NCBI RefSeq assembly: GCF_017968845.1
Contig: NZ_CP072876.1
Location: 1,426,001 to 1,490,000, forward strand
DNA: 64,000 bases
From: Microbacterium sp. NIBRBAC000506063
GTDB lineage: Bacteria > Actinomycetota > Actinomycetes > Actinomycetales > Microbacteriaceae
Reading direction: 5' to 3'
The notes beneath the pieces were generated by a model that was not told the origin of the DNA, searched no databases, and worked only from the letters and a program-made list of their open reading frames with translations. Below, in pieces: positions 1 through 64,000 of this stretch. A program made the position numbers and the translations under genes. The first letter of the stretch is position 1. Every line of letters begins with the position of its first letter.

Positions 1-1
1 G

Positions 2-466
2 CTCGGCGGGCGGGCCGAGATCATGGACCTGCTCGCGCCGACCGGCCCGGTCTACCAGGCGGGCACGCTCTCGGGCAATCCGCTCTCGGTGGCCGCGGGC
101 CTGGCGACGCTGCGCCTGGCGACGCCGGAGGTCTACGCCCGGGTGGACGCCGCCGCGGACCGCATCGCGACGGCGCTGGATGCCGCCCTGACTGAGGCGG
201 GTGTCGTCCACGCCGTGCCGCGCGCGGGGAACCTCTTCGGCGTGGTCTTCGCCGAGCGCGCGCCGCGCACCTACGCGGAGGCGCAGGCGCAGGAGGCCTT
301 CCGCTATGCGCCCTTCTTCCACGCGATGCGGGAGGCCGGCATCGCCCTCCCGCCGAGCGTCTTCGAGGCGTGGTTCCTCACCGCCGCCCACCACGAGGGC
401 GCGCTCGCCCGGATCGAGGCGGCACTGCCCGCGGCGGCTGCCGCCGCGGCATCCGCTCGTTCCTGA
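2..466 (+). CDS. hemL: glutamate-1-semialdehyde 2,1-aminomutase, C-terminal part
   Basis: PLP enzyme that makes 5-aminolevulinate in the C5 route to heme. The frame is open from base 2 and reads [20 protein letters not shown], followed by a [12 protein letters not shown] block, which is the strongly conserved stretch of HemL downstream of the PLP-binding lysine. The N-terminal two thirds, including that lysine, lie left of the window. About 154 residues remain. The end is natural: an Ala-rich tail and then TGA. No frame break is seen in this part. Confidence 0.93.
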
Positions 467-577
467 GAGCTCGCGCGATCGACGACGCGGCGAGTTGTCG
501 GAGGTCGACGAAGGATCGTTAGGGTCCTGTGAGCAAGTCACCCACGTCGCGTCGCCCTGCGCTGGCAGACTGGAGGC

Positions 578-1024
578 ATGGTGACCTTGCTGCTGGATCA
601 GACGCAGCTCGAAGTGGTGCTCTCGCCCATCGAGCGCGCGGCGGCGTTCCACCGCGAGAACATCCGCGTCGCGCGCGACACCATCGCCAAGGTCCAGCTC
701 ACCGACGACGCCTGGACGTGGCTGCGCGGCGTTCCGAGCCCGGGCACGCACCTTCCCGGTGTGCTCGCCGCGGGCAGCTGGAAGTCGGCCAGCGGCCTCG
801 ACTTCGTGTTGATCCGTCGGCGCAAGCCCTCGGTGGTCATCGACCTCGACGGAGACGCTGATTTCCAGCGACTCATCTTCACGACCCGGCACGGGCTGGC
901 GCTCACCCAGGCGCTGCGGCTGCCGGTGTCGACCGAGCTCGCCGACGTCTCCGACATCGCCGGCAGCGCCGCGTCGCCGGATCGCCCGCGTCAGCGTCCG
1001 GTCATTCGCCCGCGCCCCGCGTAG
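578..1024 (+). CDS. conserved actinobacterial protein of unknown function
   Basis: A 148-residue soluble protein with no signal peptide or membrane segment. Its first 120 residues alternate short hydrophobic strands with polar turns (for example LIRRRKPSVVIDLDGDADF), which suggests a small beta-rich fold of the PH-like kind, but I do not recognise a named family. The last 30 residues are Pro/Arg-rich and probably disordered. The ATG lies six bases after CAGACT, so the message may be leaderless; the GGAGG just before ATG is too close to act as a normal ribosome binding site. It is convergent with the ABC permease gene. Function unknown. Confidence 0.7.
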   Translation: MVTLLLDQTQLEVVLSPIERAAAFHRENIRVARDTIAKVQLTDDAWTWLRGVPSPGTHLPGVLAAGSWKSASGLDFVLIRRRKPSVVIDLDGDADFQRLIFTTRHGLALTQALRLPVSTELADVSDIAGSAASPDRPRQRPVIRPRPA

Positions 1025-1051
1025 CCTCCGAATTCGGCGGCGGAGCCGGGG

Positions 1052-1866
1052 TCAGGAGACGTCGCGGCGCCAGCTGAACAGGTAGCCCAGCAGCAGGAAC
1101 ACGACCGTGTAGACGGCGAGCACCACGCCGCCGACCCACCAGTCCAGCGTGAAGGTGCCGGGACTCAGTGCGAGGTTGTAGAAGCTCGAGCCGACCAGTG
1201 CGTCACTGGCGGCGCCGGGGAGGTAGGCGGCCACCTTGTCGGCGCCCTGGACGAAGGATGCCGCCAGCCGGACGATCGGCTCGACGAACTGCGTGAAGGC
1301 GATGACGCCGACGACCGCGGCGACCTGGTTGCGTACGAGCACGCCGACGCCGATGCCCATGAGCGTCCACAGCACGAGGGCGAGGAGGATGCGTCCGAAC
1401 AGCGCCCAGGTGCCGGAGTCGGTCAGGCCCGTCTCCTGCCCGAAACCGGCGAGCACGCCCGCGGACGGAAGCACCGCCGCGAGCAGCGCGAGCGCTCCGT
1501 ACAACGCGCCCAGCAGGACGCCCACGAGCAGCTTCGCCAGCAGGGCGCGCCCACGACCGGGGTGGCCAGGAACGTCGGCGTCAGCGTCTGGTGGCGATAC
1601 TCCGTGGTCACCATGAGCGTGCCGATGAGCAGGGCGAAGACGAAGCCCAGCGACGAGGCGAAGCTGTACAGCAGGCTCGAGACGTCGTCGGGAATCGGCA
1701 TCGCGGCTTCGCTGGGGATGAGCCCGTCGGCCGAGGCTGCCATGACGAAGGCCAGACCGCCGGCGGTCATGGCGATGTACAGGACGAGCACGATCCCGAG
1801 GATCCACCACATCGCGGTGGAGAACTGCTTGGTCGCCTCCGAGCGGGTCGCGTGGACGAGGCTCAT
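1052..1866 (-). CDS. ABC transporter permease (ABC-2/DUF-type), one apparent frameshift
   Basis: Membrane subunit of an ABC transporter, about 271 residues with about six membrane segments. The N-terminus MSLVHATRSEATKQFSTAMW leads into a first helix WILGIVLVLYIAM, a pattern typical of ABC-2 permeases paired with drug or bacteriocin-type ATPases. The frame breaks near 1550, in a GGGGTGG/GCCC-rich stretch; after the break it continues with RALLAKLLVGVLLGALYGAL and runs to the stop. The start codon overlaps the stop of the ATPase gene (ATGA), so the two are translationally coupled. Substrate cannot be read from the sequence. Confidence 0.82.
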
Positions 1867-3730
1867 CGCTGCTCTCCTTCCTCGTCGGTGTGCGCTTCGT
1901 CGGCGGGCGTCTCCCCGTGCTCGACGTGCTCCGGTTCATCGGCCGGGTGCTCGGGCTCCTCGCCGTCGTACGGGCTCTCGCCCTGTTCGTCGTCCGCGGA
2001 GGGCTCCTCGTGCGCCTGCTCGACCGAGCCGTCGGACCCGACGACGAAGGGGGTGTCGTCGACGACATCGGATGCCGCCGCCTCTGCATCGGCGTGAGCC
2101 TCTCCGTCGACGTCGGACTCTGCTCCGCCGTCGACGTGCTCGTCGGTGGGCTCGGGTGGTCTTCGGCGCCCCAGGGCTCCGGGGCCTCCGGCTCCTCGGT
2201 GTGCGCCGGTTCCTCCTCGGCGCTCGGAGAGTATTCGCCGGACGCAGCGTCGGGCTCGGATGCGGCGACCTCGCCTGACTCCTCCGCGTCGTCGTGGGGC
2301 TCGACCGGATCGGAGGCCTGCTCGGTGATATCGGCGACCTGATCGCCGGAGTCGGCGGACTGCGCGGGGTCGACCTCGAGGGTGAAGTGCCCGGTCGGCT
2401 CGACCGGCAGGGGAACCTCCGGGTCGATCGGCGGCAGCTCGCCGGTCTCGTCGATGCCGCGGGCGGCCGCGGCGGCACTCACCGGCGTCGCGTCGACCTG
2501 CGCGGCATCGTCGAGCGGTGCGGCGGCGGCCGGCCCGCCCTCCGCGTCGGCGATCACCGTCTCGGTCACCGCGGGCGCCGCCGTCGCGTCGGCGTCGGTC
2601 TCGTCCTCGTCGACGGCGATCTCTTCTGCGGCCGCGGTCTCCGCCGCAACGAGCGCCTCACCGGCGGCGAAGGCTCCCCCGGTGGCCGCGGCCTCCGCGG
2701 CGACGGCGGCAGCCGCCGTCTCCTCGACACCGGTCGCCTCGTCTTCGGGGGCGTCCTCGGCGTCGATGGCCGCCGCAGCATCCGGATCCTCGCCCGCCTC
2801 GAGCGAACCGGCGATGCCCTGGGCGCTCGGGTGCACGCGCAGGCCGTTGACGAGCTCGAGGAAGACCTCTTCGAGCGCCGGGCCGCGCTTGTGGAGGGTG
2901 GAGAGGGCGACGCCCGCTCCGGCCACGATCGTGCCGACCTCCGTCGTGTCGGCGCCGCGGATCGTCAGGCCGGCACGGAGCACCTCGTAGGAGAGGCCGC
3001 TCTCCCGCAGAGCCTCCACGAGGGCGGCCCGGTCGGGGGAGTCGACGACGACGGCCTGCTCGTCGTCGGCGGAGAGCTCCCAGAGCGCGCCCTGGAAGAC
3101 GCGCTGGCCCTGGGCGATGATCACGAGCGACTGGGCAGTCTGCTGCACCTCGCCGAGGACGTGCGAGGAGACGAGCACGGTGCGACCCTCGGCGGCGAGC
3201 TGGCGGAGGAACCCGCGCATCCAGCGGATGCCCTCGGGATCGAGCCCGTTGGCCGGCTCGTCGAGCACGAGCACACCGGGGTCGCCGAGCAGGGCGGTGG
3301 CCAGCCCCAGTCGCTGGCGCATGCCGAGGGAGTATCCGCCGACCTTGCGACCCGCGGCATCCGACAGCCCGACGAGCGCCAGCACCTCGTCCACGCGCGA
3401 GACCGGAACGCCGGCTGCCTGTGCGTACACCTTCAGATGGTTCGCCCCGGAGCGGCCGGGGTGGAAGCTGGACGCCTCGAGAGCGGCGCCGACCTCGCGC
3501 ATCGGATGAGCGAGCTCCGAGTAGCGCCGACCGCCGATCGTCGCGGTGCCGGAGGTGGGGCGGATCAGCCCCAGCAGCATGCGCAGCGATGTCGTCTTCC
3601 CCGCGCCGTTGGGGCCGAGGAATCCGGTGACGACACCGGGTTCTATGCGGGCCGAGAAGTCCGACACGGCGGACACCGAACCGAACCGCTTCGTCACGTG
3701 CGAGAACTCGAGCACCTGTCCGTCGGGCAT
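1863..3730 (-). CDS. ABC transporter ATP-binding protein with very long acidic C-terminal tail
   Basis: Cytoplasmic ATPase of an ABC transporter. Residues 1 to about 300 form a normal nucleotide-binding domain: Walker A GPNGAGKTT (39-47), a GYSLGMRQRLGLA signature and Walker B VLVLDEPANGLDPEG. About 320 further residues follow, almost only Asp, Glu, Ala, Pro and Ser, with no predicted fold. The ATG at 3730 is chosen because GGAGAGG lies eight bases upstream; an in-frame ATG at 3754 lacks this. A one-base deletion near 2160 shifts the frame inside the tail; the true frame ends EEGEQR at the TGA that overlaps the permease start. The tail is far longer than usual for the family. Confidence 0.85.
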
Positions 3731-3896
3731 CAGCGACCTCTCCGTGATGGGCAAACCTTCCCTCTATCTTGTCGGAAGTGCGCGGAGAATGCCGGATTAT
3801 CGGCCGGATTCCGCGGAGAGCGATCCAGCGACGGACACCTGCACGCCCCTGGCCGCGCCCGCGCGGCGCCGATCCCGCCCGAGTAGAGTGGCCACC

Positions 3897-4964
3897 GTGA
3901 CCGCCGCCGCATCCGCCTCCGAGTCCCGTGTCCTCGTCCGCACCGAAGGCGCCCTCGGCCGCCTGACGCTCAGCCGACCCGAGGCCCTCAACGCCCTCGA
4001 CCTCGGGATGATCCGCGAGCTGACCGCCGCGCTGAAGCGCTGGCGCGAGGACAGCGACGTGCAGATCGTGCTCATCGACGGCGCCGGCGACCGCGGACTG
4101 TGCGCGGGCGGTGACGTGCGCGCCCTCTACACGCAGATCGTGGAGGGCAACCCGGGTCAGACCGCCGAGTTCTTCCGCGAGGAGTACGCCCTCAACGCGA
4201 TGATCGCGGAGTACCCGAAGCCGGTCGTCGCGATCGCGGACGGCATCACGATGGGCGGCGGCATCGGCCTGGCCGCTCACGCCGCGATCCGCGTCGTCAC
4301 GGAGCGATCGAAGCTCGCGATGCCCGAGACGCGGATCGGCTTCACCCCGGATGTCGGCGGTACCTACCTGCTCGGCCGGGCTCCCGGTCGCCTCGGCGAA
4401 TACCTCGGACTCACCGGCGGCACGATGAACGGCGCCGACGCGATCCATGCCGGCTTCGCCGACCACTTCGTGCCCAGTGACCGGCTCGACGACCTCCGTG
4501 AGGCGCTGGCGACCCGTGCCGACCCCACCGGGCCGGCCGAGATCGTGCTGCTGTTCGACGAGACGCCCGATCCGGCACCGCTCGCCGGCATCCGACCCTG
4601 GGTCGACGAGGTCTTCGACGCCGACTCCGTCGCCGAGATCGTCCTGCGCCTGCGCGCACGCCCCGAGCCCGAGGCCGCGGCGACCCTCGCCACGCTCGAG
4701 GAGCTGTCGCCGACCGCGCTCGCCGTCACCCTCGACGCGGTGCGCGAGGCGCGCGGAGGCGATCTGCGCGCGGCGCTGACCGCCGAGTACCGGCGCGTGC
4801 TGTGGTTCGCGCACGAGCACCCCGACCTCGTGGAGGGCATCCGCGCGCAGCTCGTCGACAAGGACCGCACCCCGCACTGGCGGCCGGCGACGATCGCGGA
4901 CCTGGAGACGGATGCCGCGGCCGCCGCCCGCGCCTACGTGCCGGAGACGTCCCTGTTCGCCTGA
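3897..4964 (+). CDS. enoyl-CoA hydratase/3-hydroxyisobutyryl-CoA hydrolase family protein
   Basis: Crotonase-fold enzyme of about 355 residues, the length of 3-hydroxyisobutyryl-CoA hydrolase rather than of a simple hydratase (about 260). Diagnostic blocks are GDRGLCAGGDVRALY, the oxyanion-hole region DGITMGGGIGLAAH and MPETRIGFTPDVGGTYLL, followed by a C-terminal ECH_2-type region. It would release 3-hydroxyisobutyrate from its CoA ester in valine breakdown, which fits the mmsA, mmsB, acyl-CoA dehydrogenase and hydratase genes at 37-42 kb; that link is inferred. GTG at 3897 is seven bases after TAGAGT, so a leaderless start is likely. Confidence 0.85.
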   Translation: MTAAASASESRVLVRTEGALGRLTLSRPEALNALDLGMIRELTAALKRWREDSDVQIVLIDGAGDRGLCAGGDVRALYTQIVEGNPGQTAEFFREEYALNAMIAEYPKPVVAIADGITMGGGIGLAAHAAIRVVTERSKLAMPETRIGFTPDVGGTYLLGRAPGRLGEYLGLTGGTMNGADAIHAGFADHFVPSDRLDDLREALATRADPTGPAEIVLLFDETPDPAPLAGIRPWVDEVFDADSVAEIVLRLRARPEPEAAATLATLEELSPTALAVTLDAVREARGGDLRAALTAEYRRVLWFAHEHPDLVEGIRAQLVDKDRTPHWRPATIADLETDAAAAARAYVPETSLFA

Positions 4965-5074
4965 GCGTCGTCGCGGGTTCGTTTTCGCCCTGAGCGGACC
5001 GCTCCCCAAATGTCGGCACGGCGTGGCAGAGTACCTTGTGGCCGTTCTCGGCCCTCGACTCACAAGGACTCCAC

Positions 5075-6802
5075 GTGCTCGGAAAACTCCTCGTCCGCTA
5101 CCTCTCCCGCTACCGGTGGCTGCTCGTCGGCGTTCTGGTCTTCCAGTTCGCCTCGGCCTTGGCCGCCCTCTATCTGCCGAGCCTGAACGCCGACATCATC
5201 AACAACGGCATCGCCCAGGCCGACACCGGCTACATCTGGCGCACCGGCTTCCTCATGCTGGCCATCTCGCTCGGCCAGATCGTCGCGGCCGTCATCGCCA
5301 CCTACCTCGCCGCCCGCGCCGCGATGGGCACCGGGCGAGACATCCGCGCCGATGTCTTCGCGCGGGTGAGCAGCTTCTCCGAGCGCGAGGTCTCGCAGTT
5401 CGGCGCGGGCTCGCTCATCACCCGCAACACCAACGACGTCCAGCAGGTGCAGATGCTGGCCATGATGGGCGCGACGATGTTCGTCATGGCGCCGCTGCTG
5501 GCCATCGGCGGCATCATCATGGCCGTGCGGCAGGATGTCGGGCTCAGCTGGATCATCGGCGTCTCGGTGCCGGTGCTGCTGGTGGTGGCCGGACTCATCA
5601 TCAGCCGCATGGTGCCGCTGTTCCGCAGCTACCAGGGCAAGCTCGACACGATCAACCGCGTCATGCGCGAGCAGCTCACCGGTGTGCGCGTCGTCCGCGC
5701 CTTCGTGCGAGAGGCGATCGAGGCCGAGCGCTTCCGGCGGGCGAACACCGACATCATGGTCGTCGGCCGCAAGGTCGGCTCGCTCTTCGTGCTGCTGTTC
5801 CCGCTGTTCATGCTCATCCTCAACGTCACCGTCGTCGGCGTCATCTGGTTCGGGGGCATCCAGGTTCAGCAGGGCAATGTCGAGATCGGCACGCTCATCG
5901 CCTTCATGCAGTACATCGGCCAGATCATGATGGGCGTGATCATGGTGAGCTTCATGGCGATGATGATCCCGCGCGCGGCGGTGTCCGCCGAGCGCGTCGG
6001 CGAGGTGCTCGATGCCGAGGCGACGATGGTCCGCCCCGAGAACGGCGTGACCGTGTTCCCGACTCCGGGCGCCGTGAGTTTCGACGGAGCCGAGTTCACC
6101 TATCCGGGCGCGGAGGCGCCGGTGCTCACCGGCATCCGATTCGACGTCGCGCCCGGCGAGACCGTCGCGATCGTCGGCTCGACCGGTGCGGGCAAGTCCA
6201 CGCTCATCTCCCTGATCCCGCGTCTGTTCGACGTCACCGGAGGCGCGGTGCGCGTGGGCGGCGTCGATGTGCGCGAGGCCGACGTCGAGGCGCTGTGGGA
6301 TTCGATCGGACTCGTGCCGCAGCGTCCCTTCCTGTTCACCGGCACGGTCGCCTCCAACCTCCGCTACGGCAAGGAAGACGCCACCGACGAGGAGCTGTGG
6401 AAGGCCCTCGAGATCGCGCAGGGTCGCGACTTCGTGGAAGAGATGCCCGAGAAGCTTGAATCGCGCATCTCGCAGGGCGGCACGAACGTGTCGGGAGGGC
6501 AGCGCCAGCGGCTCGCGATCGCCCGGGCCATCGTGCACCAGCCGAAGGTGCTCATCTTCGACGACTCCTTCTCGGCCCTCGATCTCACCACCGATGCGCG
6601 CCTCAGGCAGGCGCTCTGGCGAGAGCTCCCGGAGGTGACCAAGATCGTCGTCGCCCAGCGCGTCTCGACGATCACCGATGCCGACCGCATCATCGTGCTC
6701 GACGGAGGCACGATGGTCGGATCCGGCACCCACGACGAGCTGCTCGCCTCCAACGAGACCTACCGCGAGATCGTCGAGTCGCAGCTGGGGGTGGACGCAT
6801 GA
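5075..6802 (+). CDS. ABC exporter half-transporter A (degenerate catalytic site)
   Basis: Fused membrane/ATPase subunit of a heterodimeric multidrug-type ABC exporter, about 575 residues: an N-terminal six-helix domain, then an NBD with Walker A GSTGAGKST (about residue 368) and signature NVSGGQRQRLAIARA. In Walker B (LIFDDSFSALD, about 492) the catalytic Glu is replaced by Asp, the usual mark of the non-hydrolysing half of TM287/288-like pairs. GTG at 5075 is preferred: AAGGA precedes it and the protein then begins MLGKLLVRYLSRYRW. An upstream in-frame TTG exists at 5036. The stop overlaps the next start by ATGA. Confidence 0.9.
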   Translation: MLGKLLVRYLSRYRWLLVGVLVFQFASALAALYLPSLNADIINNGIAQADTGYIWRTGFLMLAISLGQIVAAVIATYLAARAAMGTGRDIRADVFARVSSFSEREVSQFGAGSLITRNTNDVQQVQMLAMMGATMFVMAPLLAIGGIIMAVRQDVGLSWIIGVSVPVLLVVAGLIISRMVPLFRSYQGKLDTINRVMREQLTGVRVVRAFVREAIEAERFRRANTDIMVVGRKVGSLFVLLFPLFMLILNVTVVGVIWFGGIQVQQGNVEIGTLIAFMQYIGQIMMGVIMVSFMAMMIPRAAVSAERVGEVLDAEATMVRPENGVTVFPTPGAVSFDGAEFTYPGAEAPVLTGIRFDVAPGETVAIVGSTGAGKSTLISLIPRLFDVTGGAVRVGGVDVREADVEALWDSIGLVPQRPFLFTGTVASNLRYGKEDATDEELWKALEIAQGRDFVEEMPEKLESRISQGGTNVSGGQRQRLAIARAIVHQPKVLIFDDSFSALDLTTDARLRQALWRELPEVTKIVVAQRVSTITDADRIIVLDGGTMVGSGTHDELLASNETYREIVESQLGVDA

Positions 6803-8889
6803 GCACCGACACGCAGCTGAGCGCAGAAGAGCAGTACGAGGCCGAGCTCGCCGAGCAGGCCCGGCAGAACTCCGGCGACTGGGACAGCGTCGCACCCGGC
6901 AAGGCCGACAACTTCGGCAAGAGCTTCGCCCGGATGATCGGGCTGCTCAAGCCCTCCGCCGCCTGGCTCGCCCTCGTGACGGTCTTCGGCGCGTTCGGGG
7001 TGGTGCTCACGGTCGCCGCCCCGAAGGTGCTCGGTGAGGCGACCAACATCATCTACGAGGGCTTCATCTCGAAGGTGCTCGGCGACAACGGCGTACCCGC
7101 CGGCTTCTCCCAGGAGCAGGTCGTCGACCTCCTGCGCTCCCAGGGGCAGGATGACTACGCGAACATGGTCTCCGCCTTCGCGGACTTCACCGTCGGCGCG
7201 GGCATCGACTTCGACCGCCTCCGCTGGGTCATCACGGCCGTCCTGGCCATCTATCTCGTCGCCGCGCTCCTCAGCTGGCTGCAGGGCTACGTCATCAACG
7301 TCATCATGGTGCGCACGATGTGGCGCCTGCGCGAAGACGTCGAGGCGAAGATCAACCGCCTGCCGCTGTCGTACTTCGACAAGGTGCAGCGCGGCGAGCT
7401 GATCTCGCGCGTCACCAACGACATCGACAACATCACCCAGACGATGCAGCAGTCGCTCTCGGGTGCACTCACCTCGATCCTCACGGTGATCGGCACGCTC
7501 GTGATGATGTTCTCGATCTCCTGGCAGCTTGCGCTGGTCGCGCTCATCGCCCTGCCGCTCATGGCGGTCATCTTCGGCGTCATCGGACCGCGCTCGCAGA
7601 AGGCCTTCGGCATCCAGTGGCGCAAGGTCGGGCGTCTCAACGCGCGCGTCGAGGAGGCCTTCTCCGGCCACGCCCTCGTGAAGGTCTTCGGCCGCGAGCA
7701 GGACGCCCTCGACAAGTTCCAGGAGGAGAACGAAGAGCTCTTCCAGGCCAGCTTCAAGGCGCAGTTCCTGGCCGGCATCATCATGCCCGCCATGACCTTC
7801 GTCGGGAGCCTCACCTTCGTGGGCATCGCCGTGCTCGGCGGACTCATGGTCGCCAGCGGCCAGCTGCGCCTGGGCGATGTGCAGGCGTTCATCCAGTACT
7901 CGCAGCACTTCACCCAGCCGCTGAGCGAACTCGGCGGCATGGCGGCGGTCGTGCAGTCGGGCACGGCGTCCGCCGAGCGCGTGTTCCAGTTCCTCGACGC
8001 CGACGAGCAGGAGCCCGACGACGAGGACGCCGCCGCACTGGAGGACGGCGCCGGGGTCATCGAGTTCCGGAACGTCGCGTTCTCCTACTCCCCGGAGCGC
8101 CCGCTCATCACCGACCTCTCCTTCCGGGTCGAGCCCGGCCAGACCGTCGCGATCGTCGGTCCCACCGGGGCCGGCAAGACCACGCTCGTGAACCTCATCA
8201 TGCGTTTCTACGAGCTCGACTCCGGGGAGATCCTGCTCGACGGCCAGAACATCGCGGATGTCACCCGCGACGAGCTGCGTTCGCGGACGGGCATGGTCCT
8301 GCAGGATCCCTGGCTGTTCGGCGGCACGATCATGGAGAACATCCGCTACGGGAAGGCCACGGCATCCGACGAGGACGTCATCGAGGCGGCGACGGCGACC
8401 TATGTCGCCCGCTTCGTGCACGCCCTGCCCGACGGCTACGACACCGTCCTCGATGAGGACGCCTCGAACGTCTCGGCCGGCGAGCGGCAGCTGATCACGA
8501 TCGCGCGCGCGTTCGTCTCCAGCCCCCGGATCCTCATCCTCGACGAGGCGACCTCCGCGGTCGACACCCGCACCGAGCTTCTGCTGCAGCACGCGATGGC
8601 CGCGCTCCGCCAGGGGCGCACCTCCTTCGTGATCGCGCACCGGCTCTCCACCATCCGCGACGCCGACCTCATCCTCGTGATGGAGCACGGCGACATCGTG
8701 GAGAAGGGCACGCACGACGAGCTCATCGCGGCCGAGGGCGCCTACTGGCGGCTGTACCAGTCGCAGTTCGAGGATGCGGCGACCGACATCGATGCCGAGG
8801 CTGCTCTGGAGACCGGGGCGATTCCCGTCCCGGATGCCGCGGAGGACATGACAGGCCCGGTGCCGGTGGCCCCGGCATCCGACGCCTGA
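6799..8889 (+). CDS. ABC exporter half-transporter B (catalytic half)
   Basis: Second half of the exporter, 696 residues. It has an N-terminal cytosolic extension of about 45 residues, six membrane helices with an insert of about 50 residues between the first two, and an NBD. Walker A is GPTGAGKTT (about residue 454) and Walker B LILDEATSAVD keeps the catalytic Glu. The signature is NVSAGERQLI instead of the usual SGGQ. In heterodimers the odd signature pairs with the Asp-type Walker B of the partner, so both defects fall in one composite site, as expected. An acidic tail of about 50 residues follows. Drug or lipid export is likely; the substrate is unknown. Confidence 0.9.
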   Translation: MSTDTQLSAEEQYEAELAEQARQNSGDWDSVAPGKADNFGKSFARMIGLLKPSAAWLALVTVFGAFGVVLTVAAPKVLGEATNIIYEGFISKVLGDNGVPAGFSQEQVVDLLRSQGQDDYANMVSAFADFTVGAGIDFDRLRWVITAVLAIYLVAALLSWLQGYVINVIMVRTMWRLREDVEAKINRLPLSYFDKVQRGELISRVTNDIDNITQTMQQSLSGALTSILTVIGTLVMMFSISWQLALVALIALPLMAVIFGVIGPRSQKAFGIQWRKVGRLNARVEEAFSGHALVKVFGREQDALDKFQEENEELFQASFKAQFLAGIIMPAMTFVGSLTFVGIAVLGGLMVASGQLRLGDVQAFIQYSQHFTQPLSELGGMAAVVQSGTASAERVFQFLDADEQEPDDEDAAALEDGAGVIEFRNVAFSYSPERPLITDLSFRVEPGQTVAIVGPTGAGKTTLVNLIMRFYELDSGEILLDGQNIADVTRDELRSRTGMVLQDPWLFGGTIMENIRYGKATASDEDVIEAATATYVARFVHALPDGYDTVLDEDASNVSAGERQLITIARAFVSSPRILILDEATSAVDTRTELLLQHAMAALRQGRTSFVIAHRLSTIRDADLILVMEHGDIVEKGTHDELIAAEGAYWRLYQSQFEDAATDIDAEAALETGAIPVPDAAEDMTGPVPVAPASDA

Positions 8890-8896
8890 CACCGAC

Positions 8897-8952
8897 CTGC
8901 ACCCGCGCCCCGAGGTCGCGCAAGAACGCTGCCGCTCGGGATGCGGGTGCAG
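8897..8952. terminator. bidirectional hairpin between convergent genes
   Basis: A perfect 10-base arm CTGCACCCGC (8897-8906) pairs with GCGGGTGCAG (8943-8952), and an inner CCCGAG (909-914 of the 8-kb block) pairs with CTCGGG (8935-8940). It sits exactly between the convergent exporter and carboxypeptidase genes, so it can end transcripts from both sides. There is no strong U-tract, as is common in high-GC actinobacteria. Confidence 0.65.
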
Positions 8953-8975
8953 TCCCGAGCGCGGAGCGGGCAGGC

Positions 8976-10610
8976 TCAGCCGGTGAGGCCGAGCAGCTCC
9001 AGAGGGTGGGTCAGGCGCCACCAGATGCTCGGGCCCTCGATCGGAGCCGCGAGAGAAAGCGACGTGGCGTTCGTGTCGATCGGGCCGACCGTCGTGAGGG
9101 TGCCGACCCGGTCGCCGGCGTCGCGGTTCTCACCGAGGGCGAGATCGATCCGGGTCGTCGCCGTCGCACCGTCCCACAGCACGACGCGGGTGGGCTGATC
9201 GGTCACGATGTCGACCGCCTCGCCCCATGCCGTCGTGACCTCGCCGGCGATGGTCCCGGCCGCCACCGTGGGCGGCTGCGTGGCGAGGGCCTCCTCGACC
9301 TGCGCGAGCAGCGACTCCGTCTCGGCCTCTCGCGCTGCCATGGTCGGCTGCCCGATCACGGCGACCGAGATGGGCACGATCGTCTCGCCGACGACGATCT
9401 CCTTCGTCGTCAGGACGTTCCAGTAGTCGGTCTCCAGACCGCTGCGCTCTTTGCTCATCGAGCCGGTCTTGACGCCTGTCACTCCCGTGGTGCCCACGAG
9501 CGGGTTGGTGTTCTCGACCTCCCCGGCGCCGGGGATCGTCGCCACGGGAGTGCTGACGATCTCCCGGATCACGGGATTGGCCATCGCGATCTCCGCCAGC
9601 TTGACCAGCGAGGCGGGGTCGGCGGTGTTGCGCGGATCGATGCCGCTCGAGTCGACGAGCTCGATGCCGTCGAGCCCGCGGTTGTGGAGCCAGTCCCTCG
9701 CCGCGGCGGCGAAGTTGTCGTTCGATCCCCAGATCTCGCGGGTGAGACGCTCGATGTAGTTGTTCGCCGAGCCGAGGAGCGTCCCCTGCAGCAGCTCGTA
9801 CTGGGTGAGCGTGCCGCCCACCGGCACGTTCAGCGCGGACTCGTTTCGGCTCAGATACTGCCAGTAGTTGTTCGAGTCGGCCCACGTGAAGCTGTAGGAG
9901 GGCCCGGACTCGCCGACGCTCAAGGGCTGACGGTCCAGCACCATCAGGCTCGAGACGACCTTGGCGATGCTGGCGATCGGGGCCGTGTCCGAGGTGGATG
10001 CGACCGCGCCCACACCCTCGATGCCGATCGAGCCGCTGCCGCGGGACGACCACGAGATGTCGGCGGCGGGGCTCGTCGCCGGGACGACCTCGACGGCGGC
10101 GATGCGCGGGGCGACCTCGTGCAACGGCCACACGATCATCGTCGTCGCGTAGGCGCCGAGAAGAGCGGCGAGGGCGGCCGCCGGGACCACCAAGGAGGGC
10201 CGCAGAGCCGACCGACGCGGGGCGTCGGCCAGCAGCGAGGGGGCGTCGGTGGTCTCGAAGGCGCCGACGGATGCCGGTGTGAGTCGGTCAGCGGTCAGCC
10301 AGGCGAGAGCGGTGGGAGCGGCGTCGCTGTCGGCCCATCGGACGGCAGCGGAGTTCGTGTCCGGGAGGGCGACCGTCGCATCGGGCTCCGGGGCGAAGAG
10401 CTGTGTCGTGGCATCCGACCCCGCATCCGGGGCGTGGAAGGGAACGGTCTCGGTGGTGGCGGAGGCCGGCGAGACGGGCGGTGTCGGAGCCTCCCCGACC
10501 GCCGGGGAGATCGCCGAAGGGGGCGACGGCTCAGTGGCTGCCGCCTGGCGTTCACGCAACTGCCGACGCGTCAGCGCGCCGGTCTGCGGACGTGAATCGG
10601 GGGAGGTCAC
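8976..10610 (-). CDS. D-alanyl-D-alanine carboxypeptidase-like penicillin-binding protein
   Basis: Membrane-anchored SxxK serine peptidase, 544 residues. The first 135 residues are low-complexity and cytosolic, a single membrane helix lies at about 138-160, and the catalytic domain faces outside. The active-site motifs are SIAK (214-217), SAN (281-283) and KTG (381-383), in the normal order for DacA/DacC-type enzymes that trim peptidoglycan side chains. The last 120 residues resemble the beta-rich C-terminal domain of such proteins. GTG at 10610 is seven bases after TAATCT on the minus strand, so a leaderless start is likely. It is divergent from the thiamine transporter operon. Confidence 0.85.
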   Translation of the reverse strand: MTSPDSRPQTGALTRRQLRERQAAATEPSPPSAISPAVGEAPTPPVSPASATTETVPFHAPDAGSDATTQLFAPEPDATVALPDTNSAAVRWADSDAAPTALAWLTADRLTPASVGAFETTDAPSLLADAPRRSALRPSLVVPAAALAALLGAYATTMIVWPLHEVAPRIAAVEVVPATSPAADISWSSRGSGSIGIEGVGAVASTSDTAPIASIAKVVSSLMVLDRQPLSVGESGPSYSFTWADSNNYWQYLSRNESALNVPVGGTLTQYELLQGTLLGSANNYIERLTREIWGSNDNFAAAARDWLHNRGLDGIELVDSSGIDPRNTADPASLVKLAEIAMANPVIREIVSTPVATIPGAGEVENTNPLVGTTGVTGVKTGSMSKERSGLETDYWNVLTTKEIVVGETIVPISVAVIGQPTMAAREAETESLLAQVEEALATQPPTVAAGTIAGEVTTAWGEAVDIVTDQPTRVVLWDGATATTRIDLALGENRDAGDRVGTLTTVGPIDTNATSLSLAAPIEGPSIWWRLTHPLELLGLTG

Positions 10611-10649
10611 CCGATCAAGATTACCTGTCGCGCTATGCTGGACCTGACA

Positions 10650-10738
10650 ACCACGGGAGTCCGGATAGCCGGGCTGAGAGGAAGCGAACCGCGCTTCGAC
10701 CGTCGAACCTGATCTGGGTCATGCCAGCGCAGGGAGGA
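10650..10738 (+). promoter_or_regulatory. TPP (THI-box) riboswitch
   Basis: The conserved thiamine pyrophosphate aptamer is clear: GGGAGTCC, then GGGCTGAGAGGAAGC (10671 on), then ACCTGATCTGGGTCATGCCA and GCGCAGGGAGGA. The 3' strand runs into GGAGGAG, the ribosome binding site of ykoE, so TPP binding may hide that site and block translation. A TATGCT hexamer at 10634-10639 is a plausible -10 element that places the transcript start just before the aptamer. Confidence 0.93.
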
Positions 10739-10744
10739 GATTCA

Positions 10745-11404
10745 ATGAACACGTCTGTGTCCGCATCCGCTCGTCCGGGCCTTCGGAACCGGGAGCTCTG
10801 GCGCTGGCGCGTCGTCGACATCGTCGTCGCCAGCGTCGTCGGTGTCGCCGCCGGCGCCATCTTCTGGGCCTGGGGCAACTTCGCCTGGCCGGGCCTGAGC
10901 CCTCTGCTCGCCTTCACCCCCGGACTCGAGGGTCTCCTGAGCGGCGGATGGCTCTTCGCCGGCGTGCTCGGCGGGCTCATCGTGCGAAAGCCCGGCGCTG
11001 CCGTCTACACCGAGGTCGTCGCCGCCGTGGTCTCCATGCTGATCGGCACGCAATGGGGATTCTCTGTTCTGATCTGGGGCTTCATTCAGGGGCTCGGCGC
11101 TGAGATCGGCTTCGCGCTGTTCCTCTACGGCAACTGGCGTCTGGCCGGAGCGCTCACCGCGGGCGCCCTGGCCGGTGTCGCCGTCGGCTTCCTCGACACC
11201 ACCTTCACGAGCCTCGCCGCGCAGATCTTCGAGGTGCGGGCGATCTACTTCGGCAGCGCGGTCGTCTCGGGCCTCCTGATCGCGGGCCTGCTGTCCTGGG
11301 TGATCGTTCGCGCACTGGCCGCGACAGGTGCGCTGGACCGGTTCGCCGCCGGGCGAGAGGCGCGAGTCGTCGCCGATGACGAGGACGATCCGACTTCGCC
11401 GTGA
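10745..11404 (+). CDS. ykoE: thiamine/HMP ECF transporter substrate-binding membrane subunit YkoE
   Basis: S component of an energy-coupling-factor importer for thiamine or its hydroxymethylpyrimidine precursor. It has 219 residues and about six hydrophobic helices, with WRVVDIVVASVVGVAAGAIF near the N-terminus and an acidic C-terminal tail. The function rests on the TPP riboswitch directly upstream and on ykoD and ykoC downstream, the known YkoEDC order. The ATG follows GGAGGAG at good spacing. The frame is intact. Confidence 0.9.
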   Translation: MNTSVSASARPGLRNRELWRWRVVDIVVASVVGVAAGAIFWAWGNFAWPGLSPLLAFTPGLEGLLSGGWLFAGVLGGLIVRKPGAAVYTEVVAAVVSMLIGTQWGFSVLIWGFIQGLGAEIGFALFLYGNWRLAGALTAGALAGVAVGFLDTTFTSLAAQIFEVRAIYFGSAVVSGLLIAGLLSWVIVRALAATGALDRFAAGREARVVADDEDDPTSP

Positions 11405-11411
11405 GGGCGAC

Positions 11412-12919
11412 GTGACTGACGCGCGATATCCCGGAGGCGCACTCGTCGAGGCGCGCGGGTGGGGCTGGCGTTACGGATCTCGTCGTCGGCCCGCTGTCGC
11501 CGGGCTGGACCTTCGGATCGAGCCCGGCGAGCGGGTCCTCCTGCTCGGGGCGAGCGGGGCGGGTAAGAGCACCGTGCTGCATGGTCTTGCCGGGGTGCTG
11601 GGCGACGCCCAGGACGGCGAGGAGGAGGGACGGCTGCTGATCGACGGCAGGCGACCCGTCGATGCCCGCGGACGCGTGGGCCTGGTGCTGCAGGACCCCG
11701 ACGCCCAGGTCATGCTGGCTCGGGTCGGTGACGACATCGCATTCGGATGCGAGAACCTCGGCGTCGCCCGCGATGAGATCTGGCGGCGCGTCGACGCCGC
11801 GATCGAGGCGGTCGGGCTCGACCTGCCGCGGTCGCATCCCACCTCGGCGCTGTCGGGCGGGCAGAAGCAGCGCCTGGCGCTGGCAGGCGTGGTCGCGATG
11901 CGGCCGGGACTCATCCTCCTCGACGAGCCGACGGCGAACCTCGACCCCGACGGCGTCGCGGAGGTACGGGACGCCGTGGCTCGCGTGGCCGCCGACACCG
12001 GTGCCACGCTCGTCGTGATCGAGCACCGCGTCGCCGTCTGGGCAGATCTGGTCGACCGGGTCGTCGTGCTCGGCCCGGGGACGGAGGGGGCGGGGTCATC
12101 GCCGACGGAGCGCCGGAGGCGATCTTCGACAGTCACGCGGAGGCGCTGACGGATGCCGGCATCTGGGTGCCCGGCGTGGAACCGGACCCGCCGTCGCGCC
12201 GTCGCACAGAGGTCGGGCCGGCGCTGCTGCGTGCGGAAGGACTCGCGGTCGGTCGCACTCCCTTCGGCTCCCGGAACGCCCGTGTCGTCGCCGGCGGGGT
12301 CGAGCTCGAGGTGCATGCGGGGCGGGCGTTGGCGGTCACGGGGCCCAACGGCGCCGGCAAGTCGACGCTCGCGCTCACGCTCGCCGGCCTCCTTCCTGCG
12401 GTCGGCGGGCAGGTGCTCGCCTCCGAGGGGCTGGCCGACGGAGCCGGCCCGGCGCCGATACGATGGCGGTCGCGCGAACTGCTCACCCGGATCGGCACGG
12501 TGTTCCAGGATCCCGAGCATCAGCTGCTCGCATCGACCGTGCGCGGCGAGCTGGAGGTCGGGCCGCGCGCCCTGGGGCTCTCGGAGACCGAGATCGCCGA
12601 GCGCACCGATGCGCTGCTGGACCGGCTGAGACTGCGGCGGCTGGCGAAGGCGAACCCCTACACGCTCTCGGGCGGCGAGAAGCGCCGGCTCTCCGTGGCG
12701 ACGGTGCTGGCCACGGCTCCCCGCATCATCGTGCTCGACGAGCCGACCTTCGGGCAGGACGCACGCACCTGGCGCGAGCTGGTCGCCCTCCTTGCCGAGC
12801 TGCTCGACGAGGGCACCGCCGTCGTCGCCGTCACACACGATGCGGACTTCGTCAGGGTGCTCGCCGACGCCGAGTTCCGGCTCGGCCACGGGCTCCGCCC
12901 GATCGTGGGGGCCGCATGA
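11412..12919 (+). CDS. ykoD: double-NBD ECF transporter ATPase YkoD, one apparent frameshift
   Basis: Energising subunit of the thiamine/HMP importer, made of two ATPase domains in one chain of about 500 residues. First domain: Walker A GASGAGKST (46-54), signature LSGGQKQRLAL, Walker B LILLDEPTANLDPDG. Second domain: GPNGAGKST, LSGGEKRRLSV, IIVLDEPTFGQD. The frame shifts near 12085 in a GGGGGCGGGG run between the domains; after it the text GVIADGAPEAIFDSH continues as expected. The GTG start lies eight bases after ykoE, and the stop overlaps the ykoC ATG, so the operon is coupled. Confidence 0.88.
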
Positions 12920-13704
12920 GCATGCTCACCGTCGACCTGCAGACCGGTCTGCTCGTGCGCACCAACGCCGTCGCCAAGCTCGCCGCGGCGCTCATCGTCA
13001 GCGTCACGCTGATGATGTCCATCGACTGGGTCTCGGCGGCAGTGGCCCTCCTCCTCACCGCCTGCCTGCTGCCGCTGACCGGGCTGGGTGCCCGCGGATT
13101 GTGGGTGCGACTGTGGCCGTTCGGGATCGTCGCCGCTCTCGCCGGTGTCACGACGTTGCTGTACGGGCGCCCATCGGGGGAGGTCTACTGGTCGTTCTGG
13201 CTGATCGCGATCAGCGACGGGTCGATCGAGCTCGCCGTCGCCGTAGTTCTCCGCGTGCTCGCCATCGTGATCCCCAGCGTGGTGCTGTTCATGACGACCG
13301 ACCCCACCGATCTCGCCGACGGGCTCGCCCAGATCCTTCGCCTGCCGGCCCGCTTCGTCCTCGGTGGCCTCGCGGGGATGCGGCTGGTCGGCCTGTTCAT
13401 GGAGGACTGGCGCTCGCTGGAGTCGGCCCGTCGCGCACGCGGGGTGGCCGATGCGGGGCGGCTGCGCAGATTCGCCGGTCAGGCCTTCGCGCTTCTCGTG
13501 CTGTCGATCCGGAGAGGTTCGAAGCTGGCCACCGCGATGGAGGCGCGCGGCTTCGGTGCGCGCGGCACGCGCACCTGGGCCCGCGAGTCGGTGTTCGCCG
13601 CGCGGGACTGGGCGCTCATCGCCGTGGCGGCTGCCATCGCGGTGACGGCCGTGAGCGCGGCCGTCTGGGCCGGCACGTGGAACTTCATCCTGGGTCTGGA
13701 CTGA
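12916..13704 (+). CDS. ykoC: ECF transporter transmembrane subunit YkoC
   Basis: T component of the thiamine/HMP ECF importer, 262 residues. It has four to five membrane helices and two cytosolic coupling-helix motifs with the Ala-Arg-Gly signature, seen here as SARRARGVAD and AMEARGFGARG. The first couples the ATPase to the membrane part. It is the last gene of the TPP-controlled operon and is intact. Confidence 0.9.
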   Translation: MSMLTVDLQTGLLVRTNAVAKLAAALIVSVTLMMSIDWVSAAVALLLTACLLPLTGLGARGLWVRLWPFGIVAALAGVTTLLYGRPSGEVYWSFWLIAISDGSIELAVAVVLRVLAIVIPSVVLFMTTDPTDLADGLAQILRLPARFVLGGLAGMRLVGLFMEDWRSLESARRARGVADAGRLRRFAGQAFALLVLSIRRGSKLATAMEARGFGARGTRTWARESVFAARDWALIAVAAAIAVTAVSAAVWAGTWNFILGLD

Positions 13705-13726
13705 TCCGTCCGCATCCTGCCGTGAC

Positions 13727-14463
13727 TCAGGTCGCGTTCCACAGCTCCCGGTAGAAGGCGATCCGCTCGCGGTCGGGTTCGATGCCGTAGGCCTCGACGA
13801 GCGCGTCCTCCCATCCGGGGCCGTAGTTCCATTCGGTGCTCATCGCGGCGACGGCGATGTCGGCCCACCGGTCGCCGACGCCGAGGGCGGCGAGGTCGAC
13901 GTGCCCGGCCCAGCGCCCGGTGTCGTCGAGCAGGGTGTTGGGGCAGCAGGCGTCGCCGTGGCAGACGACGAGCCGGTCGATGGAGGGCGCGTCGTTCAGC
14001 GCCTCCGGCACGACGATCCCGCGACGCCGGGCGTGCGCGATGCGTGCGGGCACGGTCCACTCCCAGGGGCACTCCTGCACCGGAAGCGCATCGTGCAGAG
14101 CCCGCAGCCCTTCACCGACCGCCTTCACCGCTGTGGCGGGCTCGGCGGTCCATCGTGCCGCGACAGCGCTCTCGCCCTCGATCGCCGTGGTGACGAGCCA
14201 CTCGTGCGTCTCGTCCTCGCCCTGGTCGAGCACGCGCGGCACGCGAATCCAGGATGCGGCCCACCGCATCCGCTCCGCCTCCTGCCGGAAGGACGCTTCG
14301 GCGTCGCGCGGCCCCATTTGATGTAGAAGCGCTCGCCGCTCGCGGGTGTCGCGTGGAAGGTCAGGCCGCCCAGCTGGTTCTCCCAGACGCAGCGCAGCCC
14401 GGCGTCGCCTGCCAGTTCGAGTACGCGATCGGGGACGGTGACCGGTTCGGAGGGAATCGTCAT
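13727..14463 (-). CDS. aminoglycoside 3'-phosphotransferase-like kinase, one apparent frameshift
   Basis: Small-molecule kinase of the APH family, about 245 residues. The C-terminal lobe has the Brenner-type catalytic motif VCHGDACCPNTLL and then HVDLAALGVGDRWADIAVA, whose Asp binds magnesium; both match APH(3')-type enzymes. The N-terminal lobe (ENQLGGLTFHATP, FYIKWGRATP with the ATP-binding Lys) is in another frame; the shift lies near 14320 in a GGCCCC run. Chromosomal actinobacterial members often have unknown substrates, so antibiotic resistance should not be assumed. A GGAGG lies seven bases before the ATG. Confidence 0.8.
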
Positions 14464-14496
14464 CCCTCATCCTCCCGCCTCTGCCCGGGTGCGTCG

Positions 14497-14862
14497 TCAG
14501 CCGGGCAACAGGCCCCGCAGTGCCTCCTCCAGGACGACAGCGTGGTTGTGCCGCTCATCATGCGCCGCATAGACGAGCGTGACGATCGGATGCCGCCGCA
14601 GCTCCTCCGCGAGCCTCGCCAGCGCGGGGGCGGTCTCGTGCGCGAGCTCGGCCCGGTAGCGGTCGGCGTAGGCGCCCCACTCGTCATCGGGCGCGGCGTG
14701 CCACTCGCGGCGCAGCTCAGGGCTGGGGGTGGTGTCCTTCGCCCACAGATCTATGGCCGCGCGCTCGGTGGAGACGCCGCGCGGCCAGAGCCGGTCGACC
14801 AGCACGCGGAACCCGTCGGAGGGATCGGCCGTGTCGTAGGCTCGCTTCACACGCAGTTCCAT
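14497..14862 (-). CDS. DUF488 family protein
   Basis: A 121-residue soluble protein. MELRVKRAYDTADPSDGFRV and LVDRLWPRGVSTERAAIDLW are the typical DUF488 opening, and it ends with HNHAVVLEEALRG. The molecular function of the family is not settled. The ATG at 14862 is chosen because the family starts there; an upstream ATG at 14916 would add 18 unrelated residues. It stands between the kinase and a divergent SDR gene, with no clear operon partner. Confidence 0.85.
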   Translation of the reverse strand: MELRVKRAYDTADPSDGFRVLVDRLWPRGVSTERAAIDLWAKDTTPSPELRREWHAAPDDEWGAYADRYRAELAHETAPALARLAEELRRHPIVTLVYAAHDERHNHAVVLEEALRGLLPG

Positions 14863-14958
14863 GCCCCCAGCCAACACCGCGCGCGGGGTCGTTTCCACGC
14901 TGAGACTGGAGACCATCTAAGCTGGAACTGAGTTGCACCTCGTTCGAAGGAGAACCGA

Positions 14959-15720
14959 ATGCAGATTTCCGGATCCGGCGCCCTCATCACCGGCGGCGCC
15001 TCCGGCCTCGGCCTCGCCGCCGCGCAGCTGCTCGCGGAGGCTGGAGCCCACGTCACCCTCCTCGATCTGCCGGGCTCGCCGGGCGCCGAACGCGCCGAAG
15101 AGCTCGGCGGCCTCTTCGCCCCGGGCGATGTGACCAGCGCATCGGATGCCGCATCCGCCGTCGCCGCGGCGCAGGCCGCCGCGCCGCTGCGCATCGTCGT
15201 CAACTGTGCGGGCATCGCCCCGCCCGCGAAGGTCCTCGACCGCGAGGGCAACCCCGGTTCGCTCGAGGACTTCGAGCGGATCATCCGCATCAACCTCGTG
15301 GGCACCTACAACGTCACCGCGCAGGCGGCGTCGGTGATCGCGAAGAACACCCCTGATGCGACCGGCGACCGCGGCGTCGTCGTCAACACCGCGAGCGTCG
15401 CCGCCTTCGACGGCCAGATCGGCCAGCCCGCGTACTCGGCGAGCAAGGGCGGCGTGCACGCGATGACGCTGCCGATCGCGCGCGAACTGGCGCGCTACGG
15501 CATCCGGGTCTGCACGATCGCCCCCGGCATCATGGAGACGCCGATGCTCAAGGGCCTGCCCGAGGCCGCGCAGGAGTCCCTCGGCCAGCAGGTGCCGTAC
15601 CCCTCCCGGCTCGGTCGCCCCGAGGAGTACGCGCAGCTCGTGAAGCACATCGCCGAGAACGGCTACCTCAACGGCGAGACCATCCGCATCGACGGCGCCA
15701 TCCGCATGGCCCCGAAGTGA
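14959..15720 (+). CDS. SDR dehydrogenase, 3-hydroxyacyl-CoA/HSD10-like
   Basis: NAD(P)-dependent short-chain dehydrogenase, 253 residues. The cofactor motif TGGASGLG is at about 11-18, NCAG follows, and the catalytic YSASK is present. The text [20 protein letters not shown] and [20 protein letters not shown] closely follows the HSD17B10/3-hydroxy-2-methylbutyryl-CoA dehydrogenase group, which acts in branched-chain (isoleucine) and fatty acid oxidation. GAAGGAG precedes the ATG. A second SDR gene starts 27 bases later, so the two form an operon. The frame is intact. Confidence 0.88.
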
Positions 15721-15746
15721 CCCCCACCCCATTCGAAGGAGCGACG

Positions 15747-16585
15747 ATGACCGAGAAGAAACTCGCCGGCAAGACCATCCTGATGTCGGGCGGCAGCCGC
15801 GGCATCGGCCTCGCGATCGCGCTGCGCGCGGCATCCGACGGCGCGAACATCGCGCTCATGGCCAAGACCGACACCCCGCATCCGAAGCTCGAGGGCACGG
15901 TGCACACCGCAGCCGAGGCGATCCGCGCCGCGGGCGGGCAGGCGCTGCCGATCGTCGGCGATGTCCGCAACGACGACGAGGTGACCGAGGCGGTCCTGAA
16001 GACGCAGGGCGAGTTCGGCGGCATCGACATCGTCATCAACAACGCCAGCGTCATCGACCTGTCGGGCTCGCTCGACCTGGCCGCGAAGAAGTACGACCTC
16101 ATGCAGGACGTCAACGTGCGCGGCACCTTCATGCTCTCGCGCGCGGCGGTGCCGATCCTGAAGGGCGCGGAGAACCCGCACATCCTCTCGCTCTCGCCCC
16201 CGCTGAACCTCAGCCCGAAGTGGCTGGGCGCGCACACCGGATACACGCTCGCGAAGTACGGCATGACGATGACGACGCTCGGGCTCGCCGCCGAGTTCGC
16301 CGCAGACGGCATCGCCGCCAACGCCCTCTGGCCTCGCACCACGATCGCGACCGCCGCCGTGCAGTTCGCGCTCGGCGGCGACCGCATGATGAAGGTCAGC
16401 CGTACGCCCGAGATCTACGCGGATGCCGCCTACGAGGTCATCACCCGGCCCGCCCGCCAGTACTCGGGTCAGACGCTCATCGTCGAGGACGTGCTGTCGG
16501 ATGCCGGCATCACCGACTTCTCCGGCTACGCCGCCGTGCCCGGCACCCCGACGAGGAGCTCTTCCCCGATATCTTCTTGGACTGA
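15747..16585 (+). CDS. SDR oxidoreductase, HSDL2-like, frameshift near the 3' end
   Basis: Short-chain dehydrogenase of about 279 residues. It has SGGSRGIGLAIA, NNASVIDL and catalytic YTLAK, with HILSLSPPLNLSPKW before the tyrosine, a feature of the HSDL2 (hydroxysteroid dehydrogenase-like 2) group. The reaction is unknown; a role in fatty or branched acyl metabolism is inferred from the neighbour. The frame shifts near 16545 in a CCCCG run, and the corrected tail reads TPDEELFPDIFLD, a normal ending for this group. GAAGGAG precedes the ATG. Confidence 0.85.
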
Positions 16586-16623
16586 TGCGCCCCGCCCCCT
16601 CGCACGGCCGATAGCGTGGTTCC

Positions 16624-17636
16624 ATGGTCAACTATCGCTACCTCGGCAACAGCGGATTCAAGGTCACGGAGATCACCTACGGCAACTGGGTGACGCACGC
16701 CTCACAGGTCGACGACGCGGCGGCCATCGCCACGGTGCACAAGGCGCTCGACCTCGGGATCACCAGCTTCGACACGGCCGACACCTATGCGAACACCGCC
16801 GCGGAGGTCGTGCTCGGCAAGGCACTCGCCGGCATCCCGCGTGAGCAGCTGGAGATCTTCACCAAGGTCTACTGGCCCATCGGCAGGAAGGGCCGAACGA
16901 CCAGGGGCTGTCGCGCAAGCACATCTTCGACGGCATCCACGGTTCGCTCAGGCGCCTCGGCGTCGACTACGTCGACCTGTACCAGGCGCACCGCTATGAC
17001 TACGAGACCCCGCTCGAAGAGACCATGCAGGCCTTCGCCGACATCGTCCGGCAGGGCAAGGCGCTCTACATCGGCGTGAGCGAGTGGACGGCCGAGCAGC
17101 TGCGCGAAGGGCATGCGCTCGCGAAGCAGCTGGGCTTCCAGCTCGTGTCGAACCAGCCGCAGTACTCCGCGCTGTGGCGGGTGATCGAGGGGAAGGTCGT
17201 CCCGACCTCCGAAGAGCTGGGGATCTCGCAGATCGTCTGGTCGCCGATGGCGCAGGGCGTGCTGTCGGGCAAGTACCTGCCGGGTAAGGCGCTGCCGGAG
17301 GGGTCGCGGGCCACCGACGACAAGAGCGGCGCCCACTTCATCAAGGGCTTCCTGAACGACGAGGTGCTCACGGCGGTGCAGAAGCTCCGACCGATCGCCG
17401 AGGAGGCCGGCCTCACGCTTCCGCAGCTCGCGATCGCGTGGGTGCTGCAGAACCCGAACGTGTCGGCCGCGCTCGTCGGTGCCTCGCGCCCCGAGCAGCT
17501 CGAGGATTCGGTAGGGGCCTCCGGGGTCGTGCTGGACGCGGCGGTCAAGACGGCTGTCGACGAGGCGCTGGCACCTGTCGCGGTGACCGATCCCGAGGAG
17601 ACGTACAAGGTCTCGCCGAAGGGCCGCCCGGCCTGA
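16624..17636 (+). CDS. aldo/keto reductase, potassium-channel-beta-like group, one apparent frameshift
   Basis: NADPH-dependent carbonyl reductase of about 337 residues with a TIM barrel. The catalytic residues sit in FDTADTYAN (Asp50, Tyr55), TKVYW (Lys81) and YQAHRYD (His). The length and the text GLSRKHIFDGIHGSLRRLGV place it in the AKR6/YghZ-like group. The frame shifts near 16885 at GCAGGAAGGG. ATG lies six bases after TAGCGT, which points to a leaderless message of its own. The substrate is unknown; detoxification of aldehydes is one possibility. Confidence 0.88.
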
Positions 17637-17660
17637 GTCGTTCCGGGCCGGTCGCTGCGT

Positions 17661-18058
17661 CTACCCCTCGGGATCAGGAGCGTGGCATGCGGCAGCGCCT
17701 TGTGCAGCCCTTCGTCGAGCGTCGCAAGACGGCCTCCGTGGTGCACGGCGAGCCCTGCGAGATAGGCGTCCGTCACCTGACGGTGCCCGACGATGTGGCC
17801 GACATCGATGTCCGCGAGCGAGAGGTCGTCCGCCCAGAACTCAAGGCGCGGGTTGTCGTGCATCGCGCTCAGGAGAGCGTTGACGCTCGACGCCGTGACT
17901 CCGATGCGCACCAGGTAGCGCATGAGGGCGCCCTCGACGATGGGTGACACCGCGGAGCGCTCCACATCGTGGAACCACGAAGTCACCCTGTCGAAGTGCT
18001 CATGCTCGGAGATCGTGAGCGCGATGAGCGCATTGGCGTCGAGGAGGTACGGGGTCAT
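17661..18058 (-). CDS. vapC: VapC-type PIN-domain ribonuclease toxin, frameshift at the end
   Basis: Toxin of a type II toxin-antitoxin pair: a PIN-domain RNase of about 132 residues. The first acidic residue is in LLDANALIAL at the N-terminus, a conserved Glu is in SPIVEGALMRYLVR, and the C-terminal part has DAYLAGLAVHHGGRLATLDE. The start overlaps the vapB stop (ATGA). Read without correction the frame runs on into the aldo/keto reductase gene; one missing G in the run at 17664-17667 would give LLIPRG and a stop at 17661, the normal length. Confidence 0.85.
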
Positions 18059-18284
18059 TCTTCTTCCAGCGCGGCGGCGATGTCGGCATCCGTTACTGCG
18101 CGCCCGATGCTGATGACCGGCATGCCCGAACGCGGGTCTCGTGAGAACTCGACTTCGACCTCGAGTCGAGCCAGCCCGTGCATCGTGAGGTCGGCCAAGA
18201 CCTGAGACATCGACTGGCCGCGCGAGGCGGCGAGTTCGCGCACCCGCTGATGAGCGGCGGGGGGAGGTCGACCGTCGTACGCAT
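18055..18284 (-). CDS. vapB: VapB-type antitoxin, one apparent frameshift
   Basis: Antitoxin partner of the PIN toxin, about 76 residues. It starts MRTTVDLPP, a ribbon-helix-helix opening, and continues HQRVRELAASRGQSMSQVLA with an acidic C-terminal tail DADIAAALEEE that would wrap the toxin. The frame shifts near 18255 in GGCGGGGGG. ATG lies six bases after TATCCT, so it is probably leaderless. VapB-VapC complexes normally repress their own promoter; two 11-base direct repeats lie just upstream. Confidence 0.82.
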
Positions 18285-18304
18285 GCGACAAGGATAGCAT
18301 CACA

Positions 18305-18326
18305 GATGATGCAAGGATGATGCAAG
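18305..18326. repeat. two tandem 11-base repeats upstream of vapB (possible operator)
   Basis: GATGATGCAAG occurs twice without a gap (18305-18315 and 18316-18326), about 10 bases upstream of the predicted vapB -10 element at 18291-18296. Tandem sites in this place fit an operator for the VapBC complex; binding itself is not shown. Confidence 0.5.
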
Positions 18327-18377
18327 AGGTGTGATCCCGGCTCAGAACGGCGTAGAACTCAGGAATCGGCGACGCGT

Positions 18378-19015
18378 TCAGGCGGTTCGCGCGGCGCGCA
18401 GCGCCTCGGCGAAGCGGACGGCGCGCTGCTCGATGGCGTCCCAGTCGGATGCCGCCAGCAGGGCGCTCGAGGCGAGATCGCCGCCGGCGCCGACGGCCAG
18501 CGCGCCCGCGGCGAACCAGTCGGCGACGTTGTCGGGGGTCACGCCGCCCGTGGGCATGAGGGGTGCGTCCGGGAAGGGGCCGCGCAGGGCACCGAGGAAC
18601 CCGGGGCCGCCGAGCGAGGCGGGGAAGATCTTGACCACGTCGACGCCCAGCTCGAGGGCGAGCATGACCTCCGACGGCGTGAGCGCGCCCGTCATCGTCA
18701 CCCGGCCCGTCGCGCGCATCGCCTCGGCGAGCGACGGCAGTGTGCCGGGGCTCACGAGGAACTCGGCTCCGGCATCCGCCGCCTGCTCGGCCTGTGCCGC
18801 CGTCGTGACCGTGCCGGCGCCGACGTAGGCGCTGTCGCCGTGGCGGGCGACGAGCTCGCGGATGACCGCGGGTGCGTCGGGGTCGAGAAGGTGACCTCGA
18901 TGCCGGTGACGCCCCGCGGATGATGGCCTCGGATGCCGTCAGCGCCGCCTCGGGGAGGGCGCACGAAGCACGGCGATGACCCTGCGGCGCGGGCGCGGTC
19001 GGTGCGGGTGCTCAT
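18378..19015 (-). CDS. KDPG/KHG-type aldolase, several apparent frameshifts
   Basis: Class I aldolase of about 213 residues, of the 2-dehydro-3-deoxyphosphogluconate/4-hydroxy-2-oxoglutarate aldolase family, which splits KDPG to pyruvate and glyceraldehyde 3-phosphate. The C-terminal part is clear: ELGVDVVKIFPASLGG with the Schiff-base Lys in VKIFPA, then LMPTGGVTPDNVADW. The N-terminal part (VIAVLRAPS, GVTGIEVTFSTP, GAGTV) is spread over other frames, with breaks near 18750, 18890-18905 and 18960. It stands beside the GntR gene and could be co-transcribed with it. Its link to the iolC locus is inferred only. Confidence 0.8.
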
Positions 19016-19055
19016 GTTCCTGTCTCCATCTCTTGCTGCGTCGATGCCGCGGCGA

Positions 19056-19813
19056 TCACTTCGCGACGAGCGTCGTCTCGAAGCTGTAGCGGTCGGGGCG
19101 GTAGCAGTGCCGACCGTGCTCGACGGCGCGGCCCGCGGCATCGAAGGCCGTGCGCTCCATGGTCAGCACGGGTCCGGATTCGTCGATGCCGAGGCGCTCG
19201 GCCTCGTCGCCGTGTGCGCGGCGGGCGCCGATCCTCTGCCGCGCGACACGGACCGTGACGCCGCGCGTGCGCAGCAGCTGGTACAGGCCGTGCTGCTCCA
19301 GATCGTCGGCGGTGATGTCGCTGTAGGCCGCGGGCAGGTGGTTCTCGAGGATCGCGACGGTGGTGCCGTCGGCCAGACGCTCGCGACGCATGAACACGAC
19401 CTCGGTGCCGGGTGGCACGCCCAGCGCTGCGGCGACGTCGTCGGGGGTCGGTCGCACATCGAGCTCGAGAACCCGGGTTCCCGGTTCGTGGCGGGTGCTC
19501 AGAAGGTCTTCGTAGAGGCTCGTGAGCTCGACCTCGCGGGTGACCTGGCCGTGAACGACCTGGGTGCCGACTCCGCGGCGCCGCACGAGCAGGCCCTTGT
19601 CGACGAGTTCCTGGATGGCGCGGCGGATCGTCGGACGTGACACGCCCAGACGCTGGGCGATCGCGATCTCGCTGATCAGCTTGTCGCCGGGGGCGAGGCG
19701 GCCGTCGCGGATCGCGGACTCGAGCCGTGTGGAGACCCGGAAGTACAGCGGGAGGGGCCCGTGCGCTCGAGATCGGCGAAGACCTCGTCGATCCAGGCGG
19801 TGTCGGCGGTCAC
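19056..19813 (-). CDS. GntR-family transcriptional regulator (HutC/UTRA type), one apparent frameshift
   Basis: DNA-binding repressor of about 252 residues. The winged helix reads KLISEIAIAQRLGVSRPTIR then AIQELVDKGLLVRRRG, and the C-terminal UTRA effector domain includes ILENHLPAAY and ERTAFDAAGRAVEHGRHCYR. The N-terminal 20 residues (VTADTAWIDEVFADLER) are in another frame; the shift is near 19760 in a GGGAGGGGCCCG stretch. It is transcribed away from iolC and very probably controls iolC and itself through two similar operators between them. Confidence 0.87.
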
Positions 19814-19843
19814 GAGGGCACCTCTGCTCCGGTAGGGCTGACG

Positions 19844-19911
19844 TATGTCGGAACAATATTACAACTCGTCCCTCGAGCAGAGACGAGTATGTGTTATTGT
19901 CAGGACAAATA
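19844..19911. promoter_or_regulatory. two GntR-type operators in the divergent gntR/iolC promoter
   Basis: The right site (19895-19911) reads TATTGTCAGGACAAATA, with perfect inner arms TTGTC and GACAA. The left site (19844-19858) read on the minus strand is TATTGTTCCGACATA. Both share TATTGTnnnnACA, and their centres lie about 52 bases apart, close to five helix turns. One site faces each gene, as expected for a shared autoregulated operator region. Confidence 0.65.
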
Positions 19912-19937
19912 AGCTTCGATGAGGAGACACCGCGAAC

Positions 19938-20893
19938 ATGACTGACCCGGCATCCCCCGAGACGTCCTCGCCCTGGGACGTCTGGGCGTGGACATCTACC
20001 CGCTGCAGAGCGGTGTCGGCCTGGAGGAGGTCTCGACCTTCGGCAAGTATCTCGGCGGCACGGCGGCCAATGTCTCGGTCGCCGCGGCTCGCCTCGGTCG
20101 CGACGTCGCCCTCGTCTCTCGCGTCGGCGACGACCCCTTCGGCCGCTACCTGCTCGCCGAGCTCACCCGCCTGGGTGTCGACAACCGTCGCGTTGCGACG
20201 GATCCCGAGCACAAGACGCCGATCACCTTCTGCGAGATCTTCCCGCCCGACGACTTCCCGCTGTACTTCTACCGCCTTCCCAAGGCACCCGACATGTGCA
20301 TCTCGATCGATCAGCTCGACGAGGACGAGGTGCGCGGCGCGCGCATCCTCTGGTCGACGGTCTCCGGCCTCAGCGAGGAGCCGAGCCGCTCGACGCAGCT
20401 GCACGCCCTCGCCCTCCGCGCCCGCCGCGCGCACACGATCCTCGACCTCGACTACCGGCCGATGTTCTGGGAGAGCCCGGATGCGGCGACCGAGCAGATC
20501 GCCCTCGCGCTCGAGTCGGTGACCGTCGCCGTCGGCAACCGCGAGGAGTGCGAGGTCGCGGTCGGCGAGACCGACCCCCTGCGCGCCGCCGATGCGCTGC
20601 TGGAACGTGGTGTCGAGCTCGCGATCGTCAAACAGGGCCCGAAGGGCGTTCTCGCCAAGACCCGCGACGAGCAGGTGGAGGTCGAGCCGTTCCTGATCGA
20701 CGTCGTCAACGGCCTCGGCGCCGGTGACGCCTTCGGCGGCGCCCTGTGCCACGGACTGCTCTCCGGCTGGGGCATCGAGCGCACCCTCCGCTATGCGAAC
20801 GCGGCCGGCGCGATCGTCGCCGGCCGCCTCGAGTGCTCCACGGCGATGCCGACGTCCGACGAGGTCGAGGCGCTTCTGGAGCAGCGCACATGA
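19938..20893 (+). CDS. iolC: 5-dehydro-2-deoxygluconokinase (IolC), frameshift at the start
   Basis: PfkB-family kinase of about 318 residues that phosphorylates 2-deoxy-5-keto-gluconate in inositol breakdown. IolC-specific text is LGRLGVDIYPLQSGVGLEEV, TFCEIFPPDDFPLYFYRLPK and the PfkB signature DVVNGLGAGDAFGGALCHGL with the catalytic Asp. The ATG at 19938 (after GAGGAGA) is in one frame and the protein from DVLALG in the next; one base is missing in or near the CCCCC run at 19953-19957. The stop overlaps the next gene by ATGA. Confidence 0.9.
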
Positions 20894-21780
20894 GTGTCAT
20901 CGGCGAAGCGGGATTCGCGAGGCTCCGCACGCTGCGCGCGACAGATCCCGCCGCCTTCGCCCGGGCTCGCACCGCCCGCGCCCGCCGCCGGCTTCTCGGC
21001 GAGGACGGCAGGCTGTTCATCGTCGCCGCCGACCACCCGGCGCGCGGGGCGCTGGCCGTCGGATCGGATGCCGCGGCGATGGCCGACCGCCACGAGCTGC
21101 TCGAACGGCTGGCCACGGCACTGGTCCACCCGGTGTCGACGGTGTGCTGGGCACCCCGACATCCTGGACGACCTGACCGTCCTCGGCCTGCTCGAGGGCA
21201 AGATCGCCGTCGGCTCGATGAACCGCGGCGGCCTGCGCGGTGCCGCCTTCGAGCTGGACGACCGCTACACCGCCTATGACGTCTACTCGATGCGGGCGGC
21301 CGGCGTCGATGTCGCCAAGGCCCTCATCCGCATCGACCTGGACGACCCCGCCACGGCCCGCACGCTGGAGGCGACCGCCGCCGCCGTGACCGCCGCGGCG
21401 TTCGCCGGCCTTCCCCTCATGCTCGAGCCCTTCCTCAGCCGCCGCGAGAACGGACGCGTGGTCAACGACCTGACGACGGATGCCGTAATCCTCTCCGTCG
21501 CGATCGCGGCGGGCCTCGGCGCCGACAGCTCGCACACGTGGATGAAGCTCCCGGTCGTGGCCGACATGGAGCGCGTCATGCGCGCCACCACGATGCCGAC
21601 GCTGCTGCTGGGCGGCGACCTCGACGGCGATGCCGACGAGACCTTCGCGTCCTGGGAGCACGCCGTCTCGCTCCCCGGCGTGCGCGGCCTCACCGTCGGT
21701 CGCACGCTTCTCTACCCGCGGACGGCGATGTCACCGGCGCCATCGACCGTGCGGCGCGCATCGTCCACCCGAATCTCTGA
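20890..21780 (+). CDS. Cgl0159-type (beta/alpha)8 aldolase-like protein, three apparent frameshifts
   Basis: About 297 residues. The text FIVAADHPARGALAVG, VGSMNRGGLRGAAFELDDRY and LGADSSHTWMKLPVV matches the TIM-barrel family found next to iolC in corynebacterial inositol clusters. Members probably act as the DKG-phosphate aldolase (the IolJ step) giving DHAP and malonate semialdehyde; that role is inferred from family and position. Frames break near 21135 and 21155 (CACCCGGTG and CACCCCG) and near 21720; the corrected end reads DGDVTGAIDRAARIVHPNL. The start is coupled to iolC. Confidence 0.75.
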
Positions 21781-21802
21781 CCGCAAGATCGAAGGAACAC
21801 CC

Positions 21803-23308
21803 ATGAGCACCACGGACCTGCCCGTTCTCGGCCACTGGATCGACGGCGCCGAGAAGGCCTCGTCCTCCGGTCGCACCGCCGAGGTCTTCGACCCGGCGCG
21901 GGGCGTGGCCACCAAGCGTGTCGCGCTGGCGGACAAGGCCGAGATCGACGCGGCGGTGGCCTCCGCCCATGCGGCCTTCCCCGCCTGGCGCGACCTCTCT
22001 CTCGCCCGGCGTCAGAGCGTGCTCTTCCGCTTCCGGGAGCTTCTGGACGCGCGCAAGGGCGAACTGGCCGAGATCATCACGAGCGAGCACGGCAAGGTCC
22101 TCGACGACGCCCTCGGTGAGATCAGCCGCGGGCAGGAGGTCGTCGAGTTCGCCTGCGGCCTCGCCCACCATCTGAAGGGCGAGTACTCCGAGCAGGTCTC
22201 GACCGGCGTCGACGTCTACTCCACGCGTCAGCCGCTGGGCGTGGTCGGCATCATCTCTCCGTTCAACTTCCCCGCGATGGTCCCGGCGTGGTTCTTCCCC
22301 ATCGCGATCGCCGCAGGGAACACGGTCGTGCTCAAGCCCAGCGAGAAGGACCCCTCGGCGGCGAACTGGATCGCCGCGCTGTGGGCCGAGGCCGGTCTTC
22401 CCGCCGGTGTCTTCACCGTGCTGCACGGCGACAAGGAGGCCGTCGACGGCCTGCTCGAGCATCCGGATGTCGCGGCCATCTCCTTCGTCGGCTCGACGCC
22501 GATCGCCCGCTACGTCTACGAGACCGGCACCCGCCACGGCAAGCGCGTCCAGGCGCTCGGCGGAGCGAAGAACCACATGCTGGTCCTGCCCGACGCGGAC
22601 CTGGACCTCGTGGCCGATGCCGCGATCAACGCCGGGTTCGGCTCGGCCGGTGAGCGGTGCATGGCGATCTCGGTCGTCGTCGCCGTGGAGCCGGTCGCCG
22701 ATCCGCTCATCGCGAAGATCACCGAGCGGATGGCCGGGCTGCGCACCGGCGACGGGCGTCGCGGCTGCGACATGGGCCCGCTCGTGACGAGGCAGCACCG
22801 GGACAAGGTCGCCTCCTACATCGACGTCGCGATCGACGACGGCGCGACGGTCGTCGTCGACGGCCGCGAGGTGGTGCCCGACGGCGATCCGAACGGCTTC
22901 TGGCTCGGGCCGACGCTCATCGATCGCGTGCCGACGACCTCGCGCGTGTACACCGAGGAGATCTTCGGACCCGTGCTCGCCGTCGTGCGCGTGGCCAGTT
23001 ATGAGGAGGGCGTGGAGCTCATCGACTCCGGCGCTTTCGGCAACGGCACCGCCATCTTCACCAACGACGGCGGCGCCGCCCGCCGCTTCCAGTACGAGAT
23101 CCAGGCCGGCATGATCGGTGTCAACGTGCCGATCCCCGTGCCGGTGGCGACCTTCTCCTTCGGCGGCTGGAAGGACTCGCTGTTCGGCGACACCAAGGCG
23201 CACGGCGCCGAGGGTGTGCGATTCTTCACTCGACAGAAGGCGATCACCAGCCGCTGGCTCGACCCCAGCCACGGCGGCATCAACCTCGGGTTCCCGCAGA
23301 ACGGCTGA
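21803..23308 (+). CDS. mmsA: CoA-acylating (methyl)malonate-semialdehyde dehydrogenase, iol-linked copy
   Basis: Aldehyde dehydrogenase-fold enzyme of 501 residues that converts malonate semialdehyde to acetyl-CoA (IolA role) or methylmalonate semialdehyde to propionyl-CoA. It has GIISPFNFPAMVPAWFF, ALGGAKNHMLVLPDADLDL and the nucleophilic Cys in GSAGERCMAIS. GAAGGA precedes the ATG. Placed after iolC and the aldolase, it is best read as the inositol-pathway copy; a second mmsA at 37448 belongs with valine genes. The frame is intact over its whole length. Confidence 0.9.
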   Translation: MSTTDLPVLGHWIDGAEKASSSGRTAEVFDPARGVATKRVALADKAEIDAAVASAHAAFPAWRDLSLARRQSVLFRFRELLDARKGELAEIITSEHGKVLDDALGEISRGQEVVEFACGLAHHLKGEYSEQVSTGVDVYSTRQPLGVVGIISPFNFPAMVPAWFFPIAIAAGNTVVLKPSEKDPSAANWIAALWAEAGLPAGVFTVLHGDKEAVDGLLEHPDVAAISFVGSTPIARYVYETGTRHGKRVQALGGAKNHMLVLPDADLDLVADAAINAGFGSAGERCMAISVVVAVEPVADPLIAKITERMAGLRTGDGRRGCDMGPLVTRQHRDKVASYIDVAIDDGATVVVDGREVVPDGDPNGFWLGPTLIDRVPTTSRVYTEEIFGPVLAVVRVASYEEGVELIDSGAFGNGTAIFTNDGGAARRFQYEIQAGMIGVNVPIPVPVATFSFGGWKDSLFGDTKAHGAEGVRFFTRQKAITSRWLDPSHGGINLGFPQNG

Positions 23309-23340
23309 GCCGGCAGCGCGGCGCACGGAGAGGGAAGAAC

Positions 23341-24347
23341 ATGGAGAAGAACACGATGCAGGCCGTGATCAAGACCGGGCCGGGCGAGGAGGGCATCGTC
23401 GTCGGCGAGATCCCGGTGCCGGAGGCGGGGCCCGGCCAGGCGGTCGTCGCCGTCCGTGCGGTGGGCATCTGCGGCACCGACGTGCACATCGCGCACGACG
23501 AGTATGCGCATGAGCGGCCCGTCGTCATGGGGCACGAGGTGCTCGGCACGGTGGCATCGGTGGGCTCTGCGGAGGACGCCGACTGGGTCGGCGTCACCGT
23601 CGCGATGGAGACGTACTTCCGGGCCTGCGAGGTCTGCGATCTCTGCCGCGCCGGACGCCGCAACCTCTGCGTCGAGCGCCGCTCGATCGGCTCCTTCCGC
23701 GACGGAGGCTTCGCCGAGTACGTGCTCGTGCCGGTGCTGAACCTGCACCGTCTGCCGGAGACGCCGGGGAGCTCGACGGCGTGCTGAGCGAGCCGCTGGC
23801 CTGCGTCGCGCAGTGCCTGCTCGACCCGCCGATCGTGCAGCCCGGCGACCGCGTGCTCGTCACCGGCCCCGGCGCGATGGGGCAGCTGTCGGCGCAGGTC
23901 GCCCGCGCCTGCGGCGGCGAGGTCACGCTCGCGGGGCTCCCCGCCGACGCGGAGCGACTGGCCGTCGCCGAGCGGCTCGGCTTCGCCACGACCACGCAGG
24001 TGCCTGCGGAGGATGTGTTCGACGTCGTCATCGAGTGCTCCGGGGCGGCGCCGGCGGCCGCGAACGCGCTGCGTGCGGCGCGGCGCGGCGGGCGGTATGT
24101 GCAGGTCGGCATCTTCGGCGCCGACGTCAGCCTGCCGATCGACCTCGTCCTCTACAAGGAGCTCACCGTCACCAGCGGCTTCGCTTCCACGCCGACGTCC
24201 TGGCGCAGCGCGATGCGGCTCATCGCCTCGGGAGAGCTCTCGCTGACCCCGCTCGTGACCCGGGAGGTCCTCCTCGCCGACTTCCCCGAGGCGCTGCAGT
24301 CCGCGATGCGCGGCGAAGGGCTCAAGACCGTCGTCGTCCCGGGCTGA
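23341..24347 (+). CDS. zinc-dependent medium-chain alcohol/polyol dehydrogenase, one apparent frameshift
   Basis: MDR-family NAD(P) oxidoreductase of about 335 residues. The catalytic zinc ligands lie in [12 protein letters not shown] and MGHEVLG, and the structural zinc cysteines in [15 protein letters not shown]. The cofactor-binding half has [17 protein letters not shown]. The frame shifts near 23770 at CGCCGGGGAG; the corrected text reads [17 protein letters not shown]. It resembles sorbitol/threonine-dehydrogenase-like enzymes, so it may oxidise a polyol feeding the iolC route. It lies 32 bases after mmsA and is probably in the same operon. Confidence 0.85.
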
Positions 24348-24439
24348 CGCCGGGCGATCTCGGATGCCGTGGACACCGGCATCCGGCATCCGATCCGCCT
24401 TCAGGCGCTTCCCACCGCCCACCGCGTACCCTGGAAGGC

Positions 24440-25669
24440 ATGACCGAGACCTCTCCTGTGCGCGCCACGACGCCCCGTCAGGTGCGCCCGCGCACCGAGG
24501 GATGGACCCAGAAGAAGGACGCCGAGGGTCGTCCGCTCCTGCAGTTCGCCAGTCCTAAGCGCGGAAAGCCGCCCGTGCACTTCGCCGACCTCACCCCCGA
24601 GGGGCGCGTGGAGAAGGTGAAGGAGCTGGGGCTTCCTGCGTTCCGCGCCAAGCAGCTCGGCACGCACTACTTCCGGCACTACACGTCCGACCCGGCGGAG
24701 ATGACAGACCTGCCCGCCGAGCGGCGCGAGGAGCTCGTCGGCGCGCTCATGCCGCCGCTGCTCACCGAGGTGCGGCGGCTGCAGACCGACGACGGCGACA
24801 CGATCAAGTTCCTCTGGCGCCTGCACGACGGCGCCCTCGTCGAATCGGTGCTCATGCGGTACCCGGGCCGGATCACCCTGTGCGTGTCGAGTCAGGCCGG
24901 ATGCGGCATGAACTGCCCTTTCTGCGCGACCGGGCAGGCCGGGCTCACCCGCAACATGTCGGCCGCCGAGATCATCGACCAGGTCGTGCGCGCCAACCGC
25001 CTGATCCGCGAGGGCGGCCTGGGCAAGGCCGAGCACCCCGAGGAGCGGGTCACGAACATCGTCTTCATGGGGATGGGCGAGCCGCTGGCCAACTACAACC
25101 GCGTCATGCACGCCGTGCGCACGATGGTCGGAACCGGCCACGAAGGCCTCGGCATGAGCGCCCGCGGGATCACGGTCTCGACCGTGGGCCTGGTGCCGGC
25201 GATCCGCAAGCTCGCCGGCGAGGAGATCCCGGTGACCTTCGCCCTCTCGCTGCACGCGCCCGACGATCAGCTGCGCGACGAGCTCATCCCGGTGAACTCG
25301 CGCTGGAAGGTCGATGAGGCCCTCGACGCCGCCCGCGAGTACTTCGAGAAGACCGGCCGCCGCGTCTCGATCGAGTACGCGCTCATCAAAGACATGAACG
25401 ACCACCCCTGGCGCGCCGACCTCCTCGCCGAGAAGCTCAACGCCCGCGGTCGCGGCTGGGTGCACGTGAACCCGATCCCGTTGAACCCCACGCCGGAGTC
25501 GGTGTGGACGGCATCCGAGAAGTCCGTCCAGCGCGAGTTCGTGCGCCGGCTCAACGACGCCGGCGTCCCCACGACGCTCCGCGACACCCGCGGCAAGGAG
25601 ATCGACGGCGCCTGCGGCCAGCTCGTCGCCACGACCGAGGACGAGGCGGCCTCCGCGGCGCTCGGCTGA
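24440..25669 (+). CDS. rlmN: 23S rRNA/tRNA adenine C2-methyltransferase RlmN
   Basis: Radical-SAM methylase of 409 residues that methylates A2503 of 23S rRNA and A37 of some tRNAs. The 4Fe-4S motif is CGMNCPFC (Cys155, Cys159, Cys162), and the second catalytic Cys is in DGACGQL (Cys392). [19 protein letters not shown] and [19 protein letters not shown] are typical. ATG lies seven bases after TACCCT, which suggests a leaderless start. The gene is intact. Confidence 0.95.
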
Positions 25670-25821
25670 GCAGTCCGGGTGGGCTCACGGCATCCGAGCT
25701 TCCCTCGACATCCGTGGCCACTGGTCAACGGATACCCAGGGGTTGCCCAGCCCGCGGGAACGCGATCGTGGCACCATGGAAGAGGCGCCGCACGAGCGTC
25801 GACGCGAAGAGAAGGACGCCG

Positions 25822-26571
25822 ATGACTGTGGGTGCTGTTGTGGTGCGAGCCGCCGCCGAAGGCGGGTACGACGGCTTCATCGGATGGGTCCTCAGCCTCA
25901 TGGAGTCCCTCGGCGAGGTCGGCGTCGGCATCGCGGTGCTGATCGAGACCTTCGTGCCCCCGATCCCCTCCGAGGCGCTGCTGCCCGGCGCGGGCTTCCT
26001 CGCCTACGAGGGCCGCATGAGCTTCTGGGGCGCCTGGCTCGCCGCCACGCTCGGTGTGCTCGTCGGCGCGCTCATCTGGTACGCGATCGGTGCGGCCCTG
26101 GGTCGCGATCGCACCCGCCGCCTCGTCGGACGCATCCCTCTCATGGGCGTCGAGGACTTCGACAAGGCCGAGGTCTTCTTCCAGCGCTGGGGCGGTGCCG
26201 CCGTGCTCTTCGGGCGCTGCGTCCCGCTCGTGCGCTCCTTCATCTCGATCCCCGCGGGCATCGAGCGGATGCCGCTGGTCAAGTTCACCGGCTACACCTT
26301 CATCGGATCAGCGGTCTGGAACGGGATCTGGGTCGGCCTCGGCTACGCCTTCGGCCCGGCCATCGCCCCGATCCTCGAGCGGTGGAGCGGCGTGCTCTCC
26401 AGTGCCGTGCTCGCGGTCGTCGCGCTGCTGTTCCTCTGGTTCGTCGCTGCGCGTCTGCTGAAGATCCGCCGCACGGTGCGTGAGGCGGCCGAGGTCGTCG
26501 AGGCTGCCGAAGAGCTGGCGGATGCCGCGGAGCCGCCCGTGTCGACCGGCACCACGCCCACCGCGCGCTGA
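25822..26571 (+). CDS. DedA/VTT-domain membrane protein
   Basis: Inner-membrane protein of 249 residues in the DedA family, whose members move phospholipids or undecaprenyl phosphate across the membrane. It has the family blocks ETFVPPIPSEALLPGAGFLA and GRCVPLVRSFISIPAG with the conserved Arg and Pro, four to five membrane segments and an acidic, Ala-rich tail. AAGGA precedes the ATG at 25822; the longer open frame upstream has no family similarity. The gene is intact. Confidence 0.88.
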   Translation: MTVGAVVVRAAAEGGYDGFIGWVLSLMESLGEVGVGIAVLIETFVPPIPSEALLPGAGFLAYEGRMSFWGAWLAATLGVLVGALIWYAIGAALGRDRTRRLVGRIPLMGVEDFDKAEVFFQRWGGAAVLFGRCVPLVRSFISIPAGIERMPLVKFTGYTFIGSAVWNGIWVGLGYAFGPAIAPILERWSGVLSSAVLAVVALLFLWFVAARLLKIRRTVREAAEVVEAAEELADAAEPPVSTGTTPTAR

Positions 26572-26599
26572 TCGCGATTCGTCCCGGGAGAATGAGGGC

Positions 26600-26991
26600 A
26601 TGACCTCTCGCTCTGCGCCTCGCGTCGTGCTCGGCGCGCTGGCCCTCGACATCGTGCTCGTCACCGCCTTCGCCGCGGTCGGGCGCGCAAGCCATGAGTC
26701 GGCGCCCTTCGGCATCGGCCTCCTGCAGACGGCCTGGCCCTTCCTCGTCGGGCTCGCGGCCGGGTGGCTCGTCACGATGGCATGGCGGCATCCTCTCTCC
26801 GTACTGCCCACGGGTGTCGGGGTGTGGGTGCTGACGGTGGCCGGAGGGATGCTGCTGCGCGCGATCGCCGGGCAGGGACGGCCCTCCCGTTCGTGATCGT
26901 CGCGACCCTCACCCTGCTGGCTCTTCTGGTCGGGTGGCGACTCATCGCGTGGATCGTGTCGCGGGTCAGGGCGAGTCGAGCCGCCTCCTGA
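26600..26991 (+). CDS. DUF3054 membrane protein, one apparent frameshift
   Basis: A small membrane protein of about 130 residues with four hydrophobic segments: VVLGALALDIVLVTAFAAVG, then TAWPFLVGLAAGWLVTMAW, VWVLTVAGGMLLRAIAGQG and FVIVATLTLLALLVGWRLI. The first block with the RASHES motif is typical of DUF3054, a family of unknown function. The frame shifts near 26880 in GGGCAGGGACGG. ATG lies six bases after GAGAAT, so it may be leaderless. It is 28 bases after the DedA gene. Confidence 0.8.
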
Positions 26992-27058
26992 CAACCCCTT
27001 GTCGAGCCCGCACCGATGGAGGAGACTGGCCGCGCCGACTCCGACGAGAGGACACGAC

Positions 27059-27305
27059 ATGGCCCACGGCGACCGTCGAGGTCGACTCGATCGACGACAC
27101 GATCGCGGCGGCGGTCGAGGCCGGCGGCACGGTCGTGCTGGAGAAGACTCCGATCGACGAGCGCAGCTGGTGGGCCGCGATCCTCGACACCGAGGGCAAC
27201 CACATCGGGCTGTACGAGGGCACGACAGGGAGTAGCCGCGGCTTCCGGTCGCGCCGCGAACCCGGCCGTCGGCCGTGCGAGACGAAACGCAGTATGTATA
27301 CGTAA
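27059..27305 (+). pseudogene. remnant of a VOC (glyoxalase-like) family protein
   Basis: Only the last half of a VOC domain is present: VEVDSIDDTIAAAVEAGGTV, then EKTPIDERSWWAAILDTEGN and HIGLYEG. Full proteins have about 120 residues; the N-terminal beta-alpha-beta unit is missing, and a one-base shift separates the ATG from the recognisable part. The tail ETKRSMYT is encoded by part of a dispersed repeat (27277-27296). The rest of 26992-27363 holds no other gene. This is most likely a decayed gene. Confidence 0.55.
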
Positions 27306-27357
27306 ATAGGTTCCTGCGGCATTCGGCTCGACCTTTCGGTCGTTTTATGTATACACT
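27293..27357. promoter_or_regulatory. prpR promoter with paired GntR-type operators
   Basis: TATGTATAC occurs twice, at 27293-27301 and 27346-27354, 53 bases apart (about five helix turns). The second lies in the palindrome TGTATACA (27348-27355) and overlaps TACACT (27352-27357), the likely -10 element, six bases from the prpR ATG. This fits FCD-type GntR sites and autoregulation. A hairpin-forming CGACCTTTCGGTCG lies between the two sites. Confidence 0.65.
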
Positions 27358-27363
27358 GACTCC

Positions 27364-28028
27364 ATGACGATGCTGGGTGAAGGAACACGCGCGAGTGATC
27401 GCGCGTACCGCACGCTGCTCGAGGAGATCCAATCCGGAGAGCTCCCGGCCGGCGCCGTGCTCGGCGAGGTCGAGCAGGCCGCGCGTCTCGGCGTGAGCCG
27501 CACGCCGCTGCGCGAGGCCATCCGACGCTTGGCCGCCGACGGTCTCGTCGAACAGCAGTCGCCGCGTGTCACCGTCGTCACGGATGTCGACGCCGACGAC
27601 ATCCGCGACCTCTTCGAACTGCGTCGCGCTCTCGAGGAGTCGGCCGCGCGTCTGGCTGCCGAGCGGGGCGATGCGGCCGAGTTCGCGGCGCTCGCGGGGA
27701 GTTCGCCGCCGCGCAGCTGGATGCGGCATCCGATCTCGACGCCTATTACGCGCTCATCGCCCGCTTCGACCAGGCGCTGGACGCCGCGGTCGCCAACACC
27801 TATCTCACCTCGGCGCTGCGCACGGTGCGCACGCATCTCGTGCGCGTGCGCCGCATGGCCCGCGACAAGCCGGCGCGACTGGCCGAGTCGGTCGCCGAGC
27901 ACCGTCTCATCGCCGCGGCGCTCGCCGCCCGCGACGGCGACCTCGCCGCCCATGCCACGCACGTGCACCTGCACAACGCGCTCGCGAACATCCTCGATTC
28001 CCTGTCCAACACCGAAGGAACACCATGA
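27364..28028 (+). CDS. prpR: GntR/FCD-family regulator of the methylcitrate operon, one apparent frameshift
   Basis: Transcriptional regulator of about 221 residues. The N-terminal winged helix is [19 protein letters not shown] then [19 protein letters not shown]; the C-terminal FCD effector domain starts [20 protein letters not shown]. The frame shifts near 27700 in GCGGGGAG; the corrected text [20 protein letters not shown] then leads to the stop that overlaps the prpD ATG. As first gene of the prp operon it probably senses 2-methylcitrate or propionyl-CoA; the ligand is inferred. The start is leaderless-type. Confidence 0.85.
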
Positions 28029-29546
28029 CCGTCACCCACCACGTCCGTGTCTACAGGAGCGAAGAGGACCTGCCGCGCGAGGAGCAGCTCGCGTGGAAGA
28101 TCGCCGAGGTCGCCACCGACCCCGTCGAGGTCGAGGCAGACGTCATCGACATGATCATCAACCGTGTGATCGACAACGCCTCGGTCGCCGCCGCATCGCT
28201 GAACCGCGGACCGATCATCGCCTCGCGCGCCCAGGCGCTGTCGCACCCGGTCTCCACCGGCGGTCAGGGCGCCTCGATCTTCGGTCTGGCCGCGGAGAAG
28301 TCCAGCCCGGAGTGGGCGGCCTGGACCAACGGCGTGGCGGTGCGCGAGCTCGACTACCACGACACCTTCCTCGCCGCGGAGTACTCGCACCCCGGTGACA
28401 ACATCCCGCCGATCCTCGCGGTCGCCCAGCACGTCGGCGCCGACGGCCGTGCGCTCGTGCGCGGCATCGCCACCGGCTACGAGATCCAGATGGACCTCGT
28501 GCGCGCGATCTGCCTGCACAAGCACAAGATCGACCACGTCGCCCACATCGGGCCCTCGGCCTCCGCCGGCATCGGCACGCTCCTCGGACTCGACACCGAG
28601 ACGATCTACCAGGCCGTCGGCCAGGGACTGCACACCACGACCGCTACGCGGCAGAGCCGCAAGGGCGAGATCTCGACCTGGAAGGCGCACGCCCCCGCCT
28701 TCGCCGGCAAGATGGCCGTCGAGGCCGTCGACCGGGCGCTGCGCGGGCAGACGAGCCCGTCGCCGATCTACGAAGGCGAAGACGGCGTCATCGCCTGGAT
28801 GCTCGACGGCCCCGACGCCTCCTACCAGGTGCCGCTTCCCGCCCCCGGCGAGGCCAAGCGCGCGATCCTCGACTCGTACACGAAGGAGCACTCGGCCGAG
28901 TACCAGGCGCAGGCCTGGATCGACCTGGCGCGCAAGCTGCACGGCGAGCACCCCGAGCTCCTGGACCCGAAGAACGTCAAGGGCATCGTGCTGCACACGA
29001 GCCACCACACCCACTACGTCATCGGCTCGGGCGCGAACGATCCGCAGAAGTACGACCCGACCGCCTCGCGCGAGACCCTCGACCACTCGATCCCGTACAT
29101 CTTCGCGGTGGCCCTGCAGGACGGCGGCTGGCACCACGTCGACTCGTACACCCCGAGCGCGCGGGCCGTGCCGACACGGTCGAACTGTGGCAGAAGATCA
29201 CCACCGCCGAGGACGCAGAGTGGACCCGCCGCTACCACTCCGAGGATCCGGACGAGAAGGCCTTCGGCGGCCGCGTCGAGATCGAACTCACCGACGGCAC
29301 CACGATCGTCGACGAGATCGCCGTCGCCGACGCCCACCCGCTGGGTGCTCGTCCCTTCGCGCGGGCGGACTACATCCGCAAGTTCCGCATCCTCGCCGAG
29401 CCCGTGCTCGAGGAGGCCGAGATCGAGCGGTTCCTCGAGCTCGTGCAGCGCCTCCCGAGCTCACCGCCGACGAGGTGCGCGAGCTGAACATCGTCGCGAA
29501 GCCCGGTCTGCTCGACCTGGCCTCCGCCCCGAAGGGCCTGTTCTGA
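28025..29546 (+). CDS. prpD: 2-methylcitrate dehydratase, two apparent frameshifts
   Basis: MmgE/PrpD-family enzyme of about 507 residues that dehydrates 2-methylcitrate to 2-methylaconitate. [40 protein letters not shown] and [20 protein letters not shown] are standard PrpD text. Frames break near 29165 (CGCGGGCC) and near 29455 (CTCCCGAG); the corrected end reads [20 protein letters not shown]. The start overlaps the prpR stop. It acts between PrpC and PrpB in propionate and odd-chain or valine-derived propionyl-CoA use. Confidence 0.92.
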
Positions 29547-29572
29547 TGCGAACGACCACTCTGCCGCTGCGC

Positions 29573-29700
29573 CGGTCTCAGAAGTTGCGGCCTCCTGGGC
29601 GCTCCTCCCGCGTCTTCTGCGACACGCAGAATCAGGCAGTCTCAGAAAATGTGGGTTCAGGCCCCTGGAGGTCGCGTCTTCTGAGACCGCCGGTTGTGAG
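29573..29700. repeat. 64-base tandem duplication of a hairpin unit between prpD and prpB
   Basis: GTCTCAGAA occurs at 29575 and again at 29639, and GCGTCTTCTG at 29610 and 29674; both pairs are 64 bases apart, so the stretch is two diverged copies of one unit. In each copy the first word pairs with TTCTG(A/C)GAC to form a hairpin of about 45 bases. The outermost arms CGGTCTCAGAAG (29573-29584) and CTTCTGAGACCG (29678-29689) are a perfect inverted repeat. Copy 1 also contains the perfect hairpin TTCTGCGACACGCAGAA. No protein is encoded. Confidence 0.7.
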
Positions 29701-29721
29701 CGCGACGAAGAGGGGACGCTG

Positions 29722-30627
29722 ATGCTCTACTCCTCCACCCCGCCGCCGAGAAGCGGCGTCTGTTCCGCGAGCGCCTCGCCACCGGCGAGCTGCTGCGCTT
29801 CCCGGGGCGTTCAATCCGCTCTCCGCCCGCCTCATCGAGCGCAAGGGCTTCGAGGGCGTGTACATCTCCGGTGCGGTGCTCTCCGCCGACCTCGGGCTTC
29901 CCGACATCGGCCTGACCACGCTCACCGAGGTCGCCGGACGGGCCAGCAGATCGCACGGATGACGGAGCTGCCCGCCATCATCGACGCCGACACCGGCTTC
30001 GGCGAGCCGATGAACGTGGCTCGCACGATCCAGACCCTCGAGGACGCGGGCCTTGCCGGCGCGCACATCGAGGACCAGATCAATCCGAAGCGCTGCGGGC
30101 ACCTCGACGGCAAGGCGGTCGTCGACGAGGACACGGCGGTCAAGCGCATCCGCGCCGCGGTCGACGCGCGCCGCGACGAGAACTTCCTCATCATGGCGCG
30201 CACCGACATCGCCGCCACAGGCGGGCTGGAAGCGGCGAAGGATCGCGCGAAGGCGCTGGTCGACGCGGGCGCCGACGCGATCTTCCCTGAGGCGATGCGC
30301 TCGCTGGAAGAGTTCGCCGCCGTCCGTCAGGCGGTCGACGTGCCGATCCTGGCGAACATGACCGAGTTCGGGAAGTCCGACCTCTTCTCTGTCGACCAGC
30401 TGCGCGATGTCGGCGTGAACATCGTCATCTGGCCGGTGTCGCTTCTGCGCATCGCGATGGGCGCGGCGGGCCGCGCACTCGATACGCTCATCGATGAGGG
30501 CCACCTCACGGGCAAGCTCGGCGAGATGCAGCACCGCGCCGACCTCTACGACCTCATCGACTACGAGGACTACAACCACTTCGACACATCCGTCTTCAAC
30601 TTCACAATCGACACATCCGGCCGCTGA
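29722..30627 (+). CDS. prpB: 2-methylisocitrate lyase, three apparent frameshifts in the first 240 bases
   Basis: PEP mutase/isocitrate lyase-superfamily enzyme of about 302 residues that splits 2-methylisocitrate to pyruvate and succinate. Key parts are AIIDADTGFGEPMNVARTI, the active-site loop INPKRCGHLDGK with its Cys, and GEMQHRADLYDLIDYEDYN. The N-terminus (AEKRRLFRERLATGELLRFP, then AFNPLSARLIERKGFEGVYI) is split by three one-base losses near 29745, 29805 and 29938. AGGGGAC precedes the ATG. The stop TGA lies inside a dispersed repeat. Confidence 0.9.
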   Translation: MLYSSTPPPRSGVCSASASPPASCCASRGVQSALRPPHRAQGLRGRVHLRCGALRRPRASRHRPDHAHRGRRTGQQIARMTELPAIIDADTGFGEPMNVARTIQTLEDAGLAGAHIEDQINPKRCGHLDGKAVVDEDTAVKRIRAAVDARRDENFLIMARTDIAATGGLEAAKDRAKALVDAGADAIFPEAMRSLEEFAAVRQAVDVPILANMTEFGKSDLFSVDQLRDVGVNIVIWPVSLLRIAMGAAGRALDTLIDEGHLTGKLGEMQHRADLYDLIDYEDYNHFDTSVFNFTIDTSGR

Positions 30628-30705
30628 GAGAGCGAGCGGAGCGAGACGAAACGCCTGCGTCACCACGTTTCGTCTCGTCGCTTCGCTCCTCGCTCAACGA
30701 CCGGG
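30624..30705. repeat. inverted pair of REP-like dispersed repeats between prpB and prpC
   Basis: Two copies of a repeat face each other: GAGACGAAACG (30643-30653) and CGTTTCGTCTC (30666-30676) are perfectly complementary, and the flanks GAGCGAGCGGAGC and CTCCTCGCTCAACGACC extend the pairing. The result is a large hairpin with a 12-base loop. The first copy includes the prpB stop codon. Related copies lie at 41050, 41155, 45338 and, in part, 27277 and 45092. Confidence 0.75.
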
Positions 30706-30725
30706 GCTATGCAAAGGAGCACCTG

Positions 30726-31861
30726 ATGACCGACACGATCGAGATCAAGAAGGGCCTGGCGGGCGTCGTCGTCGACACGACGGCGATCTCCAAGGTCAAC
30801 CCGGAGACCAACAGCCTCCTGTACCGCGGGTATCCGGTTCAGGAGCTGGCGGTGACCCAGCCCTTCGAGGCCGTCGCCTCCCTGTTGTGGAACGGTGAGC
30901 TCCCGGATGCCGCGCAGCTCGCCGAGCTCCGCGCCGAGGAGCGCACGCACCGTGCTCTCGCCCCGAACGTCAAGGCCGTGATCGACCTGCTCCCGCTCGA
31001 GGCGCATCCGATGGACGAGGTGCGCACGGCCGTCAGCGCGATCGGGGCGAGCGACACGACCGGTTCCGGATCGGTGCTCGATGCGAGCGGCAGCCGCGAG
31101 GACAATCTGGCCCGCAGCATCCGACTCTTCGCGGCCCTCCCCGCGATCGTCGCCTACGGACAGCGCCGCCGGCGCGGCGAGGAGCTCATCGCGCCGCGCG
31201 ACGACCTGGACTACTCGGCGAACTTCCTGTGGATGACCTTCGGCGAGGTGCCCGATCCGGTCGTGGTGGATGCGTTCAACCGCTCGATGATCCTGTACGC
31301 GGAGCACTCCTTCAACGCCTCGACGTTCACCGGTCGTGTCATCACCTCGACGCTCAGCGACCTGTACTCGGCGGTCGTGGGCGCGATCGGCGCTCTCAAG
31401 GGGCCGCTGCACGGCGGGGCCAACGAGGCCGTGCTGCACATCTTCACCGAGATCGGCTCGGCCGAGAACGTCAAGCCGTGGTTGGACGAGGCGCTCGCCG
31501 AGAAGCGCAAGATCATGGGCTTCGGCCACCGCGTGTACAAGAAGGGCGACTCGCGCGTCCCGACGATGAAGACGGCGCTGGACACCCTCATCGAGCACTA
31601 CGGACGATCGGATGTCGCCGAGCTCTACGACGCGCTCGAGAGCGAGTTCGTCGCGCGCAAGGGATCTACCCGAACCTCGATTACCCCTCGGGCCCGGCGT
31701 ACAACCTGATCGGTTTCGACACGCTGACCTTCACCCCGCTCTTCGTCGCCTCGCGCGTGACCGGCTGGACGGCGCACATCATGGAGCAGGCGGAGGCCAA
31801 CGCGCTCATCCGTCCGCTTTCGCACTACGACGGCGTCGACGAGCGGCACGTCTCCCTGTAG
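30726..31861 (+). CDS. prpC: 2-methylcitrate synthase, frameshift near the 3' end
   Basis: Citrate synthase-family enzyme of about 378 residues that joins propionyl-CoA and oxaloacetate. The active-site residues are His in LKGPLHGGANEAV, His in GFGHRVYKKGDSR and Asp in YPNLDYPSGPAY. The short opening IKKGLAGVVVDTTAISKVNP is typical of PrpC rather than of GltA. The frame shifts near 31660 in AAGGGA; the corrected text continues KGIYPNLDYPSG. AAGGAG precedes the ATG. It is the last gene of the operon. Confidence 0.9.
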
Positions 31862-31894
31862 ACGGGGCGGGCGCCGGCTGCGGCCGGCGTCGCC

Positions 31895-32464
31895 TCAGCG
31901 GGCGAGCCAGGAGCGCAGCATCCGGGTCACCCAGGGGAGCACCGCGTAAGTCATGATCGGCGTGAGCACGAGCGTGGTCACGAGCACGCGCAGCCAGAGC
32001 GGCAGCGTGTCCCATCCGGGGACCGGGCTCGCCGCGTAGGAGAAGGCGAGGTTCACCGGGAAGAACCCGAGCCAGATCGCGATCGCCTGCTTCCAGCGTG
32101 CCGGGGCCGGTGCGGCGTTCGTCTGCTCGGGAAGCGCGGTGGAGCCGGTGGCGGGCACGTCGAACCAGCCCTCGATCCCGGTGCGGCGCGCCGACCGCTC
32201 GCTGCGCACGAAGCCCTCGCCCATCGACAGCCACCACGTGCGCTCGGGCGAGTTCTCCCAGCGTTCGAGCGTCTCGGCGTCGGCGAAGCGGTACAGCATA
32301 TGCCAGATGTGCGAGTTCTCCCCGGCGCGGATCCACCCCGAGCCGAGGAAGCCGGGGTACTTGTTCGCGAGGTTCATGCCGGTCTGCACCCAGGCGGTGG
32401 CCTCGGCGATGTGTGCGGGGTCGACGTCGCGACGGATGGACACGGTGATCGGTTCGCTGGTCAT
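31895..32464 (-). CDS. antibiotic biosynthesis monooxygenase-domain membrane protein
   Basis: A 189-residue protein. Residues 1 to about 95 form an ABM (dimeric alpha/beta barrel) domain with ITVSIRRDVDPAHIAEATAW and HMLYRFADAETLERWENSPE; the rest holds two to three membrane helices (WLGFFPVNLAFSYA, VLVTTLVLTPIMTYAVL). This two-part layout is known in proteins of unknown function in actinobacteria and proteobacteria. It is convergent with prpC and divergent from the thiolase gene. Intact. Confidence 0.82.
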   Translation of the reverse strand: MTSEPITVSIRRDVDPAHIAEATAWVQTGMNLANKYPGFLGSGWIRAGENSHIWHMLYRFADAETLERWENSPERTWWLSMGEGFVRSERSARRTGIEGWFDVPATGSTALPEQTNAAPAPARWKQAIAIWLGFFPVNLAFSYAASPVPGWDTLPLWLRVLVTTLVLTPIMTYAVLPWVTRMLRSWLAR

Positions 32465-32591
32465 GTGCGCCCTCAGGATGATGTGCTTGTGGCGTCTCCG
32501 AGTCTAGGAGCGCAGTGTTGCCGATGCGTGACGCGCGGGCGGAGTGACCGACCCGGGTCCGCCGCGCGGGGCCGCGGCGCATAATGGGCAG

Positions 32592-33768
32592 ATGCGCAAC
32601 GAAGCCGTTCTTGTCGATGTCGTCCGCACGCCCGTCGGCCGGGGCAAGCCCGGAGGAGCGCTGTCCGAGGTGCACCCGGTCGACCTCGCCGCCGGGGTGC
32701 TCCAGACGCTCCTCGAGCGATCCGGCCTCGAGTCGACCCAGGTCGACGACGTGCTGCTCGGCTGCGTCAGCCAGGTGGGCGATCAGGCGATGAACATCGC
32801 GCGACAGGCCGTTCTGGCCGCCGGTTTCGATGAGAGCGTGCCGGCGACGACGATCGATCGGCAGTGCGGGTCGAGCCAGCAGGCCGTGCACTTCGCGGCG
32901 CAGGGGATCGCCGCGGGCGACTACGACATCGTCGTGGTGGGCGGCGTCGAGTCGATGAGCCGCGTGCCGCTGGGCGCGTCGGCTGCGGGCGGCTCGCCGA
33001 TGTCGCCGCGCCTGCGCGCCCGCTATCCCGAGGGCCTCGTGAACCAGGGGTCAGCGCCGAGCTCATCGCCCAGAGGTGGGGCTTCGATCGCGAGACGCTC
33101 GACGCCTACGCGGCGCAGTCGCACGCGCGGGCCGCCGCAGCCTGGCGGAGGGGTTCTTCGATCGCACGGTCGTGCCTGTCCCGGAGGCTCCGGATGCGGC
33201 ATCCGACGAGACCGTGCGCGAGGGCACCACCGTCGAGCGTCTCGGCGGGCTCGCCGCATCCTTCCGCACCGACGCGCTCGCCGAACGCTTCCCGGACCTG
33301 GATTGGCGGATCACGCCGGGCAACTCCTCGCCGCTGACCGACGGGGCCTCGGCCGCCCTGCTGATGAGCTCCGATCGCGCGGAGTCGCTGGGGCTCGCGC
33401 CGCGGGCACGATTCCAGGCCTTCGCCGTCGCGGGTGACGATCCGCTGATGATGCTCACCGGGCCCATCCCCGCGAGCCGTCGGGTGCTCGAGCGGGCAGG
33501 TCTGGGCATCGACGACATCGACGCCTACGAGGTGAACGAGGCGTTCGCATCCGTGCCGCTGGCCTGGGCCGCCGAGGTGGAGGCGGATGCCGCAAAGCTC
33601 AATCCCCGCGGCGGCGCCATCGCCCTCGGCCACGCGCTCGGATCCTCGGGCACGCGCCTGCTCGGCACGCTCATCGATCACCTCGAGGCGACGGGCGGCC
33701 GCTACGGCCTGCAGACGATGTGCGAGGGCGGAGGCATGGCCAATGCCCTCATCCTCGAACGCCTCTGA
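32592..33768 (+). CDS. acetyl-CoA acetyltransferase (thiolase), two apparent frameshifts
   Basis: Thiolase of about 392 residues. The nucleophilic Cys is in TIDRQCGSSQQAVHFAA, the acid/base residues in IALGHALGSSGTRLLG and TMCEGGGMANALI, and VNEAFASVPLAW is the NEAF block. One-base losses at CAGGGGTC (near 33050) and GGCGGAGG (near 33150) move the middle into two other frames. It may end beta-oxidation or cleave 2-methylacetoacetyl-CoA. CATAAT lies six bases before ATG, so the start is probably leaderless. It has its own promoter, facing away from the ABM gene. Confidence 0.88.
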
Positions 33769-33893
33769 GGGCACGGCGCGAGGAGGGGAGCCGGTGCCGT
33801 AGCTACCCGGAGCCTTGCGAATCGGTAAAGAACCAAGATTCCTTCACCCGGATTTGGTCATAGAAGGATCGCTACCTTCCATAGCCTAAAACC

Positions 33894-34748
33894 ATGACTG
33901 CCGGGCAGGGGAGCGCACCCGTTGACGCGATCAACGCGGCCGGTGTGCGCGCCGCCTACTTCGTCTCCGACAGCACGGGCGTCACCGCCGAGACGCTCGG
34001 CAACGCGCTTCTGGTGAACTTCCCCGGCATCCGCTTCCGTCGTCATACGATCCCCTTCGTCGACACCCCGGAGGGGGCGCGGGCCGTCGTCGGCGACATC
34101 GACCGTGATGCGGCGGCGGGTCTGGCGCCGCTCGTCTTCACGACGGTCAAGCAGGCGCCTCTGCGCGACATCCTGGCTTCGGCGAACGCCGTCACCATCG
34201 ACCTGCTCGCCGGCCATCTCACCGAGCTCGAGGAGGCGCTGGGCACGACGGCGTCCGAGCAGCTCGGTCAGTACCACGGGGTCACCGACACCGAGCGCTA
34301 CTTCGACCGCATGCGGGCGATCGAGTTCGCGATCGAGCACGACGACGGGCAGAGCTCACGCGCGCTCGACAAGGCGGATGTCGTCATCGTCGCCCCTTCG
34401 CGGTGCGGCAAGACGCCCACGACGATGTACCTGGCGATGCAGTACGGGCTCCTGGTGGCCAACTACCCGCTCACCGATGACGACTTCCCCGCCGACGGGC
34501 TGCCGCGCGCGATCGCGAGATACGCCCGGCGCTGCTTCGGCCTGACGAGCACGCCGTTGCGCCTCAGTCAGGTGCGCCACGAGCGGCGACCGAGTTCGCG
34601 CTACGCCAGTCTCGAGCAGTGCACGCTCGAGCTGCGTCGCGCGGAGTCCCTGTACCGCAGGAGCGGCGTCCCGTTCCTGAACTCCGCGACGAAAAGCGTC
34701 GAGGAGATGTCGGCGGTCATCATGCAGACCATGAAGCTGCGCGCGTGA
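33894..34748 (+). CDS. ppsR: PEP synthase regulatory protein (DUF299 bifunctional kinase/pyrophosphorylase)
   Basis: Bifunctional enzyme of 284 residues that inactivates PEP synthase with ADP and reactivates it with phosphate. It opens [20 protein letters not shown], carries the P-loop-like [11 protein letters not shown] (from residue 167) and ends with [17 protein letters not shown], all DUF299 features. ppsA follows at once, which supports this substrate over pyruvate phosphate dikinase. TAGCCT lies six bases before ATG, so it is probably leaderless. The gene is intact. Confidence 0.92.
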
Positions 34749-34768
34749 TCACAGAGAAAGGCTCCACG

Positions 34769-37159
34769 ATGGGCAACATCCTTTGGTTCGAAGAGGTCGG
34801 AATGGCAGATCTCGCTCAGGTGGGCGGCAAGAACGCCTCGCTGGGCGAGATGGTCTCGAATCTCGCCGGTGCCGGCGTTCTCGTCCCGCGAGGCTTCGCC
34901 ACGACGGCGGATGCGTATCGGGCGTTCCTGGAGGCCGAGGGGCTCGACGAGCGGATCCGTGCGGCCGCCTCGGCGATCGACGTTGACGATGTCGCACAGC
35001 TCACCCGGGTGGGAGCGGAGATCCGGGCGTGGATCGAACAGCACCCTCTGCCCGCGGACATCGAAGCCGACATCCGCTCCGCCTACGCCCGTCTCGTCGA
35101 GAACGACCCCGACCCCGAGACCGTGTCGTGGGCGGTGCGCTCCTCGGCGACGGCGGAGGACCTGCCGGACGCGTCCTTCGCAGGGCAGCAGGAGACCTTC
35201 CTCAATATCTCCGGGATCGAGAACATCCTGGATGCGATCCGCCGCGTCTTCTCCTCGCTGTACAACGACCGGGCGATCGCCTACCGGGTGCACAACGGCT
35301 TCGACCACCACGACGTCGCCCTCTCCGCGGGGTGCAGCGGATGGTGCGGTCCGACATCGGCGCGAGCGGGGTGATGTTCACTGTCGACACCGAGTCGGGA
35401 TTCGAGGACGCCGTCTTCATCACGAGCGCCTACGGCCTGGGCGAGGGCGTCGTGCAGGGCGCGGTCAACCCCGATGAGTTCTACGTGTACAAGCCGGCGC
35501 TGGCGGCCTCGCGTCCGGCGATCCTCAAGCGCACGGTGGGAGAGAAGGCCATCGCCATGCGGTACGCGGACAGCGCGATCGTGGGCGGCACGACCGTCTT
35601 CGAGGATGTCGCAGTCGAGCAGCGCCGGCTCCTCAGCCTCAGCGACGACGAGGTCCTCGAGCTCGCCCGCCACGCGATGACGATCGAGGAGCACTACGGC
35701 CGCCCCATGGACATCGAATGGGCGCGCGACGGCATCGACGGGAAGCTCTACATCCTGCAGGCCAGGCCCGAGACCGTCGTCTCGCGCTCGGACGCCAACG
35801 TCATGCGCCGCTTCGTGCTCTCCGGCCGCAGCGAGGTGCTCGCGACCGGCCGAGCGATCGGGCAGAAGATCGGTTCCGGGGCGGTCAGCGTGCTGCGCGA
35901 CCTCGACGGGATGGCCGACTTCCGTGCGGGCGACGTGCTCGTGGCCGACATGACCGACCCCGACTGGGAGCCGATCATGAAGAAGGCCTCGGCCATCGTC
36001 ACCAACCGCGGCGGGCGCACCTGCCACGCGGCGATCATCGCCCGCGAGCTCGGCATCCCCGCGGTCGTCGGTACGGGAGACGCGACCGATGTCCTTGAGG
36101 ACGGGCGCGAGGTCACGGTCTCCTGCGCCGAGGGTGACGACGGATTCGTCTACGAGGGTCTGCTGGAGTTCTCCGAGGAGGAGACGGCTCTGGATCGGAT
36201 GCCGGAGATCCCCGTCAAGATCATGATGAACGTCGGCACGCCCGACCAGGCGTTCTCCTTCTCGCGCCTGCCGCACCGGGGCGTGGGGCTCGCACGGCTG
36301 GAGTTCCTCATCAACCGGCAGATCGGCATCCACCCGAAGGCGCTGCTGGAGCTGGACACGCTTCCGGACGACCTGAGAGCGCAGATCTCCGAGCGGATCG
36401 CCGCGTACGCCTCGCCCAGCGACTACTTCGTGCAGCGCCTCGCGGAGGGCGTCTCGATGCTGGCGGCGGCCTTCGCGCCGGAGCCGGTGATCGTGCGGAT
36501 GAGCGACTTCAAGTCGAACGAGTACGCGAACCTGCTCGGCGGGGAGCGCTACGAACCGCACGAGGAGAACCCGATGATCGGATACCGCGGGGCATCCCGG
36601 TACGTCTCGGCCGACTTCCGCGAATGCTTCGACATGGAGTGCGAGGCGATCCGCTTCGTCCGCGACGAGATGGGGCTGACGAATGTGAAGGTCATGATCC
36701 CTTCGTCCGCACCGTCGCCGAGGGCGCCGCCGTCATCGAGATCCTCGCCGAGAACGGTCTGCGCCGCGGGGAGAACGGACTGGAGGTCGTGATGATGTGC
36801 GAGGTGCCCTCCAACGCTCTGCTGGCGGACGAGTTCCTCGACCACTTCGACGGCTTCTCCATCGGCTCCAACGACATGACCCAGCTCACTCTCGGGCTCG
36901 ACCGCGACTCGGCACTCGTGGCCGAGACCTTCGACGAGCGCGACCCCGCGGTGCGGAAGATGCTCGCCATGGCGATCGAGGCATGCCAGCGCCGGGGCAA
37001 GTACGTCGGCATCTGCGGGCAGGGCCCTCCGACCACCCCGACCTCGCCGCCTGGCTGCTCGCGCAGGGCATCGAGTCGATGTCGCTGAACCCGGACACGG
37101 TCGTGGAGACGTGGATGGCGCTGGCCGGTCAGACCGAGCCGGCGCCGGCGCTGGTCTGA
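34769..37159 (+). CDS. ppsA: phosphoenolpyruvate synthase, three apparent frameshifts
   Basis: Makes PEP from pyruvate and ATP for gluconeogenesis; about 797 residues. Order of domains: ATP-binding ([40 protein letters not shown]), swivelling His domain ([20 protein letters not shown], catalytic His near residue 419) and PEP/pyruvate barrel ([22 protein letters not shown]). Losses at GCGGGGTGC (near 35335), ATCCCTTC (near 36705) and GGGCCCTCC (near 37025) split it. ATG at 34769 follows AGAAAGG; it is coupled to ppsR. Confidence 0.93.
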
Positions 37160-37181
37160 CCGGAACGTCGCAAGGAAGAGG

Positions 37182-37210
37182 AACCCCCGCCGACCCGATT
37201 CGGCGGGGTT
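37182..37210 (+). terminator. Rho-independent-like terminator after ppsA
   Basis: AACCCCCGCCGA (37182 on) pairs with TCGGCGGGGTT, giving an 11-base-pair stem with one bulged C and a six-base loop. It starts about 23 bases after the ppsA stop. Beyond it, up to 37411, I see no gene and no clear signal. Confidence 0.75.
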
Positions 37211-37411
37211 CTGGGCGGCACAGAGAAGCCGCGACGCGGGAAGCTGAGGGACTGCCCCATTCCGGTCGGAGTCTTGCTCGCCTCGCGCACTCCCGTTTGT
37301 AGACGGCGAAGGTGAGCGGGAGGTGAACGCGGCCGGAACGCTGTGCGTCGGATGCGGCATCCGATCTCACATGGATCCCCTCGCAATTACTAGGATGTCC
37401 ATGTAAAATGA

Positions 37412-37435
37412 CTTTGTGCCAACGATGGCACGAAG
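37412..37435. promoter_or_regulatory. operator-like dyad upstream of mmsA
   Basis: CTTTGTGCCA and TGGCACGAAG are inverted around ACGA, with nine of ten positions matching (inner GTGCCA/TGGCAC perfect). It lies 12 bases before the mmsA ATG, downstream of a TAGGAT hexamer at 37391-37396, so a bound repressor would block the transcript start or early elongation. No regulator gene is adjacent. Confidence 0.5.
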
Positions 37436-37447
37436 GGACGTCACAAA

Positions 37448-38949
<1,502 letters not shown>

Positions 38950-38973
38950 CCCAAAAGGCCCCAAGGAGCACCC

Positions 38974-40167
38974 ATGACCCTCATCACCACCACCAGCGCC
39001 GAGGAGCGCGAGGCGATCCTCGACGCCGTCCGCGACTTCACCGCGAACGAGCTCGCCCCCTTCGCGCTCGAACGCGACGAGAAGCACATCTTCCCGCGCG
39101 AGAGCCTGCAGCGAGCCGGCGAGCTGGGCCTCGGCGGCATCTGCATCCCCGACGAGCACGGCGGCACCGGCCTCTCGCGAGTCGACGCCGTCGCGATCTT
39201 CGAGGCCCTCGCCTACGGCGATCCCGCGGTGGCCGCCTACATCTCGATCCACAACATGGTCGTCGGCATGATCGATGCCTACGGCACCGAGACCCAGCGC
39301 GAGCGGTGGCTCCCCGAGCTCATCGCGATGGACGGCTTCGGCGCCTACTGCCTGACCGAGCCGGGAGCGGGATCGGATGCCGCGGCCATCGCCACGAGCG
39401 GGATATCCGACGGTGACGAGTACGTGCTCACTGGAGTGAAGCAGTTCATCTCCGGCGCGGGCGAAGCCGCGGTCTACGTCGTGATGGCCCGCACGGGCGA
39501 GCCTGGTGCCCGCGGCATCTCCGCCTTCCTCGTCGAGAACGGGCGCGATGGCCTGAGCTTCGGCGCCCCCGAGAAGAAGATGGGCTGGCACGCCCAGCCC
39601 ACCCGTCAGGTCATCCTCGACGAGGTGCGCGTGCCGGCCGAGAACCTGCTCGGCACCCTCGGCGGCGGCTTCAAGATCGCGATGTCGGCGCTCAACGGCG
39701 GGCGGCTGAACATCGCCGCCTGCTCGCTGGGCGGCGCCCAGTGGGCCCTGGACCGTGCGGTGCAGTACGTGCACGAGCGCTTCACCTTCGGCGAGCCGCT
39801 CGCCGAGAAGCAGAGCATCGTCTTCCGCATCGCCGACATGGAGACGCAGCTGCGCGCGGCGCGGGCGCTCGTGCGCGAGGGCGCGGAGGCGGTCGATGCG
39901 AAGGCGGATGACGCGGCCGTGCGCTCGGCGATCGCCAAGCGCTTCGCGACGGACGCCGGCTTCACGGTCGCCAATGACGCCCTTCAGCTCCACGGCGGCT
40001 ACGGCTACCTTCAGGACTACGGGATCGAGAAAGTCGTGCGAGACCTGCGCGTCCACCAGATCCTGGAAGGGACCAATGAGGTCATGCAGATGATCGTCGG
40101 ACGCGCCGTCCTGCACCCTTCGACATCGGTTGCTGAGCCTGGTCGAAGCACAGGGACCGGGCGATGA
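38974..40167 (+). CDS. acyl-CoA dehydrogenase, isobutyryl-CoA dehydrogenase-like
   Basis: FAD enzyme of 397 residues that forms the alpha,beta double bond and passes electrons to ETF. It has YCLTEPGAGSDAAAIATSG, GGYGYLQDYGIEKVVRDLRV and the base Glu365 in ILEGTNEVM. Position between mmsA and mmsB suggests isobutyryl-CoA as substrate; this is inferred. The last 17 residues (from HPSTSVAEPG) come from a dispersed palindromic repeat and are not part of the family. The stop overlaps the mmsB ATG. AAGGAG precedes the start. Intact. Confidence 0.9.
   Translation: MTLITTTSAEEREAILDAVRDFTANELAPFALERDEKHIFPRESLQRAGELGLGGICIPDEHGGTGLSRVDAVAIFEALAYGDPAVAAYISIHNMVVGMIDAYGTETQRERWLPELIAMDGFGAYCLTEPGAGSDAAAIATSGISDGDEYVLTGVKQFISGAGEAAVYVVMARTGEPGARGISAFLVENGRDGLSFGAPEKKMGWHAQPTRQVILDEVRVPAENLLGTLGGGFKIAMSALNGGRLNIAACSLGGAQWALDRAVQYVHERFTFGEPLAEKQSIVFRIADMETQLRAARALVREGAEAVDAKADDAAVRSAIAKRFATDAGFTVANDALQLHGGYGYLQDYGIEKVVRDLRVHQILEGTNEVMQMIVGRAVLHPSTSVAEPGRSTGTGR
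40116..40155. repeat. second dispersed palindromic repeat, inside the acyl-CoA dehydrogenase 3' end
   Basis: CCCTTCGAC at the left pairs through CTTCGAC (40118-40124) with GTCGAAG (40142-40148), with CTGAGCCTG between. It encodes the extra C-terminal residues of the acyl-CoA dehydrogenase. A related element, GGGCCCTTCGACGAGCTCAG followed by GGCCC, is in the cytochrome gene at 45179-45203. Confidence 0.6.
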
Positions 40168-41131
40168 AGATCGCCTTCCTCGGCCTCGGCCACATGGGCC
40201 TGCCGATGGCGAAGAACCTCGCGGCCGCCGGGCACGAGGTCACCGGATTCGACGTGGTCCCGGCCGCGATCGAGGCGGCGTCGGATGCCGGAATCCCGGT
40301 CGCCGCGTCGGGATCGGATGCCGTCACCGGCGCCGAGGTCGTCATCACGATGTTCCCCAGCGGCCGCCACGTGATCGACGCCTATCGCGGCGAGCTGCTC
40401 GCCGCGGCATCCGTCGGCACCCTCTTCATCGATTCCTCGACGATCGCCGTCGACGAGGCGCGCCAGGCGCACGAGCTCGCGATCGCCGCGGGCACCGGAA
40501 CGTCGACGCCCCCGTCTCGGGTGGCGTCGTGGGTGCCGAGAACGCGACGCTCGCCTTCATGGTCGGCGGCTCGGAGGAGGACTTCGCCGCCGCGCTGCCA
40601 CTGCTGGAGGCCATGGGCCGGCGCATCGTGCACTGCGGCGGGCCGGGTCTCGGGCAGGCGGCGAAGGTCTGCAACAACATGATCCTCGCCGTCTCGCAGA
40701 TCGTCGTCGGCGAGGCCTTCGTGCTCGGCGAGCGGCTCGGTCTCACGCACGAGGCGCTCTACGACGTCGCCGCGAACGCCTCCGGGCAGTGCTGGGCCCT
40801 CACGACGAACTGCCCGGTGCCGGGGCCCGTGCCGACGAGTCCGGCGAACCGCGACTACCAGCCCGGCTTCGCCGGCGCGCTCATGGCGAAGGACCTCGGG
40901 CTCGCCCTGCAGGCGATCGAGGGAACGGGGACGGACGCCCGTATGGGCCGCCTCGCGCAGGAGATCTACGCCGCCTTCGCCGCGGGCGAGGGCGCCGGTC
41001 GGGACTTCTCCGGCATCATCACCGACATCCGGGATTCCACTTCCACCCCGGTCGTTGAGCGGAGCCCGGAAGGGCGTAGACGAAACGCACGGCAAACGCG
41101 CGCCCGTAGGGCGCGACAAGTCCCTGGCTAA
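40164..41131 (+). CDS. mmsB: 3-hydroxyisobutyrate dehydrogenase, one apparent frameshift and a repeat-derived tail
   Basis: NAD enzyme that oxidises 3-hydroxyisobutyrate to methylmalonate semialdehyde. The Rossmann opening is MKIAFLGLGHMGLPMAKNLA; DAPVSGGVVGAENATLAFMV and the catalytic Lys in GLGQAAKVCNNMI follow. The frame shifts near 40495 in CCGGAACG. After the family end FSGIITDIRDS the open frame runs about 28 residues further (STPVVERSPEGRRRNA) through a REP-like repeat starting at 41050. Whether that tail is real or an undetected shift hides a stop near 41040 is open. Confidence 0.88.
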
Positions 41132-41188
41132 ACTGTCTCCGCACACATGCCAAGGCGTTTCGTCTCGCCTTCGGCTCGCTCAACGACC
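41050..41188. repeat. facing pair of REP-like dispersed repeats before the enoyl-CoA hydratase gene
   Basis: The left copy (41050-41088) starts GGTCGTTGAGCGGAGCCCGG and ends AGACGAAACGC. The right copy (41155-41188) is its inverse, starting GCGTTTCGTCTCGCC and ending GCTCAACGACC. Between them is a short hairpin, GCGCGCCC/GGGCGCG near 41100. The right copy is base-for-base the reverse complement of 45338-45371. The pair fills the gap between mmsB and the hydratase gene. Confidence 0.75.
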
Positions 41189-41215
41189 GAATCGCTGACA
41201 CGCAAAGGAGCACCG

Positions 41216-41992
41216 ATGACCGAGTACGAGACGATCCTGGTCGAGCAGCGCGGACGCGTGGGGTGGATCACCCTGAACCGGCCCCACGCACTCAACGCCC
41301 TCAACGGGCAGGTGTCGCGCGATGTGACCGCCGCCGCGCAGGCCTTCGACGCGGACGAAGGCGTGGGCGCGATCGTCGTGACGGGCTCCGAGAAGGCCTT
41401 CGCCGCCGGCGCCGACATCAAGGAGATGGAGGAGATGACGTCCGGGCAGATGCTCGAGGTCGACCACTTCGGCGCCTGGGACGACTTCGCCGCCGTCCGC
41501 ACCCCGGTCATCGCCGCCGTCGCAGGCTACGCCCTCGGCGGCGGGTGCGAACTGGCGATGATGTGCGACATCATCCTCGCCGCCGACACCGCGAAGTTCG
41601 GCCAGCCCGAGATCAACCTCGGCGTCATCCCGGGGATGGGCGGCACGCAGCGTCTCATCCGGGCGGTCGGCTACTACAAGGCCGCCGAGCTGATCCTCAG
41701 CGGACGGCTGATCGGCGCCGAGGAGGCCGAGCGGGTCGGGCTCGCGTCACGGGTGGTCGCGGCATCCGACCTCCTCTCCGAAGCGGAGAAGCTCGCCGAG
41801 ACGATCGCCTCGAAGTCGCTCCCTTCCGTGTACGCGGCCAAGGCGGCGCTCGATGCCGCGATGGAGACGACGCTGGCCGACGGCCTCGCCCACGAGAAGC
41901 AGGCCTTCGCCGCGCTCTTCGACACGGAGGACCAGAAGGAGGGGATGGCGGCGTTCCGCGAGAAGCGGGCACCCGACTTCCGGCACCGCTGA
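41216..41992 (+). CDS. enoyl-CoA hydratase
   Basis: Crotonase-fold hydratase of 258 residues. The oxyanion-hole blocks are [15 protein letters not shown] and [16 protein letters not shown], the two catalytic Glu residues are in GGGCELAM and [15 protein letters not shown], and it ends [15 protein letters not shown]. It would hydrate methacrylyl-CoA or crotonyl-CoA made by the acyl-CoA dehydrogenase just upstream. AAAGGAG sits at normal distance before ATG 41216. Intact. Confidence 0.92.
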
Positions 41993-41999
41993 GCGGGTG

Positions 42000-42448
42000 T
42001 CAGCCCTCCAGCTCGCGGGTCAGCGTCTCGTTGCGCTCGGTGATGAGGCGGCGCATGTACCTGAGCAGGAACAGTCGATCGACGAGGCGGCCGAGCGGGC
42101 CGAGGGGAGAGCGGAAGACGATGGTGTCGCGCATGAGCGTCCCCTCCGGGAGCGGTCGGAAGACGTGTTCGTGGAAGAACGCGCCGAACGGCCCGCGCAG
42201 CTGACGATCGCAGAAGCGGTGAGGCGGATCCAGGTCGAACACGACCGAGGTGAGTCGGAACCGGATGCCGAAGTGCCGTGCCGACCAGGTCACCGTCGAG
42301 CCTTCGGTGAAGGTGTCTCCCTCCGGCCCGTGGACCATCCGCTCGGCGTGCCTCGCCATCGAGGCGACGTGAAGCTGCGGATCGAGGGAGGCGGCATAGA
42401 CCTCTGCGGGGTCGCCCGGATGACCCGCTCGAGGGTGAACTCGGGCAT
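42000..42448 (-). CDS. SRPBCC (START/Bet v 1-like) family protein, frameshift near the start
   Basis: Small cytosolic protein of about 149 residues with the helix-grip pocket fold. It starts MPEFTLERVIRATPAEVYAA, with a one-base loss in the CCCC run near 42415, and includes GSTVTWSARHFGIRFRLTSV and HEHVFRPLPEGTLMRDTIVF, a polyketide cyclase/coenzyme Q-binding COQ10-like pattern. Ligand unknown. The start overlaps the MarR stop by ATGA, so the pair is coupled. Confidence 0.8.
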
Positions 42449-43008
42449 CAGAGCGGATCCGGCTGCGGCTTCGGGTCGGCGAAGTCGCCGGCCTCCTTGC
42501 GCAGGCGTGCGACGATCGCGACCAGATCGGCGGCATCCGACCGCTCGAGACCCGGGTGGGAGAACACCTCGTCATTGAGCGCAGTGGTCGCCCGTTCGAC
42601 GAGCGCGCGGCCCTCGACCGTGAGCGTGAGCATCGCGGCCCGTCCGTCGTGGGGGTGCGCCTCGCGCAGGATGAGACCGTCGCGCACGAGCCGGTCGGCG
42701 GTGTTGGTGACGCTCGTCGGGTGCACCTGCAGACGCGCCACCACACTCGACAGCGGCAGCGTCCCTGCGCGGCTGAAGGCGAGCAGGCGCAGCAGCTCGT
42801 ATCGCGCGAAGGTCAGCGAGAAGGGTTTGAGGGCCGCGTCGACGCGGGCAAGCAGAAGCTGCTGCGCGCGCATCACGGAGATCACCACGGCCATGCCGTC
42901 GGCGGCATCCGACCACCCGTGCGCGAGCCACTGCCGCTTCGCCTCGGCGAGCGGATCGATCGGCAGGGGATGGGGCGGGGCATAGGGCAACGGTAGCGCC
43001 GAATGCAT
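42448..43008 (-). CDS. MarR-family transcriptional regulator
   Basis: Winged-helix repressor of 186 residues. The DNA-binding part reads LTFARYELLRLLAFSRAGTL, SSVVARLQVHPTSVTNTADR and LVRDGLILREAHPHDGRAAM, followed by the dimer helix. ATG 43008 (MHSALPLPYAPP) is preferred over a much longer open frame that starts inside the divergent promoter. It faces away from etfB across a perfect palindrome and probably controls both directions. Intact. Confidence 0.87.
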   Translation of the reverse strand: MHSALPLPYAPPHPLPIDPLAEAKRQWLAHGWSDAADGMAVVISVMRAQQLLLARVDAALKPFSLTFARYELLRLLAFSRAGTLPLSSVVARLQVHPTSVTNTADRLVRDGLILREAHPHDGRAAMLTLTVEGRALVERATTALNDEVFSHPGLERSDAADLVAIVARLRKEAGDFADPKPQPDPL

Positions 43009-43051
43009 GCACTCGAGGCTCGAGGAGATCGACTTCTGTGAAACTGCCACC

Positions 43052-43065
43052 CAATGTATACATTG
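43052..43065. promoter_or_regulatory. perfect palindrome in the marR/etfB divergent promoter
   Basis: CAATGTATACATTG is a perfect 14-base palindrome between the MarR gene and etfB, the size and symmetry expected for a MarR operator. Its core TGTATACA is the same as in the prpR operator at 27348-27355. A likely etfB promoter, TTGGGT (43106-43111) and TAGAAT (43130-43135) with an 18-base spacer, lies downstream. Confidence 0.7.
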
Positions 43066-43159
43066 TGGCGAAAAAGTCAGGGAAAGTCGGAGCCAACGCT
43101 CGCGATTGGGTACAGAAGACCAAGATCGATAGAATCGCCGCAGGCGTGAGGAGTTATCG

Positions 43160-43936
43160 ATGAAGATCGTCGTGCTGGTGAAGGAAGTCCCGGACACCTA
43201 TGGGGACCGGAAGCTGAATCTGGAGACCGGGCTCGCGGATCGTGAGGCGAGCGAGAAGGTCCTGGACGAGATCGGCGAGCGTTCGCTGGAGGTTGCTCTG
43301 AAGCACGCCGACGCGAACCCGGACACCGAGATCGTCGTCGTGTCGGCGGGTTCCGAAGGTGCCGCTGCGACGATCCGGAAGGGTCTGGCGATGGGCGCCG
43401 GGTCTGCTCTTCAGGTCGCCGATGAGGGTCTGCTCGGTGCGGATCTGGGGTTGACGGCCGAGGTGCTGGCGGCGGCGATCAGGCGTGTCGAGCCCGATCT
43501 GGTGATCGCGGGCAACCAGTCCACGGATGGTTCGGGCGGCATGATCGCCTCGATGGTCGCGGAGCTTCTGGATGTGCCGGCGTTGACGAACCTCTCCGCG
43601 GTGGAGATCGGATCGGATGCCGTCAGCGGCACGCGGGCGTCGGATGGTGCGACGTTGCAGGTGACGGCGCCGCTTCCGGCGGTGGTGTCGATCACGGAGG
43701 CGTTGCCGGATGCGCGTTTCCCGAACTTCAAGGGCATCATGGCGGCGAAGAAGAAGCCGTTCGAGACGGTGTCGTTGGCCGATCTGGGCATCGATCCGGA
43801 GGATCATTCCGCGTCGCGGTCGATCGTGATCGGCATCTCGGAGAAGCCGCCGCGGGAGGCGGGCGTGAAGATCACGGATGAGGGCGACGCGGGCGAGAAG
43901 CTGGCGGAGTTCCTTGTGGCGAACCGGCTGGTGTGA
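43160..43936 (+). CDS. etfB: electron transfer flavoprotein beta subunit
   Basis: Beta subunit of ETF, 258 residues; it takes electrons from acyl-CoA dehydrogenases. It opens [20 protein letters not shown] and has [16 protein letters not shown]-type AMP-binding text ([20 protein letters not shown]) and [24 protein letters not shown] precedes the ATG. The alpha subunit follows 11 bases later. Its base composition uses more T-ending and G-ending codons than its neighbours. Intact. Confidence 0.95.
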
Positions 43937-43947
43937 GGGGCAAAGAC

Positions 43948-44922
43948 ATGACTGATTTCGCGCACGATTCGATCCTCGTCCTGCTGGATGTGACCCCGTC
44001 GGGTGAGCTGGCGAGGTCGTCGGCGGGCCTGCTGGGCGCGGCGGCGGGTGTGGGCACGCCGGTGGCGCTCCTGGTGACAGAGAACGCAGAGCTGGCGACG
44101 GATGCCGCGGATCTCGGCGCCGCGACGGTGCTGGTGCACTCGCCCGACGACACGTCTGCTCTGACCGTTCCTGCTGCGGATGCTCTTACCGCGGCGGCTG
44201 AACTCGTGAAGCCGGATGCGGTTCTGGTGTCGAACTCGGTGGAGGGCCGGGATGTCGCGGCTCGTTTCGCGGCGCGCACGCGCGCGGGTGTCGCGGTGGA
44301 TGCTGTGGGCGTATCGCGCGACGGTCAGGGCATCGTGGCGCATCACTCGGTCTACGGCGGTGCGTACAACGTGGACTCTGCGGTGACGTGGGGTGCGCCG
44401 GTGATCACCGTCCGTGAGGGCGCGATCGATGCGCGCGCCGCGGCGCAGACGCCGGTCGTCGAGCAACTCGAAGTGATGGCATCCGGTCGCAAGGCGGCGA
44501 CGATCGCCGCCGTCGAGGAGGCGGTGGTGGAGTCTTCGCGTCCGGAGCTGAAGGGTGCGGCGAAGGTCGTCTCGGGCGGCCGGGGTCTGGGCTCTGCGGA
44601 GAAATTCGCGCTGGTGGAGGAGCTCGCCGACGCGCTGGGCGCCGCGGTGGGCGCCTCGCGCGCGGCCGTGGATGCCGGCTACATCGCCCATTCCGCGCAG
44701 GTGGGGCAGACCGGTGTCTCCGTCTCGCCGCAGCTGTACGTCGCGTTGGGCATCTCCGGGGCGATCCAGCACCGGGCCGGGATGCAGACGGCCAAGACGA
44801 TCGTCGCGATCAACAAGGACGAGGAAGCGCCGATCTTCGACATCGCCGACTTCGGTGTCGTCGGAGACGTGTTCCAGGTCGTCCCGCAGCTGATCAAGGC
44901 CCTCGAACTCAAGAAGGCGTAG
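43948..44922 (+). CDS. etfA: electron transfer flavoprotein alpha subunit
   Basis: Alpha subunit of ETF, 324 residues, with an N-terminal domain like EtfB and a C-terminal FAD domain: [60 protein letters not shown] and [16 protein letters not shown]. The ATG at 43948 is chosen over a GTG that overlaps the etfB stop. A cytochrome gene starts four bases after the stop. Intact. Confidence 0.95.
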
Positions 44923-44926
44923 CGGC

Positions 44927-46649
44927 ATGGCGACCTACGGCAGCGCGTTGCGGCAGGGTCTGCCGCGCACACCGGGCGGCGACCCCTGGCCGCCGACGGC
45001 CGACGCCCCGGTCGCGGCACCCGATGCCGCGGCACCGACGGGCACCCCCGGCCGCCGCGCCTGTGACCGCCGAGCCGTCTCCCCTCGCCCCGCGAGGACG
45101 CGAAGCGACCGAGACGAAACGCAGTGAGGATGCCGTAGCAGCCGCATCCGCTGCAGCCTCTCCTGCCCCGGCTCCCGCGGGCCCTTCGACGAGCTCAGGG
45201 CCCGCTCCTGCTTCGGGCTCTGCTCCCGTGACACTGCGTCGCGGCCTTCCGCGCACCCCGGGCGGGGAGCCCTGGCCGCCGGCCGGCGCAGCCCCGGTTG
45301 CCGCTGTTGTCGCGCCCGTGATCTCTGACTCCTCTCCGGTCGTTGAGCGAGCCGAAGGCGAGACGAAACGCAGTACGGGACCGACGACGGTTGTTGCCGA
45401 TGCCGCGGTTCCGACGGCACCCGTCGCCGTCGAGGAGGGCCCTGCCCTGCGCCGCGGTCTGCCGCGCACCCCGGGTGGGGAGCCGTGGCCGCCGGCCGGC
45501 GCCGTCGCCCGGCGCGTGATCGAGGCCGCCCCGGCCGCCGAGGTCGCCGAACCGGCAGCGGAAGCTGCCGCAGAGCTCGTGGTGACCTCCGCGGAGACCG
45601 CTGCACCGGCATCCGCCGCTGTCGCGGTTGCGGAGCCCGCCGCCCCAGGGAGCCGTTGCCGTTCACCCCGGGGGTCATCCCCGGCAAGTACGCCTTCACC
45701 CCTCCGCAGCCGAAGCCCGAGCCCGAGCGGGTGGGGCCGTTCACCAGGGCGCAGTGGGCAGGTGCGGTGATCGTCGGGGGTCTCGGGCTGCTGTTCGCTG
45801 CGGCGATGGCGGTGTTCGCGGTGCGGTGGTTCCTCTCGCTGGAGTTCATGGCGGACTTCCTGGCTGCGTATCCGGGCGAGTACCACCTGCCCGAGGGTGC
45901 CCCGGTCGGGTTCCCCGGCTGGCTGGGTTGGCAGCACTTCTTCAACTTCTTCCTGATGGTGCTGATCATCCGCTCCGGGCTCCGGGTGCGCACGGAGAAG
46001 CGTCCGAGCGCGTTCTGGACGCCGCGGCGGGATCCGAAGGGCAAGGTCAGCCTGACGATCTGGTTCCATCAGTCGCTGGATGTGCTGTGGCTGATCAACG
46101 GGGTCGTCTTCGTGGTGCTGCTGTTCGTGACCGGGCAGTGGATGCGGGTGATCCCCACCAGCTGGGAGGTCTTCCCCAACGCGCTCTCGGCTGCCCTGCA
46201 GTACGTGTCGCTGGACTGGCCGACCGAGAACGGCTGGGTCAATTACAACTCGCTGCAGCAGATCGCGTACTTCACCACGATCTTCATCGCCGCGCCCCTG
46301 GCCGCGGTCACCGGGTATCGGATGAGCGGGATGTGGCCCAAGAATGCCAAGGCCCTCAACCGCATCTATCCGATCGAGTGGGCCCGGGCGGTGCACTTCC
46401 CGGTGATGCTGTACTTCGTGGTGTTCATCTTCATCCACGTCGCCCTGGTCTTCGCCACCGGCGCGCTGCGGAACCTGAACCACATGTACGCCGCGCAGGG
46501 CAGTGTCGACGGGATCCAGTACGCCGACAACTGGACCGGGTTCTGGCTCTTCGCAGCCTCCCTGGTCGTGATTGCCGCGGCCTGGATCGCCGCCCGCCCC
46601 TCGTCCTGGCCCCATCGCCCGCCTCTTCGGCACCGTCAGCAGCCGATAG
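44927..46649 (+). CDS. b-type cytochrome with long repeat-bearing N-terminal tail, several apparent frameshifts
   Basis: Membrane protein of about 575 residues, cytochrome b561/FdhI-like. The first 260 residues are Pro/Ala-rich and carry three copies of GLPRTPGG(E/D)PWPP near 44956, 45243 and 45454. From 45720 on follow four to five helices with His residues for b hemes in [22 protein letters not shown] and [12 protein letters not shown]. Shifts lie near 45045, 45640 and twice near 46600-46615; with them the end reads [14 protein letters not shown] at 46649. Its place after etfBA suggests it passes ETF electrons to menaquinone; this is inferred. Confidence 0.8.
45338..45371. repeat. REP-like repeat in frame inside the cytochrome tail
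   Basis: The 34-base copy starts GGTCGTTGAGCGAGCC and ends GAGACGAAACGC, and is the exact inverse of 41155-41188. It is translated as [11 protein letters not shown] within the disordered tail. A partial copy at 45092-45122 gives ATETKRS, and a second-family palindrome at 45179-45203 gives GPSTSSGP, so three repeat elements sit within one coding region. Confidence 0.75.
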
Positions 46650-46740
46650 CAGTCCACTGCGGGCGTGAGGCCTGCACGAGGGAGCAGATCGTGCATCGGA
46701 TGCGGTGAGCGATCGGTGTTCCGCGCTTGACTCTCAACCA

Positions 46741-46754
46741 AACAAGCGCTTGAG
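46741..46754. promoter_or_regulatory. KstR2-like operator, first of the catabolic island
   Basis: AACAAGCGCTTGAG contains the perfect palindrome CAAGCGCTTG and matches AnCAAGnnCTTGnT except at the last base. It overlaps TTGAGT (46750-46755), the likely -10 element six bases before the ATG at 46762, and TTGACT at 46727 is a possible -35. Confidence 0.6.
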
Positions 46755-46761
46755 TAAGAGA

Positions 46762-47510
46762 ATGTTCGCGCCACTCGCCTTCTTCTCGTTCGTCCGCCTC
46801 GAAGACCCCGCGCAGCGCGGCGCCTACAACCGCTGGCATCAGCTCGACCACCGGCCGGAGAACCTGGCGTTGCCCGGGTGGCGTGGGGCGACCGCTGGGA
46901 GCTGCGCTCGGAGAACCGCCCTGTGGCGTCCGGTCGTGACGTCGACCTCATCGATTACGTCGCGATGTACTGGTTCCGGGAACCCGTCGCCGAGTCGGTG
47001 GCCGCATGGGACGCACTCGGCGAGGCCTCGTTCCAATGGGGACGCGGGCCGCTGCTGCCGGGCATCCAGCGCCCCATGCTCGCTTTCTTCACGCCCGTGA
47101 AGGGGTACGCCGCACCGCGCGCCCTCGTCTCGCCCGAGGTTCTGCCGTACCGGCCGAATCGCGGACTGCACATCTCGGTCACCGAGTTCGACGAGCCGCA
47201 TGCCGAGACCACGCACGACGCGCACCGCCTCGAGGATCGCGAGGTGATCCCGGCGCTCCTCGAACTCGAGGGTGTCGCCGGCGCCTGGACCTTCTCGTTC
47301 AGCCATCCGCAGCAGCACACCTCGCTGCCCTTCGAATCCCGTCCCGCGGCGAAGGGGAGCATTCGCATCCGGCTCCTCTACCTCGAGCAGGATCCTGTCG
47401 CGGTCGCACCGGAGATCGACCGCATCGAGAACGGAATCGTCGGCGACCCCGCCGGAACGCGGATCCTCTCGGCTCCGGTCTCGACGATCATCCCTTGGCA
47501 GGACTGGTGA
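46762..47510 (+). CDS. unrecognised conserved protein, one apparent frameshift
   Basis: A soluble protein of about 249 residues that starts MFAPLAFFSFVRLEDPAQRG then YNRWHQLDHRPENLALPG and continues GDRWELRSENRPVASGRDVD, LIDYVAMYWFREPVAESVAA and SIRIRLLYLEQDPVAVAPEI. The HQLDHRPENLALPG and YVAMYWFREP stretches look like two units of a dimeric alpha/beta barrel (EthD/Dabb style), but I cannot name the family. The frame shifts near 46880 in TGGGGCG. Its stop overlaps the next GTG, and a KstR2-like site covers its promoter, so it belongs to the island. Confidence 0.7.
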
Positions 47511-47980
47511 GTCTGCCCGTGGAAGAGCGGCTGCGAGCGCTCGAGGACCGTGCGGCGATCGCTGAGCTCATCGCGCAGTACGGTCCGGCAGTCGACCGTG
47601 GCGACGCGGATGCCGTGAGGGCGCTCTGGTCGGATGACGGAGAGTACGGCTTCGACGACACGGTCCTCGATGCCGAGGGCATCCACTCGCTCGTCGATCT
47701 GGAGACGCATCGCGATCTCATGCGTCGCGGCTGCGCACACATCATCTCGGCGCCGACGATCGTGCTCGGCGGCGACGCGGCCGTCGCCATCACCCACTCG
47801 GCTGTCCTCGCCGGCACCGACCGCGGCTGGGAGCCGGCACGCGTCAGCGCCAACCGCTGGGAGCTCGTCCGCACCGCGCAGGGATGGAAGGTGAATCGGC
47901 GGCTGAACCGCCTGCTCGACGGCAGCGCCGTCGCCCGGAACCTCCTCGCGCCCGGTGGACTCAATCCGCGAACCGATTGA
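47507..47980 (+). CDS. SnoaL/NTF2-like family protein
   Basis: A 157-residue protein with the cone-shaped NTF2 fold: LRALEDRAAIAELIAQYGPA, DRGDADAVRALWSDDGEYGF, CAHIISAPTIVLGGDAAVAI and ANRWELVRTAQGWKVNRRLN. Members include steroid-isomerase-like enzymes and polyketide cyclases as well as non-enzymes. The GTG start overlaps the stop of the preceding gene (GTGA). Its 3' end overlaps that of the convergent oxidoreductase gene by 20 bases. Intact. Confidence 0.85.
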   Translation: MSLPVEERLRALEDRAAIAELIAQYGPAVDRGDADAVRALWSDDGEYGFDDTVLDAEGIHSLVDLETHRDLMRRGCAHIISAPTIVLGGDAAVAITHSAVLAGTDRGWEPARVSANRWELVRTAQGWKVNRRLNRLLDGSAVARNLLAPGGLNPRTD

Positions 47981-49113
47981 GCGGCGTCTCGCCCTCCTCG
48001 GCCAGGCGCGCCAGCGTCCGTGCTCGCGGACCGAGAGCGCTGCCGAAGCGCACGTTCCAGGTCTCGTACGTCTCATCGCCCAGCGCGATCCGGGCGTGAT
48101 GGGCCCAGTTCGGATCGTCGAGCATCTCGCGCCCGAGCAGGACCAGGTCGGCGTCGCCCTCCTCGATCAGGCGCGAAGCCTGGATGGGATCGACGACGAG
48201 GCCGACCGTGGCGGTGAGCGCATCCGCCTCCGCGCGGATGCGCCGCGAGAAGTCCGCATGGAAGGCGAATCCTCGCCGCACTCGGGTGTCCGATGAGCGG
48301 TCCGTCGACACGCCGCCCGAAGAGGTATCAACGACGTCCACACCCGATGCCGCAAGCGCACGGGCGAAGGCAACGGTGTCCTCGATCATGAGGCCGCCCT
48401 CGATGCCGTCCACCGAGGAGACACGATAGGCGAGGGGATGTCCGCTCCGATCGCATCCCGCACCGCTGCGACGACCTCGAGCGGGTACCGCATCCGTCGC
48501 ACGGCATCGCCACCGTATTCGTCCTCGCGGCGATTCGAAATCGGGGAGAGGAAGGAATGCAGAAGATACCCGTGCGCGCCGTGCAGCTCGATATAGCGGA
48601 AGCCCGCATCGATCGCCCGGCGTGCGGCATCTGCCCACCGGGCGACGGTGGATCGGATCCCGGCGAGGTCCAACTCCTCGGGAACCGGGAAGCCGGGCCC
48701 GGCCGGCAGGGCTGAGGGTCCGATGACCGGCCAGGGGTGGTGTCCGGCATCCGCGTCGCTCTGGTCCAAAGGCGCCCCTGCTCGCCACGGCTCTCGCACC
48801 GAAGCGCGCCGCCCCGCGTGACTCAGTTGGATCCCGGGCACCGCCCCTGCGCGGCGATCACCGCGGTGATCGGCCGCCATGCGTCCACGTGGGTGCCCGC
48901 CCATAGCCCGGTGTCCCAGGGGGAGATCCGTCCGCGAGGTTCGACGGCCGTCGCCTCTGCGATCACCAGGCCGGCGCCACCGAGGGCGAAGCGGGCGAGA
49001 TGGGCGAGATGGAAGCCGTCGGCGTGGCCTTCTTCCGCCGCGTACATGCACATCGGCGAGACGCCGATACGGTTCGACAGAGTGACGCCGCGGATGGTCA
49101 GAGGTCGGAACAC
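47961..49113 (-). CDS. NADH:flavin oxidoreductase (old yellow enzyme family), two apparent frameshifts
   Basis: FMN-dependent ene-reductase of about 384 residues, close to the YqjM/xenobiotic-reductase type. VFRPLTIRGVTLSNRIGVSP, MCMYAAEEGHADGFHLAHLA, the FMN/substrate block AIDAGFRYIELHGAHGYLLH and FLSPISNRREDEYGGDAVRR, and DADLVLLGREMLDDPNWAHH are all present. One-base losses lie near 48840 (GCCCCTGCG) and 48440. It would reduce activated C=C bonds of a cyclic enone. GTG 49113 follows AAAGGA; the upstream MFS gene stops just before it. Confidence 0.85.
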
Positions 49114-49115
49114 GG

Positions 49116-50509
49116 TCAGGGCGTCCTTTCGGGGAGGCAGGGAGGCGGGTCGCCAGGAACGCGGCGAAGGCGGCGGCGATCGCGGCGGCGATGAGGCAGA
49201 CCTGCAACCCGATCGTGGACAGCTGGATGCCGCCTTCGACGTCGGGGAGTGCCACGAGCACGAGTGCGAGCGCGGCGCTGGCGACGGCGCCCGAGAGCGA
49301 GCGTGCGAGAGAGTTGACGCCGTTGGCGGCGGAGACCTGATGCGGGGCCACGGCATCGATGATGAGAGAGGGCATGGCGGCGAAGGCGAATGCCGTCCCC
49401 GCACCGACGAGCGTCGCTCCGATCAGGACCAGGGTGAGGTCGCCATGCCAGAAGAGGCGGAACGCGAAGGCGCCGGCCATGATCGCGGTGCCGAGGAAGA
49501 GCGTGCGCCCGGGCCGATGCGGGAGATAAGCCGTGCCGCCGGCGCCGACAGCAGCAGTCCCGCCAGCGAGGACGGCACGAGCATGAGCCCGGCTGTCGAC
49601 AGGCTCAGCCCCAGGCCGTAGGCGGTCTCGGGATCGGCAAGCGCCTCCTGCATCGTGATCAGGTGGTTGGCATACATGCCGAAGGTCGCGAAGAACGACG
49701 CGATGTTGATCTGCGCCACAGGCGAGCGCATCGAGACCGTCACATCGATGACGGGCGACGGATGCCTGCGCTCCCAGGGCCACCACAGCACGAGAGCCAG
49801 TCCGCCCGAGAGCGCGACACCGACCGTGGCGAGCGTGAGGCCCCACGTGGCCATGCGAGAGATCACGAGGAGGATCAGGGAGAGTCCGACGGTGAGAAGG
49901 ATCGTGCCCACGACGTCGAAGCGACCCGGGTCGCGCACGGCCGCCTCATCGACGAAGAGCACGAGGAGCACGACGAGGGCCATGCCCGCGATCGCGGACG
50001 CCCAGAAGATCGTCGGCAGCCCTCCCCACGCCACCAGGGGCCGGCGATCGTGAGCCCGAGTCCCGATCCGAGAGCGACGGTGCCGCTCATCAATGCGACG
50101 CCGAGGCGGGTGCGGATGGGGCTGACGAGTCCGCTGAGGAGCCCGATCCCGATCGGCAGGGCGGAGGAGGCGAAGCCCTGCAAGGCGCGTCCGGCGAGGA
50201 TCAGGGCGAAGGAGTCCGTCACGGCGGCGATCACCGATCCGGAGACGAGCAGAGCCATGGCGATGAGGAGCAGCTTCCGGCGCCCGTGCATGTCGGCCAA
50301 GCGCGCCATGACCGGCGTTCCGATCGTCGCCACCAGAAGCGTGACGGTCACCAGCCAGGTGGCGTCGCCTGCTGTGGTGTCCAGCAGCACTGGGACCTGG
50401 GCAGCACGGGCACGATGAGCGTGAACTGGATGGAGCCGACGATGCCGCAGAAGGCGAGCACGGCGACGACGAGCCGCTGATGGGCGTCACTGTGATCTGA
50501 GCGGGACAA
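49116..50509 (-). CDS. MFS drug-type transporter, several apparent frameshifts
   Basis: Major-facilitator exporter of about 465 residues with 14 expected helices (DHA2 type). Family marks are FCGIVGSIQFTLIVPVLP, the loop motif ARLADMHGRRKLLLIAMALL and the motif C-like GSGLGLTIAGPWW. Frames break near 50400, 50040, 49515 and probably 49130. The TTG at 50509 after GGACGG is the most likely start; a TTG at 50545 would add 12 residues. It is divergent from the metallo-hydrolase across a KstR2-like site, and may export or import the pathway substrate. Confidence 0.8.
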
Positions 50510-50567
50510 GGCATCCGTCCGGAAGATATGGGTATCCGTTCTCAACCTAGCGATTTCCGCTCAAATG

Positions 50568-50581
50568 AACAAGCGATTGCT
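50568..50581. promoter_or_regulatory. KstR2-like operator between MFS and metallo-hydrolase genes
   Basis: AACAAGCGATTGCT matches AnCAAGnnCTTGnT at all fixed positions but one (A for C). It sits in the 83-base divergent region and abuts TAGGGT (50581-50586), the likely -10 element six bases before ATG 50593, so it can control both genes. Confidence 0.6.
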
Positions 50582-50592
50582 AGGGTGAGAAG

Positions 50593-51578
50593 ATGAGCGC
50601 AGACGTCGATCCCGAAGAGATCCGCCCGGGCCTGTGGTGCCTGCCCATGCCCATCCCCTACGGCCCGCTCAGCACGACACTCGGCTACGCGATCGTCGCC
50701 GATGACGGCGTCCATCTCATCGATCCGGGCTGGGAGTCGGATGCCAACGAGGCCCGCCTCGCCCGGATGCTCGAACAGATCCCTCGCTCCCTGAACGAGG
50801 TCCGCACGGTCGTCGTCACCCACCACCACCCCGATCACCTCGGACTCGCCGACCACGTGCGTCGGGAGAGCGGTGCGCACCTGGTGATGTCCGCGACCGA
50901 GCATGCCGTGCTCGTGAGGGTCGCAGCCCCCGACCTCCGTGATGCCGACGGCTATCAGGCGCGCCTGGACGGATGGGGCGTCCCCGCCGAGCGCCGCGAT
51001 GGGCTCATCGAGAGCCATGCGGACTCCATCCCGTCCGCGCCGACCCGGCCCGATCGCACCGTGCACGACGGTGAGACGCTCACTCTCGGCGATCGCGCAC
51101 TCACCGTCGTCGAGACGCCGGGACATACCAGCGGGCACATCTGCCTGGTCGACACCGCTGCGGGCGTCATCTTCACCGGCGACCACGTGCTGCCGGAGAT
51201 CTACTCGGGTTGGGACTCGGCATGCTCCCCGGCAGTGAGCCGGTCGCTGAGCTCGTGGCATCCCTCGACCGCCTGGCACCCTATGACGACTTCGAGGTGC
51301 TGCCGGGCCACCGTCGCCGTTTCCGGGGTCTGGGCCAGCGCCGCCGCCGAATCGCGGCGCACCACCTGCGCCGGTTGTCCGAAGTCGCCGCGCTCGCGCC
51401 TGAACTGGGCGATGCGCCCGTCTGGGAGTACGCGCGCCGCCTGACCTGGACCCTCGGCTGGGAGGGGCTGCAAGCCTTCGCGCTGCATTCGGCCCTTCAC
51501 CAGACCGAGCTGCACCTGCGTGCCGCCCAGGCAGACAGCGGCGCCGTGCTGATCGCGCGGGCGCTCAGTTCCGGCTGA
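50593..51578 (+). CDS. metallo-beta-lactamase-fold hydrolase, one apparent frameshift
   Basis: Binuclear-zinc hydrolase of about 328 residues. The metal motif is VVVTHHHPDHLGLADHV, further ligands are His in ETPGHTSGHICLVD and Asp/His in IFTGDHVLPEI, and the C-terminal FEVLPGHRRRFRGLGQR gives the last His. The frame shifts near 51210 in TCGGGTTGGG. The C-terminal helical domain of about 90 residues resembles LACTB2-like or lactonase-like members. Opening of a lactone or release of a thioester would fit the island. The start is leaderless-type. Confidence 0.85.
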
Positions 51579-51999
51579 TACGCCGATGGTGCAGCCGCCA
51601 GCCTTCGGCGGTGCGCAGGAGACGGTCGTCGTAGCATCCGATCGCCACGAGCGCGGGGATGCCGTCGGTGTCGCGGTAGTAGCGGAAGTAGGTGCGCGCG
51701 CTCGCCGCGTCGCCGTCGATCTCCACGACGCTCGTCGAGATGTCGTGGCGCGTATGGGAGCCCGGACCCTGCACCCTCGCGGCACGCCTTTCCAGGACAC
51801 CGGCCAGAAGGGCCTCGTGCCCCTGGATGCGCTGGACGTCCAAGGGCAGGTCGCTCGCGTCTGCGAGGTCCCAGACGGCGTCCGGGGTGAAGCAGGTTAT
51901 GTAGTCCTCCGGGTCGCCGTCGTCGGCGAGGTGGGCGATGCGGGCGAGCAGGCGCCCGATCTCGAGTTCGTCGCGCACCCGGCGCAGGTCGTCGCTCAC
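51565..51999 (-). CDS. SnoaL/NTF2-like family protein, second copy
   Basis: A 144-residue protein: RVRDELEIGRLLARIAHLAD, CFTPDAVWDLADASDLPL, SHTRHDISTSVVEIDGDAAS and RTYFRYYRDTDGIPALVAIG. This is the ring-hydroxylating-dioxygenase-beta-like SnoaL_4 group; no catalytic role can be assigned. The GTG overlaps the thioesterase stop (GTGA). Its 3' end overlaps that of the metallo-hydrolase by 14 bases. Intact. Confidence 0.83.
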   Translation of the reverse strand: MSDDLRRVRDELEIGRLLARIAHLADDGDPEDYITCFTPDAVWDLADASDLPLDVQRIQGHEALLAGVLERRAARVQGPGSHTRHDISTSVVEIDGDAASARTYFRYYRDTDGIPALVAIGCYDDRLLRTAEGWRLHHRRISRN

Positions 52000-52433
52000 G
52001 TCCCCTCCGTCGCCCAGGCGGTCAGCAGCGCGCGCAGATCGGCGGGAATCTCGATCCGGCTCTGATCGGGTGAGACGGTCACGAGGGTATTGGAGGAGCG
52101 TGCGACGAGAACGTCGTCGTCGGTGCGGACCATGCGGAAGGCGAACTGGAAGGAGGAGTCGCCGATGCGCCCGATCCGCAGTTCGACGCGGATCTGGTCG
52201 AACAGGCGCGCGGCCGCGAGGTACTCGCAGGTGGTCGAGCGGGAGACCGTCCACCAGCCGAAGCGCTCGGCGAGCGTGTCCTGTCGCAGTCCCTGCAGGT
52301 AGAAGAACTCCGAGGTGAGTCGTTCCATCATCGGAAACCAGGCCGCGTAGTAGAGGATGCCGGCCGGGTCCGTGTCGGCGTAGCCGAGGCGGATCGTGTG
52401 CGAGAGCAGCACCGGGGCGTCGGTCTCGATCAC
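51996..52433 (-). CDS. acyl-CoA thioesterase, 4-hydroxybenzoyl-CoA thioesterase-like
   Basis: Hot-dog-fold thioesterase of 145 residues. SHTIRLGYADTDPAGILYYA carries the catalytic Asp motif (YxDTDxxGhxY/F), followed by WFPMMERLTSEFFYLQGLRQ and RSTTCEYLAAARLFDQIRVE. It would free an acid from CoA or serve as proofreading enzyme of the pathway. The GTG overlaps the SDR stop, and its own stop overlaps the SnoaL start, so three genes form a tightly coupled operon. Intact. Confidence 0.88.
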   Translation of the reverse strand: MIETDAPVLLSHTIRLGYADTDPAGILYYAAWFPMMERLTSEFFYLQGLRQDTLAERFGWWTVSRSTTCEYLAAARLFDQIRVELRIGRIGDSSFQFAFRMVRTDDDVLVARSSNTLVTVSPDQSRIEIPADLRALLTAWATEGT

Positions 52434-53173
52434 TGCGTCACCGTCCACCCGCCGTCGACCGGGAGGAAGACGCCGTTGATGTAGCTCGCAAGGGGCGAGA
52501 GCAGGAACAGGGTGGCATAGGCGATGTCGTCGGGCGTGCCCATGCGCCTGAGCGGGATGCGTTCGAGCACGCGCTGCCCCATGGGGCTGGAGGCGAAGCC
52601 CGCAAGGCGCGGGGTGTCCGTCATCCCGGGTGCGACGGCATTGGAGCGGAACTCCTCCGAGCGGTAGGCGGCGAGGTGGCGCACATAGCCGGTGATCGCG
52701 GCCTTCGATGCCGAGTACCAGTCGCTGGCCGTGCCGATGACGTTCCCCGCGACGGATGCCGTCGCGACCATGGCCGCGCCAGGCCCGGGGCCGGATGCCG
52801 CCCAGGTGTCGGTCATCAGCCGCACCGTGCCCACGCACAGCTCGAGCGCGCGATCGAAGGGGATCTCGCTGCTGGAGGCGGGGCCGGCGTTGTTGTGGAG
52901 ATATCGGATCGTGCCCAGCTGCGCGCGGGCGTTCGAGAGGCCCTCGGTGACGAGTGCGGCATCCGACACGTCTCCGACCCACGTGTGCACGGGGTGACCG
53001 ACCTCGCGGACGGATGCCGCGGTCTCCTCGAGCCCGTCGGAGTTGAGGTCCCACAGGCTCGTGCCGAGGCCGAGCTCGGCCGCACGCAGCGCGGTTGCCC
53101 GGCCGATGCCGCTGCCGGCTCCGGTGATCAGCAGGTTGTCTCCGGGGGCGAACCCGAGGGCGATCGAGGACAT
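52430..53173 (-). CDS. SDR dehydrogenase, 3-alpha-hydroxysteroid-dehydrogenase-like
   Basis: Short-chain dehydrogenase of 247 residues. LLITGAGSGIGRATALRAAE binds the cofactor, Asp in SLWDLNSD favours NAD, HNNAGPASSSEIPFDRALEL follows, and the catalytic Tyr/Lys are in DWYSASKAAITGYVRHL. The short substrate loop and NNAGP resemble bacterial 3-alpha-HSD and other cyclic-alcohol dehydrogenases. It would oxidise a ring alcohol to the ketone used by the monooxygenase next door. GGAG precedes ATG; a perfect KstR2-like site lies just upstream. Intact. Confidence 0.87.
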   Translation of the reverse strand: MSSIALGFAPGDNLLITGAGSGIGRATALRAAELGLGTSLWDLNSDGLEETAASVREVGHPVHTWVGDVSDAALVTEGLSNARAQLGTIRYLHNNAGPASSSEIPFDRALELCVGTVRLMTDTWAASGPGPGAAMVATASVAGNVIGTASDWYSASKAAITGYVRHLAAYRSEEFRSNAVAPGMTDTPRLAGFASSPMGQRVLERIPLRRMGTPDDIAYATLFLLSPLASYINGVFLPVDGGWTVTQ

Positions 53174-53187
53174 CGATGTCTCCTAAC

Positions 53188-53203
53188 AAGCAAGTGCTTG
53201 CTT
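53188..53203. promoter_or_regulatory. best-conserved KstR2-like operator, SDR operon promoter
   Basis: AAGCAAGTGCTTGCTT has perfect seven-base arms (AAGCAAG/CTTGCTT) and matches AnCAAGnnCTTGnT at every fixed position. It lies 15 bases upstream of the SDR start and next to TAGAGT (minus strand, 53207-53212), the likely -10 element. Confidence 0.72.
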
Positions 53204-53241
53204 TGCACTCTACCTCCGCTTCGTCTGCGGCGCCAGGCCCC

Positions 53242-54843
53242 TCACGCGCGGCTGAGCACGAAACCGCGGTACCCCTCCTCGGCGACGGCATCGGCCCGGT
53301 CGATATAGGCGCGGAAACCGCCGATGTAGGGCAGGAATCCGCGCGCCTTCCCCTCGATGTTCGCCCCCGTGTACCACGACGGCGCATCGCCGAAGAGGGT
53401 GGCGTCGGCCAGGTCGAGCCCGTGCTGCGTCCACGCCTCGGCGGCATCCTGACGCGCCTCCGCCGAGGTCAGCTGCTCGGCGGAGCAGTGATCGATGAGC
53501 CGCAGCGCGTATGCGCCCTGCTGCTCGGAGGTCAGCGCCATGTTGGAGAGCACGCTGGGAGTGCCTGGGCCGTTCAGCACGAGCAGGTTCGGGAACCCCG
53601 GCAAGGCCACGCCGAGATAGGTCTGCGGGAACCCGCGCCATTCCTCGCGGATCGAGCGGCCGTCGCGGCCGCGGATGTCGATCGCTGTCAGTGCCCCGGT
53701 CATGGCGTCGAACCCCGTCGCATAGACGATCACATCGTGCTCTCGCAGGCCGCTCTCCGTGCGTATGCCGGACCCGGTCACCTCGACGATCGGGTCGCGC
53801 CGCAGGTTGACCAGCTCGACATGCGGGAGGTTGAAGGTCTCGTAGTAGTGGGTGTCCGTGCAGATGCGCTTGGTGCCCACCGCGTGATCGGTCGGGGTCA
53901 GGTCGGCTCGCACCTGTGGGTCGTTCACCCGCTCCGCGAGCTTGCGCTCGAAGAATGTCCGGGCCGCCTCGTTGATCTCGTGATCCACCGTCAGTCCCTG
54001 GAACGCCTTGGCGAAGAGCACGCCGCCGCGGGTCCAGCTCTCCTCGAAGACCTCCTCGCGCTCGGCATCCGACGCCTCCGCGTACGGGACGGGGTGGCTC
54101 GTCCACGGAGAGCCGGCGGCGCCGTTCCACGACAGCTCCCGGCGATGGGTCAGATCCTCCTGCTGGCGCAGCCACTCCTCGTCGTCGAGCACTCGGTTGA
54201 ATGCGGGCACGCTGTAGTTCGCACTGCGCTGGTACACCGTGACCTCGGATGCCGTATCGGCGATGATCGGGATCGCCTGCACGCCCGAGGATCCCGTGCC
54301 GATCACGGCCACCCGTCTGCCGGTGAAGTCGATCTGCCCGTCCGGCCACGCCGAGGTCTGCAGCACCTCACCGGTGAAGGAGTCGCGGCCGGGGATGTCC
54401 GGCAGGATCGGGCGGGAGAGGCATCCGGTGGCCATGACGAGCCAGCGGGCAGTCGTGGTGAAGCCGCTCTCGGTGCGCACCTTCCACAGGTGACTCCGCT
54501 CGTCCCAGTCGGCCGAGGCGACGCGCTCGTCGAAGCGGTAGTGGCGACGGGCGTCGAAGCGGTCGGCGACGTGATTCAGATAGCGGAGGATCTCCGGCTG
54601 TGTCGCGTAGCGCTCGCTCCAGCGCCACTCGCGCTGCAGCTCATCGTCGAAGGAGTAGGAGTAGTCGATGCTCTCGACATCGCAGCGCGCCCCCGGGTAG
54701 CGGTTCCAATACCAGGTGCCGCCCACCTCGGAGCCGGCTTCGAGGCCGAGCACGCGCAGACCGCGGCGTTCGGCGTGGATGGTGGTGTACAGCCCGGCGA
54801 AACCGGCGCCGACGACGACGAGGTCGTGTTCGGGGAGAGTCAT
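53242..54843 (-). CDS. Baeyer-Villiger-type flavin monooxygenase with altered fingerprint
   Basis: FAD/NADPH monooxygenase of 533 residues, cyclohexanone-monooxygenase group, which inserts oxygen next to a ketone to give an ester or lactone. FAD motif VGAGFAG (11-17), GGTWYWNRYPGARCD (41-55), NADPH motif IGTGSSG (181-187), GTKRICTD with the likely catalytic Arg326, and DVIVYATGFDAMTG (370-383) are normal. In the fingerprint FxGxxxHxxxW the His is Gln162 (FTGEVLQTSAWP). The start overlaps the hydrolase stop. Intact. Confidence 0.9.
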   Translation of the reverse strand: MTLPEHDLVVVGAGFAGLYTTIHAERRGLRVLGLEAGSEVGGTWYWNRYPGARCDVESIDYSYSFDDELQREWRWSERYATQPEILRYLNHVADRFDARRHYRFDERVASADWDERSHLWKVRTESGFTTTARWLVMATGCLSRPILPDIPGRDSFTGEVLQTSAWPDGQIDFTGRRVAVIGTGSSGVQAIPIIADTASEVTVYQRSANYSVPAFNRVLDDEEWLRQQEDLTHRRELSWNGAAGSPWTSHPVPYAEASDAEREEVFEESWTRGGVLFAKAFQGLTVDHEINEAARTFFERKLAERVNDPQVRADLTPTDHAVGTKRICTDTHYYETFNLPHVELVNLRRDPIVEVTGSGIRTESGLREHDVIVYATGFDAMTGALTAIDIRGRDGRSIREEWRGFPQTYLGVALPGFPNLLVLNGPGTPSVLSNMALTSEQQGAYALRLIDHCSAEQLTSAEARQDAAEAWTQHGLDLADATLFGDAPSWYTGANIEGKARGFLPYIGGFRAYIDRADAVAEEGYRGFVLSRA

Positions 54844-55767
54844 GCGTTGTCCTTGTCGGGGAGAAGAGCGTTCGGATGTCGGCCCACAGCACCTCGGAGG
54901 CGCTGGTGGCCGGGCCGTAGCTGGGGATGGTCAGGAACCCGTGGAACTGGTCGGGGTAGCGCCGATCGACGACGGCGATGCCGGCTTGGCGCAGCCGGGA
55001 CGCGTAGGCGATGCCCTCGTCGCTGAGCGGATCGAGACCTGCCGTCACCACGATCGCGGGCGGAAGCCCGGAGAGGTCGGATGCGGCCAGGGGTGAGATC
55101 GCGGCATCCGATGCCCATGCCGCCGGATCGTCGCCGAGGTAGGTGCGCCAGTAGTAGCCGAGGAGCTCGGCCGTCACGAAGTACCCCGTCGCGCGCGTGC
55201 GGTAGCTGTCCGACGTCATCGCCGGGTCGAGGAAGGGGTAGAGCAGGACCTGACCGATCAGGGGCGAGTCGCCCTCGTCGCGCAGGGCCAGGGCGGCGCC
55301 GGCGGCGAGGTTGCCGCCTGAGCTGTCGCCGGCGACGACGAGGCCGTGCTCGGCGATGCCCTCCTGCTGAGCCCAGCGCACAGCGATGATGATGTCCTCG
55401 AGCGCGGTCGGGGGGCGATGCTCCGGGGCGAGCCGGTACCCGACCGAGATCACAGTGGAGCCGGTTCCCTTCGCCCAGCGCCGGCAGAAGCCGTCATGGC
55501 TGGCGATCGAGCCGTGGAGGAAGCCGCCGCCGTGGGCGAAGACGACGGCCGGTGCGCCCCGGCGGGGCTCGTGCGGCGTGTAGACGCGCAGCGGCACGCG
55601 ATGGTCGCCCGCGGGTGCGGCCGTGTCGACGGCATCACGCACGTCGTCGAGGTTGTCGACAGGGCGCACGCGCGCATCGACGAGGGCTCGGGCCTCGGGC
55701 GGGCCATGCTGGTGATGTCGGGGAAGGAGGCGTTGAGCAACTCGAGCATGCGCTGCGTCTCGTCCAT
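54840..55767 (-). CDS. HSL-family alpha/beta hydrolase (esterase/lactonase), two apparent frameshifts
   Basis: Serine hydrolase of about 309 residues, hormone-sensitive-lipase group IV. The oxyanion motif is VVFAHGGGFLHGS, the nucleophile is in VVAGDSSGGNLAAG, the Asp in TAGLDPLSDEG and the His in PDQFHGFLTI. One-base losses lie near 55705 (CGCCCGAGG) and 54855 (CTCCCCGAC); the corrected end reads DKDNA at 54840. AAGGAGG is eight bases before ATG 55767. Coupled to the monooxygenase by ATGA, it most likely cleaves the ester or lactone that enzyme makes. Confidence 0.88.
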
Positions 55768-55801
55768 CTGCGATCCTCCTTGATCGTTCGTATATGACTA
55801 A

Positions 55802-55824
55802 TAGGAATAGTATGATTAGGAATA
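55802..55824. promoter_or_regulatory. AT-rich divergent promoter of hydrolase and PadR genes with direct repeats
   Basis: TAGGAATA occurs at 55802-55809 and 55817-55824, 15 bases apart, in a strikingly AT-rich stretch (55785-55830) of this GC-rich window. It lies between the divergent hydrolase-monooxygenase operon and the PadR gene and is a natural place for the PadR operator. No KstR2-like site is here, so this operon may have a separate control. Confidence 0.5.
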
Positions 55825-55848
55825 TCTCACAACTCACGGAGGTGTCAA

Positions 55849-56423
55849 GTGTCTGCTGCCGATGATGCGATCGGTGCCGTCGCTGATCTGCCCGCGACGA
55901 CCTGGGCCGTGCTCGGCATCCTGTCCTTCGACTCCGCGCTTTCGGGCTACGACGTGAAGCGATGGGCCGACCAGAGCCTGGCGTTCTTCTATTGGGCGCC
56001 GTCGCAGAGTCAGATCTACGGCGAGCTGCGTCGCCTGGAGTCCTTGGGTCTGGCGACCTCGCTCATCGAGCAGACGCACGCGGCGAAGTCGCGGCGAGTG
56101 TATGAGATCACCCCCTCGGGCGGGAGGCGATCCAGGCGTGGGCCGACGAGTTGGAGCCGGACCCGGTCGTGCTCAAGCACTCCCACATCCTGCGCGTGTG
56201 GGCGGCGCACAATGGAGACATGGGTCGCCTGCGGGGCGAGCTGCTCGCCTATCGGCAGGTCGCCGAGGAGCGGGCGGATGCCGCAGCGGCGCACGCGCAG
56301 GCGGCGGCCCGCGAGGCTGCGTGGCGCTTCTCCGGGGTCGCGCTGGAATGGTCGGAGCGCTTCTATCGCGACGAGGCGGCGCGCATCGATTGGCTCATCG
56401 ATCGCCTCGAGGGCGAGCGCTGA
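55849..56423 (+). CDS. PadR-family transcriptional regulator, one apparent frameshift
   Basis: Winged-helix regulator of about 191 residues. TTWAVLGILSFDSALSGYDV, RQ-type helix text SQIYGELRRLESLGLATSLI and RRVYEITPSG are the PadR DNA-binding domain; the C-terminal helical dimer domain ends FYRDEAARIDWLIDRLEGER. The frame shifts near 56120 in TCGGGCGGGAGG. GGAGG precedes GTG 55849. It faces away from the hydrolase-monooxygenase operon and probably represses it until an aromatic or cyclic ligand binds. Confidence 0.85.
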
Positions 56424-56443
56424 ATCTTCGCCGTGTCGACGGG

Positions 56444-57221
56444 TCAGACGCCGAAGCCCCCGTCGACGTCGAGTTTCTGCCCGCTGATGAAGCCGGCCTG
56501 GGCGAGGCGAGGAACGCCACTGCGGCGGCGATGTCCTCGGCGGTGCCGAAGCGGCGCAGTGGAATGTTCGTGCGGGCCACCTCGAGGGCGCGCTCGTCCA
56601 GATCGCCGGAGGCCATCAGCCGGGCGGACATGCCGTCCCACAACATGCCCGGGCCCACGCAGTTGACCCGGATGCCGAAGCGGCCCTCCTCGGCGGCCAG
56701 CCCTCGGGCGAGTGCCTCGACGCCGCCCTTCGGCGCCGCCGACAGCCCGTCGCGCACCGGGTAACGACGAGTGGCCGCCGACGTCACGGCGGTGAGCGAG
56801 CCGGAGGAGGCGCGCAGCGCCGGCAGGAACGCCTGGGCGATCGCGAAGAAGCCGACGAGGTCGTCGTCGAGCTGCTGGGCGAACTGCTCGACGCTCACCT
56901 TCGACAAGTGCACCATCGGTACATGTGGGCCTGCGGCGTGCACGACGGTGTGCACAGCGCCGTGGCGCTCGAGGATGGCCTCGGCCAGCGAGCGCGCCCC
57001 GGCGGCGTCGCGCACATCCAGCGGGAACGCCACGACGCGATCGCCGAGCTCGTCCAGGAGCGCGCTCGGAGCCGCGGAACGATAGGTGAGGATCGTGCGC
57101 ACGCCATCGCCGGCGAGTCGCCGCACTATGGCGGATCCGATGCCTCCGGAGCCGCCGGTGACCACGGCGACGCCGTCCACGTCGGAGAGCGTTGCCGCGG
57201 GGAGGATTCTCGCTGGTCCAT
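56444..57221 (-). CDS. SDR oxidoreductase, two apparent frameshifts
   Basis: Short-chain dehydrogenase of about 259 residues: VAVVTGGSGGIGSAIVRRLA, TVVHAAGPHVPMVHLSKVSV and GIRVNCVGPGMLWDGMSARL. The usual YxxxK is unusual here: the segment TSAATRRYPVRDGLSAAPKG lacks a clear YxxxK, so the reading near 56755 should be checked. The end, corrected near 56495, reads QAGFISGQKLDVDGGFGV. ATG 57221 lies six bases after TAGATT (leaderless type), and one base is missing right after it. It is convergent with PadR. Confidence 0.78.
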
Positions 57222-57247
57222 GGCCGGAATCTAACACCTTTGCAACA

Positions 57248-57315
57248 ACCAAGCAATTGTTCGCTTGGCTGTTGATTGCGCCCCGGGAATGTGTTTTACT
57301 AAGCAAGCGTTTGGT
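57248..57315. promoter_or_regulatory. two KstR2-like sites in the SDR/Liv-transporter divergent promoter
   Basis: Site one (57249-57268) has CCAAGC and GCTTGG inverted around eight bases and includes ACCAAGCAATTGTT. Site two (57302-57315) is AGCAAGCGTTTGGT, one base from the consensus AnCAAGnnCTTGnT. One lies near each of the two divergent genes. Confidence 0.6.
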
Positions 57316-57348
57316 CGCTAAGCACTCAAAGACGAGAAAGGCAGTTAC

Positions 57349-58580
57349 ATGCGTTTTAAGAAGATCACAGCCGCTGCGGCCGTCGCCGCCGCCGCTGCCT
57401 TGGTGCTCGCCGGCTGCGCCGGCGGCGGCAACGGCACGGGGAACGGAGCCGGCGAGGAGCCGGGCGAGGTCGACGAGCCCATTCAGGTCGTCGTTCTCGG
57501 CGGACTCGGGGCAGCCGGCATCCTCGCCGACAACGCCTCGACCTCGGTCACGGCAGCCCTGGCATCCGTCGACGCCATCAACGACATGGGCGGGATCCTC
57601 GGCCGTGAGGTCCAGATCACCCACCTGGAAGACAACGCCGACCCGACGGTGGCCGTCACCAAGCTTCGCGAGTACATCGCCACCGAGGGAAAGCCTGCCC
57701 TCGTCATGAACTCCGGCCCCTCGACGATCGCCGAGGCGACGATCCCCATCCTGACGCAGAACGAAATCATCAACTTCAACATCGGTCCGACCGCTGGATC
57801 GAGCGACCCTTCGGTCAGCCCGTTCACCTTCGACCTCAGTGCCACGGTTCCCGACTACCTGGGATCCTTCCTCGCCGAGGTGGAGAGCCGTGGCTATCAG
57901 GACATCGCGATCCTGCACGGATCGTCGGCCTACGGTGAGCTGTTCGGCGCGCAGTCCAAGGCCCTGTACGAAGAGGCCGGCTACAACGTCACGGGGATGC
58001 AGGGCTTCGACAACGCTGCACTGGACATGACCGCGCAGCTGTCCGCCCTCCAGGTCGGCGATCCGGATGTGCTCATCCTCGACGCCTATGGCGCTCCGCT
58101 CGGCTACGTTCTGCAGAGCCTGGAGAAGCTGGGGTGGGACGTCCCGATCATGGGCAACACCTCGGTCTCCGCCACCGGTCTGATCGCGACCGAGGCGCCC
58201 GCCGGAGTCCTCGGTACCGACCAGGTCAAGAATCTGACGATGCAGGTCTTCTCCAGCACGCAGTTCGACCCCGACGCCACCGCGGTGAACGACGCGGTCG
58301 AGCGCATGGTGGCCGCCGGCGACATCCGCTCGTCCCTGATCCTGGCGTACAACTACGACTCGATGTTCCTGCTGAAGGCCGCTGCAGAGTCCGCAGGCGC
58401 GATCGACGACCCGAACGCGCTGGTCGCCGCACTCCGGGACCCGGCGGTCCAGGAATCCGCGGGACGGTCATTCTCAGCAGGTACGGTTTCACGGAGGAGC
58501 AGCATGGACCCCATGTCACCCCGGAGGAGTTCGCGTTCATCTCGCCCGGCAAGCTCGTGAACGGTCAGTTCCAGCCCTGA
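57349..58580 (+). CDS. branched-chain amino acid-type ABC transporter substrate-binding lipoprotein, frameshift near the end
   Basis: Extracellular lipoprotein of about 410 residues. The signal peptide ends in the lipobox VLAGCAGGG, so the mature N-terminal Cys is lipidated. The body is a type I periplasmic fold: VVVLGGLGAAGILADNASTS, NDMGGILGREVQITHLEDNA and HGSSAYGELFGAQSKALYEE. The frame shifts near 58460 in GCGGGACGG; the corrected end reads GFTEEQHGPHVTPEEFAF. Liv-type binders in catabolic islands often bind aromatic or steroid acids; the ligand is not readable here. Confidence 0.88.
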
Positions 58581-58610
58581 ACGCTGATCGACTGATCACC
58601 CAGGCATGAC

Positions 58611-58643
58611 GGCGGCTCGGATCGAACTCCGATTCGAGCCGCC
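58611..58643 (+). terminator. strong hairpin between binding-protein and permease genes
   Basis: GGCGGCTCG (58611-58619) pairs with CGAGCCGCC (58635-58643), and the inner bases extend this to a 14-base-pair stem with one G-U and a five-base loop. There is no U-tract, so it may stop only part of the transcripts or protect the upstream mRNA end, giving more binding protein than permease. Confidence 0.55.
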
Positions 58644-58684
58644 GCCATACCCACCGTCTCTGTGATGGAAGGAACCCGAACCGC

Positions 58685-59541
58685 ATGACCATCATCTGGT
58701 CCGGTCTGGCCCTCGGCGCGGTCTACGCGCTGGTGGCGATCGGCTACAACATCGTCTTCCTGTCCCAGAAGACGTTCAACTTCGCGCAGGCTGCGCTCAT
58801 GATGCTGGGTGCCTTCATGGCCTACGTCGGCATCGTGGTGTGGGGTCTGCCTTGGTACATCGTCGCGATCATCGCCGCCGTCGTCGTCGGCGCCATCGCC
58901 GCAGTCGAGGAGCGGATCGCCATCCGCCCCGTGAAGGACCCGCACAACCTGCTGGTGACGACGCTCGGTGCGTCGATCATCATGGAGGGCGTCGCGATGG
59001 TCATCTGGGAGGCGAGCCGCGTCGGGTGCCCTTCTTCATGGGTGACCATGTGCTGGAGATCTTCGGCGGACGTCTCTACCCGGTCGAACTCGCCCTGGTG
59101 ATCGCCGTCGTCCTCATCGTTGTCGGACTCACCCAGTACGCCAAGCGCAGCATGACAGGCATTGCGCTCCTCGGCATGAGCGAGAACCGCGAGGCCGCGC
59201 AGCTGCGTGGTGTGAACGTCCGCCGATTCGCGCTCATGGCCTTCGTCTTCACCGGTGTGCTCGCCGGTTTCCTGGGCGTCTTCGTCGGCCCCAAGACCTA
59301 TGCGGTCGCAACCCTGGGCGCCTCGCTGGCGCTGAAGGGCTTCGTGGTGCTGGCGATCGGCGGTTTCGGGTCGATGTGGGGCACCCTGGTCGGCGGGCTC
59401 ATCGTCGGCCTCGTCGAGGCACTGACCACGCGGTATGTCGGTGCGGACTACGCCCACATCTCCGTGTTCTTGATCCTGGTCGTGATTCTGATGGTCAAAC
59501 CGACGGGACTGTTCACCCGTCGCGTGGAACGGGCGGTGTGA
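58685..59541 (+). CDS. livH: Liv-type ABC transporter permease LivH, one apparent frameshift
   Basis: Inner-membrane permease of about 285 residues with eight helices. MTIIWSGLALGAVYALVAIG, NIVFLSQKTFNFAQAALMML and GASLALKGFVVLAIGGFGSM are typical LivH text, the last being the coupling-loop region for the ATPase. The frame shifts near 59035 in CGTCGGGTGCCC; the corrected text continues RRVPFFMGDHVLEIFGGRLY. GGAAGG precedes the ATG. The fused permease-ATPase gene starts two bases after its stop. Confidence 0.88.
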
Positions 59542-59543
59542 AC

Positions 59544-61361
59544 ATGGCTGGACTCTGGTTGAAGATCCGTACGGTCCCGGGCTGGATCTGGCCGCTCGCC
59601 ATCGGCGTCGTGCTCCTGCTCCTTCCCTTCGTCGGCCTGAGCTACGCGGTGACGCGGCAGATCGAGCTGACCCTCATCCTCGCCCTCATCGTGGTGGGCC
59701 TGAACCTGTCTCTCGGTTTTGCCGGAGAGCTGGCCATGGGCCAGGTCGCGATGTACGCGGCCGGTGCTTATGCGGCGGGTCTGGTCAACAAGGCGGGCGT
59801 GACCGACATCTGGCTGCAGATCCTCGTCGGCGCGAGTGCCGCGCTCGTCATCGGCCTCCTCTCCGGAATCCCTGGCCTGCGGCTGGGCAGCTGGTCACTG
59901 GCGATGACGTCGTTCTTCCTCATCCTGATGGTGCCGGACGTGCTCTCGATCTTCAAGGATCAGACCGGCGGCCGCAACGGACTCGCCGGCATCCAGCCCC
60001 GACATCCTTCGGGCAGATGATCGACGGGCGCACCTACTACCTGATCATCGTGGCCATCACGATCGTGATCTTCGCACTGATGCGCAACCTCATCGTCTCC
60101 CGGCATGGGCAGGCACTGCGAGTGCTCAAGCAGAGCCCGGTGCTTGCCGCCTCGATGGGATCTCGGTCTTCCGGGCGAAGCTCACCGCCTACGCGATCGG
60201 TGCCTTGCCGGCGGGTGTCGCCGGAGCGCTGTTCGCCAACCTCGACCTGTTCATCTCGCCGGAGGCGTTCGCCTTCTCCTTCGCGATGACCGTTCTGGCG
60301 GCGTCGATCTTCGGCGGCTCGGCGAGCATCTACGGTGCCCTGGTCGGGGCGACCGTGCTGCAGTTCGGCATGTATCAGTCGACGAGCTTCGATCAGTACC
60401 GTCTGATCATCGCCGGCGGCTTCCTGCTCATCGGGGAGTCGCCTTCACCGGCGGGCTGTCCGGTGCGGTGCGCTCCCTCGTGCGACGCGTGGACATCGTG
60501 GCGAAGGCGAAAGCCGGCATCCGCGAGGAGTTCGAGGTCACGACCGAGATCCCGCATCTCGACGGCGCACTCCTGCGCACCGAGGACGTCTCCAAGGCGT
60601 TCGGTGGGAACCAGGCGCTGTCGAAGGTGAGCGTCGAGGCCCACCCGGGCCAGATCACCGCGATCATCGGCCCCAACGGCTCGGGCAAGACGACGCTGCT
60701 GAACATGATCTCCGGCTTCTACCGCACCGACGAGGGCACGATATCCCTCGACGGCGAGCACATCCAGGGACTTCCGTCCTACAAGGTCGCCCGCGCCGGT
60801 GTCTCGCGCACGTTCCAGACCCCGAACGTGCCCGAGAAGCTGACGGTGCTCGAAGCGGTCGAGACCGGCCGCTATGCGCACGATCGCGCGAGCATCCTCG
60901 CCTCTGTACTGCGGATGCCGTCGTTCTGGAGGTCGAAGAACACCGACCGCATCGAAGCTGAGCGCGCTCTCGCGCTCGTCGGGCTCAGCGATCAGCGCGA
61001 TGAGCTGGCCGACTCGCTCCCCCTGGGCAACCGGCGCCTCCTGGAGGTCGCCCGGAGCCTCGTGAGCAACCCGAAGGTGATCCTCCTCGATGAGGTCGCC
61101 TCGGGGCTCGACGAGGACGAGCTCGAGGTGCTGGAGTCTCTCGTGATCCGCTTGCGTGACGCCGGGATGACCGTGATCCTGGTCGAGCACAACTTCCAGC
61201 TCGTGCTGCGCGTGGCCGATGACATCTACGTGCTGGCTCAGGGCGCGGTCATGGCGCACGGCGACGCGGCGCAGATCGAGCAGAACCCGCGCGTGATGGA
61301 GGAGTACCTCGGTGTGACCGCCGAAGCTGCGGCCGACAACTCAGGAGGCGATGATGAGTGA
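59544..61361 (+). CDS. fused Liv-type permease-ATPase (LivM-LivG), three apparent frameshifts
   Basis: About 606 residues. The N-terminal part is a LivM permease: ALIVVGLNLSLGFAGELAMG, LIVSRHGQALRVLKQSPVLA and GGSASIYGALVGATVLQFGM. After RSLVRRVDIVAKAKAGIREE it passes without a stop into a LivG ATPase with Walker A GPNGSGKTT, the LivG-type QTPNVPEKLTVLEAVETGR, a degenerate-looking signature SLPLGNRRLLEVARSLVS (no LSGGQ) and Walker B VILLDEVASGLDEDE. Shifts lie near 59998, 60160 and 60440. No start codon with a ribosome site lies at the junction, so a true fusion is likely. Confidence 0.78.
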
Positions 61362-62073
61362 CGTCCTGTTGGAACTGTCCGGCGTGCAGACCGGGTACGG
61401 CGACCTCAAGGTGGTCCGCGACGTCTCGCTCACGGTCCGGGCCGGTGAGATCACGGTGCTTCTCGGCCGCAACGGTGCGGGCAAGACCACGACGCTGCGG
61501 GCGATCACGGGTCTGAACCGGCTGTTCGGCGGCAGCATCAGCTATCTGGGGGAGCCGCTGTCCTCCGATGCGCCGCACAAGCGGGTCGCGAAGGGCATCT
61601 CCTACGTGCAGGAGGGCAAGAAGATCTTCCGCGAGTTGACGATCGAGCAGAACCTCCTGCTCGGCGGCTTCTCGCAGAAGAAGGGAAAGCGTGCCCTCGC
61701 GGCATCCGTCGAGGAGATCTATCAGCTCTTCCCGATCCTGGGGAGCAAGCGCGCTCTGCATGCGGCGAGCATGTCCGGCGGCCAGCAGCAGATGCTCGCC
61801 ATCGGCCAGGCGCTCATGGCCAAGCCCACGCTCCTCATCCTCGATGAGCCCAGCCAGGGCCTCGCCCCCGTCGTCGTCAAGGAGGTCATGGAACGCGTGC
61901 ACGATCTCAAGGACACCGGCATCGGCATCCTCCTGGTCGAGCAGGCCGTGCAGGACTCGGTCGCCATCGCGGATGAGGTGTCGGTGGTCGAGATGGGCAA
62001 GACCGTGCTCGCCGGTCCGGCTTCGAAGATCACGGCCGAGGATCTGCAGAAGGCGTACTTCGGCGCCGGGTGA
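61351..62073 (+). CDS. livF: Liv-type ABC transporter ATPase LivF
   Basis: Second ATPase of the importer, 240 residues. Walker A GRNGAGKTT, the LivF-type VAKGISYVQEGKKIFRELTI, signature MSGGQQQMLAIGQAL and Walker B LLILDEPSQGLAP are present. The signature is normal, unlike that of the LivG part. The start overlaps the end of the fused gene. GGAGG precedes the ATG. Intact, and last gene of the transporter operon. Confidence 0.93.
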   Translation: MMSDVLLELSGVQTGYGDLKVVRDVSLTVRAGEITVLLGRNGAGKTTTLRAITGLNRLFGGSISYLGEPLSSDAPHKRVAKGISYVQEGKKIFRELTIEQNLLLGGFSQKKGKRALAASVEEIYQLFPILGSKRALHAASMSGGQQQMLAIGQALMAKPTLLILDEPSQGLAPVVVKEVMERVHDLKDTGIGILLVEQAVQDSVAIADEVSVVEMGKTVLAGPASKITAEDLQKAYFGAG

Positions 62074-62085
62074 GTCACGGTAGAT

Positions 62086-62124
62086 GAGAGGGCTGCAGCG
62101 GATCGTCACCGCTGCGGCCCTCTC
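62086..62124 (+). terminator. Rho-independent-like terminator after livF
   Basis: GAGAGGGC and GCAGCGG (62086-62101) pair with CCGCTGC and GCCCTCTC (62109-62124), giving a 16-base-pair stem with one T-G step and a seven-base loop. It begins 12 bases after the livF stop. Between it and 62281 I see no further gene. Confidence 0.8.
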
Positions 62125-62281
62125 GTCATGGGGGTCCGGATGCGGCTAGCAGGCTCTGTCCGGATGGGTCATCGCCCAGAGTCGCACCCGTGCGCGATTC
62201 TCGTGGAGAGGATCCTCGGAGCCACGGCGCAGCAGGAGCTCAGCTCGTGGATCTCGCGGCGATCCTCGGCCTCGGTCGTCG

Positions 62282-63113
62282 TCAGGCCCGATCCGGCATG
62301 TTCGTCCAGCCGCGGCCCTCTGCCCTGCCGTACCAGCCGGAGGCCGCGAGCGTGCCGCCGTCGACGGGAATCGTGTGCCCGGTGATGAACGAGGCTTCGG
62401 GGAGGCGAGGAAGGTCACGACGCCGGAGAAGTCCTCAGGTGTGCCGAAGCGGCCGGCCGGGAGCCAGGAGCGCAGCAGCGCCGGGTCGCGGCCGGCGAGC
62501 ATGAGTTCGGCCGGGGTCTGCTCCGTATCGGCGAGATCGGGGGCGATCGCGTTGACGCGGATGCCGGAGGGGCCGAGCTCGACCGCGAGACTCTTGGTGA
62601 ACGCCGAGACGCCGGCGTTGTAGGCGGAGTACACGGCGTTGCCCGGGATGCCCCGGTAGGCCTCCACCGTGGAGACGTTGACGATGCATCCGCTCTGCTG
62701 CTCCAGCATCCAGGGCAGAAGCGCGCGGGTCACGGTGAACACGTGCCACAGGTTCAGCTCATGGAGACGTTGCCACTGCTCGGGCGGGCTCTTGGCGAAG
62801 AAGGACTTCGCCGGCCGGAAGTCGCCGACGTTGTTGACCAGCACATCGACGCGTCCGTGCGCCCGTTCGATCTCGTCCGCGAGTGCGGTGACGGTGGCGT
62901 CGTCGGTGATGTCGCCGATGACGGACGTGCAGAGGCCGCCTGCGGCGCCGATGTCGGATGCCGTGGCCGCCGCCGCGTCCGCGTCCACGTCCACGAGCAC
63001 GACATGAGCGCCGTCTGCCGCGAAACGACGGCTGATGCCGCCGCCGATGCCGAGGGCGCCCCCGTGACCACGACGACGCGGGGAGTGGGCGGTGAAGGGA
63101 CGACGCTGATCAT
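62282..63113 (-). CDS. SDR oxidoreductase, two apparent frameshifts
   Basis: Short-chain dehydrogenase of about 277 residues. After MISVVPSPPTPRVVVVTG a one-base loss near 63060 (GCGCCCCCG) leads to GALGIGGGISRRFAADGAHV; then VDVLVNNVGDFRPAKSFFAK, catalytic VYSAYNAGVSAFTKSLAVEL and SGIRVNAIAPDLADTEQTPA. In the active site the usual YxxxK is YSAYN: the Lys position holds Asn, so the reading or the activity should be checked. The end, corrected near 62400, reads ASFITGHTIPVDGGTLAASG. TAGGTT lies six bases before ATG (leaderless type). Confidence 0.82.
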
Positions 63114-63114
63114 G

Positions 63115-63138
63115 AAACAAACCTAGCATTTGTTTGGT
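63115..63138. promoter_or_regulatory. palindromic operator between two divergent SDR genes
   Basis: AAACAAA (63115-63121) and TTTGTTT (63129-63135) are perfect inverted arms around CCTAGCA. The overlapping AGCATTTGTTTGGT (63125-63138) matches the site AGCAAGCGTTTGGT at 57302 in 11 of 14 positions, so it may be a weaker member of the same operator family. It overlaps the -10 elements of both genes. Confidence 0.55.
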
Positions 63139-63193
63139 AGTATGGACAGGCTCGTCGCACGTTGCTTGTGCGCGCAGATTCGGAGGAGACATC

Positions 63194-64000
63194 GTGAGTC
63201 TGGTTCTCGATTTCGCCGGCAAGGTGGTCGCCGTGACCGGCGGCGCGCGCGGCGTCGGCCGCGGCATCGCAGAGTCCTTCCTAGAAGCCGGCGCCGCCGT
63301 GGAGATCTGCGGCCGCAGCACACCGGAGGAGCTGCCCTCTCGGGGCGGTCGGAGCGCCGCCTTCACCGCCGTCGATGTGCGAGACGACACGCAGATCGAG
63401 GAATGGATCGCCGGTATCGTGCGCCGCCGCGGCCGCCTCGACGTGCTGGTCAACAACGTCGGCGGATCGCCGTTCGGCCGCTTCGAGACAGGATCCCCGC
63501 GCTACATCCGCGCCATCACCGAGCTGAACTTCCTCTCTGCGGCCGTCGCCTCCCGTGCCGCATACGAGGCGCTGCGTGCCACTGGCGGCTCCGTCGTCAA
63601 CATCACCTCCATCAGCGCGCGCCGTCCGAGCCCCGGCACAGCCGTGTACGGGGCCGCCAAGGCGGCGCTCGAGAGCCTCAGCCGGAGCCTCGCCGCCGAG
63701 TGGGCCCCGACGGTCCGCGTCAACGCGGTCAGCAGCGGCCTCGTCGCCACGGAGTCGGCGGTCGATCACTACGGCACTCCCGAACAGTACGCCGCGATCG
63801 CGCGCACCATCCCGCGCGGACGGCTCGCCGAGCCCGCGGACATCGGGCGGGTCTGCGTCATGCTCGCCTCTCCCCTGGCCGCGCACCTCACGGGAGCCGT
63901 CGTCCCCGTCGACGGCGGCGGCGAGTTGCCCGCCTTCCTGGCGCACACCCCCACGCAGACATCTTCGGCGCCGCCGAGCACACCGACCCTGAGCAAGGAG
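63194..64000 (+). CDS. SDR oxidoreductase, 3' end beyond the window
   Basis: Short-chain dehydrogenase, 269 codons seen. AVTGGARGVGRGIAESFLEA binds the cofactor, LDVLVNNVGGSPFGRFETGS follows, catalytic text is VYGAAKAALESLSRSLAAEW, and VVPVDGGGELPAF closes the fold. GTG 63194 follows GGAGGAGAC at normal spacing. Near 63955 (CACCCCCACG) the text becomes Ser/Pro-rich; one missing base would give DIFGAAEHTDPEQG, a more normal acidic tail, so a shift is suspected. The gene runs off the right edge. Confidence 0.85.
   Translation, partial: MSLVLDFAGKVVAVTGGARGVGRGIAESFLEAGAAVEICGRSTPEELPSRGGRSAAFTAVDVRDDTQIEEWIAGIVRRRGRLDVLVNNVGGSPFGRFETGSPRYIRAITELNFLSAAVASRAAYEALRATGGSVVNITSISARRPSPGTAVYGAAKAALESLSRSLAAEWAPTVRVNAVSSGLVATESAVDHYGTPEQYAAIARTIPRGRLAEPADIGRVCVMLASPLAAHLTGAVVPVDGGGELPAFLAHTPTQTSSAPPSTPTLSKE

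Follow-up and report, generated by a model that had tools for sequence, protein, structure and literature searches.

A predicted KstR2 island for steroid C/D-ring breakdown in Microbacterium with a linked Liv-type importer

The 64,000-nt window analysed here (Microbacterium sp. NIBRBAC000506063, GCF_017968845.1, NZ_CP072876.1, positions 1,426,001 to 1,490,000 of the forward strand) holds the left part of a KstR2-controlled Microbacterium island of about 45 kb. Judged by its predicted genes and operators, the island serves the breakdown of the steroid C and D rings (HIP), expanded with importers and redox genes. The assignment of regulator and pathway is near certain; substrate, effector, import and life style we infer from regulation and genome context. 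Two features appear unusual, namely that no genes for the A/B rings were found and that a dedicated importer stands under the same KstR2 switch. The explanation which fits best as a whole, and which we hold to be probable, is a KstR2-run HIP island with Liv-type import in an organism that scavenges two-ring steroid fragments.

Genes and operators in the window

The features are listed by their position in the window (operators without strand), together with the regulator gene, for which the window numbering is continued past the end.

46741..46754: predicted KstR2-type operator, promoter of the EthD-like/SnoaL genes, 1 mismatch
46763..47506, plus: EthD-like/unknown protein, named by eye, frame broken near 46872
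47507..47980, plus: SnoaL-like protein (PF13577)
47961..49125 (limits approximate), minus: Old Yellow Enzyme-type (OYE) flavin reductase, frame broken
49131..50511 (limits approximate), minus: MFS transporter, EmrB-like (35 bits, below cut-off), frame broken
50568..50581: predicted KstR2-type operator between the MFS and MBL genes, by pattern and matrix
50593..51578, plus: metallo-beta-lactamase-fold (MBL) hydrolase (PF00753), frame broken near 51204
51565..52002 (limits approximate), minus: SnoaL-like protein (PF13577)
51996..52435 (limits approximate), minus: 4HBT thioesterase, by family matches
52430..53173, minus: SDR dehydrogenase
53189..53202: predicted KstR2-type operator, exact match, promoter of the SDR-thioesterase-SnoaL operon
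53242..54843, minus: Baeyer-Villiger-type flavin monooxygenase (BVMO)
54840..55772 (limits approximate), minus: HSL-family alpha/beta hydrolase, by family matches
55849..56423, plus: PadR-type regulator (PF03551, 27.1 bits, cut-off 27), frame broken
56446..57225 (limits approximate), minus: SDR dehydrogenase (PF13561)
57248..57261: predicted KstR2-type operator 1 of the SDR/Liv divergent promoter, by pattern and matrix
57302..57315: predicted KstR2-type operator 2 of the same promoter, by pattern and matrix
57349..58580, plus: LivK-type solute-binding lipoprotein (PF13458), frame broken near 58455
58685..59541, plus: LivH permease (PF02653 in both pieces), frame broken near 59023
59545..61363, plus: LivM permease fused to LivG ATPase (PF02653 and PF00005), frame broken here
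61351..62073, plus: LivF ATPase (PF00005)
62300..63113 (limits approximate), minus: SDR dehydrogenase (PF13561)
63121..63134: predicted KstR2-type operator between two divergent SDR genes, 2 mismatches
63194..64000, plus: SDR dehydrogenase (PF13561), reaching the window end
67013-67624 (window-equivalent), about 3 kb past the window end: TetR regulator, KstR2 orthologue

Reading frames are broken in many places of this genome, which has a completeness score of 76.8%; the eight relatives carrying the island score 99-100%. The EthD-like piece at 46875-47504 matches nothing in Pfam or NCBIfam and the MFS piece at 49507-50037 nothing in Pfam; the EthD-like gene is found in 7/8 relatives and the MFS gene in 6/8. 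The Old Yellow Enzyme is named from its C-terminal piece only, which is NamA/BaiCD-like and scores far under the cut-offs. The metallo-beta-lactamase-fold hydrolase is a candidate thioesterase or lactonase, and the PadR-type regulator may govern the BVMO-hydrolase pair. The island also holds an LLM monooxygenase with an HsaB-like reductase.

The C/D-ring genes

Counterparts of the known KstR2 regulon lie in the 24 kb that follow the window edge. They comprise a thiolase, FadD3, KstR2, IpdAB, three acyl-CoA dehydrogenases in the position of FadE33/32/31 and a crotonase, as well as FadE30, IpdF (the SDR at window-equivalent 80642, not the one at 87226), FadA6, IpdC, a second IpdAB, EchA20 and an Rv3548c-like SDR. 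Thus the HIP set of fadD3, ipdAB, ipdC, echA20, fadE30, fadE31-33, fadA6 and ipdF is present, most of these names being given from synteny or from broader family models. The FadD3-family model, applied to a frame-cut piece, scores 506 bits and stays under its cut-off (657), and the search with EchA20 was unspecific, returning the whole crotonase family. IpdA of both sets matches the chains 6co6, 6co9, 6coj and 6con with E values of 1e-69 to 4e-78, the next match being at 5e-12 or weaker; these entries, titled CoA-transferase alpha subunit, we take to be the IpdAB structures. The neighbourhood is common to the KstR2 loci of Mycolicibacterium, Rhodococcus and Nocardioides, and the island core is syntenic in 8/9 relatives having a close kstR2. 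The counterparts of known KstR2 targets and the conserved synteny together argue for a KstR2-controlled HIP island.

Even inside the window there is probably a regulon member. The SDR at 63194 is the best SDR match in canonical KstR2 loci (44-54%) and is the likely counterpart of Rv3549c, which Table 1 of PMC5380842 places in the mycobacterial KstR2 regulon. The sequence-only reading had seen none of FadD3, IpdAB and FadE30 and had argued from this for another substrate. That argument arose because the window ended before these genes, whose counterparts begin at its edge, and an undescribed route for some new cyclic substrate is rejected, since the canonical HIP counterparts follow directly.

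The regulator and its operators

The same reading had placed a TetR-type regulator outside the window, and a KstR2 orthologue indeed lies about 3 kb beyond the edge. Its best PDB matches are 2ibd ('possible transcriptional regulator') and the KstR2 entries 4w1u and 4w97 (E 3e-49 to 3e-47; next 1e-18), and its DNA-binding region is near-identical among 10 members of the genus. Among the 21 NCBIfam matches there is no KstR2 model. KstR was rejected as the island's regulator, its NCBIfam model giving 31 bits.

The palindromes on which the sequence-only reading was built all exist, each at most one base from the position given there (53189 for 53188, 57248 for 57249; the weaker one at 63115-63138 encloses 63121-63134). 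Mismatches to ANCAAGNNCTTGNT number one at 46741, 50568, 57248 and 57302, none at 53189 and two at 63121-63134. At up to two mismatches the window contains 23 matches, with 6.93 expected and 16 as the largest value of 100 shuffles. Over the whole genome, at up to one mismatch, there are 42 places, intergenic or not, versus 89 for the reversed control pattern; the motif is therefore not enriched genome-wide. Nine of the 42 fall within C1:1472741-1513103, about 40 kb or 1.3% of the genome (binomial 3.8e-9), four of them to the right of the window at window-equivalent 69303, 73899, 79428 and 87090. Thus the genome-wide pattern scan gave clustering at the island and no enrichment. Additional candidate sites stand at 66970, 87022 and 87041; the first, AACAAACGCTTGTC, precedes kstR2 itself with two mismatches and 12.4 bits, under our working line of 13 bits. 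One further site pattern was composed post hoc with the sites already known.

The 24-column matrix was built from ten sites of the source genome, so that the scores of these ten are circular. In each of the eight island relatives, where sites stand at orthologous promoters, the matrix finds 12-15 sites above 13 bits, and 200 column-permuted matrices give means of 0.12-0.52 with a largest single value of 10. Applied to 80 KstR2 loci, nearly all actinobacterial, it finds 205 sites above 15 bits in 76 of them (30 permuted matrices: total mean 0.8, maximum 5). A site is found before the EthD-like gene in all eight genomes carrying that gene, the source included, before the MBL gene in 6/7, before the SDR of the SDR-thioesterase-SnoaL operon in 8/8 and before the SDR at 56446 in 8/8. 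The site between the two divergent SDR genes is present in 9/9, as is one upstream of the SDR at 62300, and kstR2 has its own site above 13 bits in 6/9 (not in G099 and G137). The target promoters carry the operator AnCAAGnnCTTGnT, the KstR2 operator motif (PMC3068626). The palindrome had been correctly recognised as the KstR2 operator form.

The importer

A single operon encodes the Liv/HAAT importer, with its binding protein and a pair each of permeases and ATPases (PF13458; PF02653 in three pieces; PF00005 in two), and the LivM-LivG fusion is a single reading frame in all eight relatives. In the PDB, LivK matches Leu/Ile/Val-binding proteins no better than E 6e-8; these are weak matches to amino-acid-type binders, and the search gave no clue to the ligand. 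We surveyed 198 genomes of the genus, the source included, taken from a larger group; for most of them only the best 9 (LivK) or best 16 (KstR2) first-look candidates were scored. LivK is found in ten, that is, in 9/9 island genomes and in 1/189 others, a fragmented draft (Fisher 9e-15). A predicted KstR2 site lies upstream of LivK in 9/9 genomes, and in nine further genomes KstR2-type sites lie upstream of the importer at 9/10 loci. Genome G017 lacks the island's left part, and its LivK and LivHMGF stand some 14 kb apart. Regulation and genome context suggest that the importer takes up HIP-type acids. Our literature search returned no paper joining KstR2, a branched-chain-type ABC transporter and steroid, and two that join Microbacterium and KstR2.

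The upper pathway

We searched for the A/B-ring enzymes with family models for HsaC, HsaA, KstD and KshA. The printed model names confirm these families, and we take NF009479, printed only as 'PRK12845.1', to be ketosteroid dehydrogenase. HsaC is above cut-off in none of the 10 genus genomes (no match above 45.3 bits). Among 15 genomes, namely these ten, three further Microbacterium, Microcella and one MAG, HsaC, HsaA and KstD are above cut-off in none and KshA in one, so that all four are below the curated cut-offs in 14/15. The exception is a distant KshA-like Rieske protein of 103 bits in M. resistens NBRC 103078 (G200); the best KshA matches of four degrader controls have 277-322 bits. These controls are above cut-off for HsaC, HsaA and KshA in 4/4 and for KstD in 3/4. 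An HsaA-like protein in G155 has 335 bits, below the cut-off of 450. In the source genome HsaA, KstD and KshA are all three missing at the thresholds used, an absence that is weak alone because of the 76.8% completeness and the many broken frames. Because absence is judged from similarity to these known families, an upper pathway of other descent, such as an estrogen 4,5-seco route (AedA/AedB), would have gone unnoticed.

Among the 49 genomes reached from 50 of the 80 KstR2 loci (L114 excepted) HsaC is above cut-off in 33. LivK occurs in 6 of the 16 genomes lacking HsaC above cut-off and in 3 of the 33 having it (p 0.04, kinship ignored), and is thus not confined to genomes without HsaC. In Rhodococcus hoagii the contig with a LivK homologue (48%) also carries KshA-, HsaA- and HsaC-like genes, and KstR2-type sites.

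Discussion

We suggest that the island operates as follows. KstR2 would keep about ten promoter regions, with 13 sites, repressed. The effector of the characterised KstR2 is HIP-CoA (PMC5380842), and by analogy the repressor would leave its operators here once HIP-CoA forms. HIP-type acids, that is, the steroid C and D rings with the propionate side chain, would enter via the Liv-type importer and perhaps also via the MFS carrier. FadD3 would activate them, acyl-CoA dehydrogenase, crotonase, SDR and thiolase steps would shorten them, and EchA20 and IpdAB would open the rings. As the search turned up no A/B-ring enzymes of the 9,10-seco pathway, the most likely food of the organism is two-ring fragments, which other steroid degraders would release. 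The literature offers support: HIP was measured in cultures of an estriol consortium containing Microbacterium, and estriol by itself gave no growth of the Microbacterium isolate (PMC12502722).

The mycobacterial and rhodococcal KstR2 regulon (PMC3068626, PMC5380842) has in common with the island the regulator family, the operator, divergent promoters and the genes fadD3, fadE30-33, fadA6, echA20, ipdABC, ipdF and two SDRs. The island differs in the number of its promoter regions, about ten as against three predicted motifs there, and in its additional SDRs, OYE, MBL hydrolase, MFS and Liv importers and second ipdAB; unlike in those hosts, no A/B-ring genes were found in its genome. In Cluster C of Nocardioides simplex VKM Ac-2033D (KR76_25015-25200) kstR2 (25115) likewise adjoins fadD3 (25120) and ipdAB (25105/25110), another ipdAB lies elsewhere and KstR2 control is predicted; its 'ABC amino acid transporter' (25195), likened to Liv by description only, showed the strongest induction of all genes on phytosterol (59-fold; PMC7807495, PMC7593942). 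N. simplex, however, degrades steroids in full and has hsaC and kstD genes. Rhodococcus jostii RHA1 re-imports cholate metabolites with CamM and CamABCD, CamM those with perhydroindane structure (Swain 2012, cited after PMC8399759 and PMC12882949). By description this pair of MFS carrier and ABC importer resembles the island's transporters, but it serves a full cholate degrader that recovers its own losses.

The organism might instead degrade whole steroids with A/B-ring enzymes unlike HsaA, HsaC, KstD and KshA, for example those of an estrogen 4,5-seco route or the island's BVMO, OYE and LLM monooxygenase. HIP would then be made inside, and the importer would take up whole steroids or re-import lost HIP. 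M. resistens MZT7 reportedly carries fadD3 and kshB and breaks down estradiol to products of B-D ring cleavage (PMC9518027), the island holds the BVMO with its esterase, the OYE and the LLM monooxygenase with the HsaB-like reductase, and M. resistens NBRC 103078 has the distant KshA-like protein. Nevertheless we consider this unlikely. HsaC-model matches stay low throughout the ten genus genomes, the LLM/HsaB-like pair is found in just 2/8 relatives and the BVMO in 5/8, and in the MZT7 study ring-A cleavage products were not seen (PMC9518027). The BVMO has no KstR2 site upstream in 6/6 genomes, and its partner hydrolase has one in 1/6. The BVMO is thus probably outside the KstR2 regulon, and the BVMO-esterase pair was rejected as the regulon core, as the BVMO lacks a site in all six genomes and is absent from 3/8 relatives.

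Improbable, in our view, is that HIP enzymes and KstR2 were recruited as a toolkit for another hydrindane or perhydroindane natural product not derived from steroids, a reading near to that from the sequence alone. Genes beyond the canonical 15-gene regulon, the second, divergent ipdAB set in 7/8 relatives and the A/B-ring genes not found would suit it, but the canonical HIP genes stand in the shared order, canonical-type IpdAB is also present and the sites agree with those found across the KstR2 family. That the palindromes are chance, or operators of another TetR regulator, is rejected as next to impossible: their genome-wide count below the control and the weak site before kstR2 are outweighed by clustering, by conservation in the promoters of eight relatives and 76/80 KstR2 loci, and by the site that kstR2 itself has in most genomes.

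By a narrow measure we lean towards a general form of the scavenging reading: some Microbacteriaceae (Microbacterium, Microcella) and relatives may be specialist half-steroid scavengers with the whole HIP pathway and without A/B-ring degradation, which they lost or never had. They may possess their own undescribed KstR2-controlled Liv-type HIP importer with fused LivM-LivG, which they would share with full degraders, Nocardioides and Rhodococcus among them.

In the usual picture of steroid breakdown one cell performs the entire pathway. If our suggestion is true, a conserved island with only the second half of the pathway, plus a dedicated importer, would provide evidence from genomes for a division of labour, which would concern steroid removal in soil and sewage. 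According to a 2016 survey no steroid uptake systems had been identified outside the Mce4 taxa, CamM being named as a re-import carrier (PMC4810484), and a 2021 review calls uptake by bile-acid degraders still largely unknown (PMC8399759). The island would point to a concrete uptake system for steroid fragments, and both this system and the division of labour would be accessible to testing in culturable Microbacterium.

KstR2 operators and regulator

The sequence-only reading took a set of palindromes in the window for the operator form of KstR2. All are present within one base of where it placed them; that at 53189 matches the consensus exactly, four deviate from it at one base and the sixth at two, and the motif agrees with that published for KstR2 in the available text of PMC3068626. 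Allowing as many as two mismatches, 23 matches fall in the window where 6.93 would be expected. Across the genome the motif is not enriched (42 occurrences with one mismatch or none, 89 for the reversed control), but it is clustered: a 40 kb stretch around the finding, 1.3% of the genome, contains 9 of the 42 (binomial 3.8e-9), and 4 of these 9 fall right of the window. With a tighter pattern, devised after the sites had been seen, the genome gave 18 rows, of which 12 (10 distinct sites) belong to the island; the reversed control gave 43 rows.

A TetR-type regulator had been expected outside the window. The genome has 27 TetR-type matches; the best lies inside the cluster, right of the window, and is of KstR2 type. 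Among solved structures it is closest to 2ibd and the KstR2-named 4w1u and 4w97 (E 3e-49 to 3e-47), after which the best E is 1e-18. Arg162 and Trp166 of Mycobacterium tuberculosis KstR2 contact HIP-CoA (HIP, the steroid C/D rings with propionate side chain); presumably they are two of the alignment positions R167, D168 and W171, which are invariant across ten genus members. With an operator matrix built from ten sites of the own genome, 205 sites above 15 bits were found in 76 of 80 KstR2 loci drawn from genome_contigs, while 30 permuted matrices gave a mean total of 0.8 and a maximum of 5. We regard the operators and the regulator assignment as nearly certain.

Gene content of the island

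The known KstR2 targets were reported missing because the window ends; their counterparts stand to its right, where several of the following gene names rest on reading of the sequence and on synteny.

Genes right of the window (window numbering extended past the right edge)
64005-65111, thiolase
65512-66918, FadD3-like
67013-67624 (C1:1493013-1493624; L016:9013-9624), kstR2
67714-69232, IpdB/IpdA, kstR2-side set; then, in order, aldo-keto reductase, LLM monooxygenase with HsaB-like reductase, VOC, SDR, gamma-carbonic-anhydrase-like
75292-78535, acyl-CoA dehydrogenase pieces
78538-79425, crotonase
79502, FadE30-like
80642, IpdF-like SDR
81454, FadA6-like, then an SDR
83577, IpdC-like
84762-86254 (L017:6762-8254), second IpdB/IpdA, between ipdC and echA20
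86257-87015, EchA20-like
87226, SDR, then MaoC

Both IpdA proteins match solved IpdA-type chains, which we take to be the IpdAB structures, and no other CoA transferase comes near those scores. The gene neighbourhood recurs in KstR2 loci of Mycolicibacterium, Rhodococcus, Nocardioides, Saccharopolyspora and others, the flank of each locus displaying all or part of the island gene set, and it is consistent with Table 1 of PMC5380842 in the part available. That the island encodes a C/D-ring pathway is close to certain.

The second, divergent ipdAB sits in the ipdC-echA20 interval, where mycobacteria have their canonical set, and is present in 7/8 island relatives (absent from G192). Of 69 IpdA rows found, 45 were chosen for a tree. 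There the echA20-side IpdA makes up a distinct clade with full support and nine rows (8 from Microbacterium, one from a MAG), and the kstR2-side IpdA groups with canonical IpdA.

Frame breaks in window 46705-64000 and in the adjoining stretches L016 and L017 split the MFS, MBL, LivM-LivG, FadD3, FadE30-like, FadA6-like and other genes; in the relatives that were checked, a single longer reading frame takes the place of the pieces. The breaks are probably sequencing errors in the own assembly, which scored 76.8% complete.

Conservation of the island and its sites

A KstR2 match at E 1e-25 was found in 11 of 198 genus genomes: the own, nine at 57-87% identity, and G113 at 36%, which we treat as a paralogue. 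The G113 locus (L086) has four KstR2-like palindromes in 20 kb, maybe a paralogous regulon. Eight of the nine close relatives share the island core in synteny. In the exception, G118 (C4, L083-L085), the surrounding island is absent, and only kstR2 (57%), preceded by a site of its own, and one FadA6-like thiolase are present. The left part is variable: G017 lacks EthD-like, OYE, MFS, MBL, SDR-52433 and SDR-56494, and some members are absent from G155, G192 and G137.

Upstream matrix sites were counted with the own genome included, whose scores are mostly training scores. They precede LivK, SDR-62395/63188, IpdA, crotonase/FadE30 and EchA20/SDR-87226 in 9/9 each, SDR-52433, SDR-56494 and EthD-like in 8/8 each, SDR-73919/VOC in 8/9, MBL in 6/7 and FadD3/kstR2 in 6/9, one site being common to both genes of a divergent pair. 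Genes expected inside operons had none (IpdB, LivF, MaoC, SDR-80642 and thiolase-81454, 0/9 each; gamma-CA, 0/8). MFS scored 0/7 because the query piece lacks the gene start; MFS and MBL use one common promoter region. A block of BVMO, HSL-type hydrolase and PadR-type regulator (window 53242-56423) lies within the island in 5/8 relatives. Since it is nearly always without KstR2 sites (BVMO 0/6, hydrolase and PadR 1/6 each), it is probably switched separately.

Outside the genus, two Agromyces and Arthrobacter gandavensis (L102, L103, L104) have KstR2-like proteins at 62-65% near etfBA; no HIP gene was matched within 10 kb of these, and a strong KstR2-type site occurs once per Agromyces locus and not in L103. 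The Actinomycetota MAG SZAS has two kstR2-like genes on two contigs (L101, 72%; L183, 64%), each with HIP-type genes, the L183 copy in a Microbacterium-type island including the Liv operon.

The Liv-type importer

The importer comprises LivK, LivH, a LivM-LivG fusion and LivF. At E 1e-40, LivK occurs in 10/198 genus genomes, namely 9/9 island genomes and G124 (Fisher 9e-15), a draft (88% complete, 250 contigs) without a KstR2 match. Among 49 genomes reached from KstR2 loci, nine have LivK at E 1e-50: three Microbacterium, Microcella pacifica, the MAG, Streptomyces antnestii, two Nocardioides and Rhodococcus hoagii (two copies). Sites of 16.1-25.5 bits precede 9 of their 10 LivK loci, the sole exception being the second R. 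hoagii copy, about 20 kb from the first operon. In N. albus and R. hoagii, LivK and the kstR2 found are on different contigs. The first R. hoagii operon (contig C6, 43.9-48.5 kb; L181-L182) has three KstR2-type sites. Its neighbours include an HsaC-like gene at a distance of 4.2 kb and an HsaA-like gene at 5.2 kb, each scoring below cut-off, and at 6.5 kb a KshA match above cut-off. Genome G099 (C1:2882694-2886005, L060) has two adjoining LivK genes, 80% and 85% identical to the window's, with KstR2-type sites before each. In Nocardioides simplex, the available text of PMC7807495 gives an 'ABC amino acid transporter' in KstR2 cluster C as the most phytosterol-induced gene; it may be the same transporter.

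A/B-ring genes and the proposed mechanism

None of the ten genus members that have a close kstR2 (the own genome, eight island relatives and G118) has HsaC, the ring-A dioxygenase, above cut-off (best 45.3 bits); 33 of the 49 genomes reached from KstR2 loci do. In a set of 15, these ten with three further Microbacterium, Microcella pacifica and one Actinomycetota MAG, neither HsaC nor HsaA nor KstD (NF009479, which we take to be the ketosteroid dehydrogenase family) was above cut-off; G155 has an HsaA-like match at 335 of 450 bits and G200 (M. resistens) a KstD match at 116 of 793 bits. KshA_C passed in G200 only (103 bits). Four steroid-degrader controls gave HsaC, HsaA and KshA in 4/4 and KstD in 3/4. 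Two Arthrobacter genomes have KstD and KshA above cut-off and HsaA- and HsaC-like proteins below; thus not all relatives are without the upper pathway.

HIP-CoA is the KstR2 effector according to the part of PMC5380842 available, and HIP lactone also releases KstR2 according to that of PMC8399759. Opening of such a lactone could, as a guess, be the task of the MBL hydrolase, whose gene stands under a KstR2 site. Among the literature matches listed and the passages covered, we found no description of this kind of scavenging by import. In the available text of PMC12502722, a Microbacterium isolate from an estrogen-degrading consortium transformed estriol and did not grow on it, and HIP was measured in cultures of that consortium; food for a scavenger therefore exists.

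On balance we favour scavenging by import. A HIP-type acid would enter via the Liv importer, perhaps also the MFS carrier; FadD3 would make HIP-CoA, which would release KstR2 from the operators. Through beta-oxidation and the steps of EchA20 and IpdAB, the products would reach central metabolism.
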